This document shows positions 1 through 64,000 of a stretch of DNA of 64,000 nucleotides, piece by piece. A program made the position numbers and the translations under genes. The stretch is from the NCBI RefSeq assembly GCF_030944405.1, contig NZ_CP132339.1, positions 5,084,001 through 5,148,000 of the forward strand, in the 5' to 3' direction. The notes below the pieces were generated by a model, which worked only from the letters and a program-made list of their open reading frames with translations, was not told where the DNA came from and ran no database searches. This DNA comes from Janthinobacterium sp. J1-1 (lineage in GTDB: Bacteria > Pseudomonadota > Gammaproteobacteria > Burkholderiales > Burkholderiaceae_D). The first letter of the stretch is position 1. Each line of letters begins with the position of its first letter.

Positions 1-203
1 CGCAAACCACCGTCAGCGACTTTGCCGCCTCGCCGGCGATCGAAGAAGCGCTGTTCATCATGTACCGCTCGTACGACAAGCTGGGCCTGACCGACCTGCG
101 CGACGACACCCTGCGCGTGCTGACCAAGAACTACCCGACCACCGCCTTCCTCAGCCCTGAAGGGGTGAACAAGGAACGCAAGTGGTGGAAGTTCTGGCAG
201 TAA
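1..203 (+). CDS. bamD: BamD, outer-membrane assembly lipoprotein, C-terminal end (partial)
   Basis: The frame open at the left edge ends in TAA at 201-203 and gives about 66 residues containing ALFIMYRSYDKLGLTDLRDD and the end KWWKFWQ, which resembles the last TPR repeat and tail of BamD. BamD is a lipoprotein of the BAM complex that inserts beta-barrel proteins into the outer membrane. The N-terminus, lipobox and most TPRs lie outside the window, so the call rests on the C-terminal resemblance only. Confidence 0.75.
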   Translation, partial: QTTVSDFAASPAIEEALFIMYRSYDKLGLTDLRDDTLRVLTKNYPTTAFLSPEGVNKERKWWKFWQ

Positions 204-211
204 GCAGCATC

Positions 212-240
212 AAAAAAACCGGGCTCGCCCGGTTTTTTTT
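212..240. terminator. Bidirectional rho-independent terminator between bamD and yaaA
   Basis: A short GC stem (CCGGGC / GCCCGG) is flanked by an A-run on the left and eight Ts on the right. It works in both directions: for bamD ending at 203 on plus and yaaA ending at 242 on minus. Confidence 0.85.
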
Positions 241-241
241 C

Positions 242-1012
242 TTACTCGGCAACTTTGCGCCGGAACACCCAGCTGCTGTCGTTGGACGCCTCCGGCACAT
301 AGGCATAGCCATCGACATCGAACTGCTTCAGTTGCTCGGGATCACGGATCTGATGCACGGCCGCGTAGCGCGCCAGCATGCCGCGCGCGCGCTTGGCGTA
401 GAACGAGATGATTTTATACTTGCCGTTCTTCCAGTCCTCGAACACGGGCGCGATCACCGGCACCGTGAGCTGGCGCGGCCTGACCGATTTGAAGTATTCT
501 TCCGACGCCAGGTTGACCAGCACCCTGGCTTTATTCTCGCTGGCGGTGCGGTTCAGGGCGTCGGTGATGGTGTCGCCCCAGAACGCGTACAGGTCCTTGC
601 CGCGCACGGTCGACAGGCGCGTGCCCATTTCCAGCCGGTGCGGGTGAATCAGGTCCAGCGGACGCAGCAGGCCGTACAGGCCCGACAGAATGCGCACCTG
701 CGACTGGGCATAGTCGAGCTGCGCAGGCTGCAGGGTGCGCGCCTCGAAACCGGCGTAGACGTCGCCATTGAAGGCCATGATGGCCTGGCGCGCTTCGGTC
801 AGTTCTGGCGTCCACGAGGCGTAGCGCGCCACGTTGAGGCTGGACAAGGCGTCGGAAATGCCCATCAGGCTGCCCACCTCACTGGGCGAAAACTGGCGCA
901 TGCGCTCGATCAGCTGCGCGGAATGGTCGAGAAAATCGGGGGTGCTGTGCAACGAGGTGGTTGGCGGCGTCTCCAGGTCGAGACTCTTGGCGGGCGAAAG
1001 CACGATCAACAT
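242..1012 (-). CDS. yaaA: Peroxide stress protein YaaA
   Basis: The 256-residue product begins [14 protein letters not shown], the hallmark N-terminus of the YaaA/DUF328 family, and its length matches the usual ~255 residues. In E. coli YaaA limits free intracellular iron and oxidative DNA damage during peroxide stress; that role is assumed here. A longer frame to 1057 exists, but the internal ATG at 1012 fits the family start. The gene is divergent from the PIN gene at 1042, leaving only 29 bp for both start regions, and ends against the shared terminator. Confidence 0.93.
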
Positions 1013-1041
1013 AATGTTCACTACAAAATAGAATTGCCGAC

Positions 1042-1479
1042 ATGATACCTGCTCCACAAAAACTCGTCCTCGACACCAATGTCTGCCTGGACCTGTTCGT
1101 CTTCAACGATCCACGCTGGGCCGGCTTGCTGGCCGCCATGGAAAGCGGCGCGGTGCAAGCCATCACGCGCGAAGATTGCCGCGCCGAATACCTGGTGGTC
1201 CTGCACTACAAGCACCTGCCGCTCGATGAAGCCAGCCGCGCGGTGGCCGCCGCCCGTTTCGACGCCCTGATCACGGTGGTGGCGCCAGCGGTGTCCGGCG
1301 TGCGCCTGCCGGTCTGCACCGACAAGGATGACCAGAAATTCCTGGAACTGGCGCGCGACGCCAGCGCGGATGTCTTGATCACCAAGGACAAGGCGCTGCT
1401 GAAACTGGCGCGCAAGACGGCCAGGGCCGGCATGTTCAAGATCATGGTGCCGGAAGGCTGGCATGCTGCGCTAGAATAA
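1042..1479 (+). CDS. PIN-domain protein, putative toxin-like ribonuclease without visible antitoxin
   Basis: The 145-residue product starts with the PIN signature [10 protein letters not shown] (first acidic residue about position 11). It carries the later acidic positions in [10 protein letters not shown] and [11 protein letters not shown], matching the COG1569-like PIN family often annotated as a toxin component. PIN domains are metal-dependent RNases. No antitoxin-sized gene adjoins it: yaaA lies upstream on the other strand and an aminotransferase follows 25 bp downstream. It may be a solitary RNase or a domesticated toxin; no substrate can be inferred. Confidence 0.8.
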
Positions 1480-1504
1480 GCAACGTTTCCACTTCCGCAC
1501 AACC

Positions 1505-2683
1505 ATGAATCCATCTTCGCATCCCATCCTGACCCCGGTCCTGCAAACCCGCCTGCCCGCTGTCGGCACGACCGTATTTACCCGCATGTCGGCCCTGGCG
1601 GCCCAGCACGGCGCCGTCAACCTGGGCCAGGGCTTTCCCGACTTCGCCTGCGAACCGGCACTGGTCGAGGCCGTCAGCGAGGCTATGCGCGCCGGCCACA
1701 ACCAGTACCCGCCGATGACGGGCGCGGCGCCCTTGCGCGAGGCGATTGCCGCCAAGATCGCCAGCCTGTACGGCCATGAATACGACGCCGCCACCGAGAT
1801 CACGGTCACGGCCGGCGCCACCCAGGCGCTGACCACGGCCATTCTGTGCTGCGTGCACCCGGGCGACGAAGTCATCGTCATCGAACCGGCCTACGATAGT
1901 TACCTGCCGGCCATCGCGCTGGCCGGCGGCATACCGGTACTGGTCGCCATGGAAGTGGACGAGCGCGGCTACAGCGTGCCGTGGGACAAGCTGGCGGCGG
2001 CCGTCAGCGCGCAAACGCGCCTGATCATCATCAACACGCCGCACAACCCCACCGGTACCATTTTGCGCGCCGCCGACATCGAGAAACTGGCCGAGATCGT
2101 GCGCGGCACGCAGATTTTATTGCTGTCCGATGAAGTGTATGAACACATGGTGTACGACGGCGTGCCGCACGCCTCCTTGAGCCGCCACGCGGAACTGGCG
2201 GCGCGCGCGTTTATCGTTTCCAGCTTCGGCAAGACCTATCACGTGACGGGCTGGAAGGTCGGCTATGTGGCCGCGCCGTCGACCATGACGGCGGAGTTCC
2301 GCAAGGTGCACCAGTACAATGTATTTACCGTCAATACGCCGATGCAGCACGGCCTGGCCAGCTACATGATGGATCCGCAGCCGTATCTGCAACTGCCCGC
2401 GTTCTACCAGCGCAAGCGCGACCTGTTCCGCGCCGGCCTGGCCGGCAGCCGCTTCGAACTGTTGCCAGCCGACGGCACCTACTTTCAATGCGTGAAATAT
2501 GCCGCCATCTCGCAGGACAGCGAGGCGCAGTTCGCCGAGTGGCTTACCACCGAACTGAAGGTGGCGGCGATTCCCGTCTCGGCGTTCTACGCGCAGGCAA
2601 AAGAGTCGGGCATCGTGCGCTTCTGCTTTGCCAAGAAGGACGAGACGCTGAACCTGGCTTTGGAGCGGCTGCGGACGATTTGA
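1505..2683 (+). CDS. PLP-dependent class I/II aminotransferase (YbdL-like)
   Basis: The 392-residue product has the fold-type I aminotransferase plan: NLGQGFPDF near the N-terminus, NTPHNPTG in the middle, the aspartate of LLSDEVYEH, and the PLP lysine in SFGKTYHVTGWK. The SFGKT-HVTGWK form and length resemble the methionine aminotransferase YbdL and related kynurenine/glutamine transaminase K-like enzymes, so a 2-oxoacid transaminase preferring methionine or aromatic amino acids is likely. The amino donor cannot be fixed from sequence. It is cytoplasmic and probably monocistronic, since the following module differs sharply in base composition. Confidence 0.88.
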   Translation: MNPSSHPILTPVLQTRLPAVGTTVFTRMSALAAQHGAVNLGQGFPDFACEPALVEAVSEAMRAGHNQYPPMTGAAPLREAIAAKIASLYGHEYDAATEITVTAGATQALTTAILCCVHPGDEVIVIEPAYDSYLPAIALAGGIPVLVAMEVDERGYSVPWDKLAAAVSAQTRLIIINTPHNPTGTILRAADIEKLAEIVRGTQILLLSDEVYEHMVYDGVPHASLSRHAELAARAFIVSSFGKTYHVTGWKVGYVAAPSTMTAEFRKVHQYNVFTVNTPMQHGLASYMMDPQPYLQLPAFYQRKRDLFRAGLAGSRFELLPADGTYFQCVKYAAISQDSEAQFAEWLTTELKVAAIPVSAFYAQAKESGIVRFCFAKKDETLNLALERLRTI

Positions 2684-2850
2684 GCTAGTAGCAACAAGCA
2701 ACGACGAGAATGTAATCATAGCGGATGTGTCACAATGCAGAGCAAGCAAAGCTCGATCCTTGCCCATCATTATCAAGCTGATTGTTGAAATCCACACAAT
2801 CCCGTGAATTCGTCAAGCAAATTGTAAAAAACCTTGCGGGAACTACCTTA

Positions 2851-3360
2851 ATGGTAAATACTAGCCTTCTCATGCACGAAAATCCATACGTCCGAGCACG
2901 CCCCAAACTTCCTTGGCCACCACCACAGCATGGCGACGATCAGATGCATACACGTTTGATCGATGGGAAAATCTGGGATTTGATGTCTATACGGCAACTA
3001 GCTCAGCAGGTTATCAACGGGGATGGCTCTTCGCTTAAAGCGATTACCAAAGATTGCAGAAGCGATATGCAGCGATTGCAGATGGACGATCAGTACGCGG
3101 CTAGGTTGTTGCTTTTACTTAATGAAAAAGATCATTATATAAACTCCAGATGGTGCCATACTGGCGCAAACATACCGAACAAGCCTGCCGTGGGATGGGT
3201 ACCATGTGACGCTTATAAAGTAGCTGTTGAGGACGATTACGACAGCGGCGAGACACTAACAATTACCTATTACATCAAGTTCTGTTTGAGCCCATCTGGC
3301 TTGATGGTATTACTGATATCACTCCATGAATCCGATAAGGACACCCCATATGACTGTTAA
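2851..3360 (+). CDS. MqsR-like ribonuclease toxin of a toxin-antitoxin-chaperone module
   Basis: First gene of a three-gene operon. The 169-residue product (from the ATG at 2851) ends with a beta-rich stretch, TITYYIKFCLSPSGLMVLLI, preceded by DMQRLQMDDQYAARLLLLL and a W-containing loop. This order resembles the C-terminal half of MqsR, an mRNA-cleaving RelE-fold toxin, though this protein is longer than the ~98-residue E. coli MqsR. The frame opens earlier at a TTG (2782) with no SD; the ATG at 2851 follows GCGGGAA at good spacing, and ATG 2872 is another option. Assignment leans on the antitoxin and chaperone that follow. Base composition is clearly more AT-rich than the flanks, suggesting acquisition. 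Confidence 0.68.
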   Translation: MVNTSLLMHENPYVRARPKLPWPPPQHGDDQMHTRLIDGKIWDLMSIRQLAQQVINGDGSSLKAITKDCRSDMQRLQMDDQYAARLLLLLNEKDHYINSRWCHTGANIPNKPAVGWVPCDAYKVAVEDDYDSGETLTITYYIKFCLSPSGLMVLLISLHESDKDTPYDC

Positions 3361-3973
3361 TGAAATTTGCCCGATTTGCTGCGAAGGGCATCTTATCAAG
3401 TCAAAAACCTCGACTCAACTTACCGTCAAGTCCACGGAGATAAATGTTGAGCAATCCGGCCACGCTTGTAATGTTTGCGGAACTGAAATCGCAACTGCCG
3501 ATGATTTGAGATTTAATGCACGCGTTTGCAGGGAAGCCCAGTTACATGCGACTGGACGCATGACCGGCACTGACATCAAAGCATTGCGGTCAAAATTGCA
3601 TATCTCCCACAAACTGGCTGGACAACTTTTTGGCGGCGGTCCAGTAGCCTTTTGCAAATACGAAAACCACGAGATTTCGCCAACTGATGCGATGGATAAT
3701 CTTTTGTGGATCGCTGATATGTTTCCTTCTGTTGTTAATGCCTTAGCTGAACGACATCAAATTACCATTCCCAATGTACAACCCGCAGCTCCGCAAATAA
3801 AATTGGATATAAGTGCACTTGATGAAAAAATTGTGCCTGAATACATGGCAAATGCTGCCGTGAGAACTAATAGTGGCTACAAAATGTGGGAGCATGTCCC
3901 CATCAATATGCATCAATTCCAGCATGCATCAAATGAAATGACCGTTAACTTTGAATCTGCGATCGCAGCCTGA
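3350..3973 (+). CDS. MqsA-like antitoxin with zinc finger, HTH and C-terminal chaperone-addiction extension
   Basis: The 207-residue product has the MqsA plan: an N-terminal zinc-binding domain with CPIC (C7, C10) and CNVC (C40, C43), then an HTH around residues 70-130 (DIKALRSKLHISHKLAGQLF ... KYENHEISPTDAM). Beyond the normal MqsA end there are about 60 further residues, rich in hydrophobics and ending near NEMTVNFESAIAA. In known TAC systems such a tail is the chaperone-addiction (ChAD) segment that makes the antitoxin depend on its SecB-like partner. The ATG at 3350 is chosen because GATAAGG lies 9 nt upstream; it overlaps the toxin end by 11 bp. The HTH probably autorepresses the operon. 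Confidence 0.88.
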   Translation: MTVNEICPICCEGHLIKSKTSTQLTVKSTEINVEQSGHACNVCGTEIATADDLRFNARVCREAQLHATGRMTGTDIKALRSKLHISHKLAGQLFGGGPVAFCKYENHEISPTDAMDNLLWIADMFPSVVNALAERHQITIPNVQPAAPQIKLDISALDEKIVPEYMANAAVRTNSGYKMWEHVPINMHQFQHASNEMTVNFESAIAA

Positions 3974-3975
3974 TT

Positions 3976-4440
3976 ATGAATATTGCCCCCCTGCAACCAA
4001 GAGGAATTATCTTCGAAGAAGTATCAATAAAAGTTGCACCCGACCAAAATAACAACCTTTTCTTCGCTGATCAATTTGATTTTGGTGGAGTAAATATTAG
4101 ATGCGATGTTGGTCATGTACAAGTAAAAGACGATCATGGTAATGTTTCCGAAAACAGTTTTTTAGTGGGAGTCGATCTTTTCATCACTAATGAAATAGGA
4201 AAAAGAGCACCTTACTCCATTCATGTTGGCGCGAAGGGTTTCTTTGATTGGGTTGGGGTCAAGAAGGAGCCTGCAGAGATGTTAGATCTCATTGTGGTGA
4301 ATGGTGCAAGCATGATCTACGGTTCAATCCGAGAAATGATCTCAAACGTGACATCACGTTCGATGGCGGGCCCGCTCCTTTTGCCAAGCCTCAGCTTTAT
4401 TGACAGTAAACCCTCACTGCAGAAATCAGGGCGCAGTTAG
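3976..4440 (+). CDS. SecB-like chaperone, third gene of the TAC module
   Basis: The 154-residue product has SecB length and plan. Its C-terminal half contains NGASMIYGSIREMISNVTSR followed by LLLPSLSF, which aligns with the SecB segment [31 protein letters not shown]. A central GAKGFFDW matches the SecB beta-strand segment. It starts 2 bp after the antitoxin stop. A housekeeping SecB would not sit behind a toxin-antitoxin pair in low-GC DNA, so this is read as the dedicated chaperone that protects and folds the antitoxin. SecB-type tetramers are cytosolic. Confidence 0.85.
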   Translation: MNIAPLQPRGIIFEEVSIKVAPDQNNNLFFADQFDFGGVNIRCDVGHVQVKDDHGNVSENSFLVGVDLFITNEIGKRAPYSIHVGAKGFFDWVGVKKEPAEMLDLIVVNGASMIYGSIREMISNVTSRSMAGPLLLPSLSFIDSKPSLQKSGRS

Positions 4441-4680
4441 CTGGGCAGTGAATGAAAGCTTTGTCGGGCATGGCCAGATATCCGAATGATCTGATAGACA
4501 GACATACTACATAGCAAAACACAAGGGACAAAAACAAACCCAAGCAGTTACATTTAATTTTTCGTGACTGTTCAGTTGCTATGGTAGCTGTACTAAGGCT
4601 GGGCGGCTGCTTCGCGGTTAGCCCTTCATGGCCGCAAGAATACGTTTCGAAGGGCGCTCTGCGCACTATCGTTGATATTT

Positions 4681-5787
4681 TCAGGCGCTGCGGTACTGCG
4701 TGCCTCCCAACAAATTCTTCTTCCACAACTCTCCCAGGCTGTAGTCGCTCAGCCATTCAGAAAATGCGTTGCCGTCCGGCCGATTGAAGGCAGAGGCTCC
4801 ACCGCGCTTGTCGACCACGATCAGGTCTTCGACGTCAAATTCGTTGACCAATTCCACGGATTGTGTCGATACGATCAACTGATGATGCTGGGTTGCCGAC
4901 TTGATCAGGCCGGCGAGCACCGTGATGGCAAACGGATGCAGGCCCAGCTCCGGCTCGTCGATCAGGACGGCCTTGGGCATGAATTCCTCCGGCTGCAACA
5001 AGACGGTCGCCAGGCAGATGAAGCGCAGCGTGCCATCGGACAAGGCGCTGGCTGAAAACGGTTCATCTTGTCCTTGCTCCGTCCATTCAAGCTGTATCCG
5101 CTCTTTGTTATCGACCGTGGGACGCAGCAGAAAGTCGCCGAAAAACGGTGCGACCAGGCGGATCGCCTTGACGATGCGTAAGTAGTGTTCGGCATGATGA
5201 TTCTTCAACCGCCACAAAAATGCCGCGAGATTACGGGCATCGTCGCGCAGGAATGCATTGTCGCTGATGCCGTGAATCTGCTTGACCAAGGCGGTACTGC
5301 TGGTGTCATGGAAATGGTACAGGCGCCAGCTGAGCATCGCCGGAACAACGTGTCCCCAGATGGGGCCGTGTATGCCACGCTCCTTGTACAGCGTTTCAAA
5401 ATGGCCAGAACCGGGATGCCAGTCGCCGTGCTGATTCCACCAGAGTGCCTCGGTATAAAACATCAGGCGGTTATCCTGGGTTGGCCGCAGGCTGAAACGA
5501 TAGACATTGTTACCAAAATACAGCTCCGCCCGAAGCTCTTCGGTTTTCTTGCGTCCGAAGTGCAATACGGCGTCCGGTCCACCGGCCTGTCCCACAGCAA
5601 CCTGCAATTGCTGCTCCAGAATACGATTAATCAAGCGGAAGAAACCGATGAAATTGGATTTGCCGGCACCATTGGCGCCAATCAGCACATTCAGGCGCCC
5701 CAGTTCCAGATCGCATTCCGCGATGGACTTGTAGCCGCGCAGGACCAGGCGAGAAATCTGGTCGGTATCGTTGACTTTTTTTATCAT
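4681..5787 (-). CDS. RecF/SMC-like AAA ATPase (AAA_21 type), possible defence gene
   Basis: The 368-residue product has Walker A GANGAGKSN (residues 37-45), an ABC-type signature at SALSDGTLRFICLATVLL, Walker B AVLIDEPELGLHP, and a late H-loop region (LIVSTQSVEL). This is the compact RecF/OLD-like ATPase head without the C-terminal TOPRIM nuclease of OLD proteins. No partner nuclease gene follows. AGGAAC precedes the ATG at good spacing. Such stand-alone ATPases are common in phage-defence islands; its place 240 bp from the TAC operon supports that only weakly. DNA repair is an alternative. The 240 bp between the two units holds no gene I can recognise. Confidence 0.8.
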   Translation of the reverse strand: MIKKVNDTDQISRLVLRGYKSIAECDLELGRLNVLIGANGAGKSNFIGFFRLINRILEQQLQVAVGQAGGPDAVLHFGRKKTEELRAELYFGNNVYRFSLRPTQDNRLMFYTEALWWNQHGDWHPGSGHFETLYKERGIHGPIWGHVVPAMLSWRLYHFHDTSSTALVKQIHGISDNAFLRDDARNLAAFLWRLKNHHAEHYLRIVKAIRLVAPFFGDFLLRPTVDNKERIQLEWTEQGQDEPFSASALSDGTLRFICLATVLLQPEEFMPKAVLIDEPELGLHPFAITVLAGLIKSATQHHQLIVSTQSVELVNEFDVEDLIVVDKRGGASAFNRPDGNAFSEWLSDYSLGELWKKNLLGGTQYRSA

Positions 5788-5912
5788 GTTCCTATCCCGT
5801 TCATGATGACAGTATAGCCGTTACCCGCACGCCGACAACAGGACGCCGCGGCCAGGTCAATCCGCGATCATAATTGCTCGCCAGTAAAGCAACTGGTCGC
5901 TACACTACGCCC

Positions 5913-6758
5913 ATGACCGGAAAAACCACCTTGCTCCAGGGCTGGCGCTCGCTATGGGAGCTGCGCCCGCATCATGATGTTTCGCTTGCCGCGCGCCTGC
6001 TGGTGGCGTCGCTGATCGCCATCGCCCTGGCGCTGGGCCTGATGGCCTTTGTCGCGATTTTCGGCCGGGTCGACCGGCCGGGCTGGTGGTGGGCTTCCCT
6101 GCTGCCCAATATCGGCATCTGCCTGTGCATCGTGCATACCCTGTTCGGCGTGCTGCGTCTGGCCGAGCGGGTGCTGCCGGCGCCGCTGGTCGCACGCATG
6201 TCGGAGGTGCGCGATATCCGCGCCGGCATGGCCTTGAGTTCCCTGTCACTGGCGGCGATCATCCTCGGCATGACCATCGGCTTTACCATCGTGCCCGCGC
6301 TGGTGGGCTTCAATGTGTGGGGCATGTTCATCTCGCTGCCGGCCGCGCTGACCAAGTTTGCCGTCTTTATCCTGTTCGTGCTGGGCGTCAACTGGGCCTG
6401 GTGGCGTTCGCGCCTGCGCCAGCAGCAACTGCTGGGCGAAGTGACGCAGGCCCGCTTGCGCCTGCTGCAGGGACAGATCGAGCCGCACCTGCTGTTCAAC
6501 ACCCTGGCCAATATCCAGAGCCTGATGGACTACGATCCGCCGCGCGCCAAGCGGATGCTCGAAACCTTTTCCAGCTATCTGCGCAGCAGCCTGTCGCAGC
6601 TGCGCCAGGGCGACAGCACACTGGAGGCGGAACTCGATATGGCGGGACAATACCTGTCGCTGCTGCAGATCCGCATGGAAGACCGGCTGCGCATGCGCGG
6701 CCACGCCGGCGAGTTGCCGGTCAGCCGCGCTTTCGTGCATCTGTTCAAGGCCATGTAG
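5913..6758 (+). pseudogene. LytS/YehU-type membrane histidine kinase lacking the ATPase domain
   Basis: The 281-residue product has about four hydrophobic segments (residues ~25-165), then the His_kinase domain with QGQIEPHLLFNTLANIQSLM, containing the phospho-acceptor histidine, and LSLLQIRMEDRLR. In intact members this is followed by the N-box (PLVENAIKHG-type) and a HATPase domain. Here the frame runs into an unrelated tail, AFVHLFKAM, and stops. No HATPase remnant is seen in any frame before the next gene, and no LytTR response regulator adjoins, so a deletion rather than a point frameshift is likely. It may be a dead kinase or a residual sensor/dimerisation protein. The ATG at 5913 is preferred to the TTG-led extension to 5874. 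Confidence 0.75.
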
Positions 6759-6864
6759 ACGGCGCCGGCTTACCATCCGTCGCGCTGGCTGTCGATTCGT
6801 CGCACGGCGGCTGCGCGCGTCGATGCCGTCGGCGATGCTGGCGTTTTCATTGCTGGAGACGCCC

Positions 6865-7662
6865 ATGTTCAAATTCCTCACGATCGCCCTGGTCTGCATC
6901 GGCGCCGCCGGCGCCGCACACTGCGCGCCGCAGATCGACACCATCGCCGGCCGCCAGGTGGAATCAATGACCGTGCTCCATCCCTCGTCGCAGAACATCG
7001 TCGTGTTCGAAGGCGGCTCGCGCGGCACCATCGCCAAGTGGGGCACGGTGCCGGAACGGCTTGCTGCCGAGACGTCGGTGTTCGTGTATAACCGGCCCGG
7101 CTATGGCAACAGCGAGGCGGCCACCACGCCGCGCGACGGCCTGACCATCGTCGAGGAACTGCGCGCCCTGCTGCGCCACCAGGGCTTGCCGCCGCCCTAT
7201 GTGCTGGTCGGCCATTCCCTGGGCGGCCTGTACATGCAGCTGTTCGCCAGGGCCTATCCGCAGGAGGTAAAAGGGCTGGTGCTGATCGATTCGCTCTACC
7301 CTCGCATGATCAAGAAGACGCAGGATTTCCCCTTATGGAGCCGCCTCGCCGGCCAGCTGGCGTTTTCGCGCCCGGTGTGGCGCGAAATCGAGCAGATCGA
7401 CGAGACGGGCGAGATGATCTTGCGCCTGCCCGGCATCGACGACAAGCCGATCGTGCGGCTGGTGAATCAACCGGCATCGAACACCGCGATCGCGGTCGAC
7501 TTCGGCGCCTTCCGGATGGACCAGGCAACGCGGGACGCGGTGCGCTCCCTGTATCCGAAGGCCACCAGGATCGTCGCCGATTCCAGCCACCAGATGCCTT
7601 TGACCTCGCCCGAGATCGTGCTCGACGCGATACGGCGGGTGCTGCCGGCGGCCGGCCAATGA
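6865..7662 (+). CDS. Secreted alpha/beta hydrolase
   Basis: The 265-residue product begins with a signal peptide (MFKFLTIALVCIGAAGAAHC, cleavage near AHCA-P). It has the alpha/beta-hydrolase oxyanion region VFEGGSRG, the nucleophile elbow GHSLGG and the late histidine in DSSHQMP. An aspartate in the LIDSLYP or VDFGAF region would complete the triad. Substrate is unknown; esterase- or peptidase-like activity in the periplasm is a reasonable guess. GGAG 6 nt upstream fixes the ATG at 6865 over an earlier in-frame ATG. It converges with the small minus-strand gene at 7670. Confidence 0.82.
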   Translation: MFKFLTIALVCIGAAGAAHCAPQIDTIAGRQVESMTVLHPSSQNIVVFEGGSRGTIAKWGTVPERLAAETSVFVYNRPGYGNSEAATTPRDGLTIVEELRALLRHQGLPPPYVLVGHSLGGLYMQLFARAYPQEVKGLVLIDSLYPRMIKKTQDFPLWSRLAGQLAFSRPVWREIEQIDETGEMILRLPGIDDKPIVRLVNQPASNTAIAVDFGAFRMDQATRDAVRSLYPKATRIVADSSHQMPLTSPEIVLDAIRRVLPAAGQ

Positions 7663-7669
7663 GCTGCCG

Positions 7670-8008
7670 TCAAGCGCAGGCAGACTGGTAGCACTCCGGC
7701 TGCCGGCCATGCAGTTCGGCATAGCGGCGCATGATTTCGTCGCGTGGCAGCGGTGTGCCTTGCGCCAGGCGCTCGATATGAGGGATCAGCCAGGATGACT
7801 GCGTGATGTCGAAATGCGCCCGCCATGCCGGCAGCAGCGCGTCGACGGCGGATACGGCACAGCCGGCGGCGCCATGGCCGACGCCTTCGCTGAACGTGAC
7901 GGGATGCGGCACCGGCTCGAAACAGAGGTCGATATCGAATGGCCAGGGAAAGTTCGCCGCATGCGGCAGCGGCTTGGTGCCATGCGCCAGATTGAAGTAC
8001 AGGGCCAT
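7670..8008 (-). CDS. Small hypothetical protein (112 aa)
   Basis: A soluble 112-residue protein with no signal peptide or transmembrane segment. It begins MALYFNLAHGTKPLPHAANF and ends in a Cys-containing tail, PECYQSACA. I do not recognise a family. It fills the space between the hydrolase stop (7 bp away) and the small membrane ORF upstream on the same strand, which supports it being a gene rather than a shadow. There is no strong SD before the ATG. Confidence 0.55.
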   Translation of the reverse strand: MALYFNLAHGTKPLPHAANFPWPFDIDLCFEPVPHPVTFSEGVGHGAAGCAVSAVDALLPAWRAHFDITQSSWLIPHIERLAQGTPLPRDEIMRRYAELHGRQPECYQSACA

Positions 8009-8058
8009 GGCTAATCGATCAGTTTGTTGTGTTTTGAGGTCGCTGCCAGGCGCAGCGG

Positions 8059-8284
8059 CTACGAACGATCCGGCTTGCGCGCCACCGGCACCCTGCTTTG
8101 TTTCGCCAGCAAATATAGCCCAAGAAGCTCAAGCCCGAAACAGGCGCCCAGCCAGAGGCCGTGCACCAGATCGCTGTCGATCAGGGCTGGATGCTGCACA
8201 TGCAGCATGATCTGATAAGCGGACATGCCGAGCAGGCCGCCGAAGACCAGGATGCGGGCGCGCAGTTGCGGGGAGGTTTTTCAT
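8059..8284 (-). pseudogene. Small membrane protein with an apparent +1 frame disruption after the start codon
   Basis: Reading minus from ATG 8284 (AGGG 7 nt upstream) the frame gives low-quality sequence. If one A of the AAAAA run at codons 2-3 is removed, the frame becomes MKTSPQLRARILVFGGLLGM, then SAYQIMLHVQHPALIDSDLV, HGLWLGACFGLELLGLYLLA and KQSRVPVARKPDRS, stopping at 8059. That is about 74 residues with two hydrophobic segments, a credible small inner-membrane protein. As written, the good frame has a stop before it and no ATG until 8226. This is either a real frameshift, a start at 8226, or a homopolymer sequencing error. The family is not recognised. Confidence 0.45.
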
Positions 8285-8377
8285 GGGATGCCCTGTCAAG
8301 TATCAGTCGGTGACTGCCAGAATACACGCTATCGACGCCTCTTTACAATATCTCTCGACACACCGTGCAGCTTGTCT

Positions 8378-9472
8378 TTACTTGCCAGCCGCCAGCTGCA
8401 CCAGCTTGCGCTCGACAAAGGCCTGCAACTGCGGCGACAGGGTCTGCAAACCTTTCGCCCGCTCGAATGCCGCGCGCGCCGGCGCCGGTTGATTATCGGC
8501 CTGCAAGGCGATCCCCAGGCCCATCCACCAGACGCTGTTGTCGGGCGCCGCCTGCAAGGCCAGTTGGTATTGTTCGGCCGCTTCGCGGTAGCGCTGTTCG
8601 CGCTGCAGCACGCCGGCCAGGAAGGCGCGGTAATCGAGATGGTCGCCCGCGAACGGCAGGCTGCGCTTGAGGGTGTCGAGCGCGGCCGCGCCGCCACCGT
8701 TTTTATCGAGCTGCAAACGGGCCAGCATCATCGCCTGCGCCGGCTGTTTCGGGTCCAGCGCCAGGCTTTGCTGCAACTGGCGCATGGCTTCATCGGGCCG
8801 CTGCGCTTCGAGCAGCAGGCGCACCAGCGTTTCGCGCGCGCCCTGGTGGCGCGGATCGCGCTGCAAGGTGCGCTGCAAGCCGTTCATCGCGTCGTCCAGG
8901 CGGCCATCCTGCAAGTCGCCAAGTGCGCGGCGATAAGTATTGTCGATGCTTTGCTGGGGCGTGACCTGCTTGCCCTCGATGATTTTTTCTCTGGCGGCCG
9001 GGACCGGGACCGGCTTGACGGCGCGCGCCGGCGCCGCCTCGGCCATGCGGCGCAATTCATGCTGGCGCAACTTTTCCACTGCCTTTTTCTCATGGACGAC
9101 GGGCGGCGCGGCGGGCGCCGCCACGAATGCAGGCTCAGGTTCGGCAACCGCCGCCGCGACAGGAACGGCCACCGGTTCAGGAACCGGCGCCGGAACCGGG
9201 ACCGGCGCAGCAACTGGCACAGCAACCGGGACCGGGACCGGAACCGGGGCCTGCGCCACATTCACCAGCACCGGCGGCACGTCCGGCCGCTTCAGGTAGA
9301 GCCAGCCCAGGGCAATGGCGATCGCCGTCAGGCCGGCCGCGCCGCCGAACACCGCCGCGCGCGGCAGGCCGCGCTCGCGTTCCGGCACCGAGCGGATGCC
9401 GCCCGTGTCAGGGCCCTGGCCGGGTGTGCTGCGGGCATCGAGATCTTGCAACATCTTGTTAATCAGGCTCAT
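8378..9472 (-). CDS. mshN: MSHA biogenesis protein MshN (TPR protein)
   Basis: The 364-residue product has a short cytoplasmic N-terminus (MSLINKMLQDLDAR, typical of MshN/GspB-like proteins), one transmembrane segment (~residues 40-60), a long Pro/Val-rich periplasmic linker (~75-125) and C-terminal TPR repeats (~180-355). MshN is a bitopic inner-membrane component thought to bridge the secretin and the inner-membrane platform. It is the last gene of the minus-strand pilus run, 14 bp after mshM. The linker is encoded by simple GGNACCGG-type repeats around 9150-9260, a likely site of length variation. Confidence 0.87.
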   Translation of the reverse strand: MSLINKMLQDLDARSTPGQGPDTGGIRSVPERERGLPRAAVFGGAAGLTAIAIALGWLYLKRPDVPPVLVNVAQAPVPVPVPVAVPVAAPVPVPAPVPEPVAVPVAAAVAEPEPAFVAAPAAPPVVHEKKAVEKLRQHELRRMAEAAPARAVKPVPVPAAREKIIEGKQVTPQQSIDNTYRRALGDLQDGRLDDAMNGLQRTLQRDPRHQGARETLVRLLLEAQRPDEAMRQLQQSLALDPKQPAQAMMLARLQLDKNGGGAAALDTLKRSLPFAGDHLDYRAFLAGVLQREQRYREAAEQYQLALQAAPDNSVWWMGLGIALQADNQPAPARAAFERAKGLQTLSPQLQAFVERKLVQLAAGK

Positions 9473-9486
9473 CTACAATCTCGTCT

Positions 9487-10386
9487 TCATCGGTTCAGTA
9501 AGGTCCAGCTCAGGGTGCAGGCGGCGGCCAGTACGCCGGCGCCGGCCAGCCACGGCCAGCGCGCGCGCCAGGGTGTTCTGCTGGCCACCGTATCGCTGGC
9601 GGCCAGCGTCACGTGGCCGCGGCTGACCTGCTGGCGCCCTTCGCCATACGCCACCATCAGCGACTTGTGCGCCATGATATTGACCAGGCGCGGAATGCCG
9701 CCGCTGGCGCCGTACAGCCGCGCCACCGCGCCCCGGCTGAACAGGCGCGCACCGTCGAAACCGGCCACGCGCAGGCGGTGCGCCACATAGAACTCGACAT
9801 CATCGCGCGACAGCGGTCCCAGGTGGTAGTGAAAGGTGATGCGCTGGGCCAATTGCCGGATTTCCGGCCGCGCCAGCTTGTCGTCGAGTTCCGGCTGGCC
9901 GAACAGCACGATCTGCAGCAGCTTGCGCTTTTCCGTTTCCAGGTTGGTCAACAGGCGCAGCGCCTCCAGGCTGTCGACCGGAATCGCCTGCGCTTCATCG
10001 AGGCACAGCAGCACCTGCTTGCCCTGCGCCGCCAGGTTCAGCAAACGCAGGTTGATCGATTTCAACAGCTGGTGCTGGTCTGCCTCTTTCGGCAACAGCA
10101 CCGCCAGTTCGTCGGCCAGCGCCAGGATCAGGGCATGCGGCGGCAGGTTGGGATTCGGAATATAGGCGGTGACAAAGCCGGGCCCGAGCGACTGCATGAA
10201 CTTGCGGCATAAAAACGTCTTGCCGGTACCCACTTCGCCGGTAATCTTGATAAAGCCCTCGCCATTGCGCGCCGCCACCAGCAGGGTGTTGAGCGCCTTT
10301 TGCGACTGCGGGCCATTGAAAAAGAAACTGGTATCGGGCGTGAGGCCGAACGGCGCCTCGCGCAAGCCGAAATGGGCCTGGTACAT
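9487..10386 (-). CDS. mshM: MSHA biogenesis ATPase MshM (ExeA/GspA-like)
   Basis: The 299-residue product opens MYQAHFGLREAPFGLTPDTS, the standard ExeA/MshM start. It has Walker A GEVGTGKTF, Walker B VLLCLDEAQ and sensor region QIVLFGQPELDDKL, then a C-terminal transmembrane segment (~275-297). ExeA-type ATPases are linked to secretin assembly and peptidoglycan passage; MshM is the MSHA counterpart. The ATG directly follows the mshL stop. A paralogue lies at 22753-23682. Confidence 0.9.
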   Translation of the reverse strand: MYQAHFGLREAPFGLTPDTSFFFNGPQSQKALNTLLVAARNGEGFIKITGEVGTGKTFLCRKFMQSLGPGFVTAYIPNPNLPPHALILALADELAVLLPKEADQHQLLKSINLRLLNLAAQGKQVLLCLDEAQAIPVDSLEALRLLTNLETEKRKLLQIVLFGQPELDDKLARPEIRQLAQRITFHYHLGPLSRDDVEFYVAHRLRVAGFDGARLFSRGAVARLYGASGGIPRLVNIMAHKSLMVAYGEGRQQVSRGHVTLAASDTVASRTPWRARWPWLAGAGVLAAACTLSWTLLNR

Positions 10387-12162
10387 TTAGCGCCGCTCCG
10401 CCGGCCGGCGCGGGTCGAGCGCCTCGATGCGCTTGCCCGAATCGAGCAGATCCTCGTTCCAGCTGTTGGCGCCTTCGACGATGGTCGGCTTGATCAGCAC
10501 CACCAGTTCGCGCTTCTGGACGGTCTGGCCGGTATTGCGGAACAGCGCGCCGAGCAGCGGCACATTGCCGGCGCCCGGCACTTGCGAGCGGTCATTGGTG
10601 GTCGACTGGCGCATCAGGCCGCCGATCGCCACGATGCGGCCGTCCTGGCTGCGCACCATGCTGTCCATCTCGGAGGTGCTGGAGGCTGCCAGCGGCAGTT
10701 TCAACGATCCCGCGCTGCCCAGGTCGACATCCTTGGTGACGGTGGTGACCTGGCTGACGGACGGGTGCACATGCAGGATGATATTGCCGCTTTCGTCGAT
10801 CTGCGGCGTCACGTCGAGCACCACGCCGGAAAAGAAGGGCTGCAAGGTGACATTCGGGCTGGAGGTGTTGCCGCCGGTGGTGCCGGTCGAGGTGACGGTG
10901 GTGCTGACACCGGTGACGAAAAACTCGTCGGTGCCGATCTTCAGTACGGCTTTCTGGTTGTTCATGGTGGCGATGCGCGGGCTCGACAGCACATGCACGC
11001 TGCCTTGCGATTCCAGGAAGGAAATCATGGCGGCGAAATTGCTGGTCTGCAGCGCCAGGCCGAACATCGAGCCGGCCGCGTTGGCAGCCGAACTGAGGCC
11101 GAAGCCGGTGCTGGCCGCAAGACCGCTGGCGCCATTGGTGATCGTCGGCGGCTGGCCGCCGGCGAATGGCAGCGGCGCCAGGCTGCTGCCCGGCGCCAGG
11201 AAACCGGTCGAAATGCGGTTCGTGTGGCCGCTCTTGATGGAGGCGAACGAGGCCCAGTTCACACCCGTCTGGAAGTTGTCGTTCAGTTCCACTTCGATGA
11301 TCTTCGCTTCCAGGATCACCTGGCGGTCGACCGACAACTGGGTCGCCTTCAGATACGCGTCGACATTGCGCAACTCTTCCGGCATGGCGCGCACCACCAC
11401 CACGCCCGACTGCGGGCTCAGCACCACCTTGCGGCCATCGGCGTTGCCGCCGACGATGGCGACCAGCGACTCCTTGAGTTCCTTCCAGAAATCGCTGTCG
11501 GAACTCATGCTGACGTTGGCGCTGTCCTGCACCTGCCCGCCCTGTCCCGGCTGGCCCGGTTGCGGCTGGGGCTGCGACTGGCTGTTGCCGCTGCCCGAAC
11601 TCTGGCCGCTGGTGCTGGTGCCGGCACTGTTGACGGACGTCGACGAAACGCGCAGGTTGGAGCTGCCCTTGCGGTTGCCGGTCAGGTAATTGACCTGGAA
11701 CATGCGCGTCTGCATGGTCAGCGGGCGGATCGAAATGCGCGTGCCCTCGACCTTGTAATCGTAGCCATACATCTCGCGCACGGCGTCGAGCGCCTCGAAC
11801 AGGGTCACGTCCTTCAGGTTGGCCGAGACATTGCCCTGCACATCAGGGTGGACCAGAATGTTGTAGCGGGTACCGGTGGCGATCGAATTATAGAACTGGC
11901 GCGCCGAGACATTGTTGAAAGCCACGTTGAAGCGTTCGTCGAGCACCGCGCGCGCTTTCGGCAACTGGGTGGCCAGGGTGGCGACGGGCGGCAGCAGGGC
12001 GTTGTCGACCGCCTCCGATTGGGTAGCGGCGTTGGTGGTGGCGCTGGCGGTCGCCACTTGCGCCTTGATCGCGTCATAGGTATCGCGCTGGGCCGGTGCG
12101 ACACAGGCGCACAGGCTGGCGGACAGGCCCAGCGCCGCGGCCATTCTGGTTAACTTGAGCAT
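10387..12162 (-). CDS. mshL: MSHA outer-membrane secretin MshL
   Basis: From the ATG at 12162 the product is 591 residues with a lipoprotein signal ending LSASLCAC (lipobox Cys near residue 20). A secretin/STN N-terminal domain includes NILVHPDVQGNVSANL, followed by a Ser/Gly/Gln-rich linker (~residues 185-220). The C-terminal secretin domain has VLSSPRIATMNNQKAVLKIG and VAIGGLMRQSTTNDRSQVPG. Secretins form the gated outer-membrane channel for the pilus. An upstream in-frame ATG at 12189 overlaps mshK by 11 bp and is an alternative start; 12162 gives the cleanest lipoprotein signal and is preceded by AAGGCGAG. Confidence 0.92.
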   Translation of the reverse strand: MLKLTRMAAALGLSASLCACVAPAQRDTYDAIKAQVATASATTNAATQSEAVDNALLPPVATLATQLPKARAVLDERFNVAFNNVSARQFYNSIATGTRYNILVHPDVQGNVSANLKDVTLFEALDAVREMYGYDYKVEGTRISIRPLTMQTRMFQVNYLTGNRKGSSNLRVSSTSVNSAGTSTSGQSSGSGNSQSQPQPQPGQPGQGGQVQDSANVSMSSDSDFWKELKESLVAIVGGNADGRKVVLSPQSGVVVVRAMPEELRNVDAYLKATQLSVDRQVILEAKIIEVELNDNFQTGVNWASFASIKSGHTNRISTGFLAPGSSLAPLPFAGGQPPTITNGASGLAASTGFGLSSAANAAGSMFGLALQTSNFAAMISFLESQGSVHVLSSPRIATMNNQKAVLKIGTDEFFVTGVSTTVTSTGTTGGNTSSPNVTLQPFFSGVVLDVTPQIDESGNIILHVHPSVSQVTTVTKDVDLGSAGSLKLPLAASSTSEMDSMVRSQDGRIVAIGGLMRQSTTNDRSQVPGAGNVPLLGALFRNTGQTVQKRELVVLIKPTIVEGANSWNEDLLDSGKRIEALDPRRPAERR

Positions 12163-12178
12163 GCTCGCCTTGTCTTGA

Positions 12179-12538
12179 TTAATGTGCATATGCTTGCTTC
12201 TTCCCTGCATTGTTTCGCTCTGCGGCTTTCGGATACAGCCTGATGGTTTCCAATGTCTTGCCACGGCGCAGCGTGACCGTCGTCTCGCCGATGCCGTCCA
12301 CGCTGGCCCCGCCTATCTTGTCGCCCACGCGCACCGTGCGCCCGTCGATCACCGCCACCCGGCGCCCGCTGCTGGCCACCAGCACCGATTGCAGTTGCGG
12401 CACGGCGCGCTCGGCAATGACGCCGGCATCATTGCCGGGCAGCGGCGCATCGGGCGGCCGGGTCGGATCGACCAGTCCTTGCGCACTCGCCGGCGCCGAC
12501 AGCAGGGCCACCAGCAGCGCCAGGACACCCGCCTTCAT
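12179..12538 (-). CDS. mshK: MSHA biogenesis protein MshK
   Basis: The 119-residue periplasmic protein has a signal peptide (MKAGVLALLVALLSAPASAQ) followed by GLVDPTRPPDAP, the typical start of mature MshK. The rest is a small beta-rich domain resembling PilP/GspC (SVLVASSGRRVAVIDGRTVR, VGDKIGGASVDGI) that links inner-membrane proteins to the secretin. Its ATG overlaps the mshJ stop as ATGA. It occupies only the 3' part of a much longer open frame whose upstream part is a shadow of mshJ and the PilN-like gene. Confidence 0.85.
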   Translation of the reverse strand: MKAGVLALLVALLSAPASAQGLVDPTRPPDAPLPGNDAGVIAERAVPQLQSVLVASSGRRVAVIDGRTVRVGDKIGGASVDGIGETTVTLRRGKTLETIRLYPKAAERNNAGKKQAYAH

Positions 12539-13272
12539 AATGAAATCCATTTGTCGTCCAGGCTCAGGGTAAACAGGGTCAGGCGCAGGCTGGCGTTGGG
12601 ATACTGTTCCACTACCAGGCTGGCGTCGCCCCAAAAAACACGCGTCGGCATCGCTTCGAGCGCTTCCATGTAGTTGACCATATCGATATAGCTGCCGCGC
12701 AGCACCACTTCCACGCCATGGCGGTACAGCAGCGGCGAGGTCTTGATGGCGGGCGCCGGCGGCACGGCCACGGCCGGCGCGGCTGCCGGCGGTACTGCCG
12801 CCAGGGCAGGCGCAGCAGCGGGGGCGGCGCCGCCCATCGGTGCGGACGGCAAGGTCTTGAGCGACTCCACGCGCAGCCTGGCGTGCTGGCGCAGCAGGCG
12901 TTCGAGCAGGAATACGATACGGTCCGGCGACACCAGCCCACTCTGGGCGGTGCGCAAGGTCGTGCTCAGGCCCGCCATTTCCTGGCGCAGGCGATCGAGC
13001 GCCTGGCGGTCCTGGGCATCCGGGTCGACGCCATTGCCGCGCATTTTCAGCACGATCTCGGCGTCGATGGTGATCATCGTCTGTTGCTGCTGCGCGATGG
13101 AGTCGTTGAGCATCTTCTGTTTGGCAAACAGCGGATTGAGCAGCAAGGAAAACAGCAGAAAAACCAGCAGCGCGGCGCAGGCGCCAAACGCCATCACGCG
13201 CTCGCGCAAGGTCAAGGCATCGATCTTGGCGGCCAGCTTGTGCCAGCCCTGTTTCAAGCTTTCGTCTTTCAT
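12535..13272 (-). CDS. mshJ: MSHA biogenesis protein MshJ (PilO-like)
   Basis: The 245-residue bitopic protein has a transmembrane segment at ~30-50, a coiled-coil-forming stretch after it (QKMLNDSIAQQQQTMITIDA), an Ala/Pro-rich linker (~145-175) and a compact C-terminal domain (VLRGSYIDMVNYMEALEAMP), the arrangement of PilO/MshJ. With MshI and the PilN-like protein it forms the inner-membrane alignment complex. ATGA overlaps at both ends indicate translational coupling. Confidence 0.87.
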   Translation of the reverse strand: MKDESLKQGWHKLAAKIDALTLRERVMAFGACAALLVFLLFSLLLNPLFAKQKMLNDSIAQQQQTMITIDAEIVLKMRGNGVDPDAQDRQALDRLRQEMAGLSTTLRTAQSGLVSPDRIVFLLERLLRQHARLRVESLKTLPSAPMGGAAPAAAPALAAVPPAAAPAVAVPPAPAIKTSPLLYRHGVEVVLRGSYIDMVNYMEALEAMPTRVFWGDASLVVEQYPNASLRLTLFTLSLDDKWISL

Positions 13273-14078
13273 GGTGTCGGCGCTCCCGCTTCGGCTGGCG
13301 TGGCCATCGATTGCAAGTCAAATTCCACATACGACAAGGGCAGCCGCCGCGCGGCCGGCGCCACCGGGGCCGCTGGCGTGGCAGTGGCCTGGTTGCCGGA
13401 CGAACCCAGCGCCTGCAACAGCTCCGGCGGCAAACCGGCCAGCGCCGGCAGCGCCGACAGCGGCGCCGACGGTGCGGCAGGAGCAGAAACAGGTGCAGGC
13501 TGGGCAACGGCCGGGTCCGGTGTTTTCGGCACGCCGGCGGCGATATCGAGCCGCGCAAACGATTTGCCGCGCAAGACAGGATCCTTGCCCAGCGCATTGA
13601 TATACGCCGGCACCAGCGCCGGCTGCAAGGCCCTGCCCTGCAAGCCGATATGACCGCCCGCGCCAGCGATACTGGCGCCGGTCAGCCACAAGCCGTCGAC
13701 ACGGGCCCGGGCAAAGGCGCGAAAATAGGGGGAATAACCTTGCGTATTGCCCAGGCTGCCGCCGGAGAGAATTTTTTGCGCTTCCAGCAAGGCGGACCGG
13801 TCGGCCTCGCCCTGCGCCAGCGCCTGGCCCACGGCCGGGTCCTTGACGCGCACCGGATACTCGGCCAGCACCGTGGTACGGCGCGCCTCGCGCGAAGCCA
13901 GCAGTTCGGTCGATTGCGCCGCCGCGTCTTCCAGCAAGCGCACCTGGCGCGCGCCATACCAGTACAGGCCGGCGCCTGTCAGCGCGATCAGCAGCAGGCC
14001 CTGGGCCATGGTGGCGGCCGCCAGCACCTGCTTGCGTTTCTCGAAAGCGGGATTGAACAGATTGATCTGCTGGCTCAT
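13269..14078 (-). CDS. PilN-like MSHA assembly protein (second MshI-type gene)
   Basis: The 269-residue product starts MSQQINLFNPAFEKRKQ, a PilN/GspL-C hallmark (QINLxNP). It has one transmembrane segment (~residues 20-42) and a periplasmic PilN-like domain (SGASIAG...LQGRALQPALVPAYINALGK), then an Ala/Pro-rich tail. In MSHA loci this is the gene annotated mshI2 or pilN. It overlaps mshI by ATGA upstream and mshJ downstream, and should contact MshI through its N-terminal INLFNP motif, as PilN does with PilM. Confidence 0.83.
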   Translation of the reverse strand: MSQQINLFNPAFEKRKQVLAAATMAQGLLLIALTGAGLYWYGARQVRLLEDAAAQSTELLASREARRTTVLAEYPVRVKDPAVGQALAQGEADRSALLEAQKILSGGSLGNTQGYSPYFRAFARARVDGLWLTGASIAGAGGHIGLQGRALQPALVPAYINALGKDPVLRGKSFARLDIAAGVPKTPDPAVAQPAPVSAPAAPSAPLSALPALAGLPPELLQALGSSGNQATATPAAPVAPAARRLPLSYVEFDLQSMATPAEAGAPTP

Positions 14079-15016
14079 GGCGCGGCCGCTTCCTGGCGCA
14101 ACGCGGCGCCCAGGGTCAGGAAAAAGCGCGCCTGGCCGGCCGCATCCTGCAATGGCGGCAGGTCGGCGAAGTCGAACACGGTGACCAGGTCCAGCACCTC
14201 GACCGGCATGTACAGATTGTCGGCCAGGTAGCCGTGCAGGCCGTCCGTACCGGTGGGCGCCAGCACCAGCTTGATCACATTAATGAAGTGAAACTGACGG
14301 TCGAAATGGTCGAACGAGCGCTGCAGTTCAAGCGTGATCTTGTCGTAATACTGGTGTTTCTGATCGTCGCTGCCTTCGGCCAGCTGGGCCAGCTTGACGT
14401 CGATGCGGCGCGACAGATACAGCTCCGCATTGAAATTGACCGTCAGCAGGCCGCCATCGCCGTCGAACGACAGCATGGCCAGGCCGCGCCCCGGCGTTTC
14501 CAGCAGGGCGGCAATATTACGCTGGGCCATTTCAGGAATATCGATCACCGCCAGGCTGATCTTGGCGGCCGCATAGATGCCCTGGCGCTGGGCCACGGCG
14601 CTGTTTCTCGCCGCCACGGCAAACACCGACTGGCCGCGCACCGGCGCATTCTGGTCGGGCCGGATATCGAACACGTCGATGGTGGCATCGGCCAGCGGAA
14701 AGTCCAGCATGTCCTTCAGGCGCCAGCCCACCGCCGTCTTCAATTCCTCGGGCGGCACATTGGGCGCCTCCAGCGACAGCAACTGGTAGTCGGCCGCGCC
14801 CAGCAAGGTGGCGCAGCGGTAAGACGACGCCTGCATTTCCTTGCCCAGCTTTTCCATGGCCGGTGCCGCCGCTTTTGCGCCGGCATGCCACATGACGGCC
14901 TTCACTTGCGGCTTGTCGCCGGTGCGCGGCTGGACGAGCGCGGCGCACACTCCCTCGTTCGTCCATGCCGTGGCCAGCAATCCTTCCCGTTTTTTTGCTC
15001 TTGCGAATAAACCCAT
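14075..15016 (-). CDS. mshI: MSHA biogenesis protein MshI (PilM-like)
   Basis: The 313-residue cytoplasmic protein has an actin-like fold of the PilM/MshI family: LLSLEAPNVPPEELKTAVGW in the first lobe (the PPEEL--A-RW pattern), IDIPEMAQRN, and a second lobe with LSFDGDGGLLTVNFNAELYL. It is the first gene of the I-to-N half of the locus, after a 169-bp AT-rich gap, and so probably begins a transcript. No strong SD precedes the ATG; the start is supported by the family N-terminus. Confidence 0.86.
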   Translation of the reverse strand: MGLFARAKKREGLLATAWTNEGVCAALVQPRTGDKPQVKAVMWHAGAKAAAPAMEKLGKEMQASSYRCATLLGAADYQLLSLEAPNVPPEELKTAVGWRLKDMLDFPLADATIDVFDIRPDQNAPVRGQSVFAVAARNSAVAQRQGIYAAAKISLAVIDIPEMAQRNIAALLETPGRGLAMLSFDGDGGLLTVNFNAELYLSRRIDVKLAQLAEGSDDQKHQYYDKITLELQRSFDHFDRQFHFINVIKLVLAPTGTDGLHGYLADNLYMPVEVLDLVTVFDFADLPPLQDAAGQARFFLTLGAALRQEAAAP

Positions 15017-15185
15017 GCGACCAATCCACGATGAAAAGTACCGGCGGCGATGTTGCCACCAGAATAATGCATTGAATCAATTTTAATTCATCGCACCGCG
15101 TTGCAGTCTAAAAAATTAACAATTGACAATAAATATTCCAAAAACACCAAGCAAAATCAAGCGCTTGCGCAACATGCGCCCTGCG
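15017..15185 (-). promoter_or_regulatory. AT-rich gap, likely promoter region for mshI-mshN
   Basis: This 169-bp gap is the largest within the MSHA locus apart from the mshA-mshC gap and is far more AT-rich than its flanks. On minus it carries TTGTCA- and TTGATT-like hexamers, but none with a clean partner at 16-18 bp. A promoter is inferred from position and composition only. mshQ, which ends the canonical order, is not found here. Confidence 0.35.
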
Positions 15186-15623
15186 CTAGAACTCCGCCTG
15201 CAACCTGCGCCGCACATAATCCGTGCTGTTGCTGGTCGCCGCCGCCGTGCATGCGCCATTGACCGGCTGGTTGCACGCGACGGCCACCACCTGATAGCGC
15301 TTCAAGGCGCCGGGCCCGACGGTCAGGATGCATTGCACCGTCACCGTGAAGCCATTGGCCGGCACCACGAAGCTGCTGGGCGCCGCGCAACTATTGTTGC
15401 GCAGCTGGCGGTACAAGCCCCATTCGATGCCGGCGCGCGCCGCCTGGTAGGCGCGCGCACCCTGGATATCGAGCGAGGACGTGGTCTGCTGCACCGTGGT
15501 CAGGTTGACCAGCGCGGCGCCCAGCCCGGTCAGCACCACCAGCAGGAACACGGCGGTGACGATGCCGAAACCGCGGGCGGGCCGGCAGATGCGCTGGCGG
15601 TGGGGATGAAATCTGGTCTTCAT
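15186..15623 (-). CDS. mshP: MSHA biogenesis protein MshP (pseudopilin-like)
   Basis: The 145-residue product has a basic leader and then RGFGIVTAVFLLVVLTGLGA, a hydrophobic helix like that of MshP/PilX-type minor pilins but without the usual FTLIE glutamate. The C-terminal part has paired cysteines (residues 79 and 98 region, 117 and 125 region). Its ATG overlaps the mshO stop. It ends the E-to-P half of the locus. The longer open frame to 16052 is a shadow of mshO. Confidence 0.82.
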   Translation of the reverse strand: MKTRFHPHRQRICRPARGFGIVTAVFLLVVLTGLGAALVNLTTVQQTTSSLDIQGARAYQAARAGIEWGLYRQLRNNSCAAPSSFVVPANGFTVTVQCILTVGPGALKRYQVVAVACNQPVNGACTAAATSNSTDYVRRRLQAEF

Positions 15624-16519
15624 GGCGTGTTGTTGACCTGTGCTTGCTGCTGCAAGGTGATCAGGCCGCCGCCGCTGCCGGCCTTGCCCAGCACCAGATT
15701 GATGGACACCAGGCCGCGCTGGACGTTGGCCAGTTCGGTGAAAATAAATCGGCAGTCGCTTACCTGGCCCGCCAGCAAGGCGCCGACGGGGGCATTGGCG
15801 AGGGGCTCGGCGCCCGCATTGACCGGTTGTGCTGGCTGGATCGCATAGCCCGAAAAGCGCCGCAAGGTGCCGCCGCCGTTGCCATCGGGTGCGCAAAAAT
15901 AGGTGACGGGCGTGGTCACCACCTGGAAGCGGTTGCCTGGCGACGGTATCGACAGCGTGCTGGCATCGCTGACCAGGAAAGGATTGTCCGCCAGGGTGAT
16001 ATTGTTGCCGTTGACGGCAGTCACCGTGCCCCGGTTGCATTTGGTATTGCAATAATAGGCATCGACCGGCGAGGTGCCGCCACCGAGATTGTTGACCACG
16101 ATAAAGTCACCGGGCACGATGGCTTGCGCACCGGTGGGCGCGGCGCCGACGATGGTGAAGACATTGGCGGGGGGTGGCGGCAAGGGATCGGTATCGAAGG
16201 CGAGCACATTGCCGGCCGTGTTGTCGTTGACGGACAGGTAGCGCCCGCCGGTCTTGGTCAGCAGCAGCTCCAGGTAACGGCCGCTGGGATCGACGCGCAC
16301 GCTGTTGGGCAGCGCCAGGCGTACGTCGCGCGCGATGCGGCGCGTGGCCGTATCGGCGATATCGGCCAGCTCGACACGCGCGGCCGTATCGATATAGCTG
16401 CGCACCGGCACGGTGACAAACACCGCCACCATGCTGGACACGATGCCGAGGATGACGATCACCACCACCAGTTCGACCAGGGTAAAGCCGCGTGCGCGGC
16501 GCAAATGCAGGCGGCTCAT
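15620..16519 (-). CDS. mshO: MSHA minor pilin MshO
   Basis: The 299-residue prepilin has a short basic leader and the class III signal RG-FTLVELVVVIVILGI (cleavage after Gly, Glu at +5). The large variable domain follows the MshO/PilW-like plan with paired cysteines (YYCNTKC and YFC/SDCRF). Minor pilins are thought to prime fibre assembly at the tip. ATGA overlaps link it to mshD upstream and mshP downstream. Confidence 0.87.
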   Translation of the reverse strand: MSRLHLRRARGFTLVELVVVIVILGIVSSMVAVFVTVPVRSYIDTAARVELADIADTATRRIARDVRLALPNSVRVDPSGRYLELLLTKTGGRYLSVNDNTAGNVLAFDTDPLPPPPANVFTIVGAAPTGAQAIVPGDFIVVNNLGGGTSPVDAYYCNTKCNRGTVTAVNGNNITLADNPFLVSDASTLSIPSPGNRFQVVTTPVTYFCAPDGNGGGTLRRFSGYAIQPAQPVNAGAEPLANAPVGALLAGQVSDCRFIFTELANVQRGLVSINLVLGKAGSGGGLITLQQQAQVNNTP

Positions 16520-17106
16520 ATCAGGTTGGGCGCATAGCGCGTGCGGTAGCCGACCAGGGTAATAGACTGGTTGCCATACTTGACGACCACCGTGATGCGC
16601 AGCGCATTCATGTTGGCCGGCGTGGCGTCGGCCGGCGAGATTTGGGCGCCGGCGGGGCCCAGCGCCGCTTCGGGCGCCACGGCCACAGTCACCTTATATT
16701 GGGTCGGAAATTTGATATTCGAGGCATCCCGGTCATACTCCAGCGGCGTATTGAACGCGCGTACATAGTCAGTCACATTGTAATAAGGACGACCTATCGT
16801 CGATGACGCAGCGCCAACATTCTGCGGCACGGTGCAATCAGCCACACTGGCGGCCGTCTCCACCGCCGGGTCTTGAATCGGGTTGCAAAAAGTGTAGCGC
16901 GCCAGTTGCACTTCTTCCAGCATGGATTCGGCCAACACCAGCGCCTGCTTGCGCAGCTGCGGATCGGCGCTGTTGGCGGTGGTAAAACTGATCACCCGCA
17001 GCACGCCCAGCACGGCCACGCTGACAATCACGATAAACACCGTCAGCTCGATCAACGTGAAGCCGCTTTGCGCACCGGCCAACGCTCGCTTGCAGCTAGT
17101 GGACAT
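16516..17106 (-). CDS. mshD: MSHA minor pilin MshD
   Basis: The 196-residue prepilin from ATG 17106 has the leader MSTSCKRALAGAQSG and then FTLIELTVFIVIVSVAVLGV. The DPQLRKQALVLAESMLEEVQ helix is typical of MshD/PilV-type minor pilins. The start at 17106 overlaps mshC by 11 bp; the open frame continues to 17157 but would lengthen the leader unusually. Confidence 0.86.
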   Translation of the reverse strand: MSTSCKRALAGAQSGFTLIELTVFIVIVSVAVLGVLRVISFTTANSADPQLRKQALVLAESMLEEVQLARYTFCNPIQDPAVETAASVADCTVPQNVGAASSTIGRPYYNVTDYVRAFNTPLEYDRDASNIKFPTQYKVTVAVAPEAALGPAGAQISPADATPANMNALRITVVVKYGNQSITLVGYRTRYAPNLI

Positions 17107-17668
17107 AGCCGGTCTCCGCTTCGACCACCACGGTGCGCGTATTGCCGCCACCGGCAATCGCGATGGTCAGGCCCGCGAACGTCGACACCGGATCGACATT
17201 TCCGCTCAGGAAGGGCCGTCCGAGGGCATTGAAATACATCACCGGATTGACCGGCTGCATGGTGTAGCTGACGTTATTCGGCCGGCCTTCGCAAAACCAG
17301 GTGGCTGCCGTGCCGCATTGCGCCACAGTCGCGCTGCTGCGCGAATTGGCGCCGGCCGGCGCCAGCACGAGGTTGGCCTCATCGCAGGCGGCGTTGAAAC
17401 ACAGGGCGATGCGGTTGGCGCCGAGCACGGCAAACACGGGCCGGCCCTGTGCGATCGCCAGCTTTTGCGCATAGCGCAGCATGTTCAGGTTTTGATCGGT
17501 AAAGGTGCGCGCGTCGAAGGATTCATTCTGCACGAAACGCGGCGCGGCAAAGGCGGCCAGTATGCCGACGAGCACGATCACGGCCACCAGCTCGATCAAG
17601 GTGAAGCCGCGCGCATGAGCATGCGTAATTACAATCCGATCTCGCAAGGCCGTAGGATACGCCATCAT
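17096..17668 (-). CDS. mshC: MSHA minor pilin MshC
   Basis: The 190-residue prepilin has the class III signal RG-FTLIELVAVIVLVGILAAFA at residue ~20 and PRFVQNESFDARTFTDQNLN, characteristic of MshC. There are three cysteines in the globular part. It lies downstream of the terminator that follows mshA, so its expression depends on read-through or a separate promoter. Confidence 0.87.
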   Translation of the reverse strand: MMAYPTALRDRIVITHAHARGFTLIELVAVIVLVGILAAFAAPRFVQNESFDARTFTDQNLNMLRYAQKLAIAQGRPVFAVLGANRIALCFNAACDEANLVLAPAGANSRSSATVAQCGTAATWFCEGRPNNVSYTMQPVNPVMYFNALGRPFLSGNVDPVSTFAGLTIAIAGGGNTRTVVVEAETGYVH

Positions 17669-17720
17669 GCAACCCGTAACGATTCAGCGGCGGCCGCCGG
17701 GCCAAGCCGGCGGCGCCCAT

Positions 17721-17754
17721 AAAAAAGCCCAACAGACACATAGCGTGTTGGGCT
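17721..17754 (-). terminator. Rho-independent terminator between mshA and mshC
   Basis: On minus, AGCCCAAC and GTTGGGCT pair around a 13-nt loop and are followed by six Ts (17721-17726 read as A on plus). It sits about 70 bp after the mshA stop and 52 bp before the mshC start region. It would keep major pilin mRNA short and abundant while limiting minor-pilin expression by read-through. Confidence 0.85.
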
Positions 17755-17821
17755 CCATCTGCACCGCACCCGCATCACGCAGGCGGCGCGCATCCATTCT
17801 CAGGACGCGCGCAAGGCGCCA

Positions 17822-18274
17822 TTAACAGCCACTCTCATTTTTCGCAAAGCCTGGCATGCCAGTCGTCGCTCCTGTGGCATTCGACGCTGCCGTATATGTG
17901 ATGCTGCAATTAGTACGGCCGTCCACCAGATACAAGCCAGGCGTCGTGTTTGTGTAGCCGGACATGTTCACTGCCTTACCGATCGTGTCGACAGTCGGGT
18001 AACCTGCCGTGATATCAACGTCTTCGCCTTCCATCTTGATCGGCGAGACGTTGCTGCCCAACGCCAGCCACTGCGCGTGGGCCAGCGAAGCGCCACTACG
18101 CAATGCGCCTTCTGCCGCATTCAGGCTGGCGACACGCGCTTGCTTGCCCATGTCGATAAACTTGGGAATGGCGGTAGCGGCCAGAATGCCCAGGATCACA
18201 ATCACAACGATCAGTTCGATCAACGTAAAACCCGCTTGGGCACCTTGTTTGAAACTGCGTAACGACTTATTCAT
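17822..18274 (-). CDS. mshA: MSHA major pilin MshA
   Basis: The 150-residue prepilin has the leader MNKSLRSFKQGAQAG, cleaved before FTLIELIVVIVILGILAATA, then PKFIDMGKQARVASLNAAEG, closely matching the MshA N-terminal helix. Two cysteines (NCSIT and the terminal C of NESGC) should form the C-terminal disulfide loop. GGAG before the ATG at 18274 fixes the start over a longer frame to 18310. Its own terminator downstream is consistent with high-level expression. Confidence 0.9.
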   Translation of the reverse strand: MNKSLRSFKQGAQAGFTLIELIVVIVILGILAATAIPKFIDMGKQARVASLNAAEGALRSGASLAHAQWLALGSNVSPIKMEGEDVDITAGYPTVDTIGKAVNMSGYTNTTPGLYLVDGRTNCSITYTAASNATGATTGMPGFAKNESGC

Positions 18275-18349
18275 GCGGATCTCCAAAATCAATGTAAATG
18301 TTTCACCCACAAACAGAAAGCTGCTTGCATTTAAGTACTAATTACCACT

Positions 18350-18886
18350 TTACGGCACGTTCCTGCTGACCAGCGGCACCAATTCGACCCTTGCGGTGTC
18401 CCGGGCATGCGTGATTTCCGCTCCCTGCGACAAGCTTACCTTGAATTGCAGCAAGTCGAAACCCTGAGCATCAAAAGTATTGCTCTTATTTAACAAATAT
18501 ACCAATTTTCCATCACTCCTGTCAAAAAACCAATTGCCTGAGACAAGTTTTTTTACATCGGGGGAATAAATTTCTCCCAGATAATTGGGCGGCTTCTGCG
18601 CCAGCCAGTTCATGGGATTCTGGCCGGCCAGCGCGGGAATCTCCTTCTGCCGGCCGGCGATCATCAAGGCATACGTCTGCAACTGCACTTCCGTGCGCAG
18701 GGCCGTCAGCGTTTGCTCATAGGCCAGCCGCTCGGCCTCGTCGCGGTAAAAAGCCATTCGGCTCAGCAGTACCACGATGAGGATGCCTATCACCGACACC
18801 ACCACCGCCAGTTCGAACAGCGTAAAACCCCGCCCTGCCCGGCGGCCACGTACCACCTTTTCCGAGATCGGCATACACCCCGTCAT
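18350..18886 (-). CDS. MSHA minor prepilin in the MshB/MshF position
   Basis: The 178-residue prepilin has an unusually long basic leader (about 19 residues, GRRAGRG) before FTLFELAVVVSVIGILIVVL. The mature part shows MshB/F-like features (YRDEAERLAYEQTLTALRTE). Its position between mshG and mshA is that of mshF/mshB in Vibrio; one gene here occupies the place of two. ATGA overlap with mshG. The globular domain is variable, so I give no symbol. Confidence 0.8.
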   Translation of the reverse strand: MTGCMPISEKVVRGRRAGRGFTLFELAVVVSVIGILIVVLLSRMAFYRDEAERLAYEQTLTALRTEVQLQTYALMIAGRQKEIPALAGQNPMNWLAQKPPNYLGEIYSPDVKKLVSGNWFFDRSDGKLVYLLNKSNTFDAQGFDLLQFKVSLSQGAEITHARDTARVELVPLVSRNVP

Positions 18887-20115
18887 TTGTTCATGGCCAC
18901 GCGACCCAGATCCCAGATCGGCAGGAAGATGCCCAGCGCCAGCACCAGCACCATGGCGCCCAAAAATGTGATCAGGATGGGTTCGATCTGCGCCGACAAG
19001 GTTTTCAACTCATAATCCACTTCGCGCTCGTACATGGCGGCGATTTCATCCATCAGCTCATCGAGCGACCCCGACTCCTCGCCGATGGCGATCATCTGCA
19101 GCACCACCGGCGTGAAGACGCCGGCCGCCACCGAGGTACGCAAAATGCTTTCGCCCCGTTCGACGCCATCGCGCATCTGCTCCACGCGCGCGCACAGGTA
19201 GGCGTTGTCCACCGTCTGCGACACCACCGTCAGCGCCTGCACGATGGGCACGCCGCTGGAGCTGGACAGGGCAAAGCTGCGCGCGAAGCGGGCCATGGTG
19301 CCCTTGAGCAAAATCTTTCCGGCGAGAGGAAAACGCAGTTTCAAGCGATCCCAGTTATAGCGGCCAGGCACCGTGCGCAGCCATGCCTTGAAGCCGGCCA
19401 CCCCGGCCACCATCACGGCCAGCATGGCTGGCCAGTAATTGACGGTAAGCGACGAGGTGCCGATCAGGATGCGCGTCATCGGCGGCAGCTCGGCCTTGAA
19501 GCTGGCAAACACCTGTTGAAACTGGGGAATCACGAAGATATTGACGACCGCCATCGCCAGTATCATGGCGACAATCACAAAGGTCGGGTAGCGCGTGGCC
19601 GACTTGACGCGGGCGCGCATGTCGCGGTCGAACTCCAGGTGGTCGAACAGGCGCAGGAAGACGTCATCGAGGCGGCCCGTCATTTCGCCCACGCGCACCA
19701 TCGACAGGTAAAACGGCGTAAAGACGGCCGGGTGGCGCGCCATGGCGGCCGACAGTTCGCGCCCGGCGTCGAGCGACTCGCGCACGTCCTTGATGACGCG
19801 GCCAAATGCGGGACTGACGGCCGACTCCTGCAGACCGGCCAGGCCGCGCATGATGGGCACGCCGGCTTTCAGCAGGGTGTACATCTGGCGGCTGAACAGT
19901 TGCACGTCCATCGAGGTGACTTTTTTCTCGGAAAAGCGCTGCCACAGGCTGATATCGCTGCTGGCCGTCACCGCCTTTTTGGTCTGCACGATATCGACCG
20001 GCGTGGCGCCGGTGGCGAACAGCTGGTTGGCCACCGCGCCGCTGTCGGCGCCCTCCATCACGCCCTGCAGCAGTTCGCCGCTGGCGTTACGGGCTTTGTA
20101 GGCGAAAAACGGCAC
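18883..20115 (-). CDS. mshG: MSHA inner-membrane platform protein MshG (GspF/PilC family)
   Basis: The 410-residue polytopic protein starts MPFFAYKARNASGELLQGVM, the GspF/PilC hallmark. It has two repeated T2SSF domains (first ~70-190, second ~270-395), each with the GxP/I-xxxL pattern (GVPIMRGLAGLQ; GVPIVQALTVVS), and three transmembrane segments. It forms the membrane platform driven by MshE and starts one base after the mshE stop. Confidence 0.92.
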   Translation of the reverse strand: MPFFAYKARNASGELLQGVMEGADSGAVANQLFATGATPVDIVQTKKAVTASSDISLWQRFSEKKVTSMDVQLFSRQMYTLLKAGVPIMRGLAGLQESAVSPAFGRVIKDVRESLDAGRELSAAMARHPAVFTPFYLSMVRVGEMTGRLDDVFLRLFDHLEFDRDMRARVKSATRYPTFVIVAMILAMAVVNIFVIPQFQQVFASFKAELPPMTRILIGTSSLTVNYWPAMLAVMVAGVAGFKAWLRTVPGRYNWDRLKLRFPLAGKILLKGTMARFARSFALSSSSGVPIVQALTVVSQTVDNAYLCARVEQMRDGVERGESILRTSVAAGVFTPVVLQMIAIGEESGSLDELMDEIAAMYEREVDYELKTLSAQIEPILITFLGAMVLVLALGIFLPIWDLGRVAMNK

Positions 20116-20116
20116 G

Positions 20117-21820
20117 TTACTCCTCGTTCTGGTTGCTGATGCGCATCGCTTCGGAAATCGTCGTGCGTCCCTGCACCACCAGTTGCACCGCGTGGCGGCG
20201 CAGGGTTTCGCCGGCCATCTCGGCGTTGGCCGCTTTCAGGAAGTGCGAAGGGTCGGCATGGTTGGCGGCGTCGACCACTTCGCGCGTCATTTCCAGCAGT
20301 TCATACACGCCGGTACGGCCGCGGTACCCCATGCCGTTGCAGTGCGAACAGCCCTTGCCGTGGTGATACTGGGTGCGGTCGACCAGCTCGCCGAGCTCCA
20401 TGCGCAGCCATTCAGCCTCGGTTGGCGTCGGCACATAGGGCGTGGTGCAGCTTTCGCAGATCACGCGCACCAGGCGCTGCGCCAGCACGGCCTGCAGCGA
20501 GCTGCCCACCATATAGCGCGGCACGCCCATGTCCATCAGGCGCAGCGGGGTGCTGGCCGCGTCGTTGGTGTGGAGTGTGGACAACACCAGGTGACCGGTC
20601 ATCGCGGCGCGCAGGCCGATCTGCGCCGTTTCCTGGTCGCGCATCTCGCCCACCAGCACGATGTCCGGGTCTTGCCGCAGGGCAGAACGCAGCACGCGCG
20701 CAAAGTTCAGCTCGATCTTGTCGTTGACCTGCACCTGGTTGATGCCGGCCAGCCGGTATTCGACGGGGTCTTCCACCGTGATCAGCTTTTTTTCCACCGA
20801 ATTGAGCTCGGCCAGCGCGCAATACAGGGTGGTGGTCTTGCCGCTACCGGTCGGCCCCGTTACCAGCACCAGGCCGTTCGGGCGCTGCACGATGGCGCGG
20901 AATTTCTTGACCAGCGCCGGCGGCATGCCGATCGCGTCCAGGCGCAGCGAGGTGCCGCCCTGGTTCAGCAGCCGCATCACCACCGATTCGCCATATTGCG
21001 TCGGCATGGTGGAAATACGCACGTCGATGCGCTGGTTTTTTACGCGGATGGCGAAACGGCCGTCCTGCGGCAGGCGCTTTTCGGAAATATCGAGGTCCGA
21101 CATCAATTTGAGGCGCAGCGCCAGCGAGGGCGCGATCTTGATGTCCGCTTCCGTCTGCAGATGCAGCACGCCGTCGATGCGGAAACGGATCTGCAGCCGG
21201 CTTTCCTGCGGTTCGATATGGATGTCCGAGGCGCGCACCTGGGTCGCATCGTCGAACACCGATTGCAGCAGCTTGACGATCGGCGCTTCTTCCAGGCCCG
21301 GATTGGCGGCCAGCGCGCCGAAGTCGACCGAGACGTCGCCCAGGTCCTGCTCCAGCTCGCGCGTCAGGGTGGAAATATCTTCGGTACGGCGATAGATGCG
21401 GTCGATCGCCGCCAGCACTTCGGTTTCGTTGACCACCGCCAATTCGATATTGCGCTTGACCAGGCGCGCGATCTCGTCGTAGGCGAACAGGTCGGTCGGG
21501 TCGGACATGCCGACCAGCAAGCCTTCGCGGCGGTCTTCCAGCACCAGCGCGCGGAAGCGGCGGGCCTGGGTTTCCGGCAGCAAGCGCACCAGTTCCGCAT
21601 TGATGTTGAAAAACTTCAGATTGATATAGGGAATATCGAGCTGGCGCGCCAGGGCGCCCGAGATCTGTTCTTCCGTGACATAGCCATGCTCGATGAACAC
21701 CCGGCCCAGCTTGCGGCCCGAACGTTTCTGCTCCGTCAAGGCCATGCCCAACTGTTCTTCCGTCAGCAACTTCTGCTGCACCAAAATTTCACCGAGCCGG
21801 ACTTTCTCTGGCCTTGCCAT
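20117..21820 (-). CDS. mshE: MSHA assembly ATPase MshE with MshEN c-di-GMP-binding domain
   Basis: The 567-residue GspE/PilB-family ATPase has two N-terminal MshEN-like motifs (RLGEILVQQKLLTEEQL and KLGRVFIEHGYVTEEQI), the domain that binds c-di-GMP in Vibrio MshE. It continues with Walker A TGPTGSGKTT, an Asp box (RHSDIH-equivalent RASDIHIEP), Walker B DPDIVLVGEMRD, the His box (STLHTNDAAST) and two C-x2-C zinc pairs (CESC, CSHC). It powers MshA polymerisation. First gene of the minus-strand locus, GAGG upstream of ATG 21820. No retraction ATPase (PilT) is present in the window. Confidence 0.92.
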   Translation of the reverse strand: MARPEKVRLGEILVQQKLLTEEQLGMALTEQKRSGRKLGRVFIEHGYVTEEQISGALARQLDIPYINLKFFNINAELVRLLPETQARRFRALVLEDRREGLLVGMSDPTDLFAYDEIARLVKRNIELAVVNETEVLAAIDRIYRRTEDISTLTRELEQDLGDVSVDFGALAANPGLEEAPIVKLLQSVFDDATQVRASDIHIEPQESRLQIRFRIDGVLHLQTEADIKIAPSLALRLKLMSDLDISEKRLPQDGRFAIRVKNQRIDVRISTMPTQYGESVVMRLLNQGGTSLRLDAIGMPPALVKKFRAIVQRPNGLVLVTGPTGSGKTTTLYCALAELNSVEKKLITVEDPVEYRLAGINQVQVNDKIELNFARVLRSALRQDPDIVLVGEMRDQETAQIGLRAAMTGHLVLSTLHTNDAASTPLRLMDMGVPRYMVGSSLQAVLAQRLVRVICESCTTPYVPTPTEAEWLRMELGELVDRTQYHHGKGCSHCNGMGYRGRTGVYELLEMTREVVDAANHADPSHFLKAANAEMAGETLRRHAVQLVVQGRTTISEAMRISNQNEE

Positions 21821-22027
21821 GCTTGCTCCTCAACAGGTTCGACAGCGCACGCGCGTGACGGCGTGCATGCGCATTTTATTCCAGAACATGTTGTTTCTTA
21901 AAGAAAATATATTGCCCGGCTTGATATCCCGATTTACGGCGCCCCTGCAAGTAAACACTTGCCGTGCATACGCCCCCATGGCAATAATAGTGGTCGATCA
22001 CTGATTTTTACTGACATTCCTGCCTTC
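21821..22027. promoter_or_regulatory. Divergent control region between mshE and the second filament operon
   Basis: The only 207 bp separating the two type IV filament operons. It is AT-rich in the middle and contains the palindrome TTTCTTAAAGAAA (about 21893-21905). On minus, a TTTAAG / TAAAAT pair with ~18-bp spacing lies upstream of mshE. No firm plus-strand promoter is evident. Regulation of both operons from here is inferred from the layout. Confidence 0.4.
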
Positions 22028-22756
22028 ATGAGCGACTGCGCCATCCGCTACCACAACGTGCATAAACAGTTGAAAGGCAACCCTGTGCTGCGCGGCGTCG
22101 ACCTGTCGCTCAGGCCCGGTGAACTGTTCGGCCTGGCCGGCGTGAACGGCGCCGGCAAGACCACCCTGCTGCATTGCCTGTTCGATTTCTGCACGCCCGA
22201 CGCGGGCGAGATCAGCATCTTCGGCCAGGGCCACCGGCACAGCGCGGCGCGCGCGCCGCTGTCGTTCCTGCCCGAGCGCTTCCAGGCGCCGTATTACCTG
22301 AGCGGGCGCGATTTCCTGCGGTACCTGCTGGGCTTGCAGCAAGTACCGTGGGACGAGGCCGCCGCCAGGCGGGCGGCCGACGCGCTGGAACTGGCGCCGG
22401 AAGCCTTGCAGCGCCAGGCGCGCAGCTATTCCAAGGGCATGATGCAAAAGCTGGGGCTGCTTGCATGTTTGCTGTCGGGCAAGCGGCAACTGGTGCTCGA
22501 CGAACCGATGAGCGGGCTGGACCCGAAGGCGCGCGCCTTGTTCAAGCAGGCGCTGCGTGAATTGCGCGCGCAGGGACGCGGCGTGTTTCTCACCTCGCAT
22601 GCGCTGGCCGACATCGACGAGTTGTGCGACCGCATGGCCATCCTGCATGCGGGACGCATGGTGTTTGTCGGCACGCCGGCGGAATGCCGCCAGCGCCACG
22701 GCGGCGGCCCGCAGGCGAGCCTGGAGCAGGCTTTTCTCAATTGCATCGCCGCATGA
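22028..22756 (+). CDS. ABC transporter ATP-binding protein in the second filament operon
   Basis: The 242-residue ABC ATPase has Walker A GVNGAGKTT, a signature written SYSKGMMQKLGL (S-x-G-M-x-Q-K form, as in ABC-2/drug-type exporters), Walker B QLVLDEPMSGLDP and a switch histidine (LTSHALADIDE). Its partner permease is probably 34159-34926 at the far end of the same operon. ATG 22028 follows a weak SD; the open frame extends to 21959 without support. Embedding an ABC exporter in a filament operon is unusual. Confidence 0.88.
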   Translation: MSDCAIRYHNVHKQLKGNPVLRGVDLSLRPGELFGLAGVNGAGKTTLLHCLFDFCTPDAGEISIFGQGHRHSAARAPLSFLPERFQAPYYLSGRDFLRYLLGLQQVPWDEAAARRAADALELAPEALQRQARSYSKGMMQKLGLLACLLSGKRQLVLDEPMSGLDPKARALFKQALRELRAQGRGVFLTSHALADIDELCDRMAILHAGRMVFVGTPAECRQRHGGGPQASLEQAFLNCIAA

Positions 22757-23682
22757 ACAGCCAAGTGACGCCGCGCGGCATGTACCTTGAGCATTTCGGC
22801 TTGCGCGCGGCGCCGTTCGGCATCACGCCCGATCCGCTGTTCTTTTACCCGGGCAACACGCGCGGCGAGCTGCTGGCCGCGCTGCTGTACGCCGTGCTGC
22901 AGGGCGAAGGCATCATCAAGCTGTCCGGCGAAGTGGGCAGCGGCAAGACCATGCTGTGCCGCATGCTGGCCGAACGCCTGCCGCCGCAGGTCGACGTGCT
23001 GTATTTGCTGAACCCGCGCCTGGAGCCGGACGAGGTATTGCGCGCCATCGGCAGCGAACTGGGCCTGGACATGGATGGTTGCCGGCCCGATGCCGTGCTG
23101 CGCGCCCTGCATGGCGAACTGATCGCCCGCCATGCGGCAGGCCGCTCGGTGGTGCTGCTGGCCGAGGAAGCGCAAGGCATGCCGGTCGATACTCTCGAAG
23201 CGGTGCGCCTGTTGACCAACCTGGAAACGGCCAGCCACAAGCTGCTGCAGATCGTGCTGTTCGGCCAGCCCGAGCTGGACCGCACGCTGGACTTGCCGCA
23301 GCTGCGGCAATTAAAGGAGCGCATCACGCACAGCTTCACCATGCCGCGCCTGCCGATGGCCTTGCTGCCCGACTACCTGGCCTGCCGCCTGGCCGCCGCC
23401 GGGCGCGCCTCGCCGCTGCGCTTCGAGCGCGGCGCCCTGCGCCTCCTGGCGCGCGCCTCGCAGGGCACCGTGCGCCGTGTCAATATCCTGGCAGACAAGG
23501 CCTTGCTGGCCGCCTATGCCGACGACGCACAGCACGTCGCCACGCGCCATCTGCGCCTGGCGCTGGCCGATGCGCCATTTCACGACGGCAAGCCCTGGTA
23601 CCAGGGCCGTGTGCTGGCGGCGGCGCTGCTGCTGCTGGCGATGCTGGCGCTGGCGGCGCTACTGCTGTGGCAAGCGGCATAA
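22753..23682 (+). CDS. ExeA/MshM-like ATPase of the second filament system
   Basis: The 309-residue paralogue of mshM has MYLEHFGLRAAPFGITPDPL, Walker A GEVGSGKTM, and LLTNLETASHKLLQIVLFGQ nearly identical to MshM, plus a C-terminal transmembrane segment (~285-307). Walker B reads VVLLAEEAQ, with glutamate where MshM has aspartate. ATGA overlap with the ABC ATPase gene shows coupling. The role is probably secretin insertion or assembly, by analogy to ExeA. Confidence 0.86.
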   Translation: MNSQVTPRGMYLEHFGLRAAPFGITPDPLFFYPGNTRGELLAALLYAVLQGEGIIKLSGEVGSGKTMLCRMLAERLPPQVDVLYLLNPRLEPDEVLRAIGSELGLDMDGCRPDAVLRALHGELIARHAAGRSVVLLAEEAQGMPVDTLEAVRLLTNLETASHKLLQIVLFGQPELDRTLDLPQLRQLKERITHSFTMPRLPMALLPDYLACRLAAAGRASPLRFERGALRLLARASQGTVRRVNILADKALLAAYADDAQHVATRHLRLALADAPFHDGKPWYQGRVLAAALLLLAMLALAALLLWQAA

Positions 23683-23880
23683 ATCGCCTGAAAAATTACC
23701 TTAAAGAATTAATTATATCCACGTAGAAATTTAATGATTTATTTGGCAACCCACTTGGCGTGGCGGCAATGCACTTTATTTTTCCAACTCGCCGGCTACG
23801 GCTGGCGGCAGGCCGGATTTTAGGGGATCATGATGGGTAAAATTGCAAAAGCACAACATGACTTCACGGGCGACCGCTGC
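23683..23880 (+). promoter_or_regulatory. AT-rich leader ahead of the secretin gene
   Basis: A 198-bp gap, the longest within this operon, strongly AT-rich in its first 60 bp (AATTAATTATATC) and then containing an imperfect GC hairpin (CGCCGGCTACGGCTGGCGG, about 23798-23816). It may carry a second promoter or a processing site. I see no confident -35/-10 pair. Confidence 0.3.
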
Positions 23881-25830
23881 ATGAACAAACCCTCTCTTCT
23901 TGTGCTCGCTTCCTGCGTCACCGCTGTCTGCTCTACCCTGCTTGCCGGTTGTGCCGCGCCGCAACTGCCGCTGTCGGCCTCGCATGTCGATGAGGCGCCG
24001 CGCGTGACCGGGGCGATACCCGAACCGGTACGGCAAAGCGCCGCCCTGCCCGCGCCATCGGCCGCGCCGAAAGTCGAGACCTACAGCGTCACGGTGCACA
24101 AGGTGCCGGTGCAATCCTTGCTGTTCGCGCTGGCGCGCGACGCCGGCATGAATGTCGATATCCACCCGGATATTGCGGGCAACGTCACGCTCAACGCCCT
24201 GAACCAGACCCTGCCTCAATTGCTGTCGCGCATCGCCAACCAGGTCGACATGCGCTACGAGATCGACGGCAAAAATTTGCTGGTGATGCCGGACGCGCCC
24301 GTCTGGCGCAATTACAAGGTCGATTATGTGAACATGGCGCGCAGCACCAACAGCAGCGTCAATATCGCCACGCAGATTTCCACCGCCGGCGGCGGTGCCG
24401 GCAACAGCGGCGCCACGTCCACCAGCGGCAACCAGGGCAGCAGCGGCAATGGCAACAACAATTCCACCACCCTGGTGGTGAATCGCTCGGAAAACAATTT
24501 CTGGTACAGCCTGGAAAAGAATATCCGCGACCTGCTGCGCGAGACCACGCTCAACGATCCGCTGGCCGACCCGCTGGCGCAGCTGAACCAGCAGCTGACG
24601 GCGCTGCAGGGACAAGGGCAAGCACAGGCCCAGGGTCAGCAGGGCAACCCGAACCAGGGCGGCAATCCCGCGGCGCAGCCCTATGCCGGCCAGAACCCGG
24701 CATCTGCGGGCCAGTACGGCACGCAGATGCCGCAAGTGCCACAGAACCAGGCGCCCAATGCGAACAACACGGCCAATAACAATAACGCGGCGGCGCTCGA
24801 TGCGAATGGCTTGCCGCTATTAAAACTGGCCAACAAGGGTGGCGCGTCGTCGGTGGTGGTCAATACCGAAGGTGGCCTGATCGCGGTGCGCGCCACCGGG
24901 CGCCAGCATGAAAAGATCCGCGAATTCCTCGACCTGGTCACCAGCAGCGCCAAGCGGCAAGTGCTGATCGAGGCCACCATCATGGAAGTGCGCCTGAACC
25001 GCGAATACCAGCAGGGCATCAACTGGTCGCGCCTGACGGGCAGCCTGCGCCTGAACCAGGGCCAGGTCGGCACGCTGGCCCTGCCGTCCGCCGCCGCCCC
25101 GAATGCCTCGCCCGGCATCTTCCTGCTCAATTACATGAAGGACAGTTTTACCACCACCATCCAGCTGCTCGAATCGTTCGGCAAGGTGAAAGTGCTGTCC
25201 AGCCCCAAGATCAGCGTGCTGAACAACCAGACGGCGATGCTGAAAGTGGTCGACAACAACGTCTTCTTTACCATCAAGGTGACGCCCGCCGTGACCAGCT
25301 CGACCGGCACCATCATCACGCCGGCCACCTATGAATCGAAGCTGGAAACGGTGCCGGTCGGCTTCGTGATGAGCGTGACGCCGCAAATTTCCGACAGCGA
25401 CGTCGTCACTCTCAATGTACGCCCCACCATCACGCGCATCGTCGGCTATGTGCAGGACCCGAATCCGGCCCTGGCCAATGTGCAAAGCCGGGTACCGGTG
25501 ATCCAGGCGCGCGAACTGGAATCGATCATGAAGGTCGACAGCGGCCAGATCGCCGTGATGGGTGGCCTGATGCAGGATTCCATCGACAACACGAAAGATG
25601 GCGTGCCGGGCCTGTCCAGCCTGCCCGTGGTCGGCAATCTGTTCACCTACCGCAATGAAGCGAGCACCAAGACGGAACTGGTGATCTTCATGCGCCCGGT
25701 GGTGGTCAAGGACGCCAGCATCGAGGGCGATTTCCGCGACTACCGCTACCTGCTGCCCGGCCAGGCGCCGCTGAACAGCCAACCCTATACGGAAACGCCG
25801 GTGGCACGCGGGCAAGGAGAAACCCCATGA
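23881..25830 (+). CDS. Outer-membrane secretin of the second filament system (GspD/MshL-like)
   Basis: From the ATG at 23881, 649 residues. The lipoprotein signal ends STLLAGC (Cys about residue 24). STN-like domain (VQSLLFALARDAGMNVDIHP), an exceptionally long Gln/Asn/Gly-rich linker (roughly residues 180-315), then the secretin domain with VLSSPKISVLNNQTAMLKVV and IAVMGGLMQDSIDNTKDGVP. The overall plan is nearest to MshL/PilQ-type secretins. No pilotin is evident nearby unless the lipoprotein-like gene at 34926 serves. Four-base overlap with the next gene. Confidence 0.9.
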   Translation: MNKPSLLVLASCVTAVCSTLLAGCAAPQLPLSASHVDEAPRVTGAIPEPVRQSAALPAPSAAPKVETYSVTVHKVPVQSLLFALARDAGMNVDIHPDIAGNVTLNALNQTLPQLLSRIANQVDMRYEIDGKNLLVMPDAPVWRNYKVDYVNMARSTNSSVNIATQISTAGGGAGNSGATSTSGNQGSSGNGNNNSTTLVVNRSENNFWYSLEKNIRDLLRETTLNDPLADPLAQLNQQLTALQGQGQAQAQGQQGNPNQGGNPAAQPYAGQNPASAGQYGTQMPQVPQNQAPNANNTANNNNAAALDANGLPLLKLANKGGASSVVVNTEGGLIAVRATGRQHEKIREFLDLVTSSAKRQVLIEATIMEVRLNREYQQGINWSRLTGSLRLNQGQVGTLALPSAAAPNASPGIFLLNYMKDSFTTTIQLLESFGKVKVLSSPKISVLNNQTAMLKVVDNNVFFTIKVTPAVTSSTGTIITPATYESKLETVPVGFVMSVTPQISDSDVVTLNVRPTITRIVGYVQDPNPALANVQSRVPVIQARELESIMKVDSGQIAVMGGLMQDSIDNTKDGVPGLSSLPVVGNLFTYRNEASTKTELVIFMRPVVVKDASIEGDFRDYRYLLPGQAPLNSQPYTETPVARGQGETP

Positions 25831-27197
25831 GTTTGCTGATGCAGGCGCTCAAGAAGGCCGAGCGCGCAAAACAGAACAGTCTGCACGAAGAGGAACTGGA
25901 CAAACCGTCCGAGGCCTACGACCAGGTACTGGAACTGGCGCCGGCCGACGCACCGCTGGCGCCATCCGCGCCGCTGCCGCCGGTGCCGGAATTTACGTCA
26001 GGGCTGAGCCTGGAACCGTTGCATGGCGCGCCGGCGGCCGCGCCGGAGCCGCCAGCCACGCCGCCCCCGCCGCAGGCCGAAGCGCCGCAGCCCAAGCCCC
26101 GCCCTGCCCCGGCTCAGGCGCCGCCACCTTCCGGCGCCAGCCGCAAGCGCACGCCGCCGCGCGCGCCCGTCAGTGTCGACCCGGCCACCGTGCGCCTGGG
26201 CGTGCTGCTGGGCATCTTGCTGCTGGTGGTGTGCGCCATGGCCTACTGGTACTGGCGCGCCAGCAGCAGCCCCGGCGCGGGCGCCAACCTGCCCGGCGTG
26301 CCGATGCCGCTGACCGACGCGCCTGGCACGGCCGGCAATGCCGGGCCGATGGTGATCGTGCCGCCGGCCAACAACGCACCGGCGTCGGAGGCGTTCAACG
26401 ACGCGCCTGCGCAGACGCAAAATGATGCCCGCCAGGGTGCCAGCGCGGCCGAACAGCAGGCGATGATACAGTCGGCCGTGCAGCAGGCGGTGGCGGCCCA
26501 GCTGGCGCAGATGCCGCCGCCCGCGCTGCCACCCGTGATGGCGCCGAACAACCAGCAGATCCAGGTGCTGCGCAACGATACGGCGCCGCAGATCAATCCC
26601 GGCGTGCAGCAAGGCTACCAGGCGCTGGCCAGCGGCCAGCTGGGCGCCGCCCGCCAGCAATATGAAGCCGTGCTGCAGCAGGACCCCGTCAACCGCGACG
26701 CCCTGCTGGGCCTGGCGGCCGTGGCGCAGCAGGGCAACCAGGGGCCGCAGGCGGCCGCGCTGTATTTGCGCTTGCTGGAAATGAATCCGGACGACGGCGT
26801 GGCCCTGGCCGGCCTGATCGGCCTGCGCCAGGGCGACCTGGTGCAAAGCGAATCGCGCCTGAAAGCGATCCTCGCGCGCACGCCCGAAAGCGGCCCGGTG
26901 CTGTTTGCGCTGGGCAATGTGTACGCGCAGCAGCGCCGCTGGCCGGAAGCCCAGCAGCAATTCTTCCGTGCCTACAGCGCCGTGCCCGGCAATGCCGACT
27001 ATGCCTACAACCTGGCGATCGGCCTGGACCGGCTGAACCAGCCGAAACTGGCCGCGACATATTACCAGCGCGCCCTGACCCTGGCGCAGACCACGCCGTC
27101 GGCCTTCGATCGCGCCGCGGCGCAGCAACGGCTGGGTGAACTGGGCGGGCCGGCCAGCTCGGCCACGCCGGGCATCGTGATTACGCGTCAGGAATAA
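25827..27197 (+). CDS. Bitopic TPR protein (GspB/MshN-like) of the second filament system
   Basis: The 456-residue product begins MSLLMQALKKAERAKQ, the GspB-like cytoplasmic motif. It has a Pro-rich cytoplasmic linker (~30-110), one transmembrane helix (~120-140), a Gln-rich periplasmic region, and C-terminal TPRs (~250-440; GYQALASGQLGAARQQYEAV, LFALGNVYAQQRRWPEAQQQ). It corresponds to MshN in the MSHA locus and probably couples the inner-membrane complex to the secretin. ATG overlaps the secretin stop (ATGA). Confidence 0.82.
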   Translation: MSLLMQALKKAERAKQNSLHEEELDKPSEAYDQVLELAPADAPLAPSAPLPPVPEFTSGLSLEPLHGAPAAAPEPPATPPPPQAEAPQPKPRPAPAQAPPPSGASRKRTPPRAPVSVDPATVRLGVLLGILLLVVCAMAYWYWRASSSPGAGANLPGVPMPLTDAPGTAGNAGPMVIVPPANNAPASEAFNDAPAQTQNDARQGASAAEQQAMIQSAVQQAVAAQLAQMPPPALPPVMAPNNQQIQVLRNDTAPQINPGVQQGYQALASGQLGAARQQYEAVLQQDPVNRDALLGLAAVAQQGNQGPQAAALYLRLLEMNPDDGVALAGLIGLRQGDLVQSESRLKAILARTPESGPVLFALGNVYAQQRRWPEAQQQFFRAYSAVPGNADYAYNLAIGLDRLNQPKLAATYYQRALTLAQTTPSAFDRAAAQQRLGELGGPASSATPGIVITRQE

Positions 27198-27203
27198 AGC
27201 CGC

Positions 27204-28907
27204 ATGCCAGAACAAACCAAACTTCCGCTGGGCAAATTGCTGATCAAGAAAGGCGTGATCAGCGAAGACCAGCTGCGCATCGCGCTGATCGAGCAAAAAC
27301 GCAGCAGCGAGCCGCTGGGCAAACTGCTGATCACGCTCGGTTTCGTGACGGAAGCGACCGTGCGCATGGCGCTCAGCGAAAACCTGAAGCAGGAAAGCGC
27401 GGACCTGGCCAGCCTGGTGGTCGATGCCATCGCCTTGAAGCTGATCCCGAAGGAAGTGGCCAAGCGTTATCGCGTGTTTCCCATCGTCTATGAGCGGCAG
27501 ACGGACAACCTGATACTGGCCATGGCCGACACCAGCAATATCGTCGCGCTCGACCAGATCAGCGCCATGCTGGTCAAGGGCATCACGATTTCCACCGTGC
27601 TGGTCAATGAATCCGATATCTCGCGCGCCATCGACCAGTACTATGGTTTCGAACTGTCGATCGACGGCATCCTGCACGAGATCGAAACGGGCGAAGTCAA
27701 TTACCAGAGCATGGCCTCGCCGTCGGACGAATACAGCCAGCCCATGGTGCGCCTGATCGATGCCCTGCTGGCCGACGCGGTGCAGAACGGCGCCTCGGAC
27801 ATCCATTTCGAACCGGAACAGTCGTTCCTGCGCATCCGCTACCGCATCGACGGCATCCTGCGCCAGATCCGCAGCCTGCACAAATCGTACTGGCCGGCCA
27901 TGGCCGTGCGCCTGAAGGTGATCTCGAACATGAATATCGCCGAGGCGCGCGCGCCGCAGGACGGCCGCATCACGATCCGCTTTTCAGGCCGGCAAATCGA
28001 CTTTCGCGCCTCGGCGCAACCGACCACGCATGGCGAAAACTTCGTGCTGCGCGTGCTGGACCGGCAAAAAGGCATTGTCCCGCTCGACTCGCTGGGGCTG
28101 GCCGAGCGCGAGCTGAACTTGCTGAAACTGATGATCGCGCGCCCCGACGGCGTGATCCTGGTGACGGGCCCGACCGGTAGCGGCAAGACCACCACCTTGT
28201 ATTCCATCATCAACCATATCAATACGGAAAGCGTCAACATCATGACGCTGGAGGACCCGGTTGAGTATCCGATGAACATGATACGGCAGACTTCGGTCAA
28301 CGAATCCGTGAAACTGGGCTTTGCCGACGGCATCCGCTCGATGATGCGGCAGGACCCCGACATCATCCTGGTGGGCGAGATCCGCGACCGCGAAACGGCC
28401 GAGATGGCGTTTGCGGCCGCCATGACGGGCCACCAGGTGTATTCCACCCTGCACACCAATTCAGCCATCGGTTCGCTGCCGCGCCTGCTCGATATCGGCA
28501 TCCTGCCCGACATTATGGCCGGCAATATCATCGGCATCATCGCCCAGCGCCTGGTACGCAAACTGTGTCCGCATTGCAAGGAAACCGTGGTGGCCGACGA
28601 TGTCGAGCGGCGCTTGCTGGGCCTGCAGCCGGAAGACCCGCCGGCCAGCATCTGCCACTCCGTGGGATGCGAACGCTGCGCGCACCAGGGCTACAAGGGC
28701 CGCCTGGCGATCATGGAATTGCTGAAAATGACGCCCGAGCTGGACGAACTGACGTCGCGCCGCGCCAGCTTGCGCGAGCTGAAAAGCACGGCGCGCGCGG
28801 GCGGTTTTCACTCGCTGGTCGACGATGGCCTGCGCCGCGTGCGCGACGGCACCACCACCCTGGAAGAAGTGGCGCGCGTGGTCGACCTGACGGACAGGCT
28901 GTCCTGA
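27204..28907 (+). CDS. GspE/PilB-family assembly ATPase of the second filament system
   Basis: The 567-residue ATPase is the same length as MshE. Two MshEN-like repeats (PLGKLLIKKGVISEDQL, PLGKLLITLGFVTEATV) have Pro where the c-di-GMP-contacting Arg lies in MshE-type motifs, so nucleotide sensing may be lost. Asp box (GASDIHFEP), Walker A TGPTGSGKTT, Walker B DPDIILVGEIRD, His box (STLHTNSAIGS) and a zinc-binding CPHC...CERC pair are intact. It should power fibre or pseudopilus assembly. It overlaps the next gene by one base (TGATG). Confidence 0.91.
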   Translation: MPEQTKLPLGKLLIKKGVISEDQLRIALIEQKRSSEPLGKLLITLGFVTEATVRMALSENLKQESADLASLVVDAIALKLIPKEVAKRYRVFPIVYERQTDNLILAMADTSNIVALDQISAMLVKGITISTVLVNESDISRAIDQYYGFELSIDGILHEIETGEVNYQSMASPSDEYSQPMVRLIDALLADAVQNGASDIHFEPEQSFLRIRYRIDGILRQIRSLHKSYWPAMAVRLKVISNMNIAEARAPQDGRITIRFSGRQIDFRASAQPTTHGENFVLRVLDRQKGIVPLDSLGLAERELNLLKLMIARPDGVILVTGPTGSGKTTTLYSIINHINTESVNIMTLEDPVEYPMNMIRQTSVNESVKLGFADGIRSMMRQDPDIILVGEIRDRETAEMAFAAAMTGHQVYSTLHTNSAIGSLPRLLDIGILPDIMAGNIIGIIAQRLVRKLCPHCKETVVADDVERRLLGLQPEDPPASICHSVGCERCAHQGYKGRLAIMELLKMTPELDELTSRRASLRELKSTARAGGFHSLVDDGLRRVRDGTTTLEEVARVVDLTDRLS

Positions 28908-30112
28908 TGGCGCAATATGTCTACCGCGCCATGGATGCCGCCGGCGAGCTCATTCCCGGCAGCATGGAAGCGGCCAATGTGCCCGACCTGGAGGCGCGCC
29001 TGCACCGCATGCAACTGGACCTGATCGACTGCAAGCTGACGGGCCAGCATCTGGTGCTGTTTGGCAAGCGCGTGATCCAGCGGCGCGACCTGATCAACTT
29101 CTGTTTCCATATGGAGCAGCTGACGGGCGCGGGCGTGCCCATCCTCGACGGCCTGAATGATTTGCGGGAAAGCACAGACCATCCGCGCTTGCGCGAAGTG
29201 GTGACCGATTTGATCGAAAGCATCGAAGGCGGCTTGCCGCTGTCCGGCGCGCTGGCCCAGCATGATGATATTTTTGACGCCACATTTACCAGCCTGATCC
29301 TTGCTGGCGAGCAGAGCGGCAAGATCGCCGAGGTCTTCAAGAACCTGTCGGAAAGCCTGAAGTGGCAGGATGAACTCGCTTCGCAGACGCGCAAGATCGT
29401 CATGTATCCGGTGGTGGTCGCCATCGTGGTGGCCGCCGTGACGTTTTTCCTGATGATCTACCTGGTGCCGCAACTGACGGCGTTTATCCGCAATATGGGT
29501 GGCGAGTTGCCGCTGCATACGCGCGCGCTGATTGTCGTGTCGAATATCTTTATCGATTACTGGGCCGTGCTGCTGGCCCTGCCCGTGCTGGTTTTTTTCG
29601 GCCTGCGCGCCTGGCTCAAGCGCAGCGAAACGGCGCGTTATCTGTTCGACGGCCTCAAATTACGGCTGTGGCTGGTCGGCCCGGTGCTGCACAAGATCAT
29701 TCTGGCCCGTTTCGCCACCTTTTTTGCGCTGATGTACGCCTCGGGCATCACCATCCTCGAATGCATCCGCTTGTCGGAAGGCATCGCCGGCAACCGCGTG
29801 GTGGCGGCAGGCCTGCGCCGCGCCGCCCAGCTGATCGCCGAAGGCCACGGCGTGACCAGCGCTTTCCAGCACACGGGCATCTTCCCGCCGCTGGTGATCC
29901 GCATGCTGAAGGTGGGCGAAGCGACCGGCTCGCTCGACACGGCCTTGCGCAACGTCAGCTATTTCTATAATCGCGAAGTAAAGGAATTGATCGAGAAAGT
30001 GCAAGCCATGATAGAGCCGGCCATGACGGTGATCCTGGGCCTGTTGCTGGGCTGGATCATGCTGTCGGTGCTGGGGCCGATTTACGACACGATCAGCACT
30101 ATCAAAACCTGA
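28907..30112 (+). CDS. GspF/PilC-family membrane platform protein of the second filament system
   Basis: The 401-residue product starts MAQYVYRAMDAAGELIPGSM, a GspF-type N-terminus. Two T2SSF domains have the paired motifs GVPILDGLNDL and GITILECIRLS, with transmembrane segments near ~165-190, 215-240 and 370-395. It is the inner-membrane platform through which the ATPase drives subunit extrusion. The reading frame opens far upstream as a shadow of gspE; ATG 28907 is chosen from the family start. Confidence 0.9.
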   Translation: MAQYVYRAMDAAGELIPGSMEAANVPDLEARLHRMQLDLIDCKLTGQHLVLFGKRVIQRRDLINFCFHMEQLTGAGVPILDGLNDLRESTDHPRLREVVTDLIESIEGGLPLSGALAQHDDIFDATFTSLILAGEQSGKIAEVFKNLSESLKWQDELASQTRKIVMYPVVVAIVVAAVTFFLMIYLVPQLTAFIRNMGGELPLHTRALIVVSNIFIDYWAVLLALPVLVFFGLRAWLKRSETARYLFDGLKLRLWLVGPVLHKIILARFATFFALMYASGITILECIRLSEGIAGNRVVAAGLRRAAQLIAEGHGVTSAFQHTGIFPPLVIRMLKVGEATGSLDTALRNVSYFYNREVKELIEKVQAMIEPAMTVILGLLLGWIMLSVLGPIYDTISTIKT

Positions 30113-30119
30113 GGCCGCC

Positions 30120-31694
30120 TTGTTCCGCAAACAACTGTTTTATATCACCAGCGACCATCTGTGCGCCTACGACTGGCGCCACGGCGAGCTGGGCGCGGGC
30201 CAGGCATTTGAAGCGAGCGCGGCAGGGCTGGAGGCGTTTGCCGCCTGGCTGGAAGACCCGCTTGAACAGCGCCTGGACGTGCCCGCCTATCTGCTGGTCG
30301 ACCTGATCGAGGAAGACTTCCAGCGCCAGCTGCTGCCCCATGTGCGCGGCAAGGCCGGCCGCGCCCTGCTGGCGCGCCGGCTAAGCCAGCTGTACCGCGA
30401 CACGCCGTACCGGGGCAGCACCGTGCTGGGCCGCGACAGCGCCGGCCGCCAGGATGACCAGATGCTTTTCTTTGCATTGACCAATCCTTCCCTGCTGCAA
30501 ACGTGGACGGCGCTGCTGGAACAGTTGCAGGTGCCGGTGGCGGGCCTGTATTCGGCCAGCCTGCTCAGTATCGCGCTGGTGAAACAGCTGGCGCTCGCGC
30601 ATGGCCATTTGCTGCTGGTGACGCAACAGTCGGGCGGCTTGCGGCAAAGCTATTATGAAGGCGGCCAGCTGCGCTTTTCGCGCCAGACCGCGGCCATCGC
30701 GCTCGACGGCGTGGCCGTCAATATTGCGCTGGAGACGGAAAAAACCCGGCAGTTTCTCACCAGCACGCGCATGCTGGAGCGCGGCGACGTGCTCAACACC
30801 GTGATCCTGGCGCCGCAGGCGCAGATCGCCAAGCTGGAATTGCTGTGCGATAACGGCGTGGAAGTGGCGTATCACTTTATCGACATGCAGTTCGCCAGCG
30901 AGCGCGTGGGCCTGCCGCATACGCCACAGCTGGCCGACCAATTGCTGCTGACCCTGCTGGCGAAACATCCACCCGCCAGCCATTATCCGCCCGGCCCGCT
31001 TGCCCGCTACTACCACTACCAGCGCGCGCGCAAGGCCCTGTATGGCTCCAGCCTGCTGATCGGCGCCTCGGCCCTGCTATGGTGCGCCGCCATGCTGCTG
31101 GGCGGGCTGGACGACGAAGCCGGCATGGCGCAATTGCGGCAGGAAACCGCATCCTACCAGCAGCGCTACCGTAACGTGATGGCCAGCCTGCCGCCGGCGC
31201 CGGCGAAAACCCAGAACATGAAGGCCGCCGTGACCCTGGAACACATGATCGCCAGCCAGGCGCCCGAGCCGGGCCGCTTGCTGGCCATGCTGAGCGCCGC
31301 GCTCGACCAGGCGCCGCAAGTCAGGCTGGCCCAGCTGCACTGGAACGCGGGTCCGCCACCGGCCCGCGGCAGCGGCTCGCAGCCGCCACCGCAAAACCAG
31401 GCCGGCCAGGGCAAGGGGCCGGTGCCCACCAGCGTTGACGCCGGCATCCCGGCCGCGCCGCCGCAGGCGCTGCGCCTGGAGGCCGATGTCGATATGCCGG
31501 GCAATGATTACCGTGGCGCCTTGGCCGCCATCACGGCGTTTGCGCAAGCGCTGGCGCGCCATCCGCGCCTGGTGGTGGCGATCGAGGAAGCGCCGCTGGA
31601 CCTGCGCCCCAGCGCGACCCTTTCCGGCAAGAGCGAGTCGCCGGCGCAAGACGCCCAGGCCCGCTTCACCGTGCTGCTGGTGTGGCAGCCATGA
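30120..31694 (+). CDS. GspL-like PilM-PilN fusion of the second filament system
   Basis: The 524-residue product carries an N-terminal PilM/GspL-like cytoplasmic domain (~1-290; YLLVDLIEEDFQRQLLPHVR, GLYSASLLSIALV), one transmembrane helix (~310-330), a coiled coil and a periplasmic PilN-like domain with a Pro/Gln/Gly-rich insert. MSHA uses two separate genes for this job. Start is TTG at 30120, preceded by GAGG at good spacing. It overlaps the next gene by ATGA. The N-terminal domain is divergent, so the GspL-like call rests on architecture and position. Confidence 0.7.
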   Translation: MFRKQLFYITSDHLCAYDWRHGELGAGQAFEASAAGLEAFAAWLEDPLEQRLDVPAYLLVDLIEEDFQRQLLPHVRGKAGRALLARRLSQLYRDTPYRGSTVLGRDSAGRQDDQMLFFALTNPSLLQTWTALLEQLQVPVAGLYSASLLSIALVKQLALAHGHLLLVTQQSGGLRQSYYEGGQLRFSRQTAAIALDGVAVNIALETEKTRQFLTSTRMLERGDVLNTVILAPQAQIAKLELLCDNGVEVAYHFIDMQFASERVGLPHTPQLADQLLLTLLAKHPPASHYPPGPLARYYHYQRARKALYGSSLLIGASALLWCAAMLLGGLDDEAGMAQLRQETASYQQRYRNVMASLPPAPAKTQNMKAAVTLEHMIASQAPEPGRLLAMLSAALDQAPQVRLAQLHWNAGPPPARGSGSQPPPQNQAGQGKGPVPTSVDAGIPAAPPQALRLEADVDMPGNDYRGALAAITAFAQALARHPRLVVAIEEAPLDLRPSATLSGKSESPAQDAQARFTVLLVWQP

Positions 31695-32368
31695 GCGCCT
31701 CCATGAAGCCGCCATTTACGCCGGGCATGAAAAAGCCCGCCGCCACCACGCGCCCCTTGCCGCCGTGGCTGGGCGAACTGCATCTGGTACGGCGCGCCCT
31801 GCTGTGCTGCGTGGCCACCGTGGTGCTCAGCCTGCTCGCCTTGCACCTGGCCAGCGATTACCGCGACCGGCAAGCCTTGCGGCTGGACCTGGCGCAAAAA
31901 GAACGCCGGGCCGCCGCCGCCCGCTTCAACCAGGTTGAAACGGAAAAACTGGAAATCCGCGCCTTTGCACCGCGCTTCCAGGCGCTGCGGCAACGCGGCC
32001 TGATCGGCGAGGAAAACCGCCTGGCCTGGATCGATGCGATAAGGCTGAGCCAGCAGCGCCGCCATCTGCTGCCGCTCAGCTATGAGATCAGCGCCCAGCA
32101 GGTGCTCAAGGTACCCTCGCCCCTGACCATGGGCCAGTACCAGTTGCGTGGCAGTAAAATGCAGCTCCACATGGATTTGCTGCACGAAATGGATTTGCTG
32201 AACTTTTTTGACGACTTGCGTCAGTCCGGCTATTTTGCCGTGCAGGACTGCGCGCTCAAGCGCGGCGGCGCCGCCAGCACCGGCCAGACCGCCAGCCTGA
32301 GCGCCGATTGCAGCCTGCTGTGGCTGACCCTCGGTGACCGCCCGCTTGCCGTGCCGGGGCTGCCATGA
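31691..32368 (+). CDS. PilO/MshJ-like inner-membrane protein
   Basis: The 225-residue product has a basic cytoplasmic N-terminus, a transmembrane helix at ~40-60, a heptad-rich helix (LRLDLAQKERRAAAARFNQV) and a C-terminal domain of GspM/PilO size containing QLHMDLLHEMDLLNFFDDLR. It overlaps its neighbours by ATGA on both sides, in the same position as mshJ in the MSHA order. Sequence similarity is low; the call is from topology and context. Confidence 0.65.
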   Translation: MSASMKPPFTPGMKKPAATTRPLPPWLGELHLVRRALLCCVATVVLSLLALHLASDYRDRQALRLDLAQKERRAAAARFNQVETEKLEIRAFAPRFQALRQRGLIGEENRLAWIDAIRLSQQRRHLLPLSYEISAQQVLKVPSPLTMGQYQLRGSKMQLHMDLLHEMDLLNFFDDLRQSGYFAVQDCALKRGGAASTGQTASLSADCSLLWLTLGDRPLAVPGLP

Positions 32369-32757
32369 AACGCACCTTGCTCATCGCCTGCTGCGCCGTG
32401 ACGGCCCTTGCCCAGGCGCAGCCGCCCCAGCTGGGACGGCTGTTTTCCTCGCCCGAAGAAAGGGCCCAGCTCGACGCCAGCCGCAGTGGCACGCCACCGG
32501 CCGGGACGGCACAGGCGCCGCCATCGCCGCCTCCGCCCCCACCACCCGGCCCGCCGATGGAACTCAATGGCCTGGTCCAGCGCAGCAGCGGCCGTTCAAC
32601 CGTCTGGCTGAACCAGACGCCGCAGCAAGAGCCACATAACCAGGTCTCTGGCGCCGGCCAGCTGACCTTGCGCCTGAGCAATGGCCAGGTGGTGGTACTG
32701 AAACCGGGCCAGCAATATGATGCGGCCAGCGGCACCGTCATGGAAACGCGGCCATGA
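32365..32757 (+). CDS. Small periplasmic PilP/MshK-like protein
   Basis: The 130-residue product has a signal peptide (MKRTLLIACCAVTALAQAQ), a Pro-rich linker with a run of prolines (~52-64), and a small beta domain (MELNGLVQRSSGRSTVWLNQ, LRLSNGQVVVLKPGQQYD). The ELNGLVxRSxGxxTVWLN pattern is the GspC/PilP-like homology region seen in MshK-type proteins. It probably links the PilN/PilO-like complex to the secretin. ATGA overlaps on both sides. Confidence 0.72.
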   Translation: MKRTLLIACCAVTALAQAQPPQLGRLFSSPEERAQLDASRSGTPPAGTAQAPPSPPPPPPPGPPMELNGLVQRSSGRSTVWLNQTPQQEPHNQVSGAGQLTLRLSNGQVVVLKPGQQYDAASGTVMETRP

Positions 32758-33449
32758 TGCACAGGAGCACTCTCAAAACGCAAGGCGGCGCAGCCCTGCT
32801 GTTGCTGGTGGCCGTGCTGGGCCTGGGCGCGGCGTCGCTGTTGATGAACGCTTTCAGCCGCAATGGCGCGGAAAGCCAGCGCCAGCAGCGCACGCTGGCC
32901 ATCCTGGCGCAGGCGCGCGACGCCTTGACCGGCTTTGCCGCCGCCAATGGCCGCCTGCCGCGCCCGGCCACTTCGGCCACCGATGGCCGCGAGCGGCCGG
33001 CCGAGTGCGCCAGCGACGCCGACTGCAGCGGTTTTTTACCTTGGGTGGCGCTGGGCGTGCCGGGCCTCGATGCCTGGGGCAAGGTCGTGCGCTACAGCGT
33101 GACGCCGGAAATGTCGCGTGCGCCCATCGCCTCGGTCTCCGCCGTGGCCAACCGGGTGGTTCTGCAGCGCAAGGCGGACGGTGGCCTGGCGTATGTGGCA
33201 GGCCAGGAACAATGCGATGTCAGCGCACAATGCCTGCCCGCCATCGTCTTTTCACAAGGCAAGGAAGGCTACGGCACGGCGGCCAGCGGCACCAGGCTGG
33301 CGCCCACCTTGCGCGGCAATGTCGACGAGGCGGCCAATGAGCTTGCCAGCACGTCGTTTGTCACGGGAAACAGCGTCGATGACCTGCTGGCCTGGATCAC
33401 CTTGCCTGCGCTATACCAGCGCATGCGCGCGGCGCGGACCCTGCCATGA
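32754..33449 (+). CDS. Non-canonical pseudopilin lacking the +5 glutamate
   Basis: The 231-residue product has a short basic leader and then GGAALLLLVAVLGLGAASLL, a pilin-like helix without FTLIE, comparable to GspK- or PilX-type subunits. The mature region has DALTGFAAANGRLPRPATSA and a Cys-containing domain (ECASDADCSG, ECDVSAQC-like). The GFAxxxGxLPxPA motif recurs in the next gene, so the two are divergent paralogues. It may cap or prime the filament. Confidence 0.75.
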   Translation: MMHRSTLKTQGGAALLLLVAVLGLGAASLLMNAFSRNGAESQRQQRTLAILAQARDALTGFAAANGRLPRPATSATDGRERPAECASDADCSGFLPWVALGVPGLDAWGKVVRYSVTPEMSRAPIASVSAVANRVVLQRKADGGLAYVAGQEQCDVSAQCLPAIVFSQGKEGYGTAASGTRLAPTLRGNVDEAANELASTSFVTGNSVDDLLAWITLPALYQRMRAARTLP

Positions 33450-34159
33450 AGCATCTCGCCTCGCCACGCCGGCAGGCCGGCTTCAGCCTGATCGAAATCG
33501 CCATCGTGCTGGTGATCGTCGGCCTGATGATAGGCGGCCTCGTCACACCCTTGGCAGTGCAATTCGAACAGCGCAAGGTGGCCGAGACACAAAAGGCGCT
33601 CGATGAAGCGAAAGAGGCGCTGACCGGTTTCGCCTTGCTGCACGGTTACCTGCCCTGCCCGGCGGTATCAAGCATGAACGGCCTGGAAGACCGGCGAGGC
33701 GCGCGCTGCAATGGCGAAAAGCGGGCCGGCATCCTGCCGTGGGCCACCCTGGGCTTGCGCAAGAGCGACAGCTGGAACAATCTGTTCCGCTACAGCGTGA
33801 CGCCGGCCTTCAGCGACAGCGAGCAATTGTTTGCCCTCAACACGCCGCGCGACATCAGCATCGTCACGCGCAACGGCGGCGCGCTGGTGCAAGCTACCGC
33901 ACTGAATGATATTCCCGCGATGATCATGTCGCATGGCAAAAACGGCCTTGGCGCCATCAGCGAACAGGGCCAGCGCCAGGCTGGCGCGCAGGGAAATAAT
34001 GTCGACGAGCGCAGCAATGCGGTGAGCAACAATATCTATATCAGCCGTGCCGCCAGCGACGGCCAGCAGGCCGGCGGCAGCTATGACGATATCGTTACCT
34101 GGCTGTCGCCCAATATCCTGTTCAACCGCATGGTGGCCGCGCAAAGGTTGCCGCGCTGA
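33446..34159 (+). CDS. Pseudopilin of the second filament system
   Basis: The 237-residue product has the class III signal RRQAG-FSLIEIAIVLVIVGLMI with Glu at +5. Then EALTGFALLHGYLPCPAVSS, paralogous to the preceding gene, and a C-terminal domain with SHGKNGLGAI. It needs a prepilin peptidase; none is encoded in the window. ATGA overlap with the preceding gene and one-base overlap with the permease gene. Confidence 0.83.
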   Translation: MKHLASPRRQAGFSLIEIAIVLVIVGLMIGGLVTPLAVQFEQRKVAETQKALDEAKEALTGFALLHGYLPCPAVSSMNGLEDRRGARCNGEKRAGILPWATLGLRKSDSWNNLFRYSVTPAFSDSEQLFALNTPRDISIVTRNGGALVQATALNDIPAMIMSHGKNGLGAISEQGQRQAGAQGNNVDERSNAVSNNIYISRAASDGQQAGGSYDDIVTWLSPNILFNRMVAAQRLPR

Positions 34160-34926
34160 TGTGGCGCCCCGGCCTGCTTATCGCGCGCTACACGCTGGTG
34201 GAAGCCTTGCGCAGCCGCCTGCCCTGGCTGTTCGTGCTGGCCGCCGCCGCCGCGCTGGCGCTGGCCGGTTTCCTGCAGCAATTGGCGCTGACGGAAAGCG
34301 GCGCCACGCAGGCGGCCATCGTGTCGGCCCTGCTGCGCCCGGTGGCCGTGTTCCTGCTGGTCGGCTTTGTCGTCACCAGCCTGGCGCGCGAAGCGGCCGA
34401 CAAGGGCCAGGAACTGTTGCTGGCGCTGCCCATGCCGCGCGCCGTGTATGTGCTGGGCAAGCTGGCCGGCTTTGGCGCGCTGGCCCTGCTGCCTGCGCTG
34501 CTGTTCGGCCTGCTGACGTGCATGTGGGCGGCGCCCGCGCAAAGCGCGCTGTGGGCGGTTTCCCTGCTCGGTGAACTGTGGATCATGGCCGCCTTCAGCC
34601 TGCTGTGCGCGCTGGGCTTGCCGCATGCGCTGCCGGCCCTGGCCGCCAGCGGCGGCTTCTATGTGCTGGCGCGCAGCGTGGGCAGCCTGCAATTGCTGGC
34701 GCATGGCAGCACCGCCGCGCACGATGGCAGCCGGCAAGCCATCGCGTATGCCATCGATACGCTGGCCCTGCTGCTGCCCAATCTCGACCATTTCACGCGC
34801 AGTGAATGGCTGCTGTACGCCACTGGCGACTGGCAGGCGCTGGGCCTGGTGGCCGCGCAGACGGCGATCTATGTCGGCCTGCTGGCCGCCTGCGCCTTGT
34901 GCGACTTTTATCGCAAGAGTTTTTGA
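34159..34926 (+). CDS. ABC-2-type permease in the second filament operon
   Basis: The 255-residue protein has about six hydrophobic segments and the ABC-2 permease style (LLIARYTLVEALRSRLPWLF at the N-terminus; AREAADKGQELLLALPMPRA between TM2 and TM3, matching the coupling loop of such permeases). Its likely ATPase is the first gene of the operon at 22028. The operon is bracketed by the two halves of one transporter. Substrate is unknown. Confidence 0.82.
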   Translation: MWRPGLLIARYTLVEALRSRLPWLFVLAAAAALALAGFLQQLALTESGATQAAIVSALLRPVAVFLLVGFVVTSLAREAADKGQELLLALPMPRAVYVLGKLAGFGALALLPALLFGLLTCMWAAPAQSALWAVSLLGELWIMAAFSLLCALGLPHALPALAASGGFYVLARSVGSLQLLAHGSTAAHDGSRQAIAYAIDTLALLLPNLDHFTRSEWLLYATGDWQALGLVAAQTAIYVGLLAACALCDFYRKSF

Positions 34927-35660
34927 TGCAGCAAAAGCCGCTGTCATCCGTGCCGCGATCACTGTGGCTGGCCCTGGTCCTCGCCCTGCTGCTGCAACTG
35001 GGCTGGCAGCTGGCGCAGCGGACCGCGCCGCCGCAGGCGCGACCCTTGCCGCCGCCCCCCTCCGCCGCCATGGCGCGGCTGGCCAGCCTGGGCGAACCGC
35101 TGGCAATGTCGAAAGCCATGCTGCTGTATCTGCAATCGTTTGAAGACCAGGACGGCGTCAGCCTGCCCTGGCGCGCGCTTGACTACGACCATCTGGCGCT
35201 CTGGCTGGACACGGCGCAAACACTCGACCCACGCAGCCGCTACGCGCTGGTGGCCGCCAGCGAAATCTATGCGGCCGTGGCCGATCCGGTCCGCGCGCGC
35301 CGCATGCTGGCCTTTGTCAGCGCCAGCTTTGCGCTGGACCCGGCGCGCCGCTGGCCTGCCATGGCGCAAGCCGCCCTGGTCGCCAAACACCAGCTGCACG
35401 ACATGCCGCTGGCCTTGAGCCTGGCGCGACAGCTGCGGCGGCAAGCCACCGGCCCTGACGTGCCGGCCTGGGTGCGGCAGATGGAGGCCTTTATTCTGGA
35501 AGACATGGACCAGTTCGACAGCGCGCAAATCGTCCTGGGCGGCCTGATCGCCAGCGGGCAGATCACCGATCCGCACGAGCTGGCTTTCATGGCCCGCAAA
35601 CTCGACGAGATTGCGGCAAAAAAGAAACACGCGATTCCCGGTAACACGCATTTACAGTAA
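34926..35660 (+). CDS. Membrane-anchored helical-repeat protein of the second filament operon
   Basis: The 244-residue product has one N-terminal transmembrane helix (~12-28), a Pro-rich linker and a C-terminal all-helical region that looks TPR-like (SRYALVAASEIYAAVADPVR, FALDPARRWPAMAQAALVAK). No family is recognised. It starts one base inside the permease stop, so it is translationally coupled to it and may be an accessory of the transporter or a scaffold protein. Confidence 0.7.
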   Translation: MQQKPLSSVPRSLWLALVLALLLQLGWQLAQRTAPPQARPLPPPPSAAMARLASLGEPLAMSKAMLLYLQSFEDQDGVSLPWRALDYDHLALWLDTAQTLDPRSRYALVAASEIYAAVADPVRARRMLAFVSASFALDPARRWPAMAQAALVAKHQLHDMPLALSLARQLRRQATGPDVPAWVRQMEAFILEDMDQFDSAQIVLGGLIASGQITDPHELAFMARKLDEIAAKKKHAIPGNTHLQ

Positions 35661-35717
35661 ACTTCACCATCAGCCACCCGACACACGACCGGATGGCGCA
35701 ACGACAAGGATCACCCC

Positions 35718-36290
35718 ATGCCACCACGCCGCCAGCAAGGCTTCACGCTCGTAGAAATCGCCATCGTCCTGGTCATCATCGGCCTGCTGCTGGGCGGCGT
35801 ACTGAAAGGCCAGGGCCTGATCGACAGCGCCAAGGTCAAGAACATCATCCAGCAATCGAACTCGCTGACGGCCGCCGTCAACGCCTACCAGGATAAATTC
35901 CGCGCCCTGCCCGGCGACGACCTGCAAGGCACCCTGCACGTACCGAACTCGGCCGGCAACGGCAATGGCGACGGCCAGATCGGCGACGGACAGCCGCGCG
36001 AATTCACGCTGGCGCCCCAGCACCTGGCACTCGGTGGTTTCATTACCGGCTCATTCAACGGCACCAGCCAGTTCATGACCAGCGCCCAGGGCGGCGCCGT
36101 CTACCTGTACAACGACGAAGTGGCCGGCCGCGCCGGCAACGGTATCCGCTTCGACAACCTGCCCGAAGGCTATGCCGAACAGATCGACAGCAAGCTCGAC
36201 GATGGCATCGCCACCACGGGTTCCGTGCGGGCAACCCAACCGTACGGCAATACGGGGGCGATTATCCCGCGTACGGCGGTGTTCTTCTGA
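35718..36290 (+). CDS. Major pilin or pseudopilin of the second filament system
   Basis: The 190-residue product has the short leader MPPRRQQG and then FTLVEIAIVLVIIGLLLGGV with Glu at +5. SAKVKNIIQQSNSLTAAVNA and YQDKFRALPGDD follow, then a Gly/Asn-rich segment (SAGNGNGDGQIGDGQ) that may bind calcium as in GspG-like proteins. It is the last gene of the operon, 57 bp after its neighbour with its own SD (AAGGATCACC), consistent with separately tuned, high expression. It has no cysteines. Confidence 0.85.
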   Translation: MPPRRQQGFTLVEIAIVLVIIGLLLGGVLKGQGLIDSAKVKNIIQQSNSLTAAVNAYQDKFRALPGDDLQGTLHVPNSAGNGNGDGQIGDGQPREFTLAPQHLALGGFITGSFNGTSQFMTSAQGGAVYLYNDEVAGRAGNGIRFDNLPEGYAEQIDSKLDDGIATTGSVRATQPYGNTGAIIPRTAVFF

Positions 36291-36314
36291 AACGGGGCGC
36301 TGTCCCGGTTTCTT
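36291..36314 (+). terminator. Weak hairpin at the end of the second filament operon
   Basis: AAACGGG and CCCGGTTT can pair with one bulge around a 7-nt loop, followed only by a short T-poor tail (CTTGC). It could terminate the operon inefficiently. The assignment is tentative. Confidence 0.35.
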
Positions 36315-36320
36315 GCGGCA

Positions 36321-36788
36321 TTAACCTGAACTCGCGATTGCGTTCAATCCTGCTTCCACCTCGGACAGCAATGGAGACAGTTGCCGGGGCACGGCAGTAT
36401 CGACATATGCCTGGGCGACTTCAGCCGGATCAACCATCAGATTCTGATTACTGAATCCAGCAAATTTCCCGACGACATAACGGCCAGAAAAACGCGACCC
36501 GGGGATATCGTTAACATACCAGCAGCCACCATGCTTCTGGGCGAAATATTCGCCAATAAAGTACATCATGCGTGTCAACAGCCAGGACCTGTCCTCCTCG
36601 GCAACCGTCATTTCTCGCAGCGCAAGTTCCAAATAAGGAAGGTATTGGTCAGCCTGGGTCAGTACGGTGTGAGCGGGCTTGATGCCAATCCCATCAATAA
36701 ACTCCACCAGCGCAGGCAAGAGTTCCTGATAGAACTGCCCGAAATCCGCTTTTCTACTTTCAATCAAAGCATCTTCTTGAAATGACAT
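36321..36788 (-). CDS. Hypothetical protein (155 aa)
   Basis: A soluble, acidic 155-residue protein without signal or transmembrane segment. AAGGAT precedes the ATG by 8 nt. Notable parts: DRSWLLTRMMYFIGEYFAQK and CWYVNDIPGSRFSGRYVVGK. I do not recognise a family. It lies between the filament operon and the MaoC genes and is convergent with the former. Its general character resembles small immunity- or SUKH-like proteins, but nothing specific supports that. Confidence 0.65.
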   Translation of the reverse strand: MSFQEDALIESRKADFGQFYQELLPALVEFIDGIGIKPAHTVLTQADQYLPYLELALREMTVAEEDRSWLLTRMMYFIGEYFAQKHGGCWYVNDIPGSRFSGRYVVGKFAGFSNQNLMVDPAEVAQAYVDTAVPRQLSPLLSEVEAGLNAIASSG

Positions 36789-36870
36789 GAGTAAATCCTT
36801 GACGGCAAACTTGAATCGATTGACTTGACAGCATTACCGCCGGTTCATCAAGGAGGTAATGAAATTCGGA

Positions 36871-37326
36871 TCACGCATGGCAGCGCATCAAAAACTCCGC
36901 CACGCAGACTGGCTTGGCATCCCCTTCCCGCTCCATGGTCACCGCCCAGTTTACCTGGGCGCCTTCGGCCAATTCCTCCACAGACAGAATATCGAGCCGT
37001 GCCCGCAAGCGGCTGCCGACCGGCACCGGCGCGGGAAAGCGCACCTTGTTCAGGCCGTAGTTGATGGCCATGCGGATGCCGGCCATGTGCAGGGCGTTCT
37101 GCAGCATGGCCGGCAACAGCGATAGCGTCAGAAAGCCGTGCGCCACGGTGCAGCCGTACGGCGACTCCTTCGCGCAGCGCTCGGTATCGACATGGATCCA
37201 CTGATGGTCGTCGGTGGCGTCGGCAAAGGTGTCGATGCGCTGCTGGGTAATGGTGATCCATTCGGAAATGGCCACATGCTGGCCGGAAAGCGCCCGGAAG
37301 CCGGCGATGCCGTCGATATCACGCAT
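36871..37326 (-). CDS. MaoC-family (R)-specific enoyl-CoA hydratase-like protein
   Basis: The 151-residue hot-dog-fold protein has ITITQQRIDTFADATDDHQW-IHVD and VAHGFLTLSLLP, the hydratase-2 motif with Asp and His catalytic residues (D-x4-H ... AHG). Such enzymes hydrate 2-enoyl-CoA to (R)-3-hydroxyacyl-CoA. It overlaps the adjacent second MaoC gene by 8 bp and is the last gene of a four-gene acyl-CoA operon. Confidence 0.85.
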   Translation of the reverse strand: MRDIDGIAGFRALSGQHVAISEWITITQQRIDTFADATDDHQWIHVDTERCAKESPYGCTVAHGFLTLSLLPAMLQNALHMAGIRMAINYGLNKVRFPAPVPVGSRLRARLDILSVEELAEGAQVNWAVTMEREGDAKPVCVAEFLMRCHA

Positions 37327-37801
37327 CAGCCAGCTCCCCGGCGGGACGGCGGCCGAACATGCCCATGCCTTCGACGGTGGTCACCACTTCGCCATGCTGG
37401 TTGCTGACGCACCAGACGGAAATGACGATGCCGCGGTCGGGCTTGGAGGTCGAGGGGCGCACTTCCTTGACCTGGTAAGTGAGGTTCAGGGTGTCGCCGG
37501 CGCGCACGGGTTTGAGCCAGCGGATGCTGTCCAGGCCAGGCGAACCCATGCTGGACGAGTGTTTCAGCAGATTGTCGACCACCAGCCTCATCATCATGCT
37601 GCAGGTATGCCAGCCACTGGCGATCACGCCCTTGAAGATGGTCTGTGCCGCCGCTTCATGGTCGATATGAAACGGTTGCGGGTCGAAATCCGTGGCGAAG
37701 GCGATAATTTCGTCTTCCGTCACATGGCGCTGGCCCAGGTCGATTTCCAGGCCGGCCGTGAAGTCCTCGAAGTACCAGTGTTTTGGGGTAGTCACAGTCA
37801 T
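37319..37801 (-). CDS. MaoC-family dehydratase, second copy
   Basis: The 160-residue hot-dog protein begins MTVTTPKHWYFEDFTAGLEI, has EDEIIAFATDFDPQPFHID and ASGWHTCSMMMRL. In this subtype the AHG motif is replaced by SGWH, as in many MaoC-like dehydratases of acyl-CoA pathways. ATGA overlap with the acyl-CoA dehydrogenase gene upstream. With its neighbour it may form a heterodimer or act on different chain lengths. Confidence 0.84.
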   Translation of the reverse strand: MTVTTPKHWYFEDFTAGLEIDLGQRHVTEDEIIAFATDFDPQPFHIDHEAAAQTIFKGVIASGWHTCSMMMRLVVDNLLKHSSSMGSPGLDSIRWLKPVRAGDTLNLTYQVKEVRPSTSKPDRGIVISVWCVSNQHGEVVTTVEGMGMFGRRPAGELADA

Positions 37802-38943
37802 GCATGCTCCGATGGCAGGAAGCCCGGCTGGGCGATAAAGCGCTCGACATGATGCCCGGCGTCGCCGAGGGTCAAGCCGATCATGGTCAGGCGCTTGAAG
37901 TGGTGGGCGGCAGGCACTTCGTCGGTCACGCCCATGCCGCCATGTAATTGGACGGCTTGCTGGCCGACAAACGTCGCCGCCTGCCCCACCCTGGCCTTGG
38001 CGGCCGAGACGATGCGGCGCCGTTCCACGGGCTCTGCGGTATCGACCTTGGCGGCCGCCAGCATGGCCATCGAACGTGCTTGCTCCAGGTGGATGAACAT
38101 GTCGGCCATGCGGTGCTGCAGAGCCTGGAACTTGCCGATCGGCGCGCCGAACTGCTGGCGCGTTTTCAGGTACTCCAGGGTGGCCGCGAAGATGGCGTCC
38201 ATCGCGCCCACCGCTTCCGCGCACAACAGCGTCGTGCCGTAGTCGGTGGCCGCATCGAGCGGCTCCCAGCCCTTGCCAGCGTCGCCGATCAGCGCATCGC
38301 CGCCCAGCACCACTTGCACCAGGGTCACGGTGGCGGCGCGCTGGCCGTCGATGGTGCGGTAGTCGCGCATGCTGACGCCGGGCGCGTCACTCGGCACCAG
38401 GAACAGCGAAATGCCCTCCGTATCGCGCTGCTCGCCCGCGCTGCGTGCCGAGACGATCAGATAATTTGCCTGCGCGCCATGGATCACCACGGTTTTCGTG
38501 CCGTCCAGTACAAAGCCGTCGCCGCCGCCGGTGGCCGTGGTGGCGATATCGTGCAAGTCGTGGCGCGACTGCGCTTCGCCGAGCGCGCAGGCAAGCTTGA
38601 CGCCGCCTTGCGCTACCTGCTCCAGCACAGCCTCATGGCCGCCGGCCAGTTTCAGAAATTGCGCGCCGAACACGGTGGCAAAGTACGGCTCGACCACCAG
38701 CGCGCGGCCCAGTTCCTGCATCACCAGCAGCATGTCGACGGCCGTGCCGTCAAAGCCGCCCTGCCCGCCCGGCAGCGGCAAGGCCGTCATGCCCAATTCC
38801 GTCAATGTGGCCCAGGCGGCGTCCGAGGTGCCGCTGTCGGAATGAATGATCGCCTGGCGCGCGTCGAAGCGGTAATCCTTGTCGGCCCAGCGCCGCAGCG
38901 CATCGGCGAACTGCTGCTGTTCCTGGTTGAAAGTAAAGTCCAT
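37798..38943 (-). CDS. Acyl-CoA dehydrogenase, small-subunit type
   Basis: The 381-residue ACAD-fold protein starts MDFTFNQEQQQFADALRRWA. It has ISLFLVPSDAPGVSMRDYRT in the middle domain, KTRQQFGAPIGKFQALQHRM and QLHGGMGVTDE in the C-terminal FAD domain. The catalytic-base position and the pair with the next gene resemble the small (PimD-like) subunits of heteromeric acyl-CoA dehydrogenases such as pimeloyl-CoA dehydrogenase. AGGAGAC precedes the start. Confidence 0.84.
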   Translation of the reverse strand: MDFTFNQEQQQFADALRRWADKDYRFDARQAIIHSDSGTSDAAWATLTELGMTALPLPGGQGGFDGTAVDMLLVMQELGRALVVEPYFATVFGAQFLKLAGGHEAVLEQVAQGGVKLACALGEAQSRHDLHDIATTATGGGDGFVLDGTKTVVIHGAQANYLIVSARSAGEQRDTEGISLFLVPSDAPGVSMRDYRTIDGQRAATVTLVQVVLGGDALIGDAGKGWEPLDAATDYGTTLLCAEAVGAMDAIFAATLEYLKTRQQFGAPIGKFQALQHRMADMFIHLEQARSMAMLAAAKVDTAEPVERRRIVSAAKARVGQAATFVGQQAVQLHGGMGVTDEVPAAHHFKRLTMIGLTLGDAGHHVERFIAQPGFLPSEHA

Positions 38944-38968
38944 GTCGTCTCCTTTTGCCTTGTCTGCC

Positions 38969-40159
38969 TTACAGGCCCAGGATCATCTGCGTGATGATAT
39001 TTTTTTGAATTTCGTTCGAGCCGCCATAGATCGACGTCTTGCGGTAATTGAAGTAATAGGCCGCCAGCGGCGCCGCCAGGTCATTGCCTGCCGCGCTGTG
39101 CTCCTGTTCACCATCGAGATAGGCGGGATCGAAGGGCAGCGCTTGCGGCCCCAGCGCCTCGACCATCAGTTCCGTCAGCTGCTGCTGGATTTCCGAGCCG
39201 CGCACCTTCAGCATCGAGGCCTGCGGGCCCGGTCCCTTGCCCTCTTCGCTGATCACGCGCAGCACCGTCATTTCCAGCGCCATCAGTTCGATTTCCATAT
39301 CGGCCACCTTTGCCGCGAAGGCCGGGTCGCGCAGCAGCGGTTCGCCCTTTTTCAGTTGCTGCATCGCCAGTTGCTTCAGAAAGGCCAGTTCGCGCTTCGA
39401 ACGGCCCACGGCGGCAATGCCGGTGCGCTCATGGCCCAGCAGATACTTGGCGTAGGTCCAGCCACGGTTTTCCTGGCCCACCAGGTTGCTCACCGGCACG
39501 CGCACATTGTCGAAAAACACTTCGTTGATCTCGTGGTCTTCGTCGAGCATGATAATGGGGCGCACGGTAATGCCGGGCGTTTTCATGTCGATCAGCAAGA
39601 AACTGATGCCTTCCTGCTTGCGCACGCCCGTATCCGTGCGCACCAGGCAGAAGATCATGTCGGCGTGCTGGCCCAGGGTGGTCCAGGTTTTTTGGCCGTT
39701 GACGATATAGTCGTCGCCATCGCGCACGGCCGTGGTTTTCAATGAGGCCAGGTCGGAGCCGGCGCCCGGCTCGGAATAGCCCTGGCACCACCAGTCGTCA
39801 CAGTTGAGGATGCGTGGCAAATAATGGGCTTTTTGTGCTTCGGTGGCAAACGCCATGATGACGGGCGCCACCATGTTGATGCCGAACGGCAAAATCGGTG
39901 GCGTGGCGGCGCGCGCGCATTCGTCTTCCCAGATATGACGCTGCACGGACGTCCAGCCGGTGCCGCCATGTTCGACCGGCCAGGCCGGCGCGGCCCAGCC
40001 TTGCTGCGCGACGATCTTGTGCCAGCGCACATAGTCATCCTTGGTGAGCCGCAGGTGGCCGCGCACCTTGCGCTGCAGGTCCGCTGGCAAGTGGCTGTCG
40101 AGAAAGGCGCGCACCGTGTCGCGAAACGCCGTCTCGTCGCTTGAATAATTCAAATCCAT
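38969..40159 (-). CDS. Acyl-CoA dehydrogenase, large-subunit type
   Basis: The 396-residue product begins MDLNYSSDETAFRDTVRAFL, has CQGYSEPGAGSDLASLKTTA (flavin-binding loop), NGQKTWTTLGQHADMIFCLV, and ends NIITQMILGL. It is the first gene of an operon with a second ACAD and two MaoC hydratases, which together could carry out the first two steps of beta-oxidation on an unusual acyl-CoA (dicarboxylic or sterol side chain). No ligase or thiolase is nearby. The SD GGAGGAGACAG before ATG 40159 has a 10-nt complement in the small-RNA repeats described at 41980-42274. Confidence 0.86.
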   Translation of the reverse strand: MDLNYSSDETAFRDTVRAFLDSHLPADLQRKVRGHLRLTKDDYVRWHKIVAQQGWAAPAWPVEHGGTGWTSVQRHIWEDECARAATPPILPFGINMVAPVIMAFATEAQKAHYLPRILNCDDWWCQGYSEPGAGSDLASLKTTAVRDGDDYIVNGQKTWTTLGQHADMIFCLVRTDTGVRKQEGISFLLIDMKTPGITVRPIIMLDEDHEINEVFFDNVRVPVSNLVGQENRGWTYAKYLLGHERTGIAAVGRSKRELAFLKQLAMQQLKKGEPLLRDPAFAAKVADMEIELMALEMTVLRVISEEGKGPGPQASMLKVRGSEIQQQLTELMVEALGPQALPFDPAYLDGEQEHSAAGNDLAAPLAAYYFNYRKTSIYGGSNEIQKNIITQMILGL

Positions 40160-40264
40160 GTCTGTCTCCTCCTTGTTATCAGTCGCATGGTGTGTGCGCG
40201 CAAGAGAGCTCAGCGCACAAAAAAGCACGACCGTTCTCAAGGATTGTACAACAGAATGTGCGCG

Positions 40265-40292
40265 GCGCCAGCGGTTTTCAGGCCGCCGGCGC
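40265..40292. other. Stable hairpin after the AspT-family gene
   Basis: GCGCCAGCGG and CCGCCGGCGC pair with one mismatch around an 8-nt loop. No T-run follows on either strand, so it is not a typical rho-independent terminator. It could protect the 3' end of the minus-strand transporter mRNA. Confidence 0.4.
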
Positions 40293-40301
40293 GAGGAGCA
40301 C

Positions 40302-41891
40302 TTAACCGTACAGATGCAGCAGGATCTGCACGGCGATGATCTTGACGATGGTCATGCTGGGAAAGATCATGGCATAGCCCAGGTTGGGCCGGTCGGACTT
40401 GGCCAGGCGGTTGGCAAACACCAGCACGGCCGGGTTGCCGGTGGCGCCGGCGGCGATGCCCAGCAACTCAGGAAACGGCAGGCGCAGGAAGAACTTGCCC
40501 AGCAACACCACGAGCGCCACCACCACCAGCACCGTGACGGCGCCCAGTGCCAGCATCGGCAAGCCGTCGGCGCCGGCCTGCTGCAGGAAGGGCAAGCCGG
40601 ACGCCATGCCGACCGAGGCCAGGAAGATCGTCAGGCCATAGTTGCGCATGACCAGGTTGGCCGACAGCGGCAAGCGCCAGCTGACCTTGCCGACACGGCC
40701 CAGCCGTCCCAGGATCAGCGCCATCACCAGCGGCCCGCCCGCCAGGCCCAGGCTGAACGAGCCTATCCATGGCAAGGGTATCGGCACAAGGCCCAGCAGC
40801 ACACCGAGCACCATGCCCATGCCCAGCGAGACATAGCTGAACTCGGCCGTGGCCGTGATCGAATTGCCGAACAGCTTGCGCACGTCCGCCGCATGGCTGG
40901 CCGGCGCGATGACCGTTACCCGGTCGCCAAATTCCAGCGTCAAAAAGGGCTGCGGCAATATCATGGCGTCGCCACGGCGGATAAACGCGAGCCTGGCGGG
41001 AAAATCCTTGAACAGGTTCAATTCACCGAGCGGCACGCCGACGATTTCGGCGTCCGAAACGAACACTTCGATGCCGTCGTAGTCGCGCCTGTCCTTCATC
41101 AGCCGCCCCGGGTCCAGATGGCCGAGCGCGGCGCGCGCGGCGTCGACCCCAGCCACCGTGCCGGCCACCATCAGCGCGTCGCCGGCACCGATCACCAGGC
41201 CGGGATCTGGCAAGCTGTTCTGGTGCCCATGGCGCACGCCGATCACCTGTACGCCGGCCAGCGGGCCGTCGGCCAGCTCGGACAAGGTGGCGCCCGCCAG
41301 CGCATCGCGGTCGATGGCGATTTCGGAGACGATGATCGGCACCGGCGGCGGCGCCAGCACGGGTTTCAGTACGCGACCGGCCAGGTACAGGCCCAGCATG
41401 GGGCCGACCACGCCGAACGGATACGCCACCGCGTAGCCGACAGCCGCATCGCGGTTGCCATGCGACGCTTCCAGCGCAGCCTGCAGCGCGGCCGTGCTGG
41501 TCATGGCGCCGGCGAACACGCCGCTGGCCATGCGGATGGAAATATCGATCCACTGCCCGCCCCAGATCGACACGGCCAACCCGCCCATCACGGCGACGAA
41601 GGCGATCAGGTTATGTTTCTGCCCCGCACCACGCAAGCCCGCAAAAAACTGCGTGCCATACTGCACGCCGATGCCGTACAGGAACAGCAGCAGGCCGATC
41701 GAGCCGACGATAGGCGGCGGCACCGAGCCCGGCGCAAACGCGCCCAGCGCCAGCCCCGCAAACAGCACGCCACCGACGCCCAGCGAAAAACCGAACACGC
41801 TGACACGCCCCAGCGCATAGCCCAGGCCGATCACCAGGAACAGCGCCAGGATAGGCGTCGATTCCAGCGTATGACGCAGCAATTCCATCAT
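40302..41891 (-). CDS. AspT/YidE-family transporter with TrkA-C domains
   Basis: The 529-residue membrane protein has two blocks of about five transmembrane helices each (residues ~10-180 and ~370-528) flanking a cytoplasmic region with two TrkA-C (RCK-C) domains (~200-280 and ~285-360; VQVIGVRHGHQNSLPDPGLV, DRVTVIAPASHAADVRKLFG). GAMTSTAALQAALE and GATGNPAVLVFANRL are the paired family motifs. The AspT family includes aspartate:alanine exchangers; the substrate here is not known. It appears monocistronic. Confidence 0.85.
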   Translation of the reverse strand: MMELLRHTLESTPILALFLVIGLGYALGRVSVFGFSLGVGGVLFAGLALGAFAPGSVPPPIVGSIGLLLFLYGIGVQYGTQFFAGLRGAGQKHNLIAFVAVMGGLAVSIWGGQWIDISIRMASGVFAGAMTSTAALQAALEASHGNRDAAVGYAVAYPFGVVGPMLGLYLAGRVLKPVLAPPPVPIIVSEIAIDRDALAGATLSELADGPLAGVQVIGVRHGHQNSLPDPGLVIGAGDALMVAGTVAGVDAARAALGHLDPGRLMKDRRDYDGIEVFVSDAEIVGVPLGELNLFKDFPARLAFIRRGDAMILPQPFLTLEFGDRVTVIAPASHAADVRKLFGNSITATAEFSYVSLGMGMVLGVLLGLVPIPLPWIGSFSLGLAGGPLVMALILGRLGRVGKVSWRLPLSANLVMRNYGLTIFLASVGMASGLPFLQQAGADGLPMLALGAVTVLVVVALVVLLGKFFLRLPFPELLGIAAGATGNPAVLVFANRLAKSDRPNLGYAMIFPSMTIVKIIAVQILLHLYG

Positions 41892-41979
41892 CTTGGCAGT
41901 TCCTCACGGTTAAAAGTTAGCAGTGTAGCACTCATGCAAGCCTGGCAATGCCAGCTTGGCAAGCGGCGAAAAAATGGCC

Positions 41980-42063
41980 AAAAAAAAGCCCGCTGCGGGA
42001 GCGGGCTGAATCTAATTCCTGTGAGGAGTTAGAGGAGACAGGTGAATGATGCCGCATCGCAGC
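41980..42063 (-). ncRNA. Small-RNA-like repeat, copy 1
   Basis: On minus the ~84-nt unit reads 5' GCTGCGATGCGGCATCATTC, then CUGUCUCCUCUA, a small UCCU-CAC-AGGA hairpin, and a strong rho-independent terminator (AGCCCGCT CCCGC AGCGGGCT followed by eight Us, 41980-42007). The terminator orientation gives the strand. It lies 127 bp beyond copy 2, both downstream of the lacI-type gene. The C/U-rich single-stranded stretch is complementary to strong SD sequences. I infer a trans-acting RNA; it could instead be only a terminator-bearing dispersed repeat. Confidence 0.65.
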
Positions 42064-42189
42064 ACGCAATGCCAATGATCAGTTGTGATGATAGAAATAT
42101 GAATTATCTATATCTGAACAGCAAGCTATATTGGGGGCAGGCAGAACGATAATCTGGACAATCAGGCCATGCCGTCACATCACGCCGGG

Positions 42190-42274
42190 CAAAAAAAAGC
42201 CCGCTGCGGGAGCGGGCTGAATCTAATTCCTGTGAGGAAGTAGAGGAGACAGGTGAATGATGCCGCATCGCAGC
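42190..42274 (-). ncRNA. Small-RNA-like repeat, copy 2
   Basis: Almost identical to copy 1 over ~84 nt (it differs mainly in the middle hairpin, AACUCC against ACUUCC). Terminator at 42190-42217 with eight Us on minus. Its 5' end lies 67 nt after the stop of the LacI-type gene at 42341, so it doubles as that gene's terminator. TAAATA just upstream of the conserved start could be a -10 box. The gene-free interval 41892-42340 contains these two copies and otherwise only AT-rich spacer. Confidence 0.68.
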
Positions 42275-42340
42275 ATATTTAGCCAATCATCTTTTCCTAT
42301 GATGTCGATATGCAAAACCTATATCTGTTTTTGAGCCGCA

Positions 42341-43375
42341 TCAAGCGCTGGCGCGCGCGATCAGTTCGTACTGCAAGGGCTCCGGCGCCAGCGGGGCGCT
42401 GCCCTCTTCCAGCTCGCCCAGCCGCAATAGAATCGCTTGCGCCGCGAGGCAGCCGATGTCGTAGCGCGGCACGCGGATGGTGGTCAGCGCGGGCGTGAGT
42501 TTTTCGGAAAACGGAAAGTCGCCAAAGCCGGCCACCGCGCACTGCTCGGGAATGCGGATGCCGGCGCGCGCCGCCTCGTAGATGGCACCGGCGGCCATAT
42601 TGTCGTTGGCAAAAAACAAGGCATCGGGCCGGTCGGCGCGCGCCATCTGCGCGCTGAACACTTCCGCGCCCGCGTCCAGCGGCGCAATGGCGATGGCTTG
42701 CACGATCCGTGGCGCCAGGCCCAGTTCGCGCATGGTTTCCTCATAGCCCTCGGCCCGCTTGCGGGCGCGGAAGTCGCTGCCGATGCCGCTGTCGACATAG
42801 ACGATGTTGCGGTAGCCCCGGCCATGCAGGTACAAGGTCATGTCGCGCCCGGTGGCCCGGTGCGAAAAGCCGATCTGCGGATACGGCCGCTCGGGGCGCA
42901 CGTCCCAGGTTTCGATCACGGGGATGTGCAGGCCGGCCAGCAGGGTTTCGGTGGCGGCGCTATGATCGGCGCCTGTCAGCACCAGCGCGCGCGGCGACCA
43001 GCCGAGAAAGGCGCGCACCACTTTTTCTTCCGTTTCGACCGAGTAATCGTGGGTTGCCAACAACAACTGGTAATTATGTTTCGACAAGGTTGTCGACAGG
43101 CCCTGGATGGTTTCGGCAAAGATGGAATTCGACACGCTGGGCACGATGGCGCCGACGATGCGCCCTTGCGTGGACGCCAGGCCGCCGGCCGCCTCGTTGC
43201 GGATATAGCCGAGCTGGTCGATGGCGCTCTTGATGCGCTCGCGCGTTTCCTGCGACACGCGGTCCGGTTCCTTGAAGTAGCGCGAGACGGAAATGGCCGA
43301 CGTCTGCGCCAGCTTGGCCACGTCGAACACGGTGCTGCGGCCCAGGCCGCGGCGCTTGCGTACGGGATCGTTCAT
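42341..43375 (-). CDS. LacI-family regulator of the sulfoquinovose locus
   Basis: The 344-residue LacI/GntR-type regulator has an N-terminal HTH and hinge (STVFDVAKLAQTSAISVSRY and RIKSAIDQLGYIRNEAAGGL) and a periplasmic-binding-like effector domain with IVGAIVPSVSNSIFAETIQG, FFANDNMAAGAIYEAAR and CAVAGFGDFPFSEKLTPALT. It is divergent from the dehydratase gene, with a palindromic operator between them. The ligand is probably a pathway intermediate such as sulfoquinovose or a derivative; that is inference. ATG 43375 is chosen near the HTH; the frame opens further to 43432. Confidence 0.87.
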   Translation of the reverse strand: MNDPVRKRRGLGRSTVFDVAKLAQTSAISVSRYFKEPDRVSQETRERIKSAIDQLGYIRNEAAGGLASTQGRIVGAIVPSVSNSIFAETIQGLSTTLSKHNYQLLLATHDYSVETEEKVVRAFLGWSPRALVLTGADHSAATETLLAGLHIPVIETWDVRPERPYPQIGFSHRATGRDMTLYLHGRGYRNIVYVDSGIGSDFRARKRAEGYEETMRELGLAPRIVQAIAIAPLDAGAEVFSAQMARADRPDALFFANDNMAAGAIYEAARAGIRIPEQCAVAGFGDFPFSEKLTPALTTIRVPRYDIGCLAAQAILLRLGELEEGSAPLAPEPLQYELIARASA

Positions 43376-43523
43376 GGGTACTGCCTGCTCTGGCGTGTGA
43401 GCGCCGGGTTTTGCATGTGCATAAATTCCCATATGGAAATTAGTTAAAAGAAATCATGCCGATAGTGTAATGCCAGTGTGCTTGCGGCGGCACACGGCGC
43501 GCATTGTAGCGTCATTAAATCGG

Positions 43524-43552
43524 TTGACAACGGGGATCGATTCAAATTATAT
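43524..43552 (+). promoter_or_regulatory. Sigma-70 promoter for the sulfoquinovose operon
   Basis: TTGACA (43524-43529), a 17-bp spacer and TTATAT (43547-43552) make a near-consensus promoter, with transcription expected to begin around 43560. It is the best promoter seen in the window and points at the TTG-started dehydratase gene at 43661. Confidence 0.8.
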
Positions 43553-43568
43553 TTCGCTGTGCTTGCAA

Positions 43569-43582
43569 TGTTAGCGCTAACA
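43569..43582. promoter_or_regulatory. LacI-type operator TGTTAGCGCTAACA
   Basis: A perfect 14-bp palindrome starting about 10 bp downstream of the predicted transcription start, where a bound repressor would block RNA polymerase. The sequence is a classic LacI/GntR-family operator; the same 14-mer is the xylose-operon box of Caulobacter. A 13/14 copy lies in the porin gene at 54769-54782. Confidence 0.82.
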
Positions 43583-43660
43583 AAGACGACATGCAAGACC
43601 CGAGACAGCGCCACTGGACAGCCATACGCAGCTGGCCAGGCACACGATAAAGGACACACA

Positions 43661-45397
43661 TTGAGCTCCGCCACCTCCCGCCGCACGCTGGAATCGCTGC
43701 GCAGCCAGCGCTGGCTGGCCCCCGACGACATGCGTTCGTTCGCCCACCGCCAGCGCCTGCAGCAAATGGGCTTGCGCCGCGAAGAATTCCTCGACCGCCC
43801 CGTGATCGCCATCATCAACACCTGGAGCGACCTGTCGCCCTGCCATTCGCATCTGCGCGAGCGGGCCGAAGCCGTCAAGCGCGGCATCCTGCTGGCCGGC
43901 GGCTTTCCGGTCGAACTGCCGGCCCTGTCGCTGGGCGAAGTGATGGTCAAGCCGACCACCATGATCTACCGCAACTTCCTGGCGATGGAAACGGAAGAGC
44001 TGCTGCGCTCGCTGCCGATCGACGGCGCGGTGCTGCTGGGCGGCTGCGACAAGACCACGCCGGGCATGCTGATGGGGGCCATCAGCATGGATATTCCCGC
44101 CATCTTCTGCCCCGCCGGCCCCATGCTCAACGACCGCTACCGTGGCCAGAGCGTGGGCGCGGGCACGCATACCAAGAAATTCTGGGACGACTACGTGGCC
44201 GGCGACATCGCCAAACCCGAGTGGATCAAGCTCGAAGCGAAGATGACGCGCTCGCCCGGCACCTGCAACACCATGGGCACGGCCTCGACCATGACGTCCA
44301 TCGTCGAAGCCATGGGTTTTACCTTGCCCGGCGCGACCAGCATCCCGGCGATGGACGCCAACCATGTGCGCATGGCCTCGCAATGCGGCGAGCGCATCGT
44401 CGGCATGGTGTGGGAAGACCTGAAGCCGTCGCGCTTTTTCACCCGTGCTTCGCTGTCGAACGGCGTGGCGGCCTATATGGCGCTCGGTGGCTCGACCAAT
44501 GCGGCGATCCACCTGATCGCGATTGCCGGACGCGCCGGCATGACGCTGTCGCTCGAGGAAATGGATGCGATGGCGCACAAGGTGCCGGTGATCGCCAACC
44601 TGTTCCCGTCCGGCGACAAACTGATGGAGGATTTTTTCTATGCGGGCGGCATGCCGGCCCTGCTCAAGGAAATCACGCCCCAGCTGGATTTGTCGGCGCT
44701 GACCGTCACCGGCCGCAGCCTGGGCGACAATATCGCCGACGCCGTCTGCCTGGACGACAGCGTGATCCGCAAGGTGTCGCAGCCGGTGGCCGATGGCGCG
44801 GCGCTGGCCGTCTTGCGCGGCAACCTGTGCCCGGGCGGCGCCGTGATCAAGCCGTCGGCCGCCAATCCGAAATTTGCCAAACACCGTGGCCGCGCGCTGG
44901 TGTTCGATTCGAACGCCGAGATGCTGGCGCAGATCCACGCGCCCGACCTCGACATCGATGAAAACACGGTGCTGATCCTGCGCAACGGCGGCCCGATCGG
45001 CGCGCCCGGCATGCCGGAGTGGGGCAATCTGCCGGTGCCGAAAAAACTGCTGCAGCAAGGCGTGCGCGACATGGTGCGCATTTCCGACGCGCGCATGAGC
45101 GGCACCCACTACGGCACCTGCGTGCTGCACGTCACGCCCGAAGCGGCCGTCGGCGGCCCGCTGGCCCTGGTGCGCAACGGCGACATGATAGTCCTGGACA
45201 TCGCCGCGCGCAGCCTGAACATGGACGTGCCGGAAGAGGAACTGGCGCGCCGCCGCGCCGCATGGCTGCCGCCGGCGCAGAAATATGCGCGCGGCTATAC
45301 GCGGCTGTACATGGAGCACGTGACCCAGGCCGACCAGGGCTGCGACCTCGACTTCCTGCTGGGCAATGCGGCCACGCCCGAGCCGCCGATTTTCTGA
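43661..45397 (+). CDS. IlvD/Edd-family dehydratase, probable 6-deoxy-6-sulfogluconate dehydratase
   Basis: The 578-residue product has the three Fe-S cysteines of the family: C61 (SPCHSHL), C129 (GGCDKTTP) and C202 (GTCNTMGTASTM). Length and TWSDLSPC/NTMGTAS pattern fit the sugar-acid dehydratase branch (arabonate/xylonate type), not IlvD. In this locus it should convert 6-deoxy-6-sulfogluconate to 2-keto-3,6-dideoxy-6-sulfogluconate. Start is TTG 43661 with AAAGGA upstream; no ATG fits. First gene of the operon. Confidence 0.85.
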   Translation: MSSATSRRTLESLRSQRWLAPDDMRSFAHRQRLQQMGLRREEFLDRPVIAIINTWSDLSPCHSHLRERAEAVKRGILLAGGFPVELPALSLGEVMVKPTTMIYRNFLAMETEELLRSLPIDGAVLLGGCDKTTPGMLMGAISMDIPAIFCPAGPMLNDRYRGQSVGAGTHTKKFWDDYVAGDIAKPEWIKLEAKMTRSPGTCNTMGTASTMTSIVEAMGFTLPGATSIPAMDANHVRMASQCGERIVGMVWEDLKPSRFFTRASLSNGVAAYMALGGSTNAAIHLIAIAGRAGMTLSLEEMDAMAHKVPVIANLFPSGDKLMEDFFYAGGMPALLKEITPQLDLSALTVTGRSLGDNIADAVCLDDSVIRKVSQPVADGAALAVLRGNLCPGGAVIKPSAANPKFAKHRGRALVFDSNAEMLAQIHAPDLDIDENTVLILRNGGPIGAPGMPEWGNLPVPKKLLQQGVRDMVRISDARMSGTHYGTCVLHVTPEAAVGGPLALVRNGDMIVLDIAARSLNMDVPEEELARRRAAWLPPAQKYARGYTRLYMEHVTQADQGCDLDFLLGNAATPEPPIF

Positions 45398-45440
45398 TTG
45401 CCGCCTTACTACATATATATAGAGAGAGCACAGGATCACC

Positions 45441-46253
45441 ATGGATATATTGAACAACCCCTTCCGCGCCCTGCTGGCGGACCACACGGTACCGCTGGGC
45501 AGTTGGCTGATGGCCGGCACGCCCGTCACGGCCGAAGCCATGGGCTGCGCCGGCTTCGACTGGCTGGTGCTGGACATGGAACACGTGCCCATCGACTACC
45601 AGGACGCCTACCAGATCCTGCAGGCGCTGGGCGGCACGCCGGCCGCTCCCGTGGTGCGCCTGGCCTGGAACGACCTGGTGCAGATCAAGCGCGCGCTCGA
45701 TATCGGCGCCCAGACATTGATGTTCCCGTTCGTGGAAAACGCGGAGGAGGCGCGCAGCGCCGTGGCCGCCACCCGCTACCCGATGCCGGGCCAGGCCGTA
45801 CCCGGCACGCGTGGTTTTGCCGCCGTGCACCGCGCCAGCCGCTATGGCACCGTGGCCGGCTATGCGGCGCGCGCCAACGATGCCGTGTTTTCCATCATTC
45901 AGCTGGAAACCCCGGCCGCGCTGGCACAATTGGAAGAGATCGCCAGCGTGGAAGGCGTCGACGCCCTGTTCGTGGGGCCGGGCGACCTGTCGGCCAATAT
46001 GGGCCATATCGGCAATATCGGCCACCCGGAGGTGCAGGCGGCGATTGCCGACGCGGCGCGGCGCGCACGCGCCATCGGCAAGCCGATCGGCATCGTCGGC
46101 CCCACGCCGGAAATGCTGCAAACCTTTATCGGCTACGGCTACGACTTTGTCGCCGTCGCCTCGGACCTGGGCATGATGATGCGCCAGGCGAATGCCTTTA
46201 TCGCGGCACTCAAACCGTCATTGGCGAAAACCGTCGAGACGGGCGTGTACTGA
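45441..46253 (+). CDS. HpcH/HpaI-family aldolase, probable KDSG aldolase
   Basis: The 270-residue class II aldolase has the catalytic histidine in DMEHVPIDY (H48), substrate arginine R73 (VVRLAWND) and metal ligands E156 (IIQLETPAA) and D182 (VGPGDLSANMG). Family members cleave 2-keto-3-deoxy acids into pyruvate and an aldehyde. Here that would be pyruvate plus 3-sulfolactaldehyde. The intergenic DNA just upstream holds short (AT)n(AG)n runs (45411-45427). Confidence 0.86.
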   Translation: MDILNNPFRALLADHTVPLGSWLMAGTPVTAEAMGCAGFDWLVLDMEHVPIDYQDAYQILQALGGTPAAPVVRLAWNDLVQIKRALDIGAQTLMFPFVENAEEARSAVAATRYPMPGQAVPGTRGFAAVHRASRYGTVAGYAARANDAVFSIIQLETPAALAQLEEIASVEGVDALFVGPGDLSANMGHIGNIGHPEVQAAIADAARRARAIGKPIGIVGPTPEMLQTFIGYGYDFVAVASDLGMMMRQANAFIAALKPSLAKTVETGVY

Positions 46254-46315
46254 TTTTTTTGCAACAGCATATGGAGCGCGCTCAGACGCGTCATTCGCAT
46301 TCTTTGGAGACGAGC

Positions 46316-47419
46316 ATGTCAGGTGTAAAACTGGAAAAGGTTGTCAAAAAATATGACAACGGCGTCGAAGTCATTCATGGCATCGACCTGGAAATCAAGA
46401 AGGGCGAATTCGTCGTCTTTGTGGGCCCCTCGGGCTGCGGCAAATCGACGCTGATGCGCATGGTGGCGGGCCTGGAATCGATCACCGGCGGCACCATCTC
46501 GATCGAGGGCCAGGTGGTGAACGACCTGCCGCCGCGCGAACGCGACATCGCCATGGTGTTCCAGGACTATGCGCTGTACCCGCATAAATCCGTGTTCGAC
46601 AACCTCGGTTTTGGTTTGAAACTGCGCAATTTTCCGAAGGCGGAAATCGAGCAGCGCGTGCGGGCCGCCGCCGCCATTCTGAAGATCGAGCACTTGCTGG
46701 ACCGCAAACCGCGCGCCCTGTCCGGCGGCCAGCGCCAGCGCGTGGCCATGGGCCGCGCCATCGTGCGCCAGGCGCGGCTGTTCCTGTTCGACGAACCGCT
46801 GTCGAATCTGGACGCCCTGCTGCGTTCGGAAATGCGCACGGAAATCAAGAAGCTGCACCAGCGCATCGGCGCCACCACCATTTATGTCACGCATGACCAG
46901 GTCGAGGCCATGACCCTGGCCGAGCGCATCGTGGTGCTGTCGGGCGGCAAGATCATGCAGGTCGGCACGCCAGACCAGATCTACAACGAACCGGTGTCGA
47001 AATTCGTCGCCGGTTTCACGGGGTCGCCGCCGATGAATTTTCTTGGAGCAAAGGTCGCGCGCGGCAGCGATGGCCAGGCAGAAATCGTGCTGGGCACGGC
47101 GCGCCTGGACCTGCCGCCCGCCGCGCAAGCCGCTTGTGGCAAGCTCGACGGCCGGCAAGTGGAATTCGGCATCCGCCCGGAAGACATCACGCTCGACGCG
47201 GCCGGCCCGGCCAGCGCGCCGCTGACGGCCACCGTGGTGGTGGTCGAGCCGCTGGGCGCCGAAACCCTGGTGATCTTCCAGTGCCAGGGCGGCGAGCTGA
47301 CGGCCCGTTTGCCGCCCACCTTTGCGCTGGCGCCCGGCCAGCAGGTAACGGTACACCTGGACATGGAAAAATTCCATCTGTTCGACCCGCAGGGCGGCGC
47401 GGTGCTGCCATCAAAATAA
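46316..47419 (+). CDS. MalK-type ABC transporter ATPase for sulfoquinovose import
   Basis: The 367-residue ATPase has Walker A GPSGCGKST, signature LSGGQRQRV, Walker B LFLFDEPLSNLD, the switch His (VTHDQVEAM) and a C-terminal OB/TOBE domain (~240-365) including GIRPEDI. This is the CUT1 family design for oligosaccharide-like uptake. It serves the binding protein and permeases that follow directly. TTGGAGACG precedes ATG 46316. Confidence 0.9.
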   Translation: MSGVKLEKVVKKYDNGVEVIHGIDLEIKKGEFVVFVGPSGCGKSTLMRMVAGLESITGGTISIEGQVVNDLPPRERDIAMVFQDYALYPHKSVFDNLGFGLKLRNFPKAEIEQRVRAAAAILKIEHLLDRKPRALSGGQRQRVAMGRAIVRQARLFLFDEPLSNLDALLRSEMRTEIKKLHQRIGATTIYVTHDQVEAMTLAERIVVLSGGKIMQVGTPDQIYNEPVSKFVAGFTGSPPMNFLGAKVARGSDGQAEIVLGTARLDLPPAAQAACGKLDGRQVEFGIRPEDITLDAAGPASAPLTATVVVVEPLGAETLVIFQCQGGELTARLPPTFALAPGQQVTVHLDMEKFHLFDPQGGAVLPSK

Positions 47420-47462
47420 GCTCGGCACAGTCCGGCATACAAACTCAACAGGAGACACAACC

Positions 47463-48710
47463 ATGCGTATCAAATCCCTCGTGCTGGCGCTCGGCGCCAC
47501 TTTTGTTCTGGCCACCGCCGCCCACGCGCAAACCGTGAAGGTCTTTGTCGGCGGCCAGGAGCGTCCCGAAGTCATGCGCGAACTGTTCGCCAAGTTCATG
47601 GCCGCCAATCCCGGCGTCAAGATCGACCTGGAAACGGGCGGCGCCACCTCGGAATTGCAACAGAAATACCTGAACACGGTGCTGTCGGCCGGCGACTCGA
47701 CCCTGGACGTGTTCCTGATCGACATCATCCGCCCTGCCCAGTACGCCTCGGCCGGCTGGATCGAAAGCCTGGACAAATACCTGGGCGCCGACCGCGACAA
47801 GATCATGGGCCAGTACCTGCCCGCCTACAAGCAGGCCAATATGGTCGACAACAAGGTCGTCGCCCTGCCCGCATTTGCCGACGCCATGTTCCTGTACTAC
47901 CGCAAGGACTTGCTGGCCAAATACAAGCTGTCGCCGCCGAAAACCTGGGATGAGCTGGCCACCGTGGCGCGCACCATCCAGGCCGGCGAAAAGAATCCTG
48001 AACTGCAGGGCATCAGCTTCCAGGGCAAGGCCATTGAAGGCGCCGTCTGCACCTTCCTGCTGCCGTACTGGAGCCAGGGCGGCGAGCTGATCACCAATGG
48101 CAAGCTGAGCCTGGACAAGCCCAAGGCCGAAGCGGGCCTGGCCATGTGGCGCAAGCTGGTCGACCAGGGCGTGGCGAAAAAGAATATCGCCGAAGTGGCC
48201 ACCGACGACACGCGCAAAGAATTCCAGGCCGGCAATGTGCTGTTCGCCGTCAACTGGGGCTATGCCTGGAACCACTTTCAGGAAGGCGACAGCGGCGTCA
48301 AGGACAAGGTCGGCGTGGTCAGCCTGCCGGCCATGGCGGGCGGCAAACCGGCTTCCTGCATCGGCGGCTGGCAGTGGGCCGTGTCCTCGTACTCGAAAAA
48401 CAAGGAAGCGTCGGCCAAGCTGGTGCGCTGGCTGTCCAGCCCCGAAGTATCGAAACAGCTGGCGCTGAAGGCGTCCAACCTGCCCGTCTATCCGTCGGTC
48501 TACCAGGACAAGGAAGTGCTGGCCGTCAATGGCTGGTTCGCCGATGCGCTGCCGGTGGTGCAAAGCGCCCGCTCGCGCCCCGTCACGCCGCGCTACAGCG
48601 AAGTGTCGGAAGCGATCCGCGTCAATACCAATGCGGTGATGGCGGGCGTGAAAACCCCGGCGGCCGGCGTGGCCGAGATCGAAAACCGGGTCAAGCGCAT
48701 CCTGCGCTAA
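47463..48710 (+). CDS. Periplasmic sugar-binding protein (CUT1) of the sulfoquinovose transporter
   Basis: The 415-residue product has a signal peptide (MRIKSLVLALGATFVLATAAHAQ, cleavage at AHA-Q) and an SBP_bac_1 fold with VFLIDIIRPAQYASAGWIES, LPAFADAMFLYYRKDLLAKY and GGWQWAVSSYSKNKEASAKL. Family members of this locus type bind sulfoquinovosyl glycerol or sulfoquinovose. AGGAGACA precedes the ATG, which gives it 8 nt of complementarity to the small-RNA repeats. Confidence 0.9.
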   Translation: MRIKSLVLALGATFVLATAAHAQTVKVFVGGQERPEVMRELFAKFMAANPGVKIDLETGGATSELQQKYLNTVLSAGDSTLDVFLIDIIRPAQYASAGWIESLDKYLGADRDKIMGQYLPAYKQANMVDNKVVALPAFADAMFLYYRKDLLAKYKLSPPKTWDELATVARTIQAGEKNPELQGISFQGKAIEGAVCTFLLPYWSQGGELITNGKLSLDKPKAEAGLAMWRKLVDQGVAKKNIAEVATDDTRKEFQAGNVLFAVNWGYAWNHFQEGDSGVKDKVGVVSLPAMAGGKPASCIGGWQWAVSSYSKNKEASAKLVRWLSSPEVSKQLALKASNLPVYPSVYQDKEVLAVNGWFADALPVVQSARSRPVTPRYSEVSEAIRVNTNAVMAGVKTPAAGVAEIENRVKRILR

Positions 48711-48790
48711 CCGGCTCCAGCCGGGCCGCCATCAATACGGCCCGGGCTGGACATTGGACACGCATACGCACCGCAACAGTCGAGGAAAAC

Positions 48791-49705
48791 ATGAGGCAAC
48801 GCACCCTGAAAAGCCGCATCACGGACCCCAGCGAAACCACGCTGGCCTGGGTCCTGCTGACGCCGGCGATTCTCTTTTTACTGCTGATCGTGGCCTACCC
48901 GGTCAGCAAACTGATCTACAACAGCTTTTTCGATATCCGCCTGTCCGGCGGCGGCTTGCCCGCCTTTGTCGGGCTGGACAACTACAAGCTGGCGCTGGAA
49001 GACAGCCTGTTCTGGAAGTCGCTGAAAAACACCCTCATCATCACGGTGGTGACGGTGCCCGGCGCGCTGGTGGCGGGCCTGGGCCTGGCCATGCTGGCCA
49101 ATATGCCGTTCAAATACCGCTGGCCGGTGCGCCTGGCGCTGCTGCTGCCGTGGGCGCTGCCGCTGGCCTTTGTCGGCCTGATCTTCGCGTGGTTCTTCCA
49201 CAGCGAATACGGCCTGGTGAACGACATCATCCGCCGCATCGACCTGCTGTTCCCGGCCCTGGGCTGGCAGCCGCAGATCTGGTTCAATTCGCCGGCGCTG
49301 ACGATGGCCGCCATCTGCATCACCACCATCTGGAAAACCTCGTCGTTCATGGCGCTGATTTTGCTCGCCGGCCTGCAGACCATCCCCGCCTCGCTCTATG
49401 AAGCGGCCGAAGTGGATGGCGCCAGCAAGTGGAAGCAATTCACGGAAGTGACCCTGCCGCTCCTGGTGCCGTCGATGCTGGTGGCGCTGATCTTCCGCAC
49501 CCTGACGGCCATCCAGTCGTTCGACATTCCCTACAACATGCCCGGCCCTGGCGACGAGACCAAGACCCTGGCCATGTATATCCAGTCCAATACCGTCGAC
49601 TACCTCGACGTGGGCTATGGCTCGACCCTGGCCGTCTTCATGTTCCTGCTGTCGATGGCCACCACGTTCGTGTACTTGAAATATGTCAGAGGAGACAAAG
49701 AATGA
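48791..49705 (+). CDS. ABC sugar permease (MalF-like)
   Basis: The 304-residue protein has six transmembrane segments and the EAA loop EAAEVDGASKWKQFTEVTLP near residue ~215-235, typical of CUT1 permeases. It pairs with the MalG-like permease that overlaps it by 4 bp. ATG 48791 follows GAGGAAAAC; the reading frame opens upstream as a shadow of the binding-protein gene. Confidence 0.89.
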   Translation: MRQRTLKSRITDPSETTLAWVLLTPAILFLLLIVAYPVSKLIYNSFFDIRLSGGGLPAFVGLDNYKLALEDSLFWKSLKNTLIITVVTVPGALVAGLGLAMLANMPFKYRWPVRLALLLPWALPLAFVGLIFAWFFHSEYGLVNDIIRRIDLLFPALGWQPQIWFNSPALTMAAICITTIWKTSSFMALILLAGLQTIPASLYEAAEVDGASKWKQFTEVTLPLLVPSMLVALIFRTLTAIQSFDIPYNMPGPGDETKTLAMYIQSNTVDYLDVGYGSTLAVFMFLLSMATTFVYLKYVRGDKE

Positions 49706-50532
49706 GCGGCCTGTTTTCATCGAAGCGCCTGCGCTGGTTCGCCGCCGCGATCGTCATCCTGAACGGCGTCTTCCCCGCCCTGTGGATCTTGTTTACCTCG
49801 CTGAAAACCGAGAGCGAACTGACGCAAAAGCCGATCACCTACTGGCCGCACGAACCGACCATCGCCAATTTCATCTCGGCCTTCCAGGACCAGCCGCTGC
49901 TGACGTTCCTCACCAACAGCCTGATCGTGGCCGGCCTGTCGACCCTGCTCAGCCTGTTCATCAGCGCGCTGGCCGCGTATGCGATCGCCCGCCTGCGCCT
50001 GCGTTTCCGTGGCCTGATCCTCACCGCCATTATCGGCGTGTCGATGTTCCCGCTGGTGACCCTGATGGTGCCGCTGTTCGAGATCATGCGCAGCCTGGGC
50101 TTGTTGAATTCGTACTGGGCGCTGGTGCTGCCCTACACGGTGCTCAACCTGCCGATCTGCACCCTGATGATGGTCAGCTTTTTCCAGGATATTCCGCGCG
50201 ATATCGAAAACGCGGCCATGCTCGACGGCTGCACCCGCATCAGCGCCCTGTGGCGCATCGTGCTGCCGCTGGCCGCACCGGGCGTGGCGACGGCCGCCAT
50301 CCTGGCGTTCGTGAACTCCTGGGATGAATTCCTGCTGGCGCTGTCGATGAATTCGGCCGTGGCCTACCGCACCCTGCCGGTCGGCATCCAGCTGTACCAG
50401 GGCGAGTTCGCCTTCCCGTGGCCGATCATTTCGGCGGCGCTGGTGGTGGCCATCGTGCCCATCGTCGTGCTGATCGTGATCTTCCAGGAAAAGGTCGTCA
50501 GCGGCCTGACCTCGGGCGGCTTGAAGGGGTAA
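49702..50532 (+). CDS. ABC sugar permease (MalG-like)
   Basis: The 276-residue protein has six transmembrane segments and the EAA-like loop ENAAMLDGCTRISALWRIVL. It completes the importer. The SD is AGAGGAGACA at 49688-49697, a perfect 10-nt complement to the C/U-rich stretch of the small-RNA repeats. Confidence 0.89.
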   Translation: MSGLFSSKRLRWFAAAIVILNGVFPALWILFTSLKTESELTQKPITYWPHEPTIANFISAFQDQPLLTFLTNSLIVAGLSTLLSLFISALAAYAIARLRLRFRGLILTAIIGVSMFPLVTLMVPLFEIMRSLGLLNSYWALVLPYTVLNLPICTLMMVSFFQDIPRDIENAAMLDGCTRISALWRIVLPLAAPGVATAAILAFVNSWDEFLLALSMNSAVAYRTLPVGIQLYQGEFAFPWPIISAALVVAIVPIVVLIVIFQEKVVSGLTSGGLKG

Positions 50533-50535
50533 TGC

Positions 50536-51423
50536 ATGGATCACCCTTCTTCCATCGTGCTGGTGCACGGCGACAGCCGCGCCGAACTGCGGCCGGCGAC
50601 AGGCGGCGCGCTGGCCGGCTGGCGCTGGCGTGGGCGCGAGCTGCTGCGCCCGGCGCCCGCCGGCGCCTCGGTGCGGCAGATGGCCTGCTATCCGCTGGCG
50701 CCGTATTCGAACCGCATCGGCCACGCGGTGCTGCACGCGCCCGAGCAACACCACACCCTGCGCGCCAACTTCGCGCCCGAGCCGCACAGCATCCACGGCT
50801 TCGGCTGGCAGCGCGCCTGGCAGGTGGCAAACCACACCAGCGACAGCGCCGAACTGTTCCTGGCGCACGCGGCCGACGCCGACTGGCCGTATGCCTGCAC
50901 GGTGCGGCAGACCGTGGCGCTGGATGACGCCGGCTTGCGATTGAGCCTGTCGGTCACCAACGACGACACGCGCGCCATGCCGGCCGGCCTGGGATTCCAC
51001 CCCTACTTTCCGCTGACGCCCGGCCTGCGGCTGGCAACGCAGTGGGACGGCCTCTGGCGCGCCGGCGGCGACCGCCTGCCTTTGGACCTGGCGCCGCAGC
51101 CGCAAAGCGCTCCCTTTGCAACGCCGCAGCCGGTGGCCGGCTGGCAGGCGGACGACTGTTACAGCGGCTGGCGCGGTGAAGCCAGCCTGCACTACCCGGA
51201 CTACGTGCTGCGCATGTCGGCCAGCGACAACTGCCGCCATCTGGTGTGCTTTGCGCCGAACGATGAACGCAATTTTATTGCCATCGAACCGGTCACGCAG
51301 GCGAATGACGCGTTTGCGCTGGCCGCGCGCGGCGCCCGGGACACCGGCATGCGCCTGCTGGCGCCCGGCGAGAGCCTGTCGATCGCCATGGTCCTCGCCG
51401 TCGAGGAGGTGCAGCATGCGTGA
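50536..51423 (+). CDS. Aldose 1-epimerase family, probable sulfoquinovose mutarotase
   Basis: The 295-residue galactose-mutarotase-like protein has YPLAPYSNRIGHA, EPHSIHGFGW (catalytic His), LGFHPYFPLTPGLRL (second His) and a late glutamate in NFIAIEPVTQANDAF. Cytoplasmic. Here it should interconvert the anomers of sulfoquinovose to feed the beta-specific dehydrogenase. It starts 4 bp after the permease gene and overlaps the lactonase gene by 8 bp. Confidence 0.85.
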   Translation: MDHPSSIVLVHGDSRAELRPATGGALAGWRWRGRELLRPAPAGASVRQMACYPLAPYSNRIGHAVLHAPEQHHTLRANFAPEPHSIHGFGWQRAWQVANHTSDSAELFLAHAADADWPYACTVRQTVALDDAGLRLSLSVTNDDTRAMPAGLGFHPYFPLTPGLRLATQWDGLWRAGGDRLPLDLAPQPQSAPFATPQPVAGWQADDCYSGWRGEASLHYPDYVLRMSASDNCRHLVCFAPNDERNFIAIEPVTQANDAFALAARGARDTGMRLLAPGESLSIAMVLAVEEVQHA

Positions 51424-52348
51424 ATGGCAAGCCACACTGGTGCTCGACGCGCGCGCCGAACTGGCCGAATGCCCGTTGTGGAGCGTGGCCGAGCAGTGCC
51501 TGTACTGGATCGATATCGCCGGGCGCCGCCTGCACCGCTACGACCCGGCAACAAGCCTCGATCGCCTCTGGTGGATGCCGTGCGAGCCGGGCTGCATCGC
51601 GCTGGCGGACGGCGGCGGCCTGGTGGCGGCCCTGCGCGACGGCTTCTACCGTTTTTATCCCGAGCAGTCGCGTTTGCACAAGCTGGCCGGCGCGCCGTAT
51701 GACACCACCAACATGCGCTTTAACGACGGCCGCTGCGATGCGTCGGGCCGCTTCTGGGCCGGCGCCATGTACCAGCCGCGCACCAGCGAACAGGCGGCCA
51801 TGTTCTGCCTGGAGCGTGGCGCGGTGCGGCCGGGCTGGGGCCCTCGGGATGGCCTGGGCGTAAAAGTGAGCAACGGCCTGGCGTTCGCGTCGGATGGCCA
51901 GTCGTTGTTCCAGTCCGATACGCCCAATCACGTGATCTACCGTTTCGGCTTCGACGCCGCGACCGGCCAGGTGGGCGAGCGCAGCGTGTTCGCGCGCCTG
52001 CCGGTGAAAGGCGAGGAAGCCGTGTATGGCGGCCGGCCGGACGGCGCCGCGATCGATGCCGAAGGCTGCTACTGGAGCGCCCAATACGAAGGGGGACGCG
52101 TGCTGCGTTTTTCGCCGCAGGGCGAGATTATCGGCATCGTGCACGTACCGGTCGCGCGCCCGACCATGGTCGCCTTTGGCGGCGCCGACCTGCGCACCCT
52201 GTATGTCACCAGCGCGCGCGAAGGCGCGGCTGACGAAGAACTGGCGCGCCAGCCCCAGGCCGGCGGCATCTTTGCCGTGCGCCTGGACGTGGCGGGCCGC
52301 CCCGAACCGCTGTACCGCGATGCGGATACGCACAAGGAACCATCATGA
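51416..52348 (+). CDS. SMP-30/gluconolactonase family, probable 6-deoxy-6-sulfogluconolactonase
   Basis: The 310-residue beta-propeller protein has the family's metal ligands and motifs: AECPLWS with E18-like acid, NDGRCDASGRFWAG, VSNGLAFASDG and PDGAAIDAEGCYWSA. It hydrolyses the sugar lactone formed by the dehydrogenase. ATG 51416 follows GAGGAGGTG and overlaps the mutarotase end; the dehydrogenase follows by ATGA. The upstream extension of the frame to 51116 is a shadow. Confidence 0.87.
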   Translation: MREWQATLVLDARAELAECPLWSVAEQCLYWIDIAGRRLHRYDPATSLDRLWWMPCEPGCIALADGGGLVAALRDGFYRFYPEQSRLHKLAGAPYDTTNMRFNDGRCDASGRFWAGAMYQPRTSEQAAMFCLERGAVRPGWGPRDGLGVKVSNGLAFASDGQSLFQSDTPNHVIYRFGFDAATGQVGERSVFARLPVKGEEAVYGGRPDGAAIDAEGCYWSAQYEGGRVLRFSPQGEIIGIVHVPVARPTMVAFGGADLRTLYVTSAREGAADEELARQPQAGGIFAVRLDVAGRPEPLYRDADTHKEPS

Positions 52349-53130
52349 ACACCATCACTCTCTACCCCAGCCTGCAGGACCGCGTGGTCTTTGTCTCGGG
52401 CGGCGGCTCCGGCATCGGGGCATCTTTGGTCGAGCACTTCGCGCTGCAGGGCGCGCAGGTCGCTTTCTGCGATATCGACCGCGAGGCCAGCGAGGCTCTC
52501 TCTGCGCGCCTGGCGCCTTTGTCGCGCCATGCGCCGCATTTTGTCTACAGCGATATCCGCGATATTCCCGCCTACCAGGCCAGCCTGGCGGAGGTGGAAG
52601 CGCGCTTCGGCGCTATCCGCGTGCTGGTCAACAATGCGGGCCGCGACGACCGCCACACCCTGGCCGAACTGACGCCCGATTACTGGGACAACTGCCTGGC
52701 CTTGAATTTGAAACACCATGTGTTCGCGATCCAGCAGGTGGCGCCCGGCATGGCGGCGGCCGGCGGCGGCGCCATCATCAATCTCGGCTCGATTTCGTGG
52801 CTGCGCGGGCGGCCCAACCTGGTCGGCTACACCACGGCCAAGGCGGGCATCGCCGGCCTGTCGCGCACCCTGGCGCGCGAACTGGGCGAGCACAATATCC
52901 GCGTCAACGCGCTGGCGCCAGGCGCCATCGTCACCGAACGCCAGGCCGAGCTGTGGCGCGATCCCGAGGAAGACCGGCGTTTCATCGAACTGCAATGCCT
53001 GAAGTACCGGCTCGATCCCGGCCACGTGGCGCGCACGGCGCTGTTCCTGGCGGCCGACGATTCGAACGGCATCACCGGCCAGCATATCGTCGTCGATGCG
53101 GGACTGGCGCAAACATCGGTCGCCGGCTGA
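52345..53130 (+). CDS. SDR-family dehydrogenase, probable sulfoquinovose 1-dehydrogenase
   Basis: The 261-residue classical SDR has GGGSGIG (residues 19-25), NNAG (96-99), catalytic N121, S149, Y162 and K166 (YTTAK), and the C-terminal GQHIVVDAG. It should oxidise sulfoquinovose to the 1,5-lactone with NAD+. The neighbours on both sides are the lactonase and aldehyde dehydrogenase of the same pathway. Similar SDRs oxidise glucose, so the substrate rests on context. Confidence 0.86.
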   Translation: MNTITLYPSLQDRVVFVSGGGSGIGASLVEHFALQGAQVAFCDIDREASEALSARLAPLSRHAPHFVYSDIRDIPAYQASLAEVEARFGAIRVLVNNAGRDDRHTLAELTPDYWDNCLALNLKHHVFAIQQVAPGMAAAGGGAIINLGSISWLRGRPNLVGYTTAKAGIAGLSRTLARELGEHNIRVNALAPGAIVTERQAELWRDPEEDRRFIELQCLKYRLDPGHVARTALFLAADDSNGITGQHIVVDAGLAQTSVAG

Positions 53131-53157
53131 CCCCTTTCACTCTATTAGGAGCACCCC

Positions 53158-54612
53158 ATGTTGAACCTGCAAGACGCAAGCCTGTTGAAACAGCAATGCC
53201 TGATCGATGGCGTCTGGTGCGATGCCGATGACGGCGCCACCATCGCCGTCACCAACCCGGCCACCGGCGACATCATCGCCACCGTGCCGCGCATGGGCGC
53301 GCTGGAGACGCGGCGCGCCATCGCCGCTTCGCACACCGCGTTCAAAGCGTGGCGCAAACAGACCGTCAAGGCGCGCGCCAGCGTGCTGCGCGCCTGGCAC
53401 GCGCTGATCCTGCAACACGCCGACGACCTGGCGCTGATACTCACCAGCGAACAGGGCAAGTCGCTGGCGGAAGCGAAGGGCGAGATCGTCTCGAACGCGG
53501 CCTACCTGGAATGGTTTGCCGAGGAAGGCAAGCGCGCCTATGGCGACGTGATCGCGCCGCCGTCCAGCGACAAGCGCATCGTCGTCATCAAGCAGCCGAT
53601 CGGTGTGTGCGCGGCCATCACGCCGTGGAATTTCCCGAACGGCATGATCACGCGCAAGGCCGGGCCGGCCCTGGCCGCCGGCTGCGCCATGGTCCTGAAA
53701 CCGGCCTCGCAAACGCCTCTGTCGGCCCTGGCCCTCGGTGAACTGGCGCTGCGCGCCGGCGTGCCACCGGGCGTATTCAATGTGGTGACGGGCGCCGCTC
53801 AGGCGATCGGCACGGAACTGTGCCACAACAACCTGGTGCGCAAGATCACGTTTACCGGCTCGACCGAAGTGGGCGCCTGGCTGTCGCGCGAGGCGGCCGG
53901 CACCATCAAGAAGCTGTCGCTGGAACTGGGCGGCAACGCGCCGTTCATCGTGTTCGAGGACGCCGATATCGATGCGGCCGTCGACGGCGTCTTGATGTCG
54001 AAATACCGCAACAGCGGCCAGACCTGTGTCTGCGCCAACCGCATCTACGTCCAGGACGGCATCTACGACGATTTTGCGGCCCGTTTGGTGGCCAAGGTGG
54101 AACAGCTGAAACTGGGCAACGGGCTTGAAGCGGGCGTGACGCAAGGCCCGCTGATCGACGAGAACGCCGTGCGCAAGATCGAGCAGCATGTGGCCGACGC
54201 GCTGGCCAAGGGCGGCAAGCTGGCTATCGGCGGCAAGCGCCATGCGCTGGGCGGCAGCTTTTTCGAGCCGACCGTGGTGCTGGACGCGAACAGCACCATG
54301 CTGGTGGCGCGCGAGGAAACCTTCGCCCCACTGGCGCCGCTGTTCCGCTTCAGCACTGAAGAGGAAGTGATCGCGCTGGCCAACGACACCGAATTCGGCC
54401 TGGCCGGCTATTTCTACAGCCGCGACCTGGGCCGCGTCTGGCGCGTGGCGGAGGAACTGGAAGTGGGCATGGTCGGCATCAACACGGGCATGATCGCCAA
54501 TGAAATGGCGCCGTTCGGCGGCGTCAAGCATTCCGGCATGGGCCGCGAAGGGTCGCATTACGGCATGGACGACTTCCTCGATATCAAATATCTGTGCATG
54601 GGAGGCATCTGA
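53158..54612 (+). CDS. Aldehyde dehydrogenase (GabD-like), probable sulfolactaldehyde dehydrogenase
   Basis: The 484-residue ALDH has the proton-relay Glu in LELGGNAP (E256), the nucleophile C290 in NSGQTCVCANR, TPWNFPNG and FTGSTEVG. It is closest in style to succinate-semialdehyde dehydrogenases, the family from which the sulfo-ED sulfolactaldehyde dehydrogenase is drawn. It would oxidise 3-sulfolactaldehyde to sulfolactate with NAD(P)+. Confidence 0.87.
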   Translation: MLNLQDASLLKQQCLIDGVWCDADDGATIAVTNPATGDIIATVPRMGALETRRAIAASHTAFKAWRKQTVKARASVLRAWHALILQHADDLALILTSEQGKSLAEAKGEIVSNAAYLEWFAEEGKRAYGDVIAPPSSDKRIVVIKQPIGVCAAITPWNFPNGMITRKAGPALAAGCAMVLKPASQTPLSALALGELALRAGVPPGVFNVVTGAAQAIGTELCHNNLVRKITFTGSTEVGAWLSREAAGTIKKLSLELGGNAPFIVFEDADIDAAVDGVLMSKYRNSGQTCVCANRIYVQDGIYDDFAARLVAKVEQLKLGNGLEAGVTQGPLIDENAVRKIEQHVADALAKGGKLAIGGKRHALGGSFFEPTVVLDANSTMLVAREETFAPLAPLFRFSTEEEVIALANDTEFGLAGYFYSRDLGRVWRVAEELEVGMVGINTGMIANEMAPFGGVKHSGMGREGSHYGMDDFLDIKYLCMGGI

Positions 54613-54618
54613 ATTCAA

Positions 54619-54636
54619 GCCGCCCGCGAGGGCGGC
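54619..54636 (+). other. Intercistronic hairpin between aldehyde dehydrogenase and porin
   Basis: GCCGCCC and GGGCGGC pair around GCGA, six bases after the dehydrogenase stop, with no T-run. It could stabilise the upstream mRNA end or adjust read-through so that the porin is expressed at a different level. Confidence 0.45.
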
Positions 54637-54700
54637 CGCAGCACCGCAGCAAGCAGGGATCACCAGGACTATCCATATAAAAAATACAGGAGACAAGATC

Positions 54701-56119
54701 ATGCAAACCACCATCCGCAAGACCACCATGGCCCGCGCCATCACCGCCCTCTTCTTTGCGGCGCCATTTGTTAGCGCTAACGTGCGCGCCGACGAGCTCA
54801 GCGACATGAAGGCCATGCTGGCCCAATTGCAGGAAAGAGTGGCACAGATGGAAGCCAGGGCGGCCCAGCCGGCGCCGGAGCCAGCTGCGGCCACCACCGC
54901 CATGGCGCCGGCCACCGCAGCGGCGGCACCGGCGGCGCCGGCAAAGTCAAACACCGGTTTCAACTGGAAACTGTATGGCCGTGGCGATATCGGCTACACG
55001 GTCTCGCGCGGCAAGGACGCCAGCGGCCGCCAGCTGACCAACCACCGTTTGAACCAGGGCGAGATGGCCAGCCGCCTCGGTCTCACCGGTTCCTGGGTCT
55101 TCAGCGACGAATACAAGGCCATCTTCGGCGTCGAAACCGGCCTCAATCTGTTCAACGGCAACGCCGGCGGCGGCACGCAGAACAACACCAGTTCGTCCGT
55201 GCTGTTCAACCGCGGCTCGACCGTCGGCTTTGCCTCGACCACCTGGGGTTCGATCGAAGGCGGCACCATGTACATGGCGCCGTTCTGGGTCTCGCTGGGG
55301 GCCGACCTGGCCTCGGCCCACAACTACGGCGCGAATGACTTCAGCGCCCTGTTTTCGCTGACGCGCCCCGAGTCCCTGGGCCGCTACCTGAAGGACCCCG
55401 TCACCGGCAACGCCAGCAAGACCACCAGCCTGGCCGGCAACAACTCGGGCACGGCCCTGTTCTACGGCAACGCGCTGCGCTACCGCAGCCCGACCTACAA
55501 CAACTTCTCGGCCGAAGTGTCGTATTCGGCCGGCCAGCAGGCGTCTTCCGCCACGGCGCTCGAAGACGACGGTCGCAGCTGGGCCGCCAATGTGCTGTAC
55601 AAGAAGGACAATCTGTTCCTCGGCTACGCCCATATGGACTACCAGCAAAGCAACGATATCAGCACGGCCGCAAGCAGCAACTTCGTCAAGCGCAACCAGG
55701 TCACGGACATCGTCGGCGCGCGCTACAAGTGGAACGACTTTACATTGGGCGGCTCCTACACCTCGTACCGCGTGTCGAACGCGGGCGGCTACGGCGCCGA
55801 CGCGTTCGGCGTCTCGGGCGCCTATGACCTGGGCAAGCACCGCATCGAAGGCAGCCTGGCGCAGATCAGCTACGACGGCGCCAACAGCCGCGGCGCGTTC
55901 GGCGCCAACACGGGCGACGGCGTGGGCAAGCCGAAGTCGACCGCCTACTCGCTGGGCTATCTGTACAACTTCCAGCCGACCCTGTCGTTCTATGCCTACG
56001 CCACCCGCATCAAGAATAATGAGCATGCCAAGCTGGGCGTATTGCAGTTCCGCGGGGACAATAACTATTTTGGCTACAGCCCGGTCGAACTGACCGCCGG
56101 CATGTTCCTCGTCTTTTAA
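54701..56119 (+). CDS. Outer-membrane porin of the sulfoquinovose locus
   Basis: The 472-residue product has a signal peptide (~1-31, ending VRA-DE), a coiled-coil segment with Leu heptads (ELSDMKAMLAQLQERVAQME), an Ala/Pro-rich linker and a C-terminal Porin_4-type barrel (FNWKLYGRGDIGYTVSRGKD ... ending in Phe, MFLVF). Outer-membrane barrels end in an aromatic residue. It probably admits sulfoquinovosyl glycerol. AGGAGACA lies before ATG 54701. A copy of the LacI-type operator lies within its signal-peptide codons. Confidence 0.87.
   Translation: MQTTIRKTTMARAITALFFAAPFVSANVRADELSDMKAMLAQLQERVAQMEARAAQPAPEPAAATTAMAPATAAAAPAAPAKSNTGFNWKLYGRGDIGYTVSRGKDASGRQLTNHRLNQGEMASRLGLTGSWVFSDEYKAIFGVETGLNLFNGNAGGGTQNNTSSSVLFNRGSTVGFASTTWGSIEGGTMYMAPFWVSLGADLASAHNYGANDFSALFSLTRPESLGRYLKDPVTGNASKTTSLAGNNSGTALFYGNALRYRSPTYNNFSAEVSYSAGQQASSATALEDDGRSWAANVLYKKDNLFLGYAHMDYQQSNDISTAASSNFVKRNQVTDIVGARYKWNDFTLGGSYTSYRVSNAGGYGADAFGVSGAYDLGKHRIEGSLAQISYDGANSRGAFGANTGDGVGKPKSTAYSLGYLYNFQPTLSFYAYATRIKNNEHAKLGVLQFRGDNNYFGYSPVELTAGMFLVF
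54769..54782. promoter_or_regulatory. Second LacI-type operator, inside the porin coding sequence
   Basis: TGTTAGCGCTAACG matches the upstream operator at 13 of 14 positions and contains the same perfect 12-bp palindrome. It lies 68 bp into the porin gene, coding for FVSANV in the signal peptide. A bound repressor here could act as a roadblock, limit an internal promoter, or loop to the operator at 43569. Confidence 0.65.
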
Positions 56120-56138
56120 TCATCAGGAGTAGCTCGAC

Positions 56139-58160
56139 ATGCAGTTCACACTAGATCAGGAAAACGACGGCCTTGCGCTGCGCTGCGCGGGCCGCCTGCT
56201 GCTGCGCCACGACACGCAGGCGCCGTGCCTGTTCGTCGGCCAGGGCCGCGAACGGATGGATATGTACCGCGGCAATTTCGACATCGAAGATTACGTTGAA
56301 GAACGCACCGCCCTGCGCCATCTGGCGATCACGCAAGACGAAGGGGTCGCGCTGCTGGCCTTTGCGCGCCATCCTGGCGATGCGCCGCAGCTGGTGCTGC
56401 GTGTGCAGGCGCAGCAGCATGGCGTGCACCTGGTGCTGCAGCACGCGGCGCCGGGCTGGAACCGGCTGTGGCTGCGCCTGCCCGCCGAACACGATGAGCA
56501 CGTGTGGGGCTGCGGCGAGCAGATGTCCTACTTCGACCTGCGCGGGCGCCACTTTCCGCTGTGGACCTCGGAGCCGGGCGTGGGCCGCGACAAGTCGACC
56601 CACCTGACCTGGCAGGCCGACGTGACGGCCAAGTCGGGCGGCGACTACTATCACACCAACTACCCGCAACCGAGCTTCATTTCCTCGCAGCGCTACTGCC
56701 TGCATGCCGAAACGACGGCCTATGCCGACTTCGATTTCCGCCATGCCGACTTCCACGAGCTGCAATTCTGGGCCATGCCCGAGCGCCTGGAATTCATGCT
56801 GGCCGATTCCTTCGTCGACCTGGTCGGCGTGGTGTCGCAACGCTTCGGCCGCCAGCCCAAGCTGCCGGCCTGGCTGCAGAACGGCGCCATGCTGGGCCTG
56901 AAAGGCGGCGAAGACCACGCGCGCGCCATCCTCGCGCAGGCGAAGGAACACGGCCTGGCCGTCAGCGCCCTGTGGTGCGAAGACTGGGTGGGACTGCGCC
57001 AGACCTCGTTCGGCAAGCGCCTGTTCTGGGACTGGCGCTGGCAGCCGCAGCGCTATCCGGACCTGAAGCAATGGATCGCCGACCTGGCCAGGGAAGACAT
57101 CCGCTTCCTCGGCTACGTCAATCCCTACCTGTGCAATGACGGCACCCTGTACCAGGAAGCGCTGCAGCAAGGCTTTTTGGCCACCGCGATGGATGGCGGC
57201 ACCTATCTGGTCGACTTCGGCGAATTCGATTGCGGCGTGGTCGACTTCACCAACCCGGCCGCCGCGCAGTGGTTCGAGGACCGCGTGCTGCGACAGGAAA
57301 TGCTGGACTTCGGTTTGTCCGGCTGGATGGCCGATTTCGGCGAATACCTGCCGATCGACCTGCGCCTGCACAATGGCGTCGACGCACGCCTGATGCACAA
57401 CGCCTGGCCGACCCTGTGGGCCGAAGTCAACGCACGCGCCATCGCAGCGGCCGGCAAGACCGGCGACGCCACCTTCTTCATGCGTGCCGGCTATACCGGC
57501 GTGCAGGCGCACTGCCCTTTGCTGTGGGCCGGCGACCAGTCGGTCGACTTCAGCCGCCACGACGGCTTGCAGACGGTGATCTGCGGCGCGCTGTCGTCCG
57601 GTTTGCTGGGCAACGCCTACCACCACAGCGATATCGGCGGCTACACGAGCTTGTTCGGCAACCTGCGCACGGCCGAGCTGTTCCAGCGCTGGACCGAGAT
57701 GGCGGTATTTACTTCGATGATGCGCACGCATGAAGGCAACCGCCCGGACGAGAACTTCCAGTTCTACCAGGATGAACAGGTGTTCGCCCACTTCGCCCGC
57801 ATGACGCGCCTGCACGTGGCGCTGGCGCCCGTCATCGCCGCCCTGGCCGACGACGCCGTGCGGCATGGCCTGCCGCTGCAGCGCCCCCTGTTCCTGCACT
57901 ACGAGCAGGACCGCGCCACCTACGCCATCCAGGACCAGTACCTGTTCGGCCCCGACCTGCTGGTGGCGCCCGTGCATGCGGCCGGCGCCACGCGCTGGGG
58001 CGCCTACCTGCCGCAGGGCGACGCCTGGGTCCATCTGTGGAGCGGCGCCGTGTTCGACGGCGGCCTGCGCGTGGAAGTGGCGGCGCCACTGGGCCAGCCA
58101 CCCGTGTTCGTGCGCCAGGGCTGCGCGCAGCAGGTGTTTTTACTGTCGCTGGCGGCATGA
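56139..58160 (+). CDS. yihQ: GH31 sulfoquinovosidase (YihQ family)
   Basis: The 673-residue protein aligns along its length with E. coli YihQ. Catalytic nucleophile D399 (GWMADFGEYLP) and acid/base D466 (WAGDQSVDFS). The sulfonate-recognition residues R294 and W297 (FGKRLFWDW) and Y502 (HHSDIGGYTSLF) match YihQ R301, W304 and Y508. These distinguish sulfoquinovosidases from ordinary alpha-glucosidases. There is no signal peptide, so hydrolysis of sulfoquinovosyl glycerol happens in the cytoplasm after import. It starts 19 bp after the porin stop. Confidence 0.94.
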   Translation: MQFTLDQENDGLALRCAGRLLLRHDTQAPCLFVGQGRERMDMYRGNFDIEDYVEERTALRHLAITQDEGVALLAFARHPGDAPQLVLRVQAQQHGVHLVLQHAAPGWNRLWLRLPAEHDEHVWGCGEQMSYFDLRGRHFPLWTSEPGVGRDKSTHLTWQADVTAKSGGDYYHTNYPQPSFISSQRYCLHAETTAYADFDFRHADFHELQFWAMPERLEFMLADSFVDLVGVVSQRFGRQPKLPAWLQNGAMLGLKGGEDHARAILAQAKEHGLAVSALWCEDWVGLRQTSFGKRLFWDWRWQPQRYPDLKQWIADLAREDIRFLGYVNPYLCNDGTLYQEALQQGFLATAMDGGTYLVDFGEFDCGVVDFTNPAAAQWFEDRVLRQEMLDFGLSGWMADFGEYLPIDLRLHNGVDARLMHNAWPTLWAEVNARAIAAAGKTGDATFFMRAGYTGVQAHCPLLWAGDQSVDFSRHDGLQTVICGALSSGLLGNAYHHSDIGGYTSLFGNLRTAELFQRWTEMAVFTSMMRTHEGNRPDENFQFYQDEQVFAHFARMTRLHVALAPVIAALADDAVRHGLPLQRPLFLHYEQDRATYAIQDQYLFGPDLLVAPVHAAGATRWGAYLPQGDAWVHLWSGAVFDGGLRVEVAAPLGQPPVFVRQGCAQQVFLLSLAA

Positions 58161-58167
58161 GCCTGAC

Positions 58168-58929
58168 ATGAGCATCGGGTCGCACCTGTTGTTCCTGGCC
58201 TGCGTGGCGCTGGCCAGCTACGCGCAGAACCTGACCGGTTTTGCGTTCGGGCTGATCCTGCTGGGCCTGACGGCGGTGCTGCACCTGGCCAGTCTGGGCG
58301 ACGTGGCCAATGTGGTCAGCGTGCTGGTGCTGGTGAATGCGGCCATCACCTTTGGCCGTCACAAGCCGCAGCTGGTGTGGCCGGTGTTCGGGCCGTCGCT
58401 GGCCTGCAGCCTGGTCGGCGTGGGCGCCGGCGTGGCGCTGCTGGGCTGGTTCAGCGCGCAGCAGGTCAGCCTGCTGCGTTTTTTGCTCGGCTGCGCCATC
58501 ATCGTCTGCGCATTCCTGCTGGTGCTGCGCGCCAGCACGCGCGCAAAACAGTCCGGCCTGCCCTCGTTCCTGTTCTTCAGTGGGGTCTCCGGCGTGATGG
58601 GCGGCCTGTTCGCCAGCGCCGGCCCGCCCATGGTGTATCACCTGTACCGCCAGCCGTGGCCGGCCGACATGGTCCGCCATTCGCTGATCGTGCTGTTTGC
58701 CGCCAACGCCGTGCTGCGCCTGGCGCTGGTGCTGGCGCACGGCCAGTTCAGCATGACGGCGGTGTGGCTGACCGTCGAAGCGCTGCCGGTGGTGATGGGC
58801 CTGACCTGGCTGGCCCGCCGCTACCCGTCCCGCCTGCCGTTACAGCACGTGCGGCGCGCCGTGTTCGTGCTGCTGCTGGCCGCCGGCCTGGCGCTGGTGC
58901 TGCCGCCGGTGCTGGCACTGCTCCATTGA
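58168..58929 (+). CDS. TauE/SafE-family permease, probable sulfolactate exporter
   Basis: The 253-residue protein has about eight hydrophobic segments and the paired motifs of the family (SYAQNLTGFAFGLILLGL near the N-terminus, SGVMGGLFASAGPPMVYHL in the second half). TauE/SafE proteins move organosulfonates or sulfite out of cells and often accompany sulfonate-releasing pathways. Directly after the sulfoquinovosidase gene, export of sulfolactate is the natural role. Direction and substrate are inferred. Confidence 0.82.
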   Translation: MSIGSHLLFLACVALASYAQNLTGFAFGLILLGLTAVLHLASLGDVANVVSVLVLVNAAITFGRHKPQLVWPVFGPSLACSLVGVGAGVALLGWFSAQQVSLLRFLLGCAIIVCAFLLVLRASTRAKQSGLPSFLFFSGVSGVMGGLFASAGPPMVYHLYRQPWPADMVRHSLIVLFAANAVLRLALVLAHGQFSMTAVWLTVEALPVVMGLTWLARRYPSRLPLQHVRRAVFVLLLAAGLALVLPPVLALLH

Positions 58930-58959
58930 GTCATCTCTCTTTTAATAAATCGAGTCCTT

Positions 58960-60519
58960 ATGTCCGCATCCCGCTTTACCTCCCTGCCCCCTGATTGCGA
59001 CCTGCTGGTCGTCGGCGGCGGCATCAATGGCGCCGGCATCGCGCGCGACGCGGCCGGCCGTGGCCTGCGCGTGGTGCTGTGCGAACAGCACGACCTGGCG
59101 CAGCATACCTCGTCGGCCTCCACCAAGCTGATACACGGTGGCCTGCGCTACCTCGAATACTATGAATTCAAGCTGGTGCGCAAGGCGCTGCAGGAACGCG
59201 AAGTGCTGCTGCGCGCCGCTCCCCACATCATGTGGCCGATGCGTTTCGTGATGCCGCATGACGCTGCCCAGCGCCCGGCCTGGCTGATACGCGCCGGCCT
59301 GTTCCTGTACGACCACCTGGCCAAACGCGCCTTTTTGCCCGCCTCGCAGGCGATCACCCTGGCCAGGCACGCGGCCGGCGCGCCGCTCAAGCCCGGCTAC
59401 CGCAAGGGCTTCGTGTATTCAGACGGCTGGGTCGACGACGCCAGGCTGGTGGTGCTCAATGCGCTAGCCGCGCAGGAACGCGGCGCGCACATCCTCACGC
59501 GCACCGCCTGCGTCGACGCGCACCGCGATGGCGATGGCTGGCAGGCCACCCTGCAAGGTCCCGACGGCCAACGCCGCAGCCTGCGGGCGCGCGCCATCGT
59601 CAATGCGGCCGGGCCGTGGACGGCGCAGTTTGCCGGCGCGGCCGGCGGCGGCAGGACGCAGGGACTGCGCCTGATCAAGGGCAGCCATATCATCGTGCCG
59701 CGCCTGTTCGAGCATCCGAACGCGTATATTTTCCAGAACCCGGACCAGCGCATCATCTTCGCGATTCCCTACCAGGACGACTACACCCTGATCGGCACCA
59801 CCGACGAGGAATACAAGGGCGACGTGGCGCAGGTCAAAATCAGCGGCGATGAAATCGCCTATCTGTGCCAGGCCGCCAACCGCTATTTCCGGCGCGAGAT
59901 CGGCCCGTCCGACGTGGTGTGGACCTATTCCGGCGTGCGCCCGCTGCTCGACGACAGCGCCCGGGACGCGTCGGCCGTCACGCGCGACTATCTGCTGGAA
60001 GTGGCGCGCGGCGACACGGGCACGGGCGCACCGCTGCTCAATATCTGGGGTGGCAAGATCACCACCTACCGCAAACTGGCCGAGGAGGCGATGGCGCTGC
60101 TGGCGCCCTTGCTGGCCAACACCCGGCCCGCCTGGACCGCCGATGCGCCGCTGCCGGGCGGCGACCTGCAGCGGCCGGGCCAGCTGGTGGACAGCCATGA
60201 TTTCGACGGCTTCCTGGCCCGCTTCCAGCAGGCGCATCCCTGGTTGCCCCCCAAGCTGGCGCACCGCTACGCACGCGCCTATGGCAGCCGCGCCACGCGC
60301 GTGCTGGCGGGCGCGAACTCGATGGCGGGCCTGGGCGCGGAACTGGCGCCCGGCCTGCACGAGGCCGAAGCGCGCTACCTGGTCGACGTGGAATGGGCGA
60401 GGAGCTGCGACGACATATTATGGCGGCGCAGCAAACTGGGCCTGCGCTGCCAGCCGGCCGACGTGGCGCGCCTGCAGCTGTGGCTTGAAGCCTGCCTGGC
60501 GCAGCAGGTGGCGGCATGA
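58960..60519 (+). CDS. glpD: Glycerol-3-phosphate dehydrogenase GlpD (FAD)
   Basis: The 519-residue membrane-associated flavoenzyme has the FAD-binding GGGINGAG (residues 19-26), [16 protein letters not shown] and [17 protein letters not shown], all typical of GlpD. It oxidises glycerol-3-phosphate to dihydroxyacetone phosphate. It overlaps glpK by ATGA. In this place it probably consumes the glycerol freed by the sulfoquinovosidase. Confidence 0.93.
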
Positions 60520-62006
60520 GCTATCTGCTGGCCCTCGACCAGGGCACCTCCAGCTCGCGCAGCATGGTCTTCGACGAAGCGGGCGCCATCGTCGCCGTGG
60601 CGCAGCGCGAATTTCGCCAGCTGTTTCCGCAGCCGGGCTGGATCGAACACGATCCGATCGAAATCTGGCACAGCCAGCTCGCCACCAGCCGCGAAGTGCT
60701 GCTGAAAGCCGGCTTGACGGCGGCGGACCTGGGCGCGCTGGGCATCACCAACCAGCGCGAAACGACGGTGGTGTGGGACCGCGCCACGGGCGAGCCCGTC
60801 TACAATGCCATCGTCTGGCAGGACCGGCGCACCGAGGCGCTGTGCGACAGCCTGCGCGAGCGGGGACTGGCCGGCGCCATCCATGCCAGGACGGGGCTGG
60901 TGCTCGATCCCTATTTTTCCGGCACCAAGCTGCGCTGGATACTCGACGAAGTGCCGGGCGTGCGCGCACGCGCCATGCGCGGCGAGCTGGCCTTCGGCAC
61001 CATCGACGCCTGGCTGGCCTGGCAGATGACGGGCGGGCGCCTGCACGTGACCGACGTGACGAACGCCTCGCGCACCATGCTGTGGAATATCCATGAAGGC
61101 TGCTGGGACGCTCAGCTGCTCGACTGGCTGGGCATCCCCGCCAGCCTGCTGCCCACCGTCCATCCGTCCAGCCATGTGTACGGCGAAACCGACGCCGAGG
61201 TGCTGGGCAGCCCGGTCATCATCGGCGGCATCGCCGGCGACCAGCAAGCGGCGCTGTTCGGCCAGACCTGCTTCAAGCCCGGCATGGCCAAGAATACCTA
61301 TGGTACGGGCTGCTTCCTGCTGCTCAACACGGGCGAGCAGTGTGCGCAATCGCGGCATGGCCTGATCAGCACGGCCGCCTGTCAGGTGGGTGCGCAGCCG
61401 GCCTATGCGCTCGAAGGCAGCGTGTTTATCGGCGGCGCCGTGGTGCAGTGGCTGCGCGACGGCCTGGGCGCCATCGGCCACGCCAGCGAAGCGGAAAGCC
61501 TGGCCGCCTCGGTGCCCGATTCGGGCGGCGTGGTGTTCGTGCCCTCGTTTACGGGGCTGGGCGCACCCTACTGGGTACCGTCGGCCAAGGGCGCCATCCT
61601 GGGCCTGAGCCGCGGCAGCACGGTGGGCCATATCGCGCGCGCGGCGCTCGAAGCGATCGCCTTCCAGAGCGCGGCCCTGCTGCAGGCCATGACCCTCGAC
61701 GCACAGGCGCCGATCACCGAACTGCGCGTGGACGGCGGCGCCTGCGCCAACAACCTGCTGCTGCAATTCCAGGCCGACCTGCTGGGCATCCCCGTAGTGC
61801 GCCCGCAAGTGATCGAAACGACGGCCCTGGGCGCGGCCTACCTGGCCGGCCTGGCGATCGGCCAGTATCGCGGCACCGAGGAACTGGCAGCGCAATGGCG
61901 TGTGGAAAGGACCTTCCTGCCCACCATCGGCCGCGACCAGGCGGCCGAGCTGATGCGGCAATGGGAAACGGCGGTGCGGCGGTTTGCGGGCAACGGGGAA
62001 AACTGA
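60516..62006 (+). CDS. glpK: Glycerol kinase GlpK
   Basis: The 496-residue FGGY-family kinase begins [20 protein letters not shown], with [23 protein letters not shown] and [14 protein letters not shown], the GlpK signature. It phosphorylates glycerol. No glpF or glpR is present, which fits glycerol arriving as a sulfoquinovosyl glycoside rather than free. Last gene of the sulfoquinovose locus. Confidence 0.94.
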
Positions 62007-62120
62007 AGAACCGCATTTGGCCACTTCGACAGTACGGCCGCGCGGCGGATCCTCCTATAAATATTGTTCAACGTCCGGCAATGTGTGTCAACGTAAGTCA
62101 TTGTTATATAAGGATTAGTC

Positions 62121-62148
62121 TTGACAATGAGCGAGAGGTTGCTATCAT
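62121..62148 (+). promoter_or_regulatory. Promoter for the abiE pair
   Basis: TTGACA (62121-62126), a 16-bp spacer and TATCAT (62143-62148). It lies 30 bp upstream of the antitoxin ATG at 62178, which also shows that the longer open frame from TTG 62121 is not the gene start. Confidence 0.65.
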
Positions 62149-62177
62149 CTTTGATGTATACCCCTGAAGGAGCGAAG

Positions 62178-62603
62178 ATGAAACTTGAAGACCGTATGCT
62201 TCGGTCCGTGAAGCAGCGAGCCGGCAATGTTATATTGCGGGCCGACATTGCTCGCTTGGGTAGTGCCTCGCAGGTCACCGAAGCGCTCAAATCGTTGCAA
62301 GCCAAGGGCGTTCTGATTCGAATCGGGACTGGAGTCTACGCCAAAACACGCAAGAGTTCGGTTACAGGGGCGACCATCCCGGCCGGCAGTCTTGAGACCT
62401 TGGCGACCGAGACCCTGAAAAAACTGGGTGTCACAGTGCGCACGAGTAAAGCAGCTGCTGCATACAATTCCGGTAAAACAACCCAACTTCCAGGGGCCTT
62501 CGTTGCCAATACTGGTAGTCAACGTATTCGCAGGAAAATTTCTGTGGGAGGCCGCTCGGTAGTTTATGAGAACGATTACAGACCAGCAACAGCGAGCGCT
62601 TGA
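62178..62603 (+). CDS. AbiEi-like antitoxin (type IV toxin-antitoxin)
   Basis: The 141-residue protein starts MKLEDRMLRSVKQRAGNVIL with a winged-HTH-like N-terminus (ADIARLGSASQVTEALKSLQ and GVLIRIGTGVYAKT), the arrangement of AbiEi/DUF6088 antitoxins, followed by a short C-terminal domain. GGAGCG precedes the ATG. It overlaps the toxin gene by 38 bp. AbiEi proteins repress their own promoter. Confidence 0.8.
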   Translation: MKLEDRMLRSVKQRAGNVILRADIARLGSASQVTEALKSLQAKGVLIRIGTGVYAKTRKSSVTGATIPAGSLETLATETLKKLGVTVRTSKAAAAYNSGKTTQLPGAFVANTGSQRIRRKISVGGRSVVYENDYRPATASA

Positions 62604-63618
62604 AGACCTCGCTGCAGAAGGTCTCCTTCGAGGACTTCCCGTACAGACCGCCGAAAAAGATATCCACGTCACCGAGCTTCTCAAGGGATTGAGTGAACTC
62701 AAGGTTTCGCATGATCATTTCAGCGACCTCGACACACGCCAAGGAGAGCTCACTCGCCATGATGCAGGCATCAAGTTGATCTTCTCGGGTGGGACGTGCC
62801 TCTCCAAGGCACATGGGCTAATCAATCGAATGTCGGAAGACATCGACATTAAAGTTCTGCTTTCCCCACCACCCAAGCCTTTGAAGAAAGGGCGCGGAGA
62901 CCGTGTAAGACTAATCGCTTTGCACAAAGCACTGCCTCCGCTCCTGGAGTCGCTTGGATTTCCGTTGCTCAATAGCCCTGACGGAGACAACCCGCACATA
63001 CGCAATAAGCACCGGTATTGCGAGGTAGGTGCCGGCTACAAATCTGCTTATCCCCAACTTCCAAGCCTCCGTCCCGAGCTTAGGCTGGAACTGATGCAAC
63101 GCCAACCGCTCCTGCCGCTTGAAAATCTTGAGTTTGGCTATCTTTACGAGACATTGGCGGGGCTAAAGCCGAGCACGACGTTGTCAATTTCTTGCATTTC
63201 GGTGGCAGAGACTACGGCAGAAAAGGTATTGTCCTTGCTACGTCGTTGTGCTTGCAATTCGGATGGCCGCCAAACCAAGGGGGACCTTGACCCCGCATTG
63301 GTCCGCCATGTTTACGACGTTGCTCGAATCGCGGAACTATCCACCGAATCACTTGTAGCTGCGAAGAGTATTTTTCCGCAATTGGTCATGAACGACCGCG
63401 ATGAGTACAAGGGGCAACATCCCGAGTTCGACGCAGACCCGGTAAGTGTTCTCAAAAGGACCTTGATAGCGGCAAAAGAAAATGGCGAGCTGAAAGAGCG
63501 ATACGCCCAAAATCTGATACCGCTGGTTTACGACATGAATCCGCCCACGTTCGAAAAATCTTTCGCTTCGTTTGAAGCAGTGGCGCAAGACTTCCTGGCA
63601 GCCTGCAAACCATGCTGA
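62566..63618 (+). CDS. AbiEii/AbiGii-family nucleotidyltransferase toxin
   Basis: The 350-residue product has the nucleotidyltransferase core FSGGTCLSKAHGLINRMSED-IDIK, with the GG-T and D-x-D motifs, and later a lysine-containing region (AETTAEKVLSLLRR). AbiEii toxins modify nucleic acid acceptors such as tRNA 3' ends and cause growth arrest; in AbiE they act in phage abortive infection. Base composition is lower in GC than the glpK side. It ends just before the third small-RNA-like repeat, which is read from the opposite strand. Confidence 0.87.
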   Translation: MRTITDQQQRALEDLAAEGLLRGLPVQTAEKDIHVTELLKGLSELKVSHDHFSDLDTRQGELTRHDAGIKLIFSGGTCLSKAHGLINRMSEDIDIKVLLSPPPKPLKKGRGDRVRLIALHKALPPLLESLGFPLLNSPDGDNPHIRNKHRYCEVGAGYKSAYPQLPSLRPELRLELMQRQPLLPLENLEFGYLYETLAGLKPSTTLSISCISVAETTAEKVLSLLRRCACNSDGRQTKGDLDPALVRHVYDVARIAELSTESLVAAKSIFPQLVMNDRDEYKGQHPEFDADPVSVLKRTLIAAKENGELKERYAQNLIPLVYDMNPPTFEKSFASFEAVAQDFLAACKPC

Positions 63619-63623
63619 GCGCA

Positions 63624-63710
63624 CAAAAAAAAGCCCGCTACAGGAGCGGGCTGAATCTATTTCCTGTGAGGAAGTAGAGGAGACAGAAGCATGATGCCGG
63701 ATCGCAAGCT
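63624..63710 (-). ncRNA. Small-RNA-like repeat, copy 3
   Basis: Same plan as copies 1 and 2 with a few changes (CUUCUGUCUCCUCUACUUCC, hairpin UUCCU-CAC-AGGAA, terminator AGCCCGCUCC...GAGCGGGCU type with eight Us at 63624-63653 on minus). It lies 76 nt beyond the stop of the minus-strand alaC-like gene, much as copy 2 lies 67 nt beyond the lacI-type stop. TATA directly before the conserved 5' end could be a -10 element. Confidence 0.65.
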
Positions 63711-63786
63711 ATAAAACCACTTTATATTGATGATATGGGAAATACGCTTGCGTGATAACAGTGGCAATTATTGATTCCTTACGGCA

Positions 63787-64000
63787 CTATTTTGCCGCCT
63801 CCCCTTCCACCACTACCGGCGTGCGCAGCATGTTCTTGATGCCGCGCAGTGCCTGGCGCACGCGCGCCTCGTTCTCGATCAGGGCAAAGCGCACATAGTC
63901 GTCGCCGTATTCGCCGAAACCGATGCCCGGCGACACACTGACCCTGGCTTTCTCCAGCAGCAGCTTGGCGAATTCCAGCGAACCCAGGTGGCGATATGCT
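63787..64000 (-). CDS. alaC: AlaC-like aminotransferase, C-terminal end (partial)
   Basis: The minus frame open at the right edge gives about 70 residues including [40 protein letters not shown] and [11 protein letters not shown], closely resembling the end of AlaC/YfdZ-type alanine transaminases. Stop codon at 63787-63789. The PLP lysine region lies outside the window. Confidence 0.75.

Follow-up and report, generated by a model that had tools for sequence, protein, structure and literature searches.

Is the gene cluster at positions 42341-62006 of the DNA analyzed here a pathway for the breakdown of sulfoquinovose (SQ), a sulfur-containing sugar from plant membranes, and of which type? We have worked on a stretch of 64,000 nt from Janthinobacterium sp. 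J1-1 (the window, to whose whole length all positions refer), for which an earlier note had claimed a complete locus of the sulfo-Entner-Doudoroff (sulfo-ED) type. The frame list and the family scans located every one of the claimed genes in its place with an intact frame, and the sulfo-ED gene set is complete. The type was supported as well, by best PDB matches to sulfosugar proteins, by conserved residues and by a PF00920 dehydratase. Judged from its sequence, the locus very probably serves the sulfo-ED degradation of SQ. The gene-order map is collinear from the dehydratase through GlpK, with lacI divergent.

Enzymes and transporters of the locus

Four proteins (the sulfoquinovosidase or SQase, the SQ dehydrogenase, the binding protein and the aldehyde dehydrogenase) had a sulfosugar protein as nearest solved relative in the PDB search, and in the three enzymes all of the 23 catalytic, cofactor or substrate positions checked were conserved (SQase 6, SQDH 10, SLADH 7). 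The predicted GH31 sulfoquinovosidase of the YihQ type (56139..58160, plus strand) matched 5ohy, named yihQ, with 976 bits. The E value of this match, 1.3e-292, together with the order from LacI to TauE that is kept in the own genome and in nine other Janthinobacterium genomes, indicates more than a chance resemblance. Alignment placed R294, W297 and Y502 where the earlier note had put them, and Q288, D399 and D466 were found too (6 of 6). We take R294/W297/Y502 to be the sulfonate triad and D399 and D466 to be the catalytic Asp pair; with all of these in place the protein would qualify as a sulfoquinovosidase. The sequences of 5ohy and 5ohs disagree at the D466 position, one having D and the other N, in line with mutation of a catalytic residue.

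Both dehydrogenases expected of sulfo-ED were found, an SDR-family SQDH with its SQ-contact residues and an SLA dehydrogenase, in whose place sulfo-ED loci may have an SLA reductase. The putative sulfoquinovose 1-dehydrogenase (SDR, NAD-type; 52345..53130, plus strand) had 9gwu, a sulfoquinovose 1-dehydrogenase, as best PDB match, and the ten residues listed in extracts of PMC12133307 were all conserved (D45, D99, R101, N119, S147, R152, R154, Y160, K164 and Q198). The probable sulfolactaldehyde dehydrogenase (ALDH of the GabD/SlaB type; 53158..54612, plus strand) matched 8c54 best and kept seven of seven positions (W-N-F, R, E, R, C). The latter list comes from extracts of PMC10599462, the source of the SLADH data on the sulfo-ED pathway of Rhizobium leguminosarum, to which 8c54 was tied by its numbering.

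The dehydratase and the aldolase were assigned by family and context. The candidate 6-deoxy-6-sulfogluconate dehydratase (IlvD/Edd; 43661..45397, plus strand, the TTG start at 43661 being our choice) belongs to PF00920/PF24877, PF00920 being the Pfam family of the SG dehydratase in sulfo-ED, and its best PDB matches were named dihydroxyacid dehydratase and L-arabinonate dehydratase. The likely KDSG aldolase (HpcH/HpaI; 45441..46253, plus strand) is of the sulfo-ED aldolase family PF03328 (1dxe, 222 bits). None of the PDB matches of the dehydratase (18) or of the aldolase (21) carried a sulfo-specific name. A putative SMP-30 6-deoxy-6-sulfogluconolactonase, SGL (51416..52348, plus strand; PF08450, 253 bits with a longer frame scanned), and a probable sulfoquinovose mutarotase of the aldose 1-epimerase family, Aldose_epim (50536..51423, plus strand; PF01263; 3nre, 113 bits), complete the set. 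An SQ monooxygenase (sulfo-SMO) was not found among the assigned locus genes (frames of at least 150 aa).

For uptake there is an ABC importer on the plus strand, with a UgpC/MalK-type ATPase (46316..47419; PF00005/TOBE), two permeases (48791..49705 and 49702..50532; both PF00528) and a SmoF-like sulfoquinovosyl-glycerol (SQGro) binding protein (47463..48710; SBP_bac_1). The last one scored 516 bits with the SmoF structure 7nbz versus 211 for the runner-up. The nearest solved SQase and SQGro-binding protein come from Agrobacterium clusters of the sulfo-SMO type. An outer-membrane porin (54701..56119; PF13609, Porin_4), a TauE/SafE exporter (58168..58929; PF01925, longer frame scanned), the glycerol-3-phosphate dehydrogenase GlpD (58960..60519) and the glycerol kinase GlpK (60516..62006) follow on the same strand, the last two above their NCBIfam cut-offs.

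Put together, these genes suggest a scheme with the following presumed substrates and directions of transport. SQGro or SQ would pass the outer membrane, probably by the porin, be captured by the SmoF-like protein and enter through the ABC transporter. The GH31 enzyme would split SQGro into SQ and glycerol, the mutarotase would equilibrate SQ and the SDR would oxidise it to the lactone, which the SMP-30 lactonase would open. The product would be dehydrated to KDSG by the IlvD/Edd enzyme, and the HpcH aldolase would cleave KDSG into pyruvate and sulfolactaldehyde. The latter would be oxidised by the aldehyde dehydrogenase to sulfolactate, with TauE/SafE as its probable exporter, while the glycerol released would reach glycolysis by way of GlpK and GlpD. 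In this way one bacterium could use the sugar as well as the glycerol part of the head group of the plant sulfolipid.

Fate of sulfolactate and other substrates

Sulfolactate is probably excreted, because the genome holds no Xsc that reaches the model cut-off and no clear SuyAB, the second judged by PF04295 matches and frame reading. Full mineralisation, with sulfolactate cleaved further and TauE exporting sulfite, would agree with the Pfam description of PF01925 as sulfite exporter TauE/SafE and with three PF04295 proteins encoded in the genome. However, the sole short one among these sits among genes like those of a fucose/rhamnose-type oxidative pathway (frames read by eye), the other two lie in frames of 545 and 564 aa, and Xsc above cut-off is absent; we regard mineralisation as improbable. 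A GarD/UxaA-type pair of 407 and 111 aa at 6.28 Mb was considered as SuyBA and rejected, since its neighbours suggest a fucose/rhamnose-type pathway: by frame reading they are FAH-like, SDR, aldo/keto reductase, amidohydrolase, mutarotase and sugar ABC ATPase. For 30 of the 317 plasmid records matching this pair, every feature with a name was either a UxaA family hydrolase or an altronate dehydratase; the nearest plasmid matches in this list carried no name.

A different sulfosugar, notably sulfofucose, would fit the general logic of the locus, as the sulfofucolytic ED pathway shares the sequence of dehydrogenase, lactonase, dehydratase and aldolase and an ABC importer (extracts of PMC12421959). 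In the same extracts its dehydratase is of PF13378/PF02746, and no sulfofucosidase or GabD homologue is identified. The locus has instead a PF00920 dehydratase, together with a GH31 sulfoquinovosidase and an enzyme of the GabD type. Sulfofucose was rejected as the substrate because of the dehydratase family, and we give this reading very little credence.

A generic pentonate or hexonate sugar-acid locus with an alpha-glucosidase, unrelated to sulfonates, is what the NCBIfam names taken literally would describe. The dehydratase scored 926 bits with the L-arabinonate dehydratase model (cut-off 882), the aldehyde dehydrogenase passed the cut-off of an SSADH subfamily and the GH31 protein that of PRK10426, named alpha-glucosidase; for the SDR the top model, D-xylose 1-dehydrogenase, stayed below its cut-off. 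Such names indicate that the family libraries leave the sulfo-specific steps unnamed, and with the arginines that contact the sulfonate in SQDH, those proposed for it in SLADH, the R/W/Y triad of SQase and a SmoF-like protein in a single operon we consider a generic locus scarcely credible.

Comparison with known loci and distribution

The sulfo-ED pathway of Pseudomonas putida SQ1 was reportedly described by Felux in 2015. The locus resembles it in its pathway logic, and the Janthinobacterium SDR has all ten of the SQDH residues checked (extracts of PMC12133307). In Herbaspirillum seropedicae AU14040, a betaproteobacterium, a sulfo-ED operon was predicted, and its mutarotase HsSQM was assayed (extracts of PMC5902678). 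The pathway is already known, Herbaspirillum included, and the Janthinobacterium locus is a further example. Rhizobium lentis (locus L013) shares LacI, the SmoF-like ABC importer, dehydratase, aldolase, lactonase, SQDH, SQase, TauE and ALDH, but has no match for the porin, GlpD, GlpK or the mutarotase. The LacI-TauE gene order recurs in the nine other Janthinobacterium genomes. Pseudomonas sp. BP8 (L008) has another one and also lacks a SmoF-like match. In Agrobacterium the sulfo-SMO route occurs (extracts of PMC13372026), in which an oxygenase cleaves the C-S bond (review), and five Agrobacterium-titled loci (L011, L016, L017, L019, L039) are without the trio of dehydratase, aldolase and SQDH, unlike Janthinobacterium.

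Among 80 named SQase loci, some of them interrupted by contig ends, this trio was found in 33, dehydratase relatives of at least 40% identity in 34, a porin match in five, and GlpK and GlpD no more than 5 kb away from the SQase in eight and nine. Only two loci, both from Janthinobacterium, combined porin, GlpD and GlpK. The earlier note's view of a locus more self-contained than those described is only partly right: among these 80 it holds for the combination, but not for the single genes, each of which recurs in other loci. Moreover, glpDK is missing from one of the ten Janthinobacterium carriers. The glpD and glpK of the locus are paralogues additional to those elsewhere in the genome (65% and 61% identical, respectively), and we infer for them the role in glycerol use given above.

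Ten of 40 Janthinobacterium genomes carry the locus, FT58W being one carrier and LM6, with a shorter porin frame, another. This places the predicted breakdown of sulfoquinovose in part of this genus; a text search of the open literature found the genus and the sugar together in a plant-microbiome survey alone. The locus sits in an array of directly repeated RF02278 toxic-sRNA genes (Rfam), with one copy at its 5' border (42191..42251, minus strand; 56.6 bits, gathering score 50) and another at the 3' side past an AbiE pair (63625..63685, minus strand; 57.8 bits). We tentatively propose, at slightly less than an even chance, a sulfo-ED unit for whole SQGro, with in-operon GlpD-GlpK for the glycerol, one LacI-type repressor acting on two operators (looping or roadblock), and gain or loss as a unit between the RF02278 direct repeats.

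Promoter and predicted operators

The LacI/GntR-type repressor (42341..43432, minus strand; PF00356/PF13377), divergent from the operon and its probable local regulator, scored 295 bits with NF052440, below the cut-off of 400. A predicted sigma-70 promoter (TTGACA-18-TATATT; 43524..43553, plus strand) has its hexamers conserved in all ten aligned Janthinobacterium loci. The predicted primary LacI-family operator, TGTTAGCGCTAACA (43569..43582), lies 15 bases past the -10 box. With up to one mismatch this type of operator has two sites in the genome (6.95 Mb), the other being TGTTAGCGCTAACG (54769..54782), 11.2 kb away and within the signal-peptide codons of the porin. Both sites are identical in the nine other carriers, that is in 10 of 10 of the genus. 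The site in the porin codons looks like a second control site. The four invariant porin codons in a row are unexceptional, as the same gene has four other runs of at least four, and the case for this operator comes from rarity in the genome and conservation, not from the invariant run alone. The repressor would keep the operon off through the promoter operator and perhaps also through the one in the porin gene; binding at both, and an effector for the repressor, are what we infer. The operator pair, with one member inside a coding sequence, is a testable prediction. A palindrome at the start of the dehydratase gene, AGCCAGCGCTGG, was rejected as an operator: RSQRW, a conserved peptide, accounts for it, and 14 of the 25 listed loci have it in their dehydratase too.

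Gene content and assignment of the sulfoquinovose locus

The locus at 42341-62006 opens with lacI (42341-43432), an intact frame divergent from the remaining locus genes. These follow in the order dehydratase, aldolase, ABC importer, mutarotase, lactonase, SDR (the sulfoquinovose (SQ) dehydrogenase, SQDH), aldehyde dehydrogenase, porin, sulfoquinovosidase, TauE exporter, glpD and glpK, with which the locus ends. All the genes named in the earlier note were confirmed as intact frames, and Pfam and NCBIfam returned the expected families for the locus proteins. Within the genus the mutarotase (50536-51423) is the fastest-diverging of them (62-87% identity vs 77-100% for the other mapped proteins).

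In a PDB search the GH31 protein matched best 5ohy and 5ohs (976 and 974 bits), both named yihQ and, we take it, from Agrobacterium. Next came 8r56 (869 bits) and 6pnr (788 bits), named only GH31 or alpha-glucosidase, and then 5aed, named sulfoquinovosidase YihQ (733 bits); beyond 5aed and its variant the scores drop to 157 bits (5f7c). Residues Q288, R294, W297, Y502, D399 and D466, presumably the positions with known sulfoquinovosidase roles, are all in place. The closest solved relative of the SDR was 9gwu, a sulfoquinovose 1-dehydrogenase whose numbering agrees with the P. putida enzyme in the available text of PMC12133307. All ten positions taken from that text are kept, including R152 and R154, described there as the sulfonate arginines, and the NAD-type D45. 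For the binding protein SmoF was clearly first (516 bits vs 211 for the second match). The aldehyde dehydrogenase matched best 8c54, which we take as Rhizobium GabD because its numbering fits the accessible part of PMC10599462; W162-N163-F164, R171, E261, R289 and C295, listed there, are kept. Since none of the PDB matches of the dehydratase and aldolase was named sulfo-specific, these putative steps, and likewise that of the lactonase, are assigned through family and context. Residues sought in PMC13219744 gave no match.

Judged from sequence, this is a real and complete predicted sulfo-Entner-Doudoroff (sulfo-ED) locus, of a pathway kind already known. Families, closest solved relatives and kept residues thus bear out the prediction of the earlier note. 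Beyond the known pathway, it adds the in-operon glycerol paralogues, the two-site arrangement of predicted operators and the repeat-bounded setting. The available text of PMC13372026 describes a Vibrio sulfo-ED variant with an SLA reductase that ends in DHPS, whereas here a dehydrogenase is found instead. As to the end product, sulfolactate is probable, though not certain: no Xsc protein reached the cut-off in the whole J1-1 genome, and the frame length or gene neighbourhood of its three PF04295 proteins suggests sugar-acid dehydratases; the search covered sulfolactate cleavage through these two models rather than through SuyAB and CuyA references. Four Xsc relatives lie below the cut-off, and such relatives are also present in 14 of 14 control genomes. 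What is likely a fucose/rhamnose-type oxidative sugar cluster at 6.276-6.284 Mb contains a dehydratase of the UxaA/GarD type, split into a 407 aa and a 111 aa (SAF) protein, that could be mistaken for the sulfolactate sulfo-lyase SuyAB. The sulfofucose pathway, for which the part of PMC12421959 at hand states that no candidate sulfofucosidase was found, has a dehydratase of a different family from the PF00920 member found here. The sulfo-SMO type is ruled out because the assigned locus genes include no monooxygenase.

Distribution and the glycerol genes

Ten of the 40 Janthinobacterium genomes, J1-1 included, carry the sulfoquinovosidase at 85-100% identity, and it was found in 13 of 294 family genomes (E up to 1e-100); the latter are the ten Janthinobacterium, two of another genus (72-74%) and one at 38%. 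From lacI to TauE, J1-1 and the nine other carriers share one gene order. In nine of the ten glpD-glpK stands 3' of TauE; the exception, G072, has no GlpD or GlpK match after TauE and carries only the other glpK.

We kept 80 named loci from at least 597 matching stretches. Dehydratase, aldolase and SQDH occurred together in 33 among the 80 listed; the two named Janthinobacterium loci are outside those 33 because their fetched flank ends before the dehydratase. GlpK lay within 5 kb of the sulfoquinovosidase in at least eight of the 80 listed and GlpD in at least nine, a porin match occurred anywhere in at least five, and the three together were seen, among the 80, only in both Janthinobacterium loci; these counts are lower bounds, because contig ends cut some loci and porins diverge fast.

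A second glpK elsewhere in J1-1 is 61% identical to the locus copy; next to it lie a binding protein and, by frame reading, two permease-like frames, and a second glpD (65%) lies about 6 kb from this glpK; further, weaker relatives of both genes are present. The locus genes include no glycerol importer dedicated to glpD and glpK, which fits a release of glycerol from sulfoquinovosyl glycerol inside the cell, and we infer that the locus copies serve glycerol freed in this way. Two glpK genes without any sulfoquinovosidase match are present in six further Janthinobacterium genomes; therefore a second glpK alone is no marker of SQ use.

Our literature basis was the accessible portions of PMC5902678, PMC12890257, PMC9594981, PMC13372026, PMC10599462, PMC12421959, PMC12133307, PMC4940961 and PMC7011215. 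A paper of 2018 (PMC5902678) describes a predicted sulfo-ED operon in Herbaspirillum, and sulfo-ED clusters are known in alpha-, beta- and gammaproteobacteria according to the available text of reviews (PMC12890257, PMC9594981). In the open literature searched, as far as its text was available, solely a plant-microbiome survey names both Janthinobacterium and sulfoquinovose. Literature naming sulfoquinovose with glycerol kinase, or with a porin, exists in the sources as available, and for glycerol kinase a paper on Eubacterium rectale sulfoglycolysis may be relevant; we do not claim that the porin/glycerol-gene combination is absent from print.

Predicted operators

A perfect 14-bp palindrome, TGTTAGCGCTAACA, stands at 43569-43582, 15 bases past the -10 hexamer of a predicted promoter (TTGACA-18-TATATT). 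With up to one mismatch allowed, the 6.95 Mb of the J1-1 genome hold only one further place, 54769-54782, in the same locus and inside the codons of the porin signal peptide; the reversed pattern, used as control, had no match in this genome. Both sites are kept in all nine other carriers of the genus and absent, even at up to three mismatches, from both carriers that belong to another genus in the family. A count restricted to the window, at up to three mismatches, gave three sites, which is not above chance (1.5 expected; three or more in 17 of 100 shuffles).

The four porin codons beneath the second site are invariant in the ten genomes. Codon-invariant porin columns, those of the site counted in, amount to only 30% for V (n=10), 66% for S (29), 26% for A (35) and 52% for N (21). 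The gene has four other runs of at least four invariant codons, and codon conservation alone is therefore no proof of an operator. Outside the genus, a near-palindrome with the same AGCGCT core was counted manually within 500 bases upstream of lacI in 25 of 38 LacI-bearing loci, such as TAATAGCGCTATTA in Rhizobium and TCGCAGCGCTGCGA in Paraburkholderia. The lac system has auxiliary operators, and by analogy the porin site may act via looping or as a roadblock. The porin frame of G123 has 387 aa, shorter than those of the remaining nine carriers (463-472 aa).

Repeat-bounded chromosomal setting

Rfam detected three copies of RF02278, a betaproteobacterial toxic small RNA, all on the minus strand of the window (41980-42040, 42191-42251 and 63625-63685). 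For Herbaspirillum, the available text of PMC7011215 gives this RNA no known function and reports that it can inhibit the growth of E. coli when carried on a cloning vector. A copy lies directly beyond lacI in nine of the ten carriers. Of the nine with the 3' side fetched, eight have a copy no more than about 1.7 kb past the locus end; G244 has it on neither side of the locus. We also compared the corresponding region of six locus-free genomes of the genus, chosen by hand among those with the neighbouring transporter gene, which hold four to six copies per fetched stretch. When the flanking DNA of the locus in G256 and G221 was taken as reference, its two sides lay about 70-120 bp apart in three of the six, were separated by about 0.75 kb of other DNA in one, and by about 1.3 kb and a further RF02278 copy in two. 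J1-1 lacks the segments that lie ahead of the locus in G256 and G221. It looks like units are gained or lost between direct repeats, direction and mechanism left aside, as though the array served as a hot spot where units are exchanged.

The RF02278 copies of the window, like those of the compared stretches L179-L184, form a direct-repeat array in which the segments between copies vary among genomes in presence or absence. In J1-1 an AbiEi/AbiEii pair (62121-63618), of the type IV toxin-antitoxin or phage-defence type, separates glpK from the 3' copy. The glpK match of G256 and G123 is followed by an RF02278 copy at a distance of about 30 bases or less.
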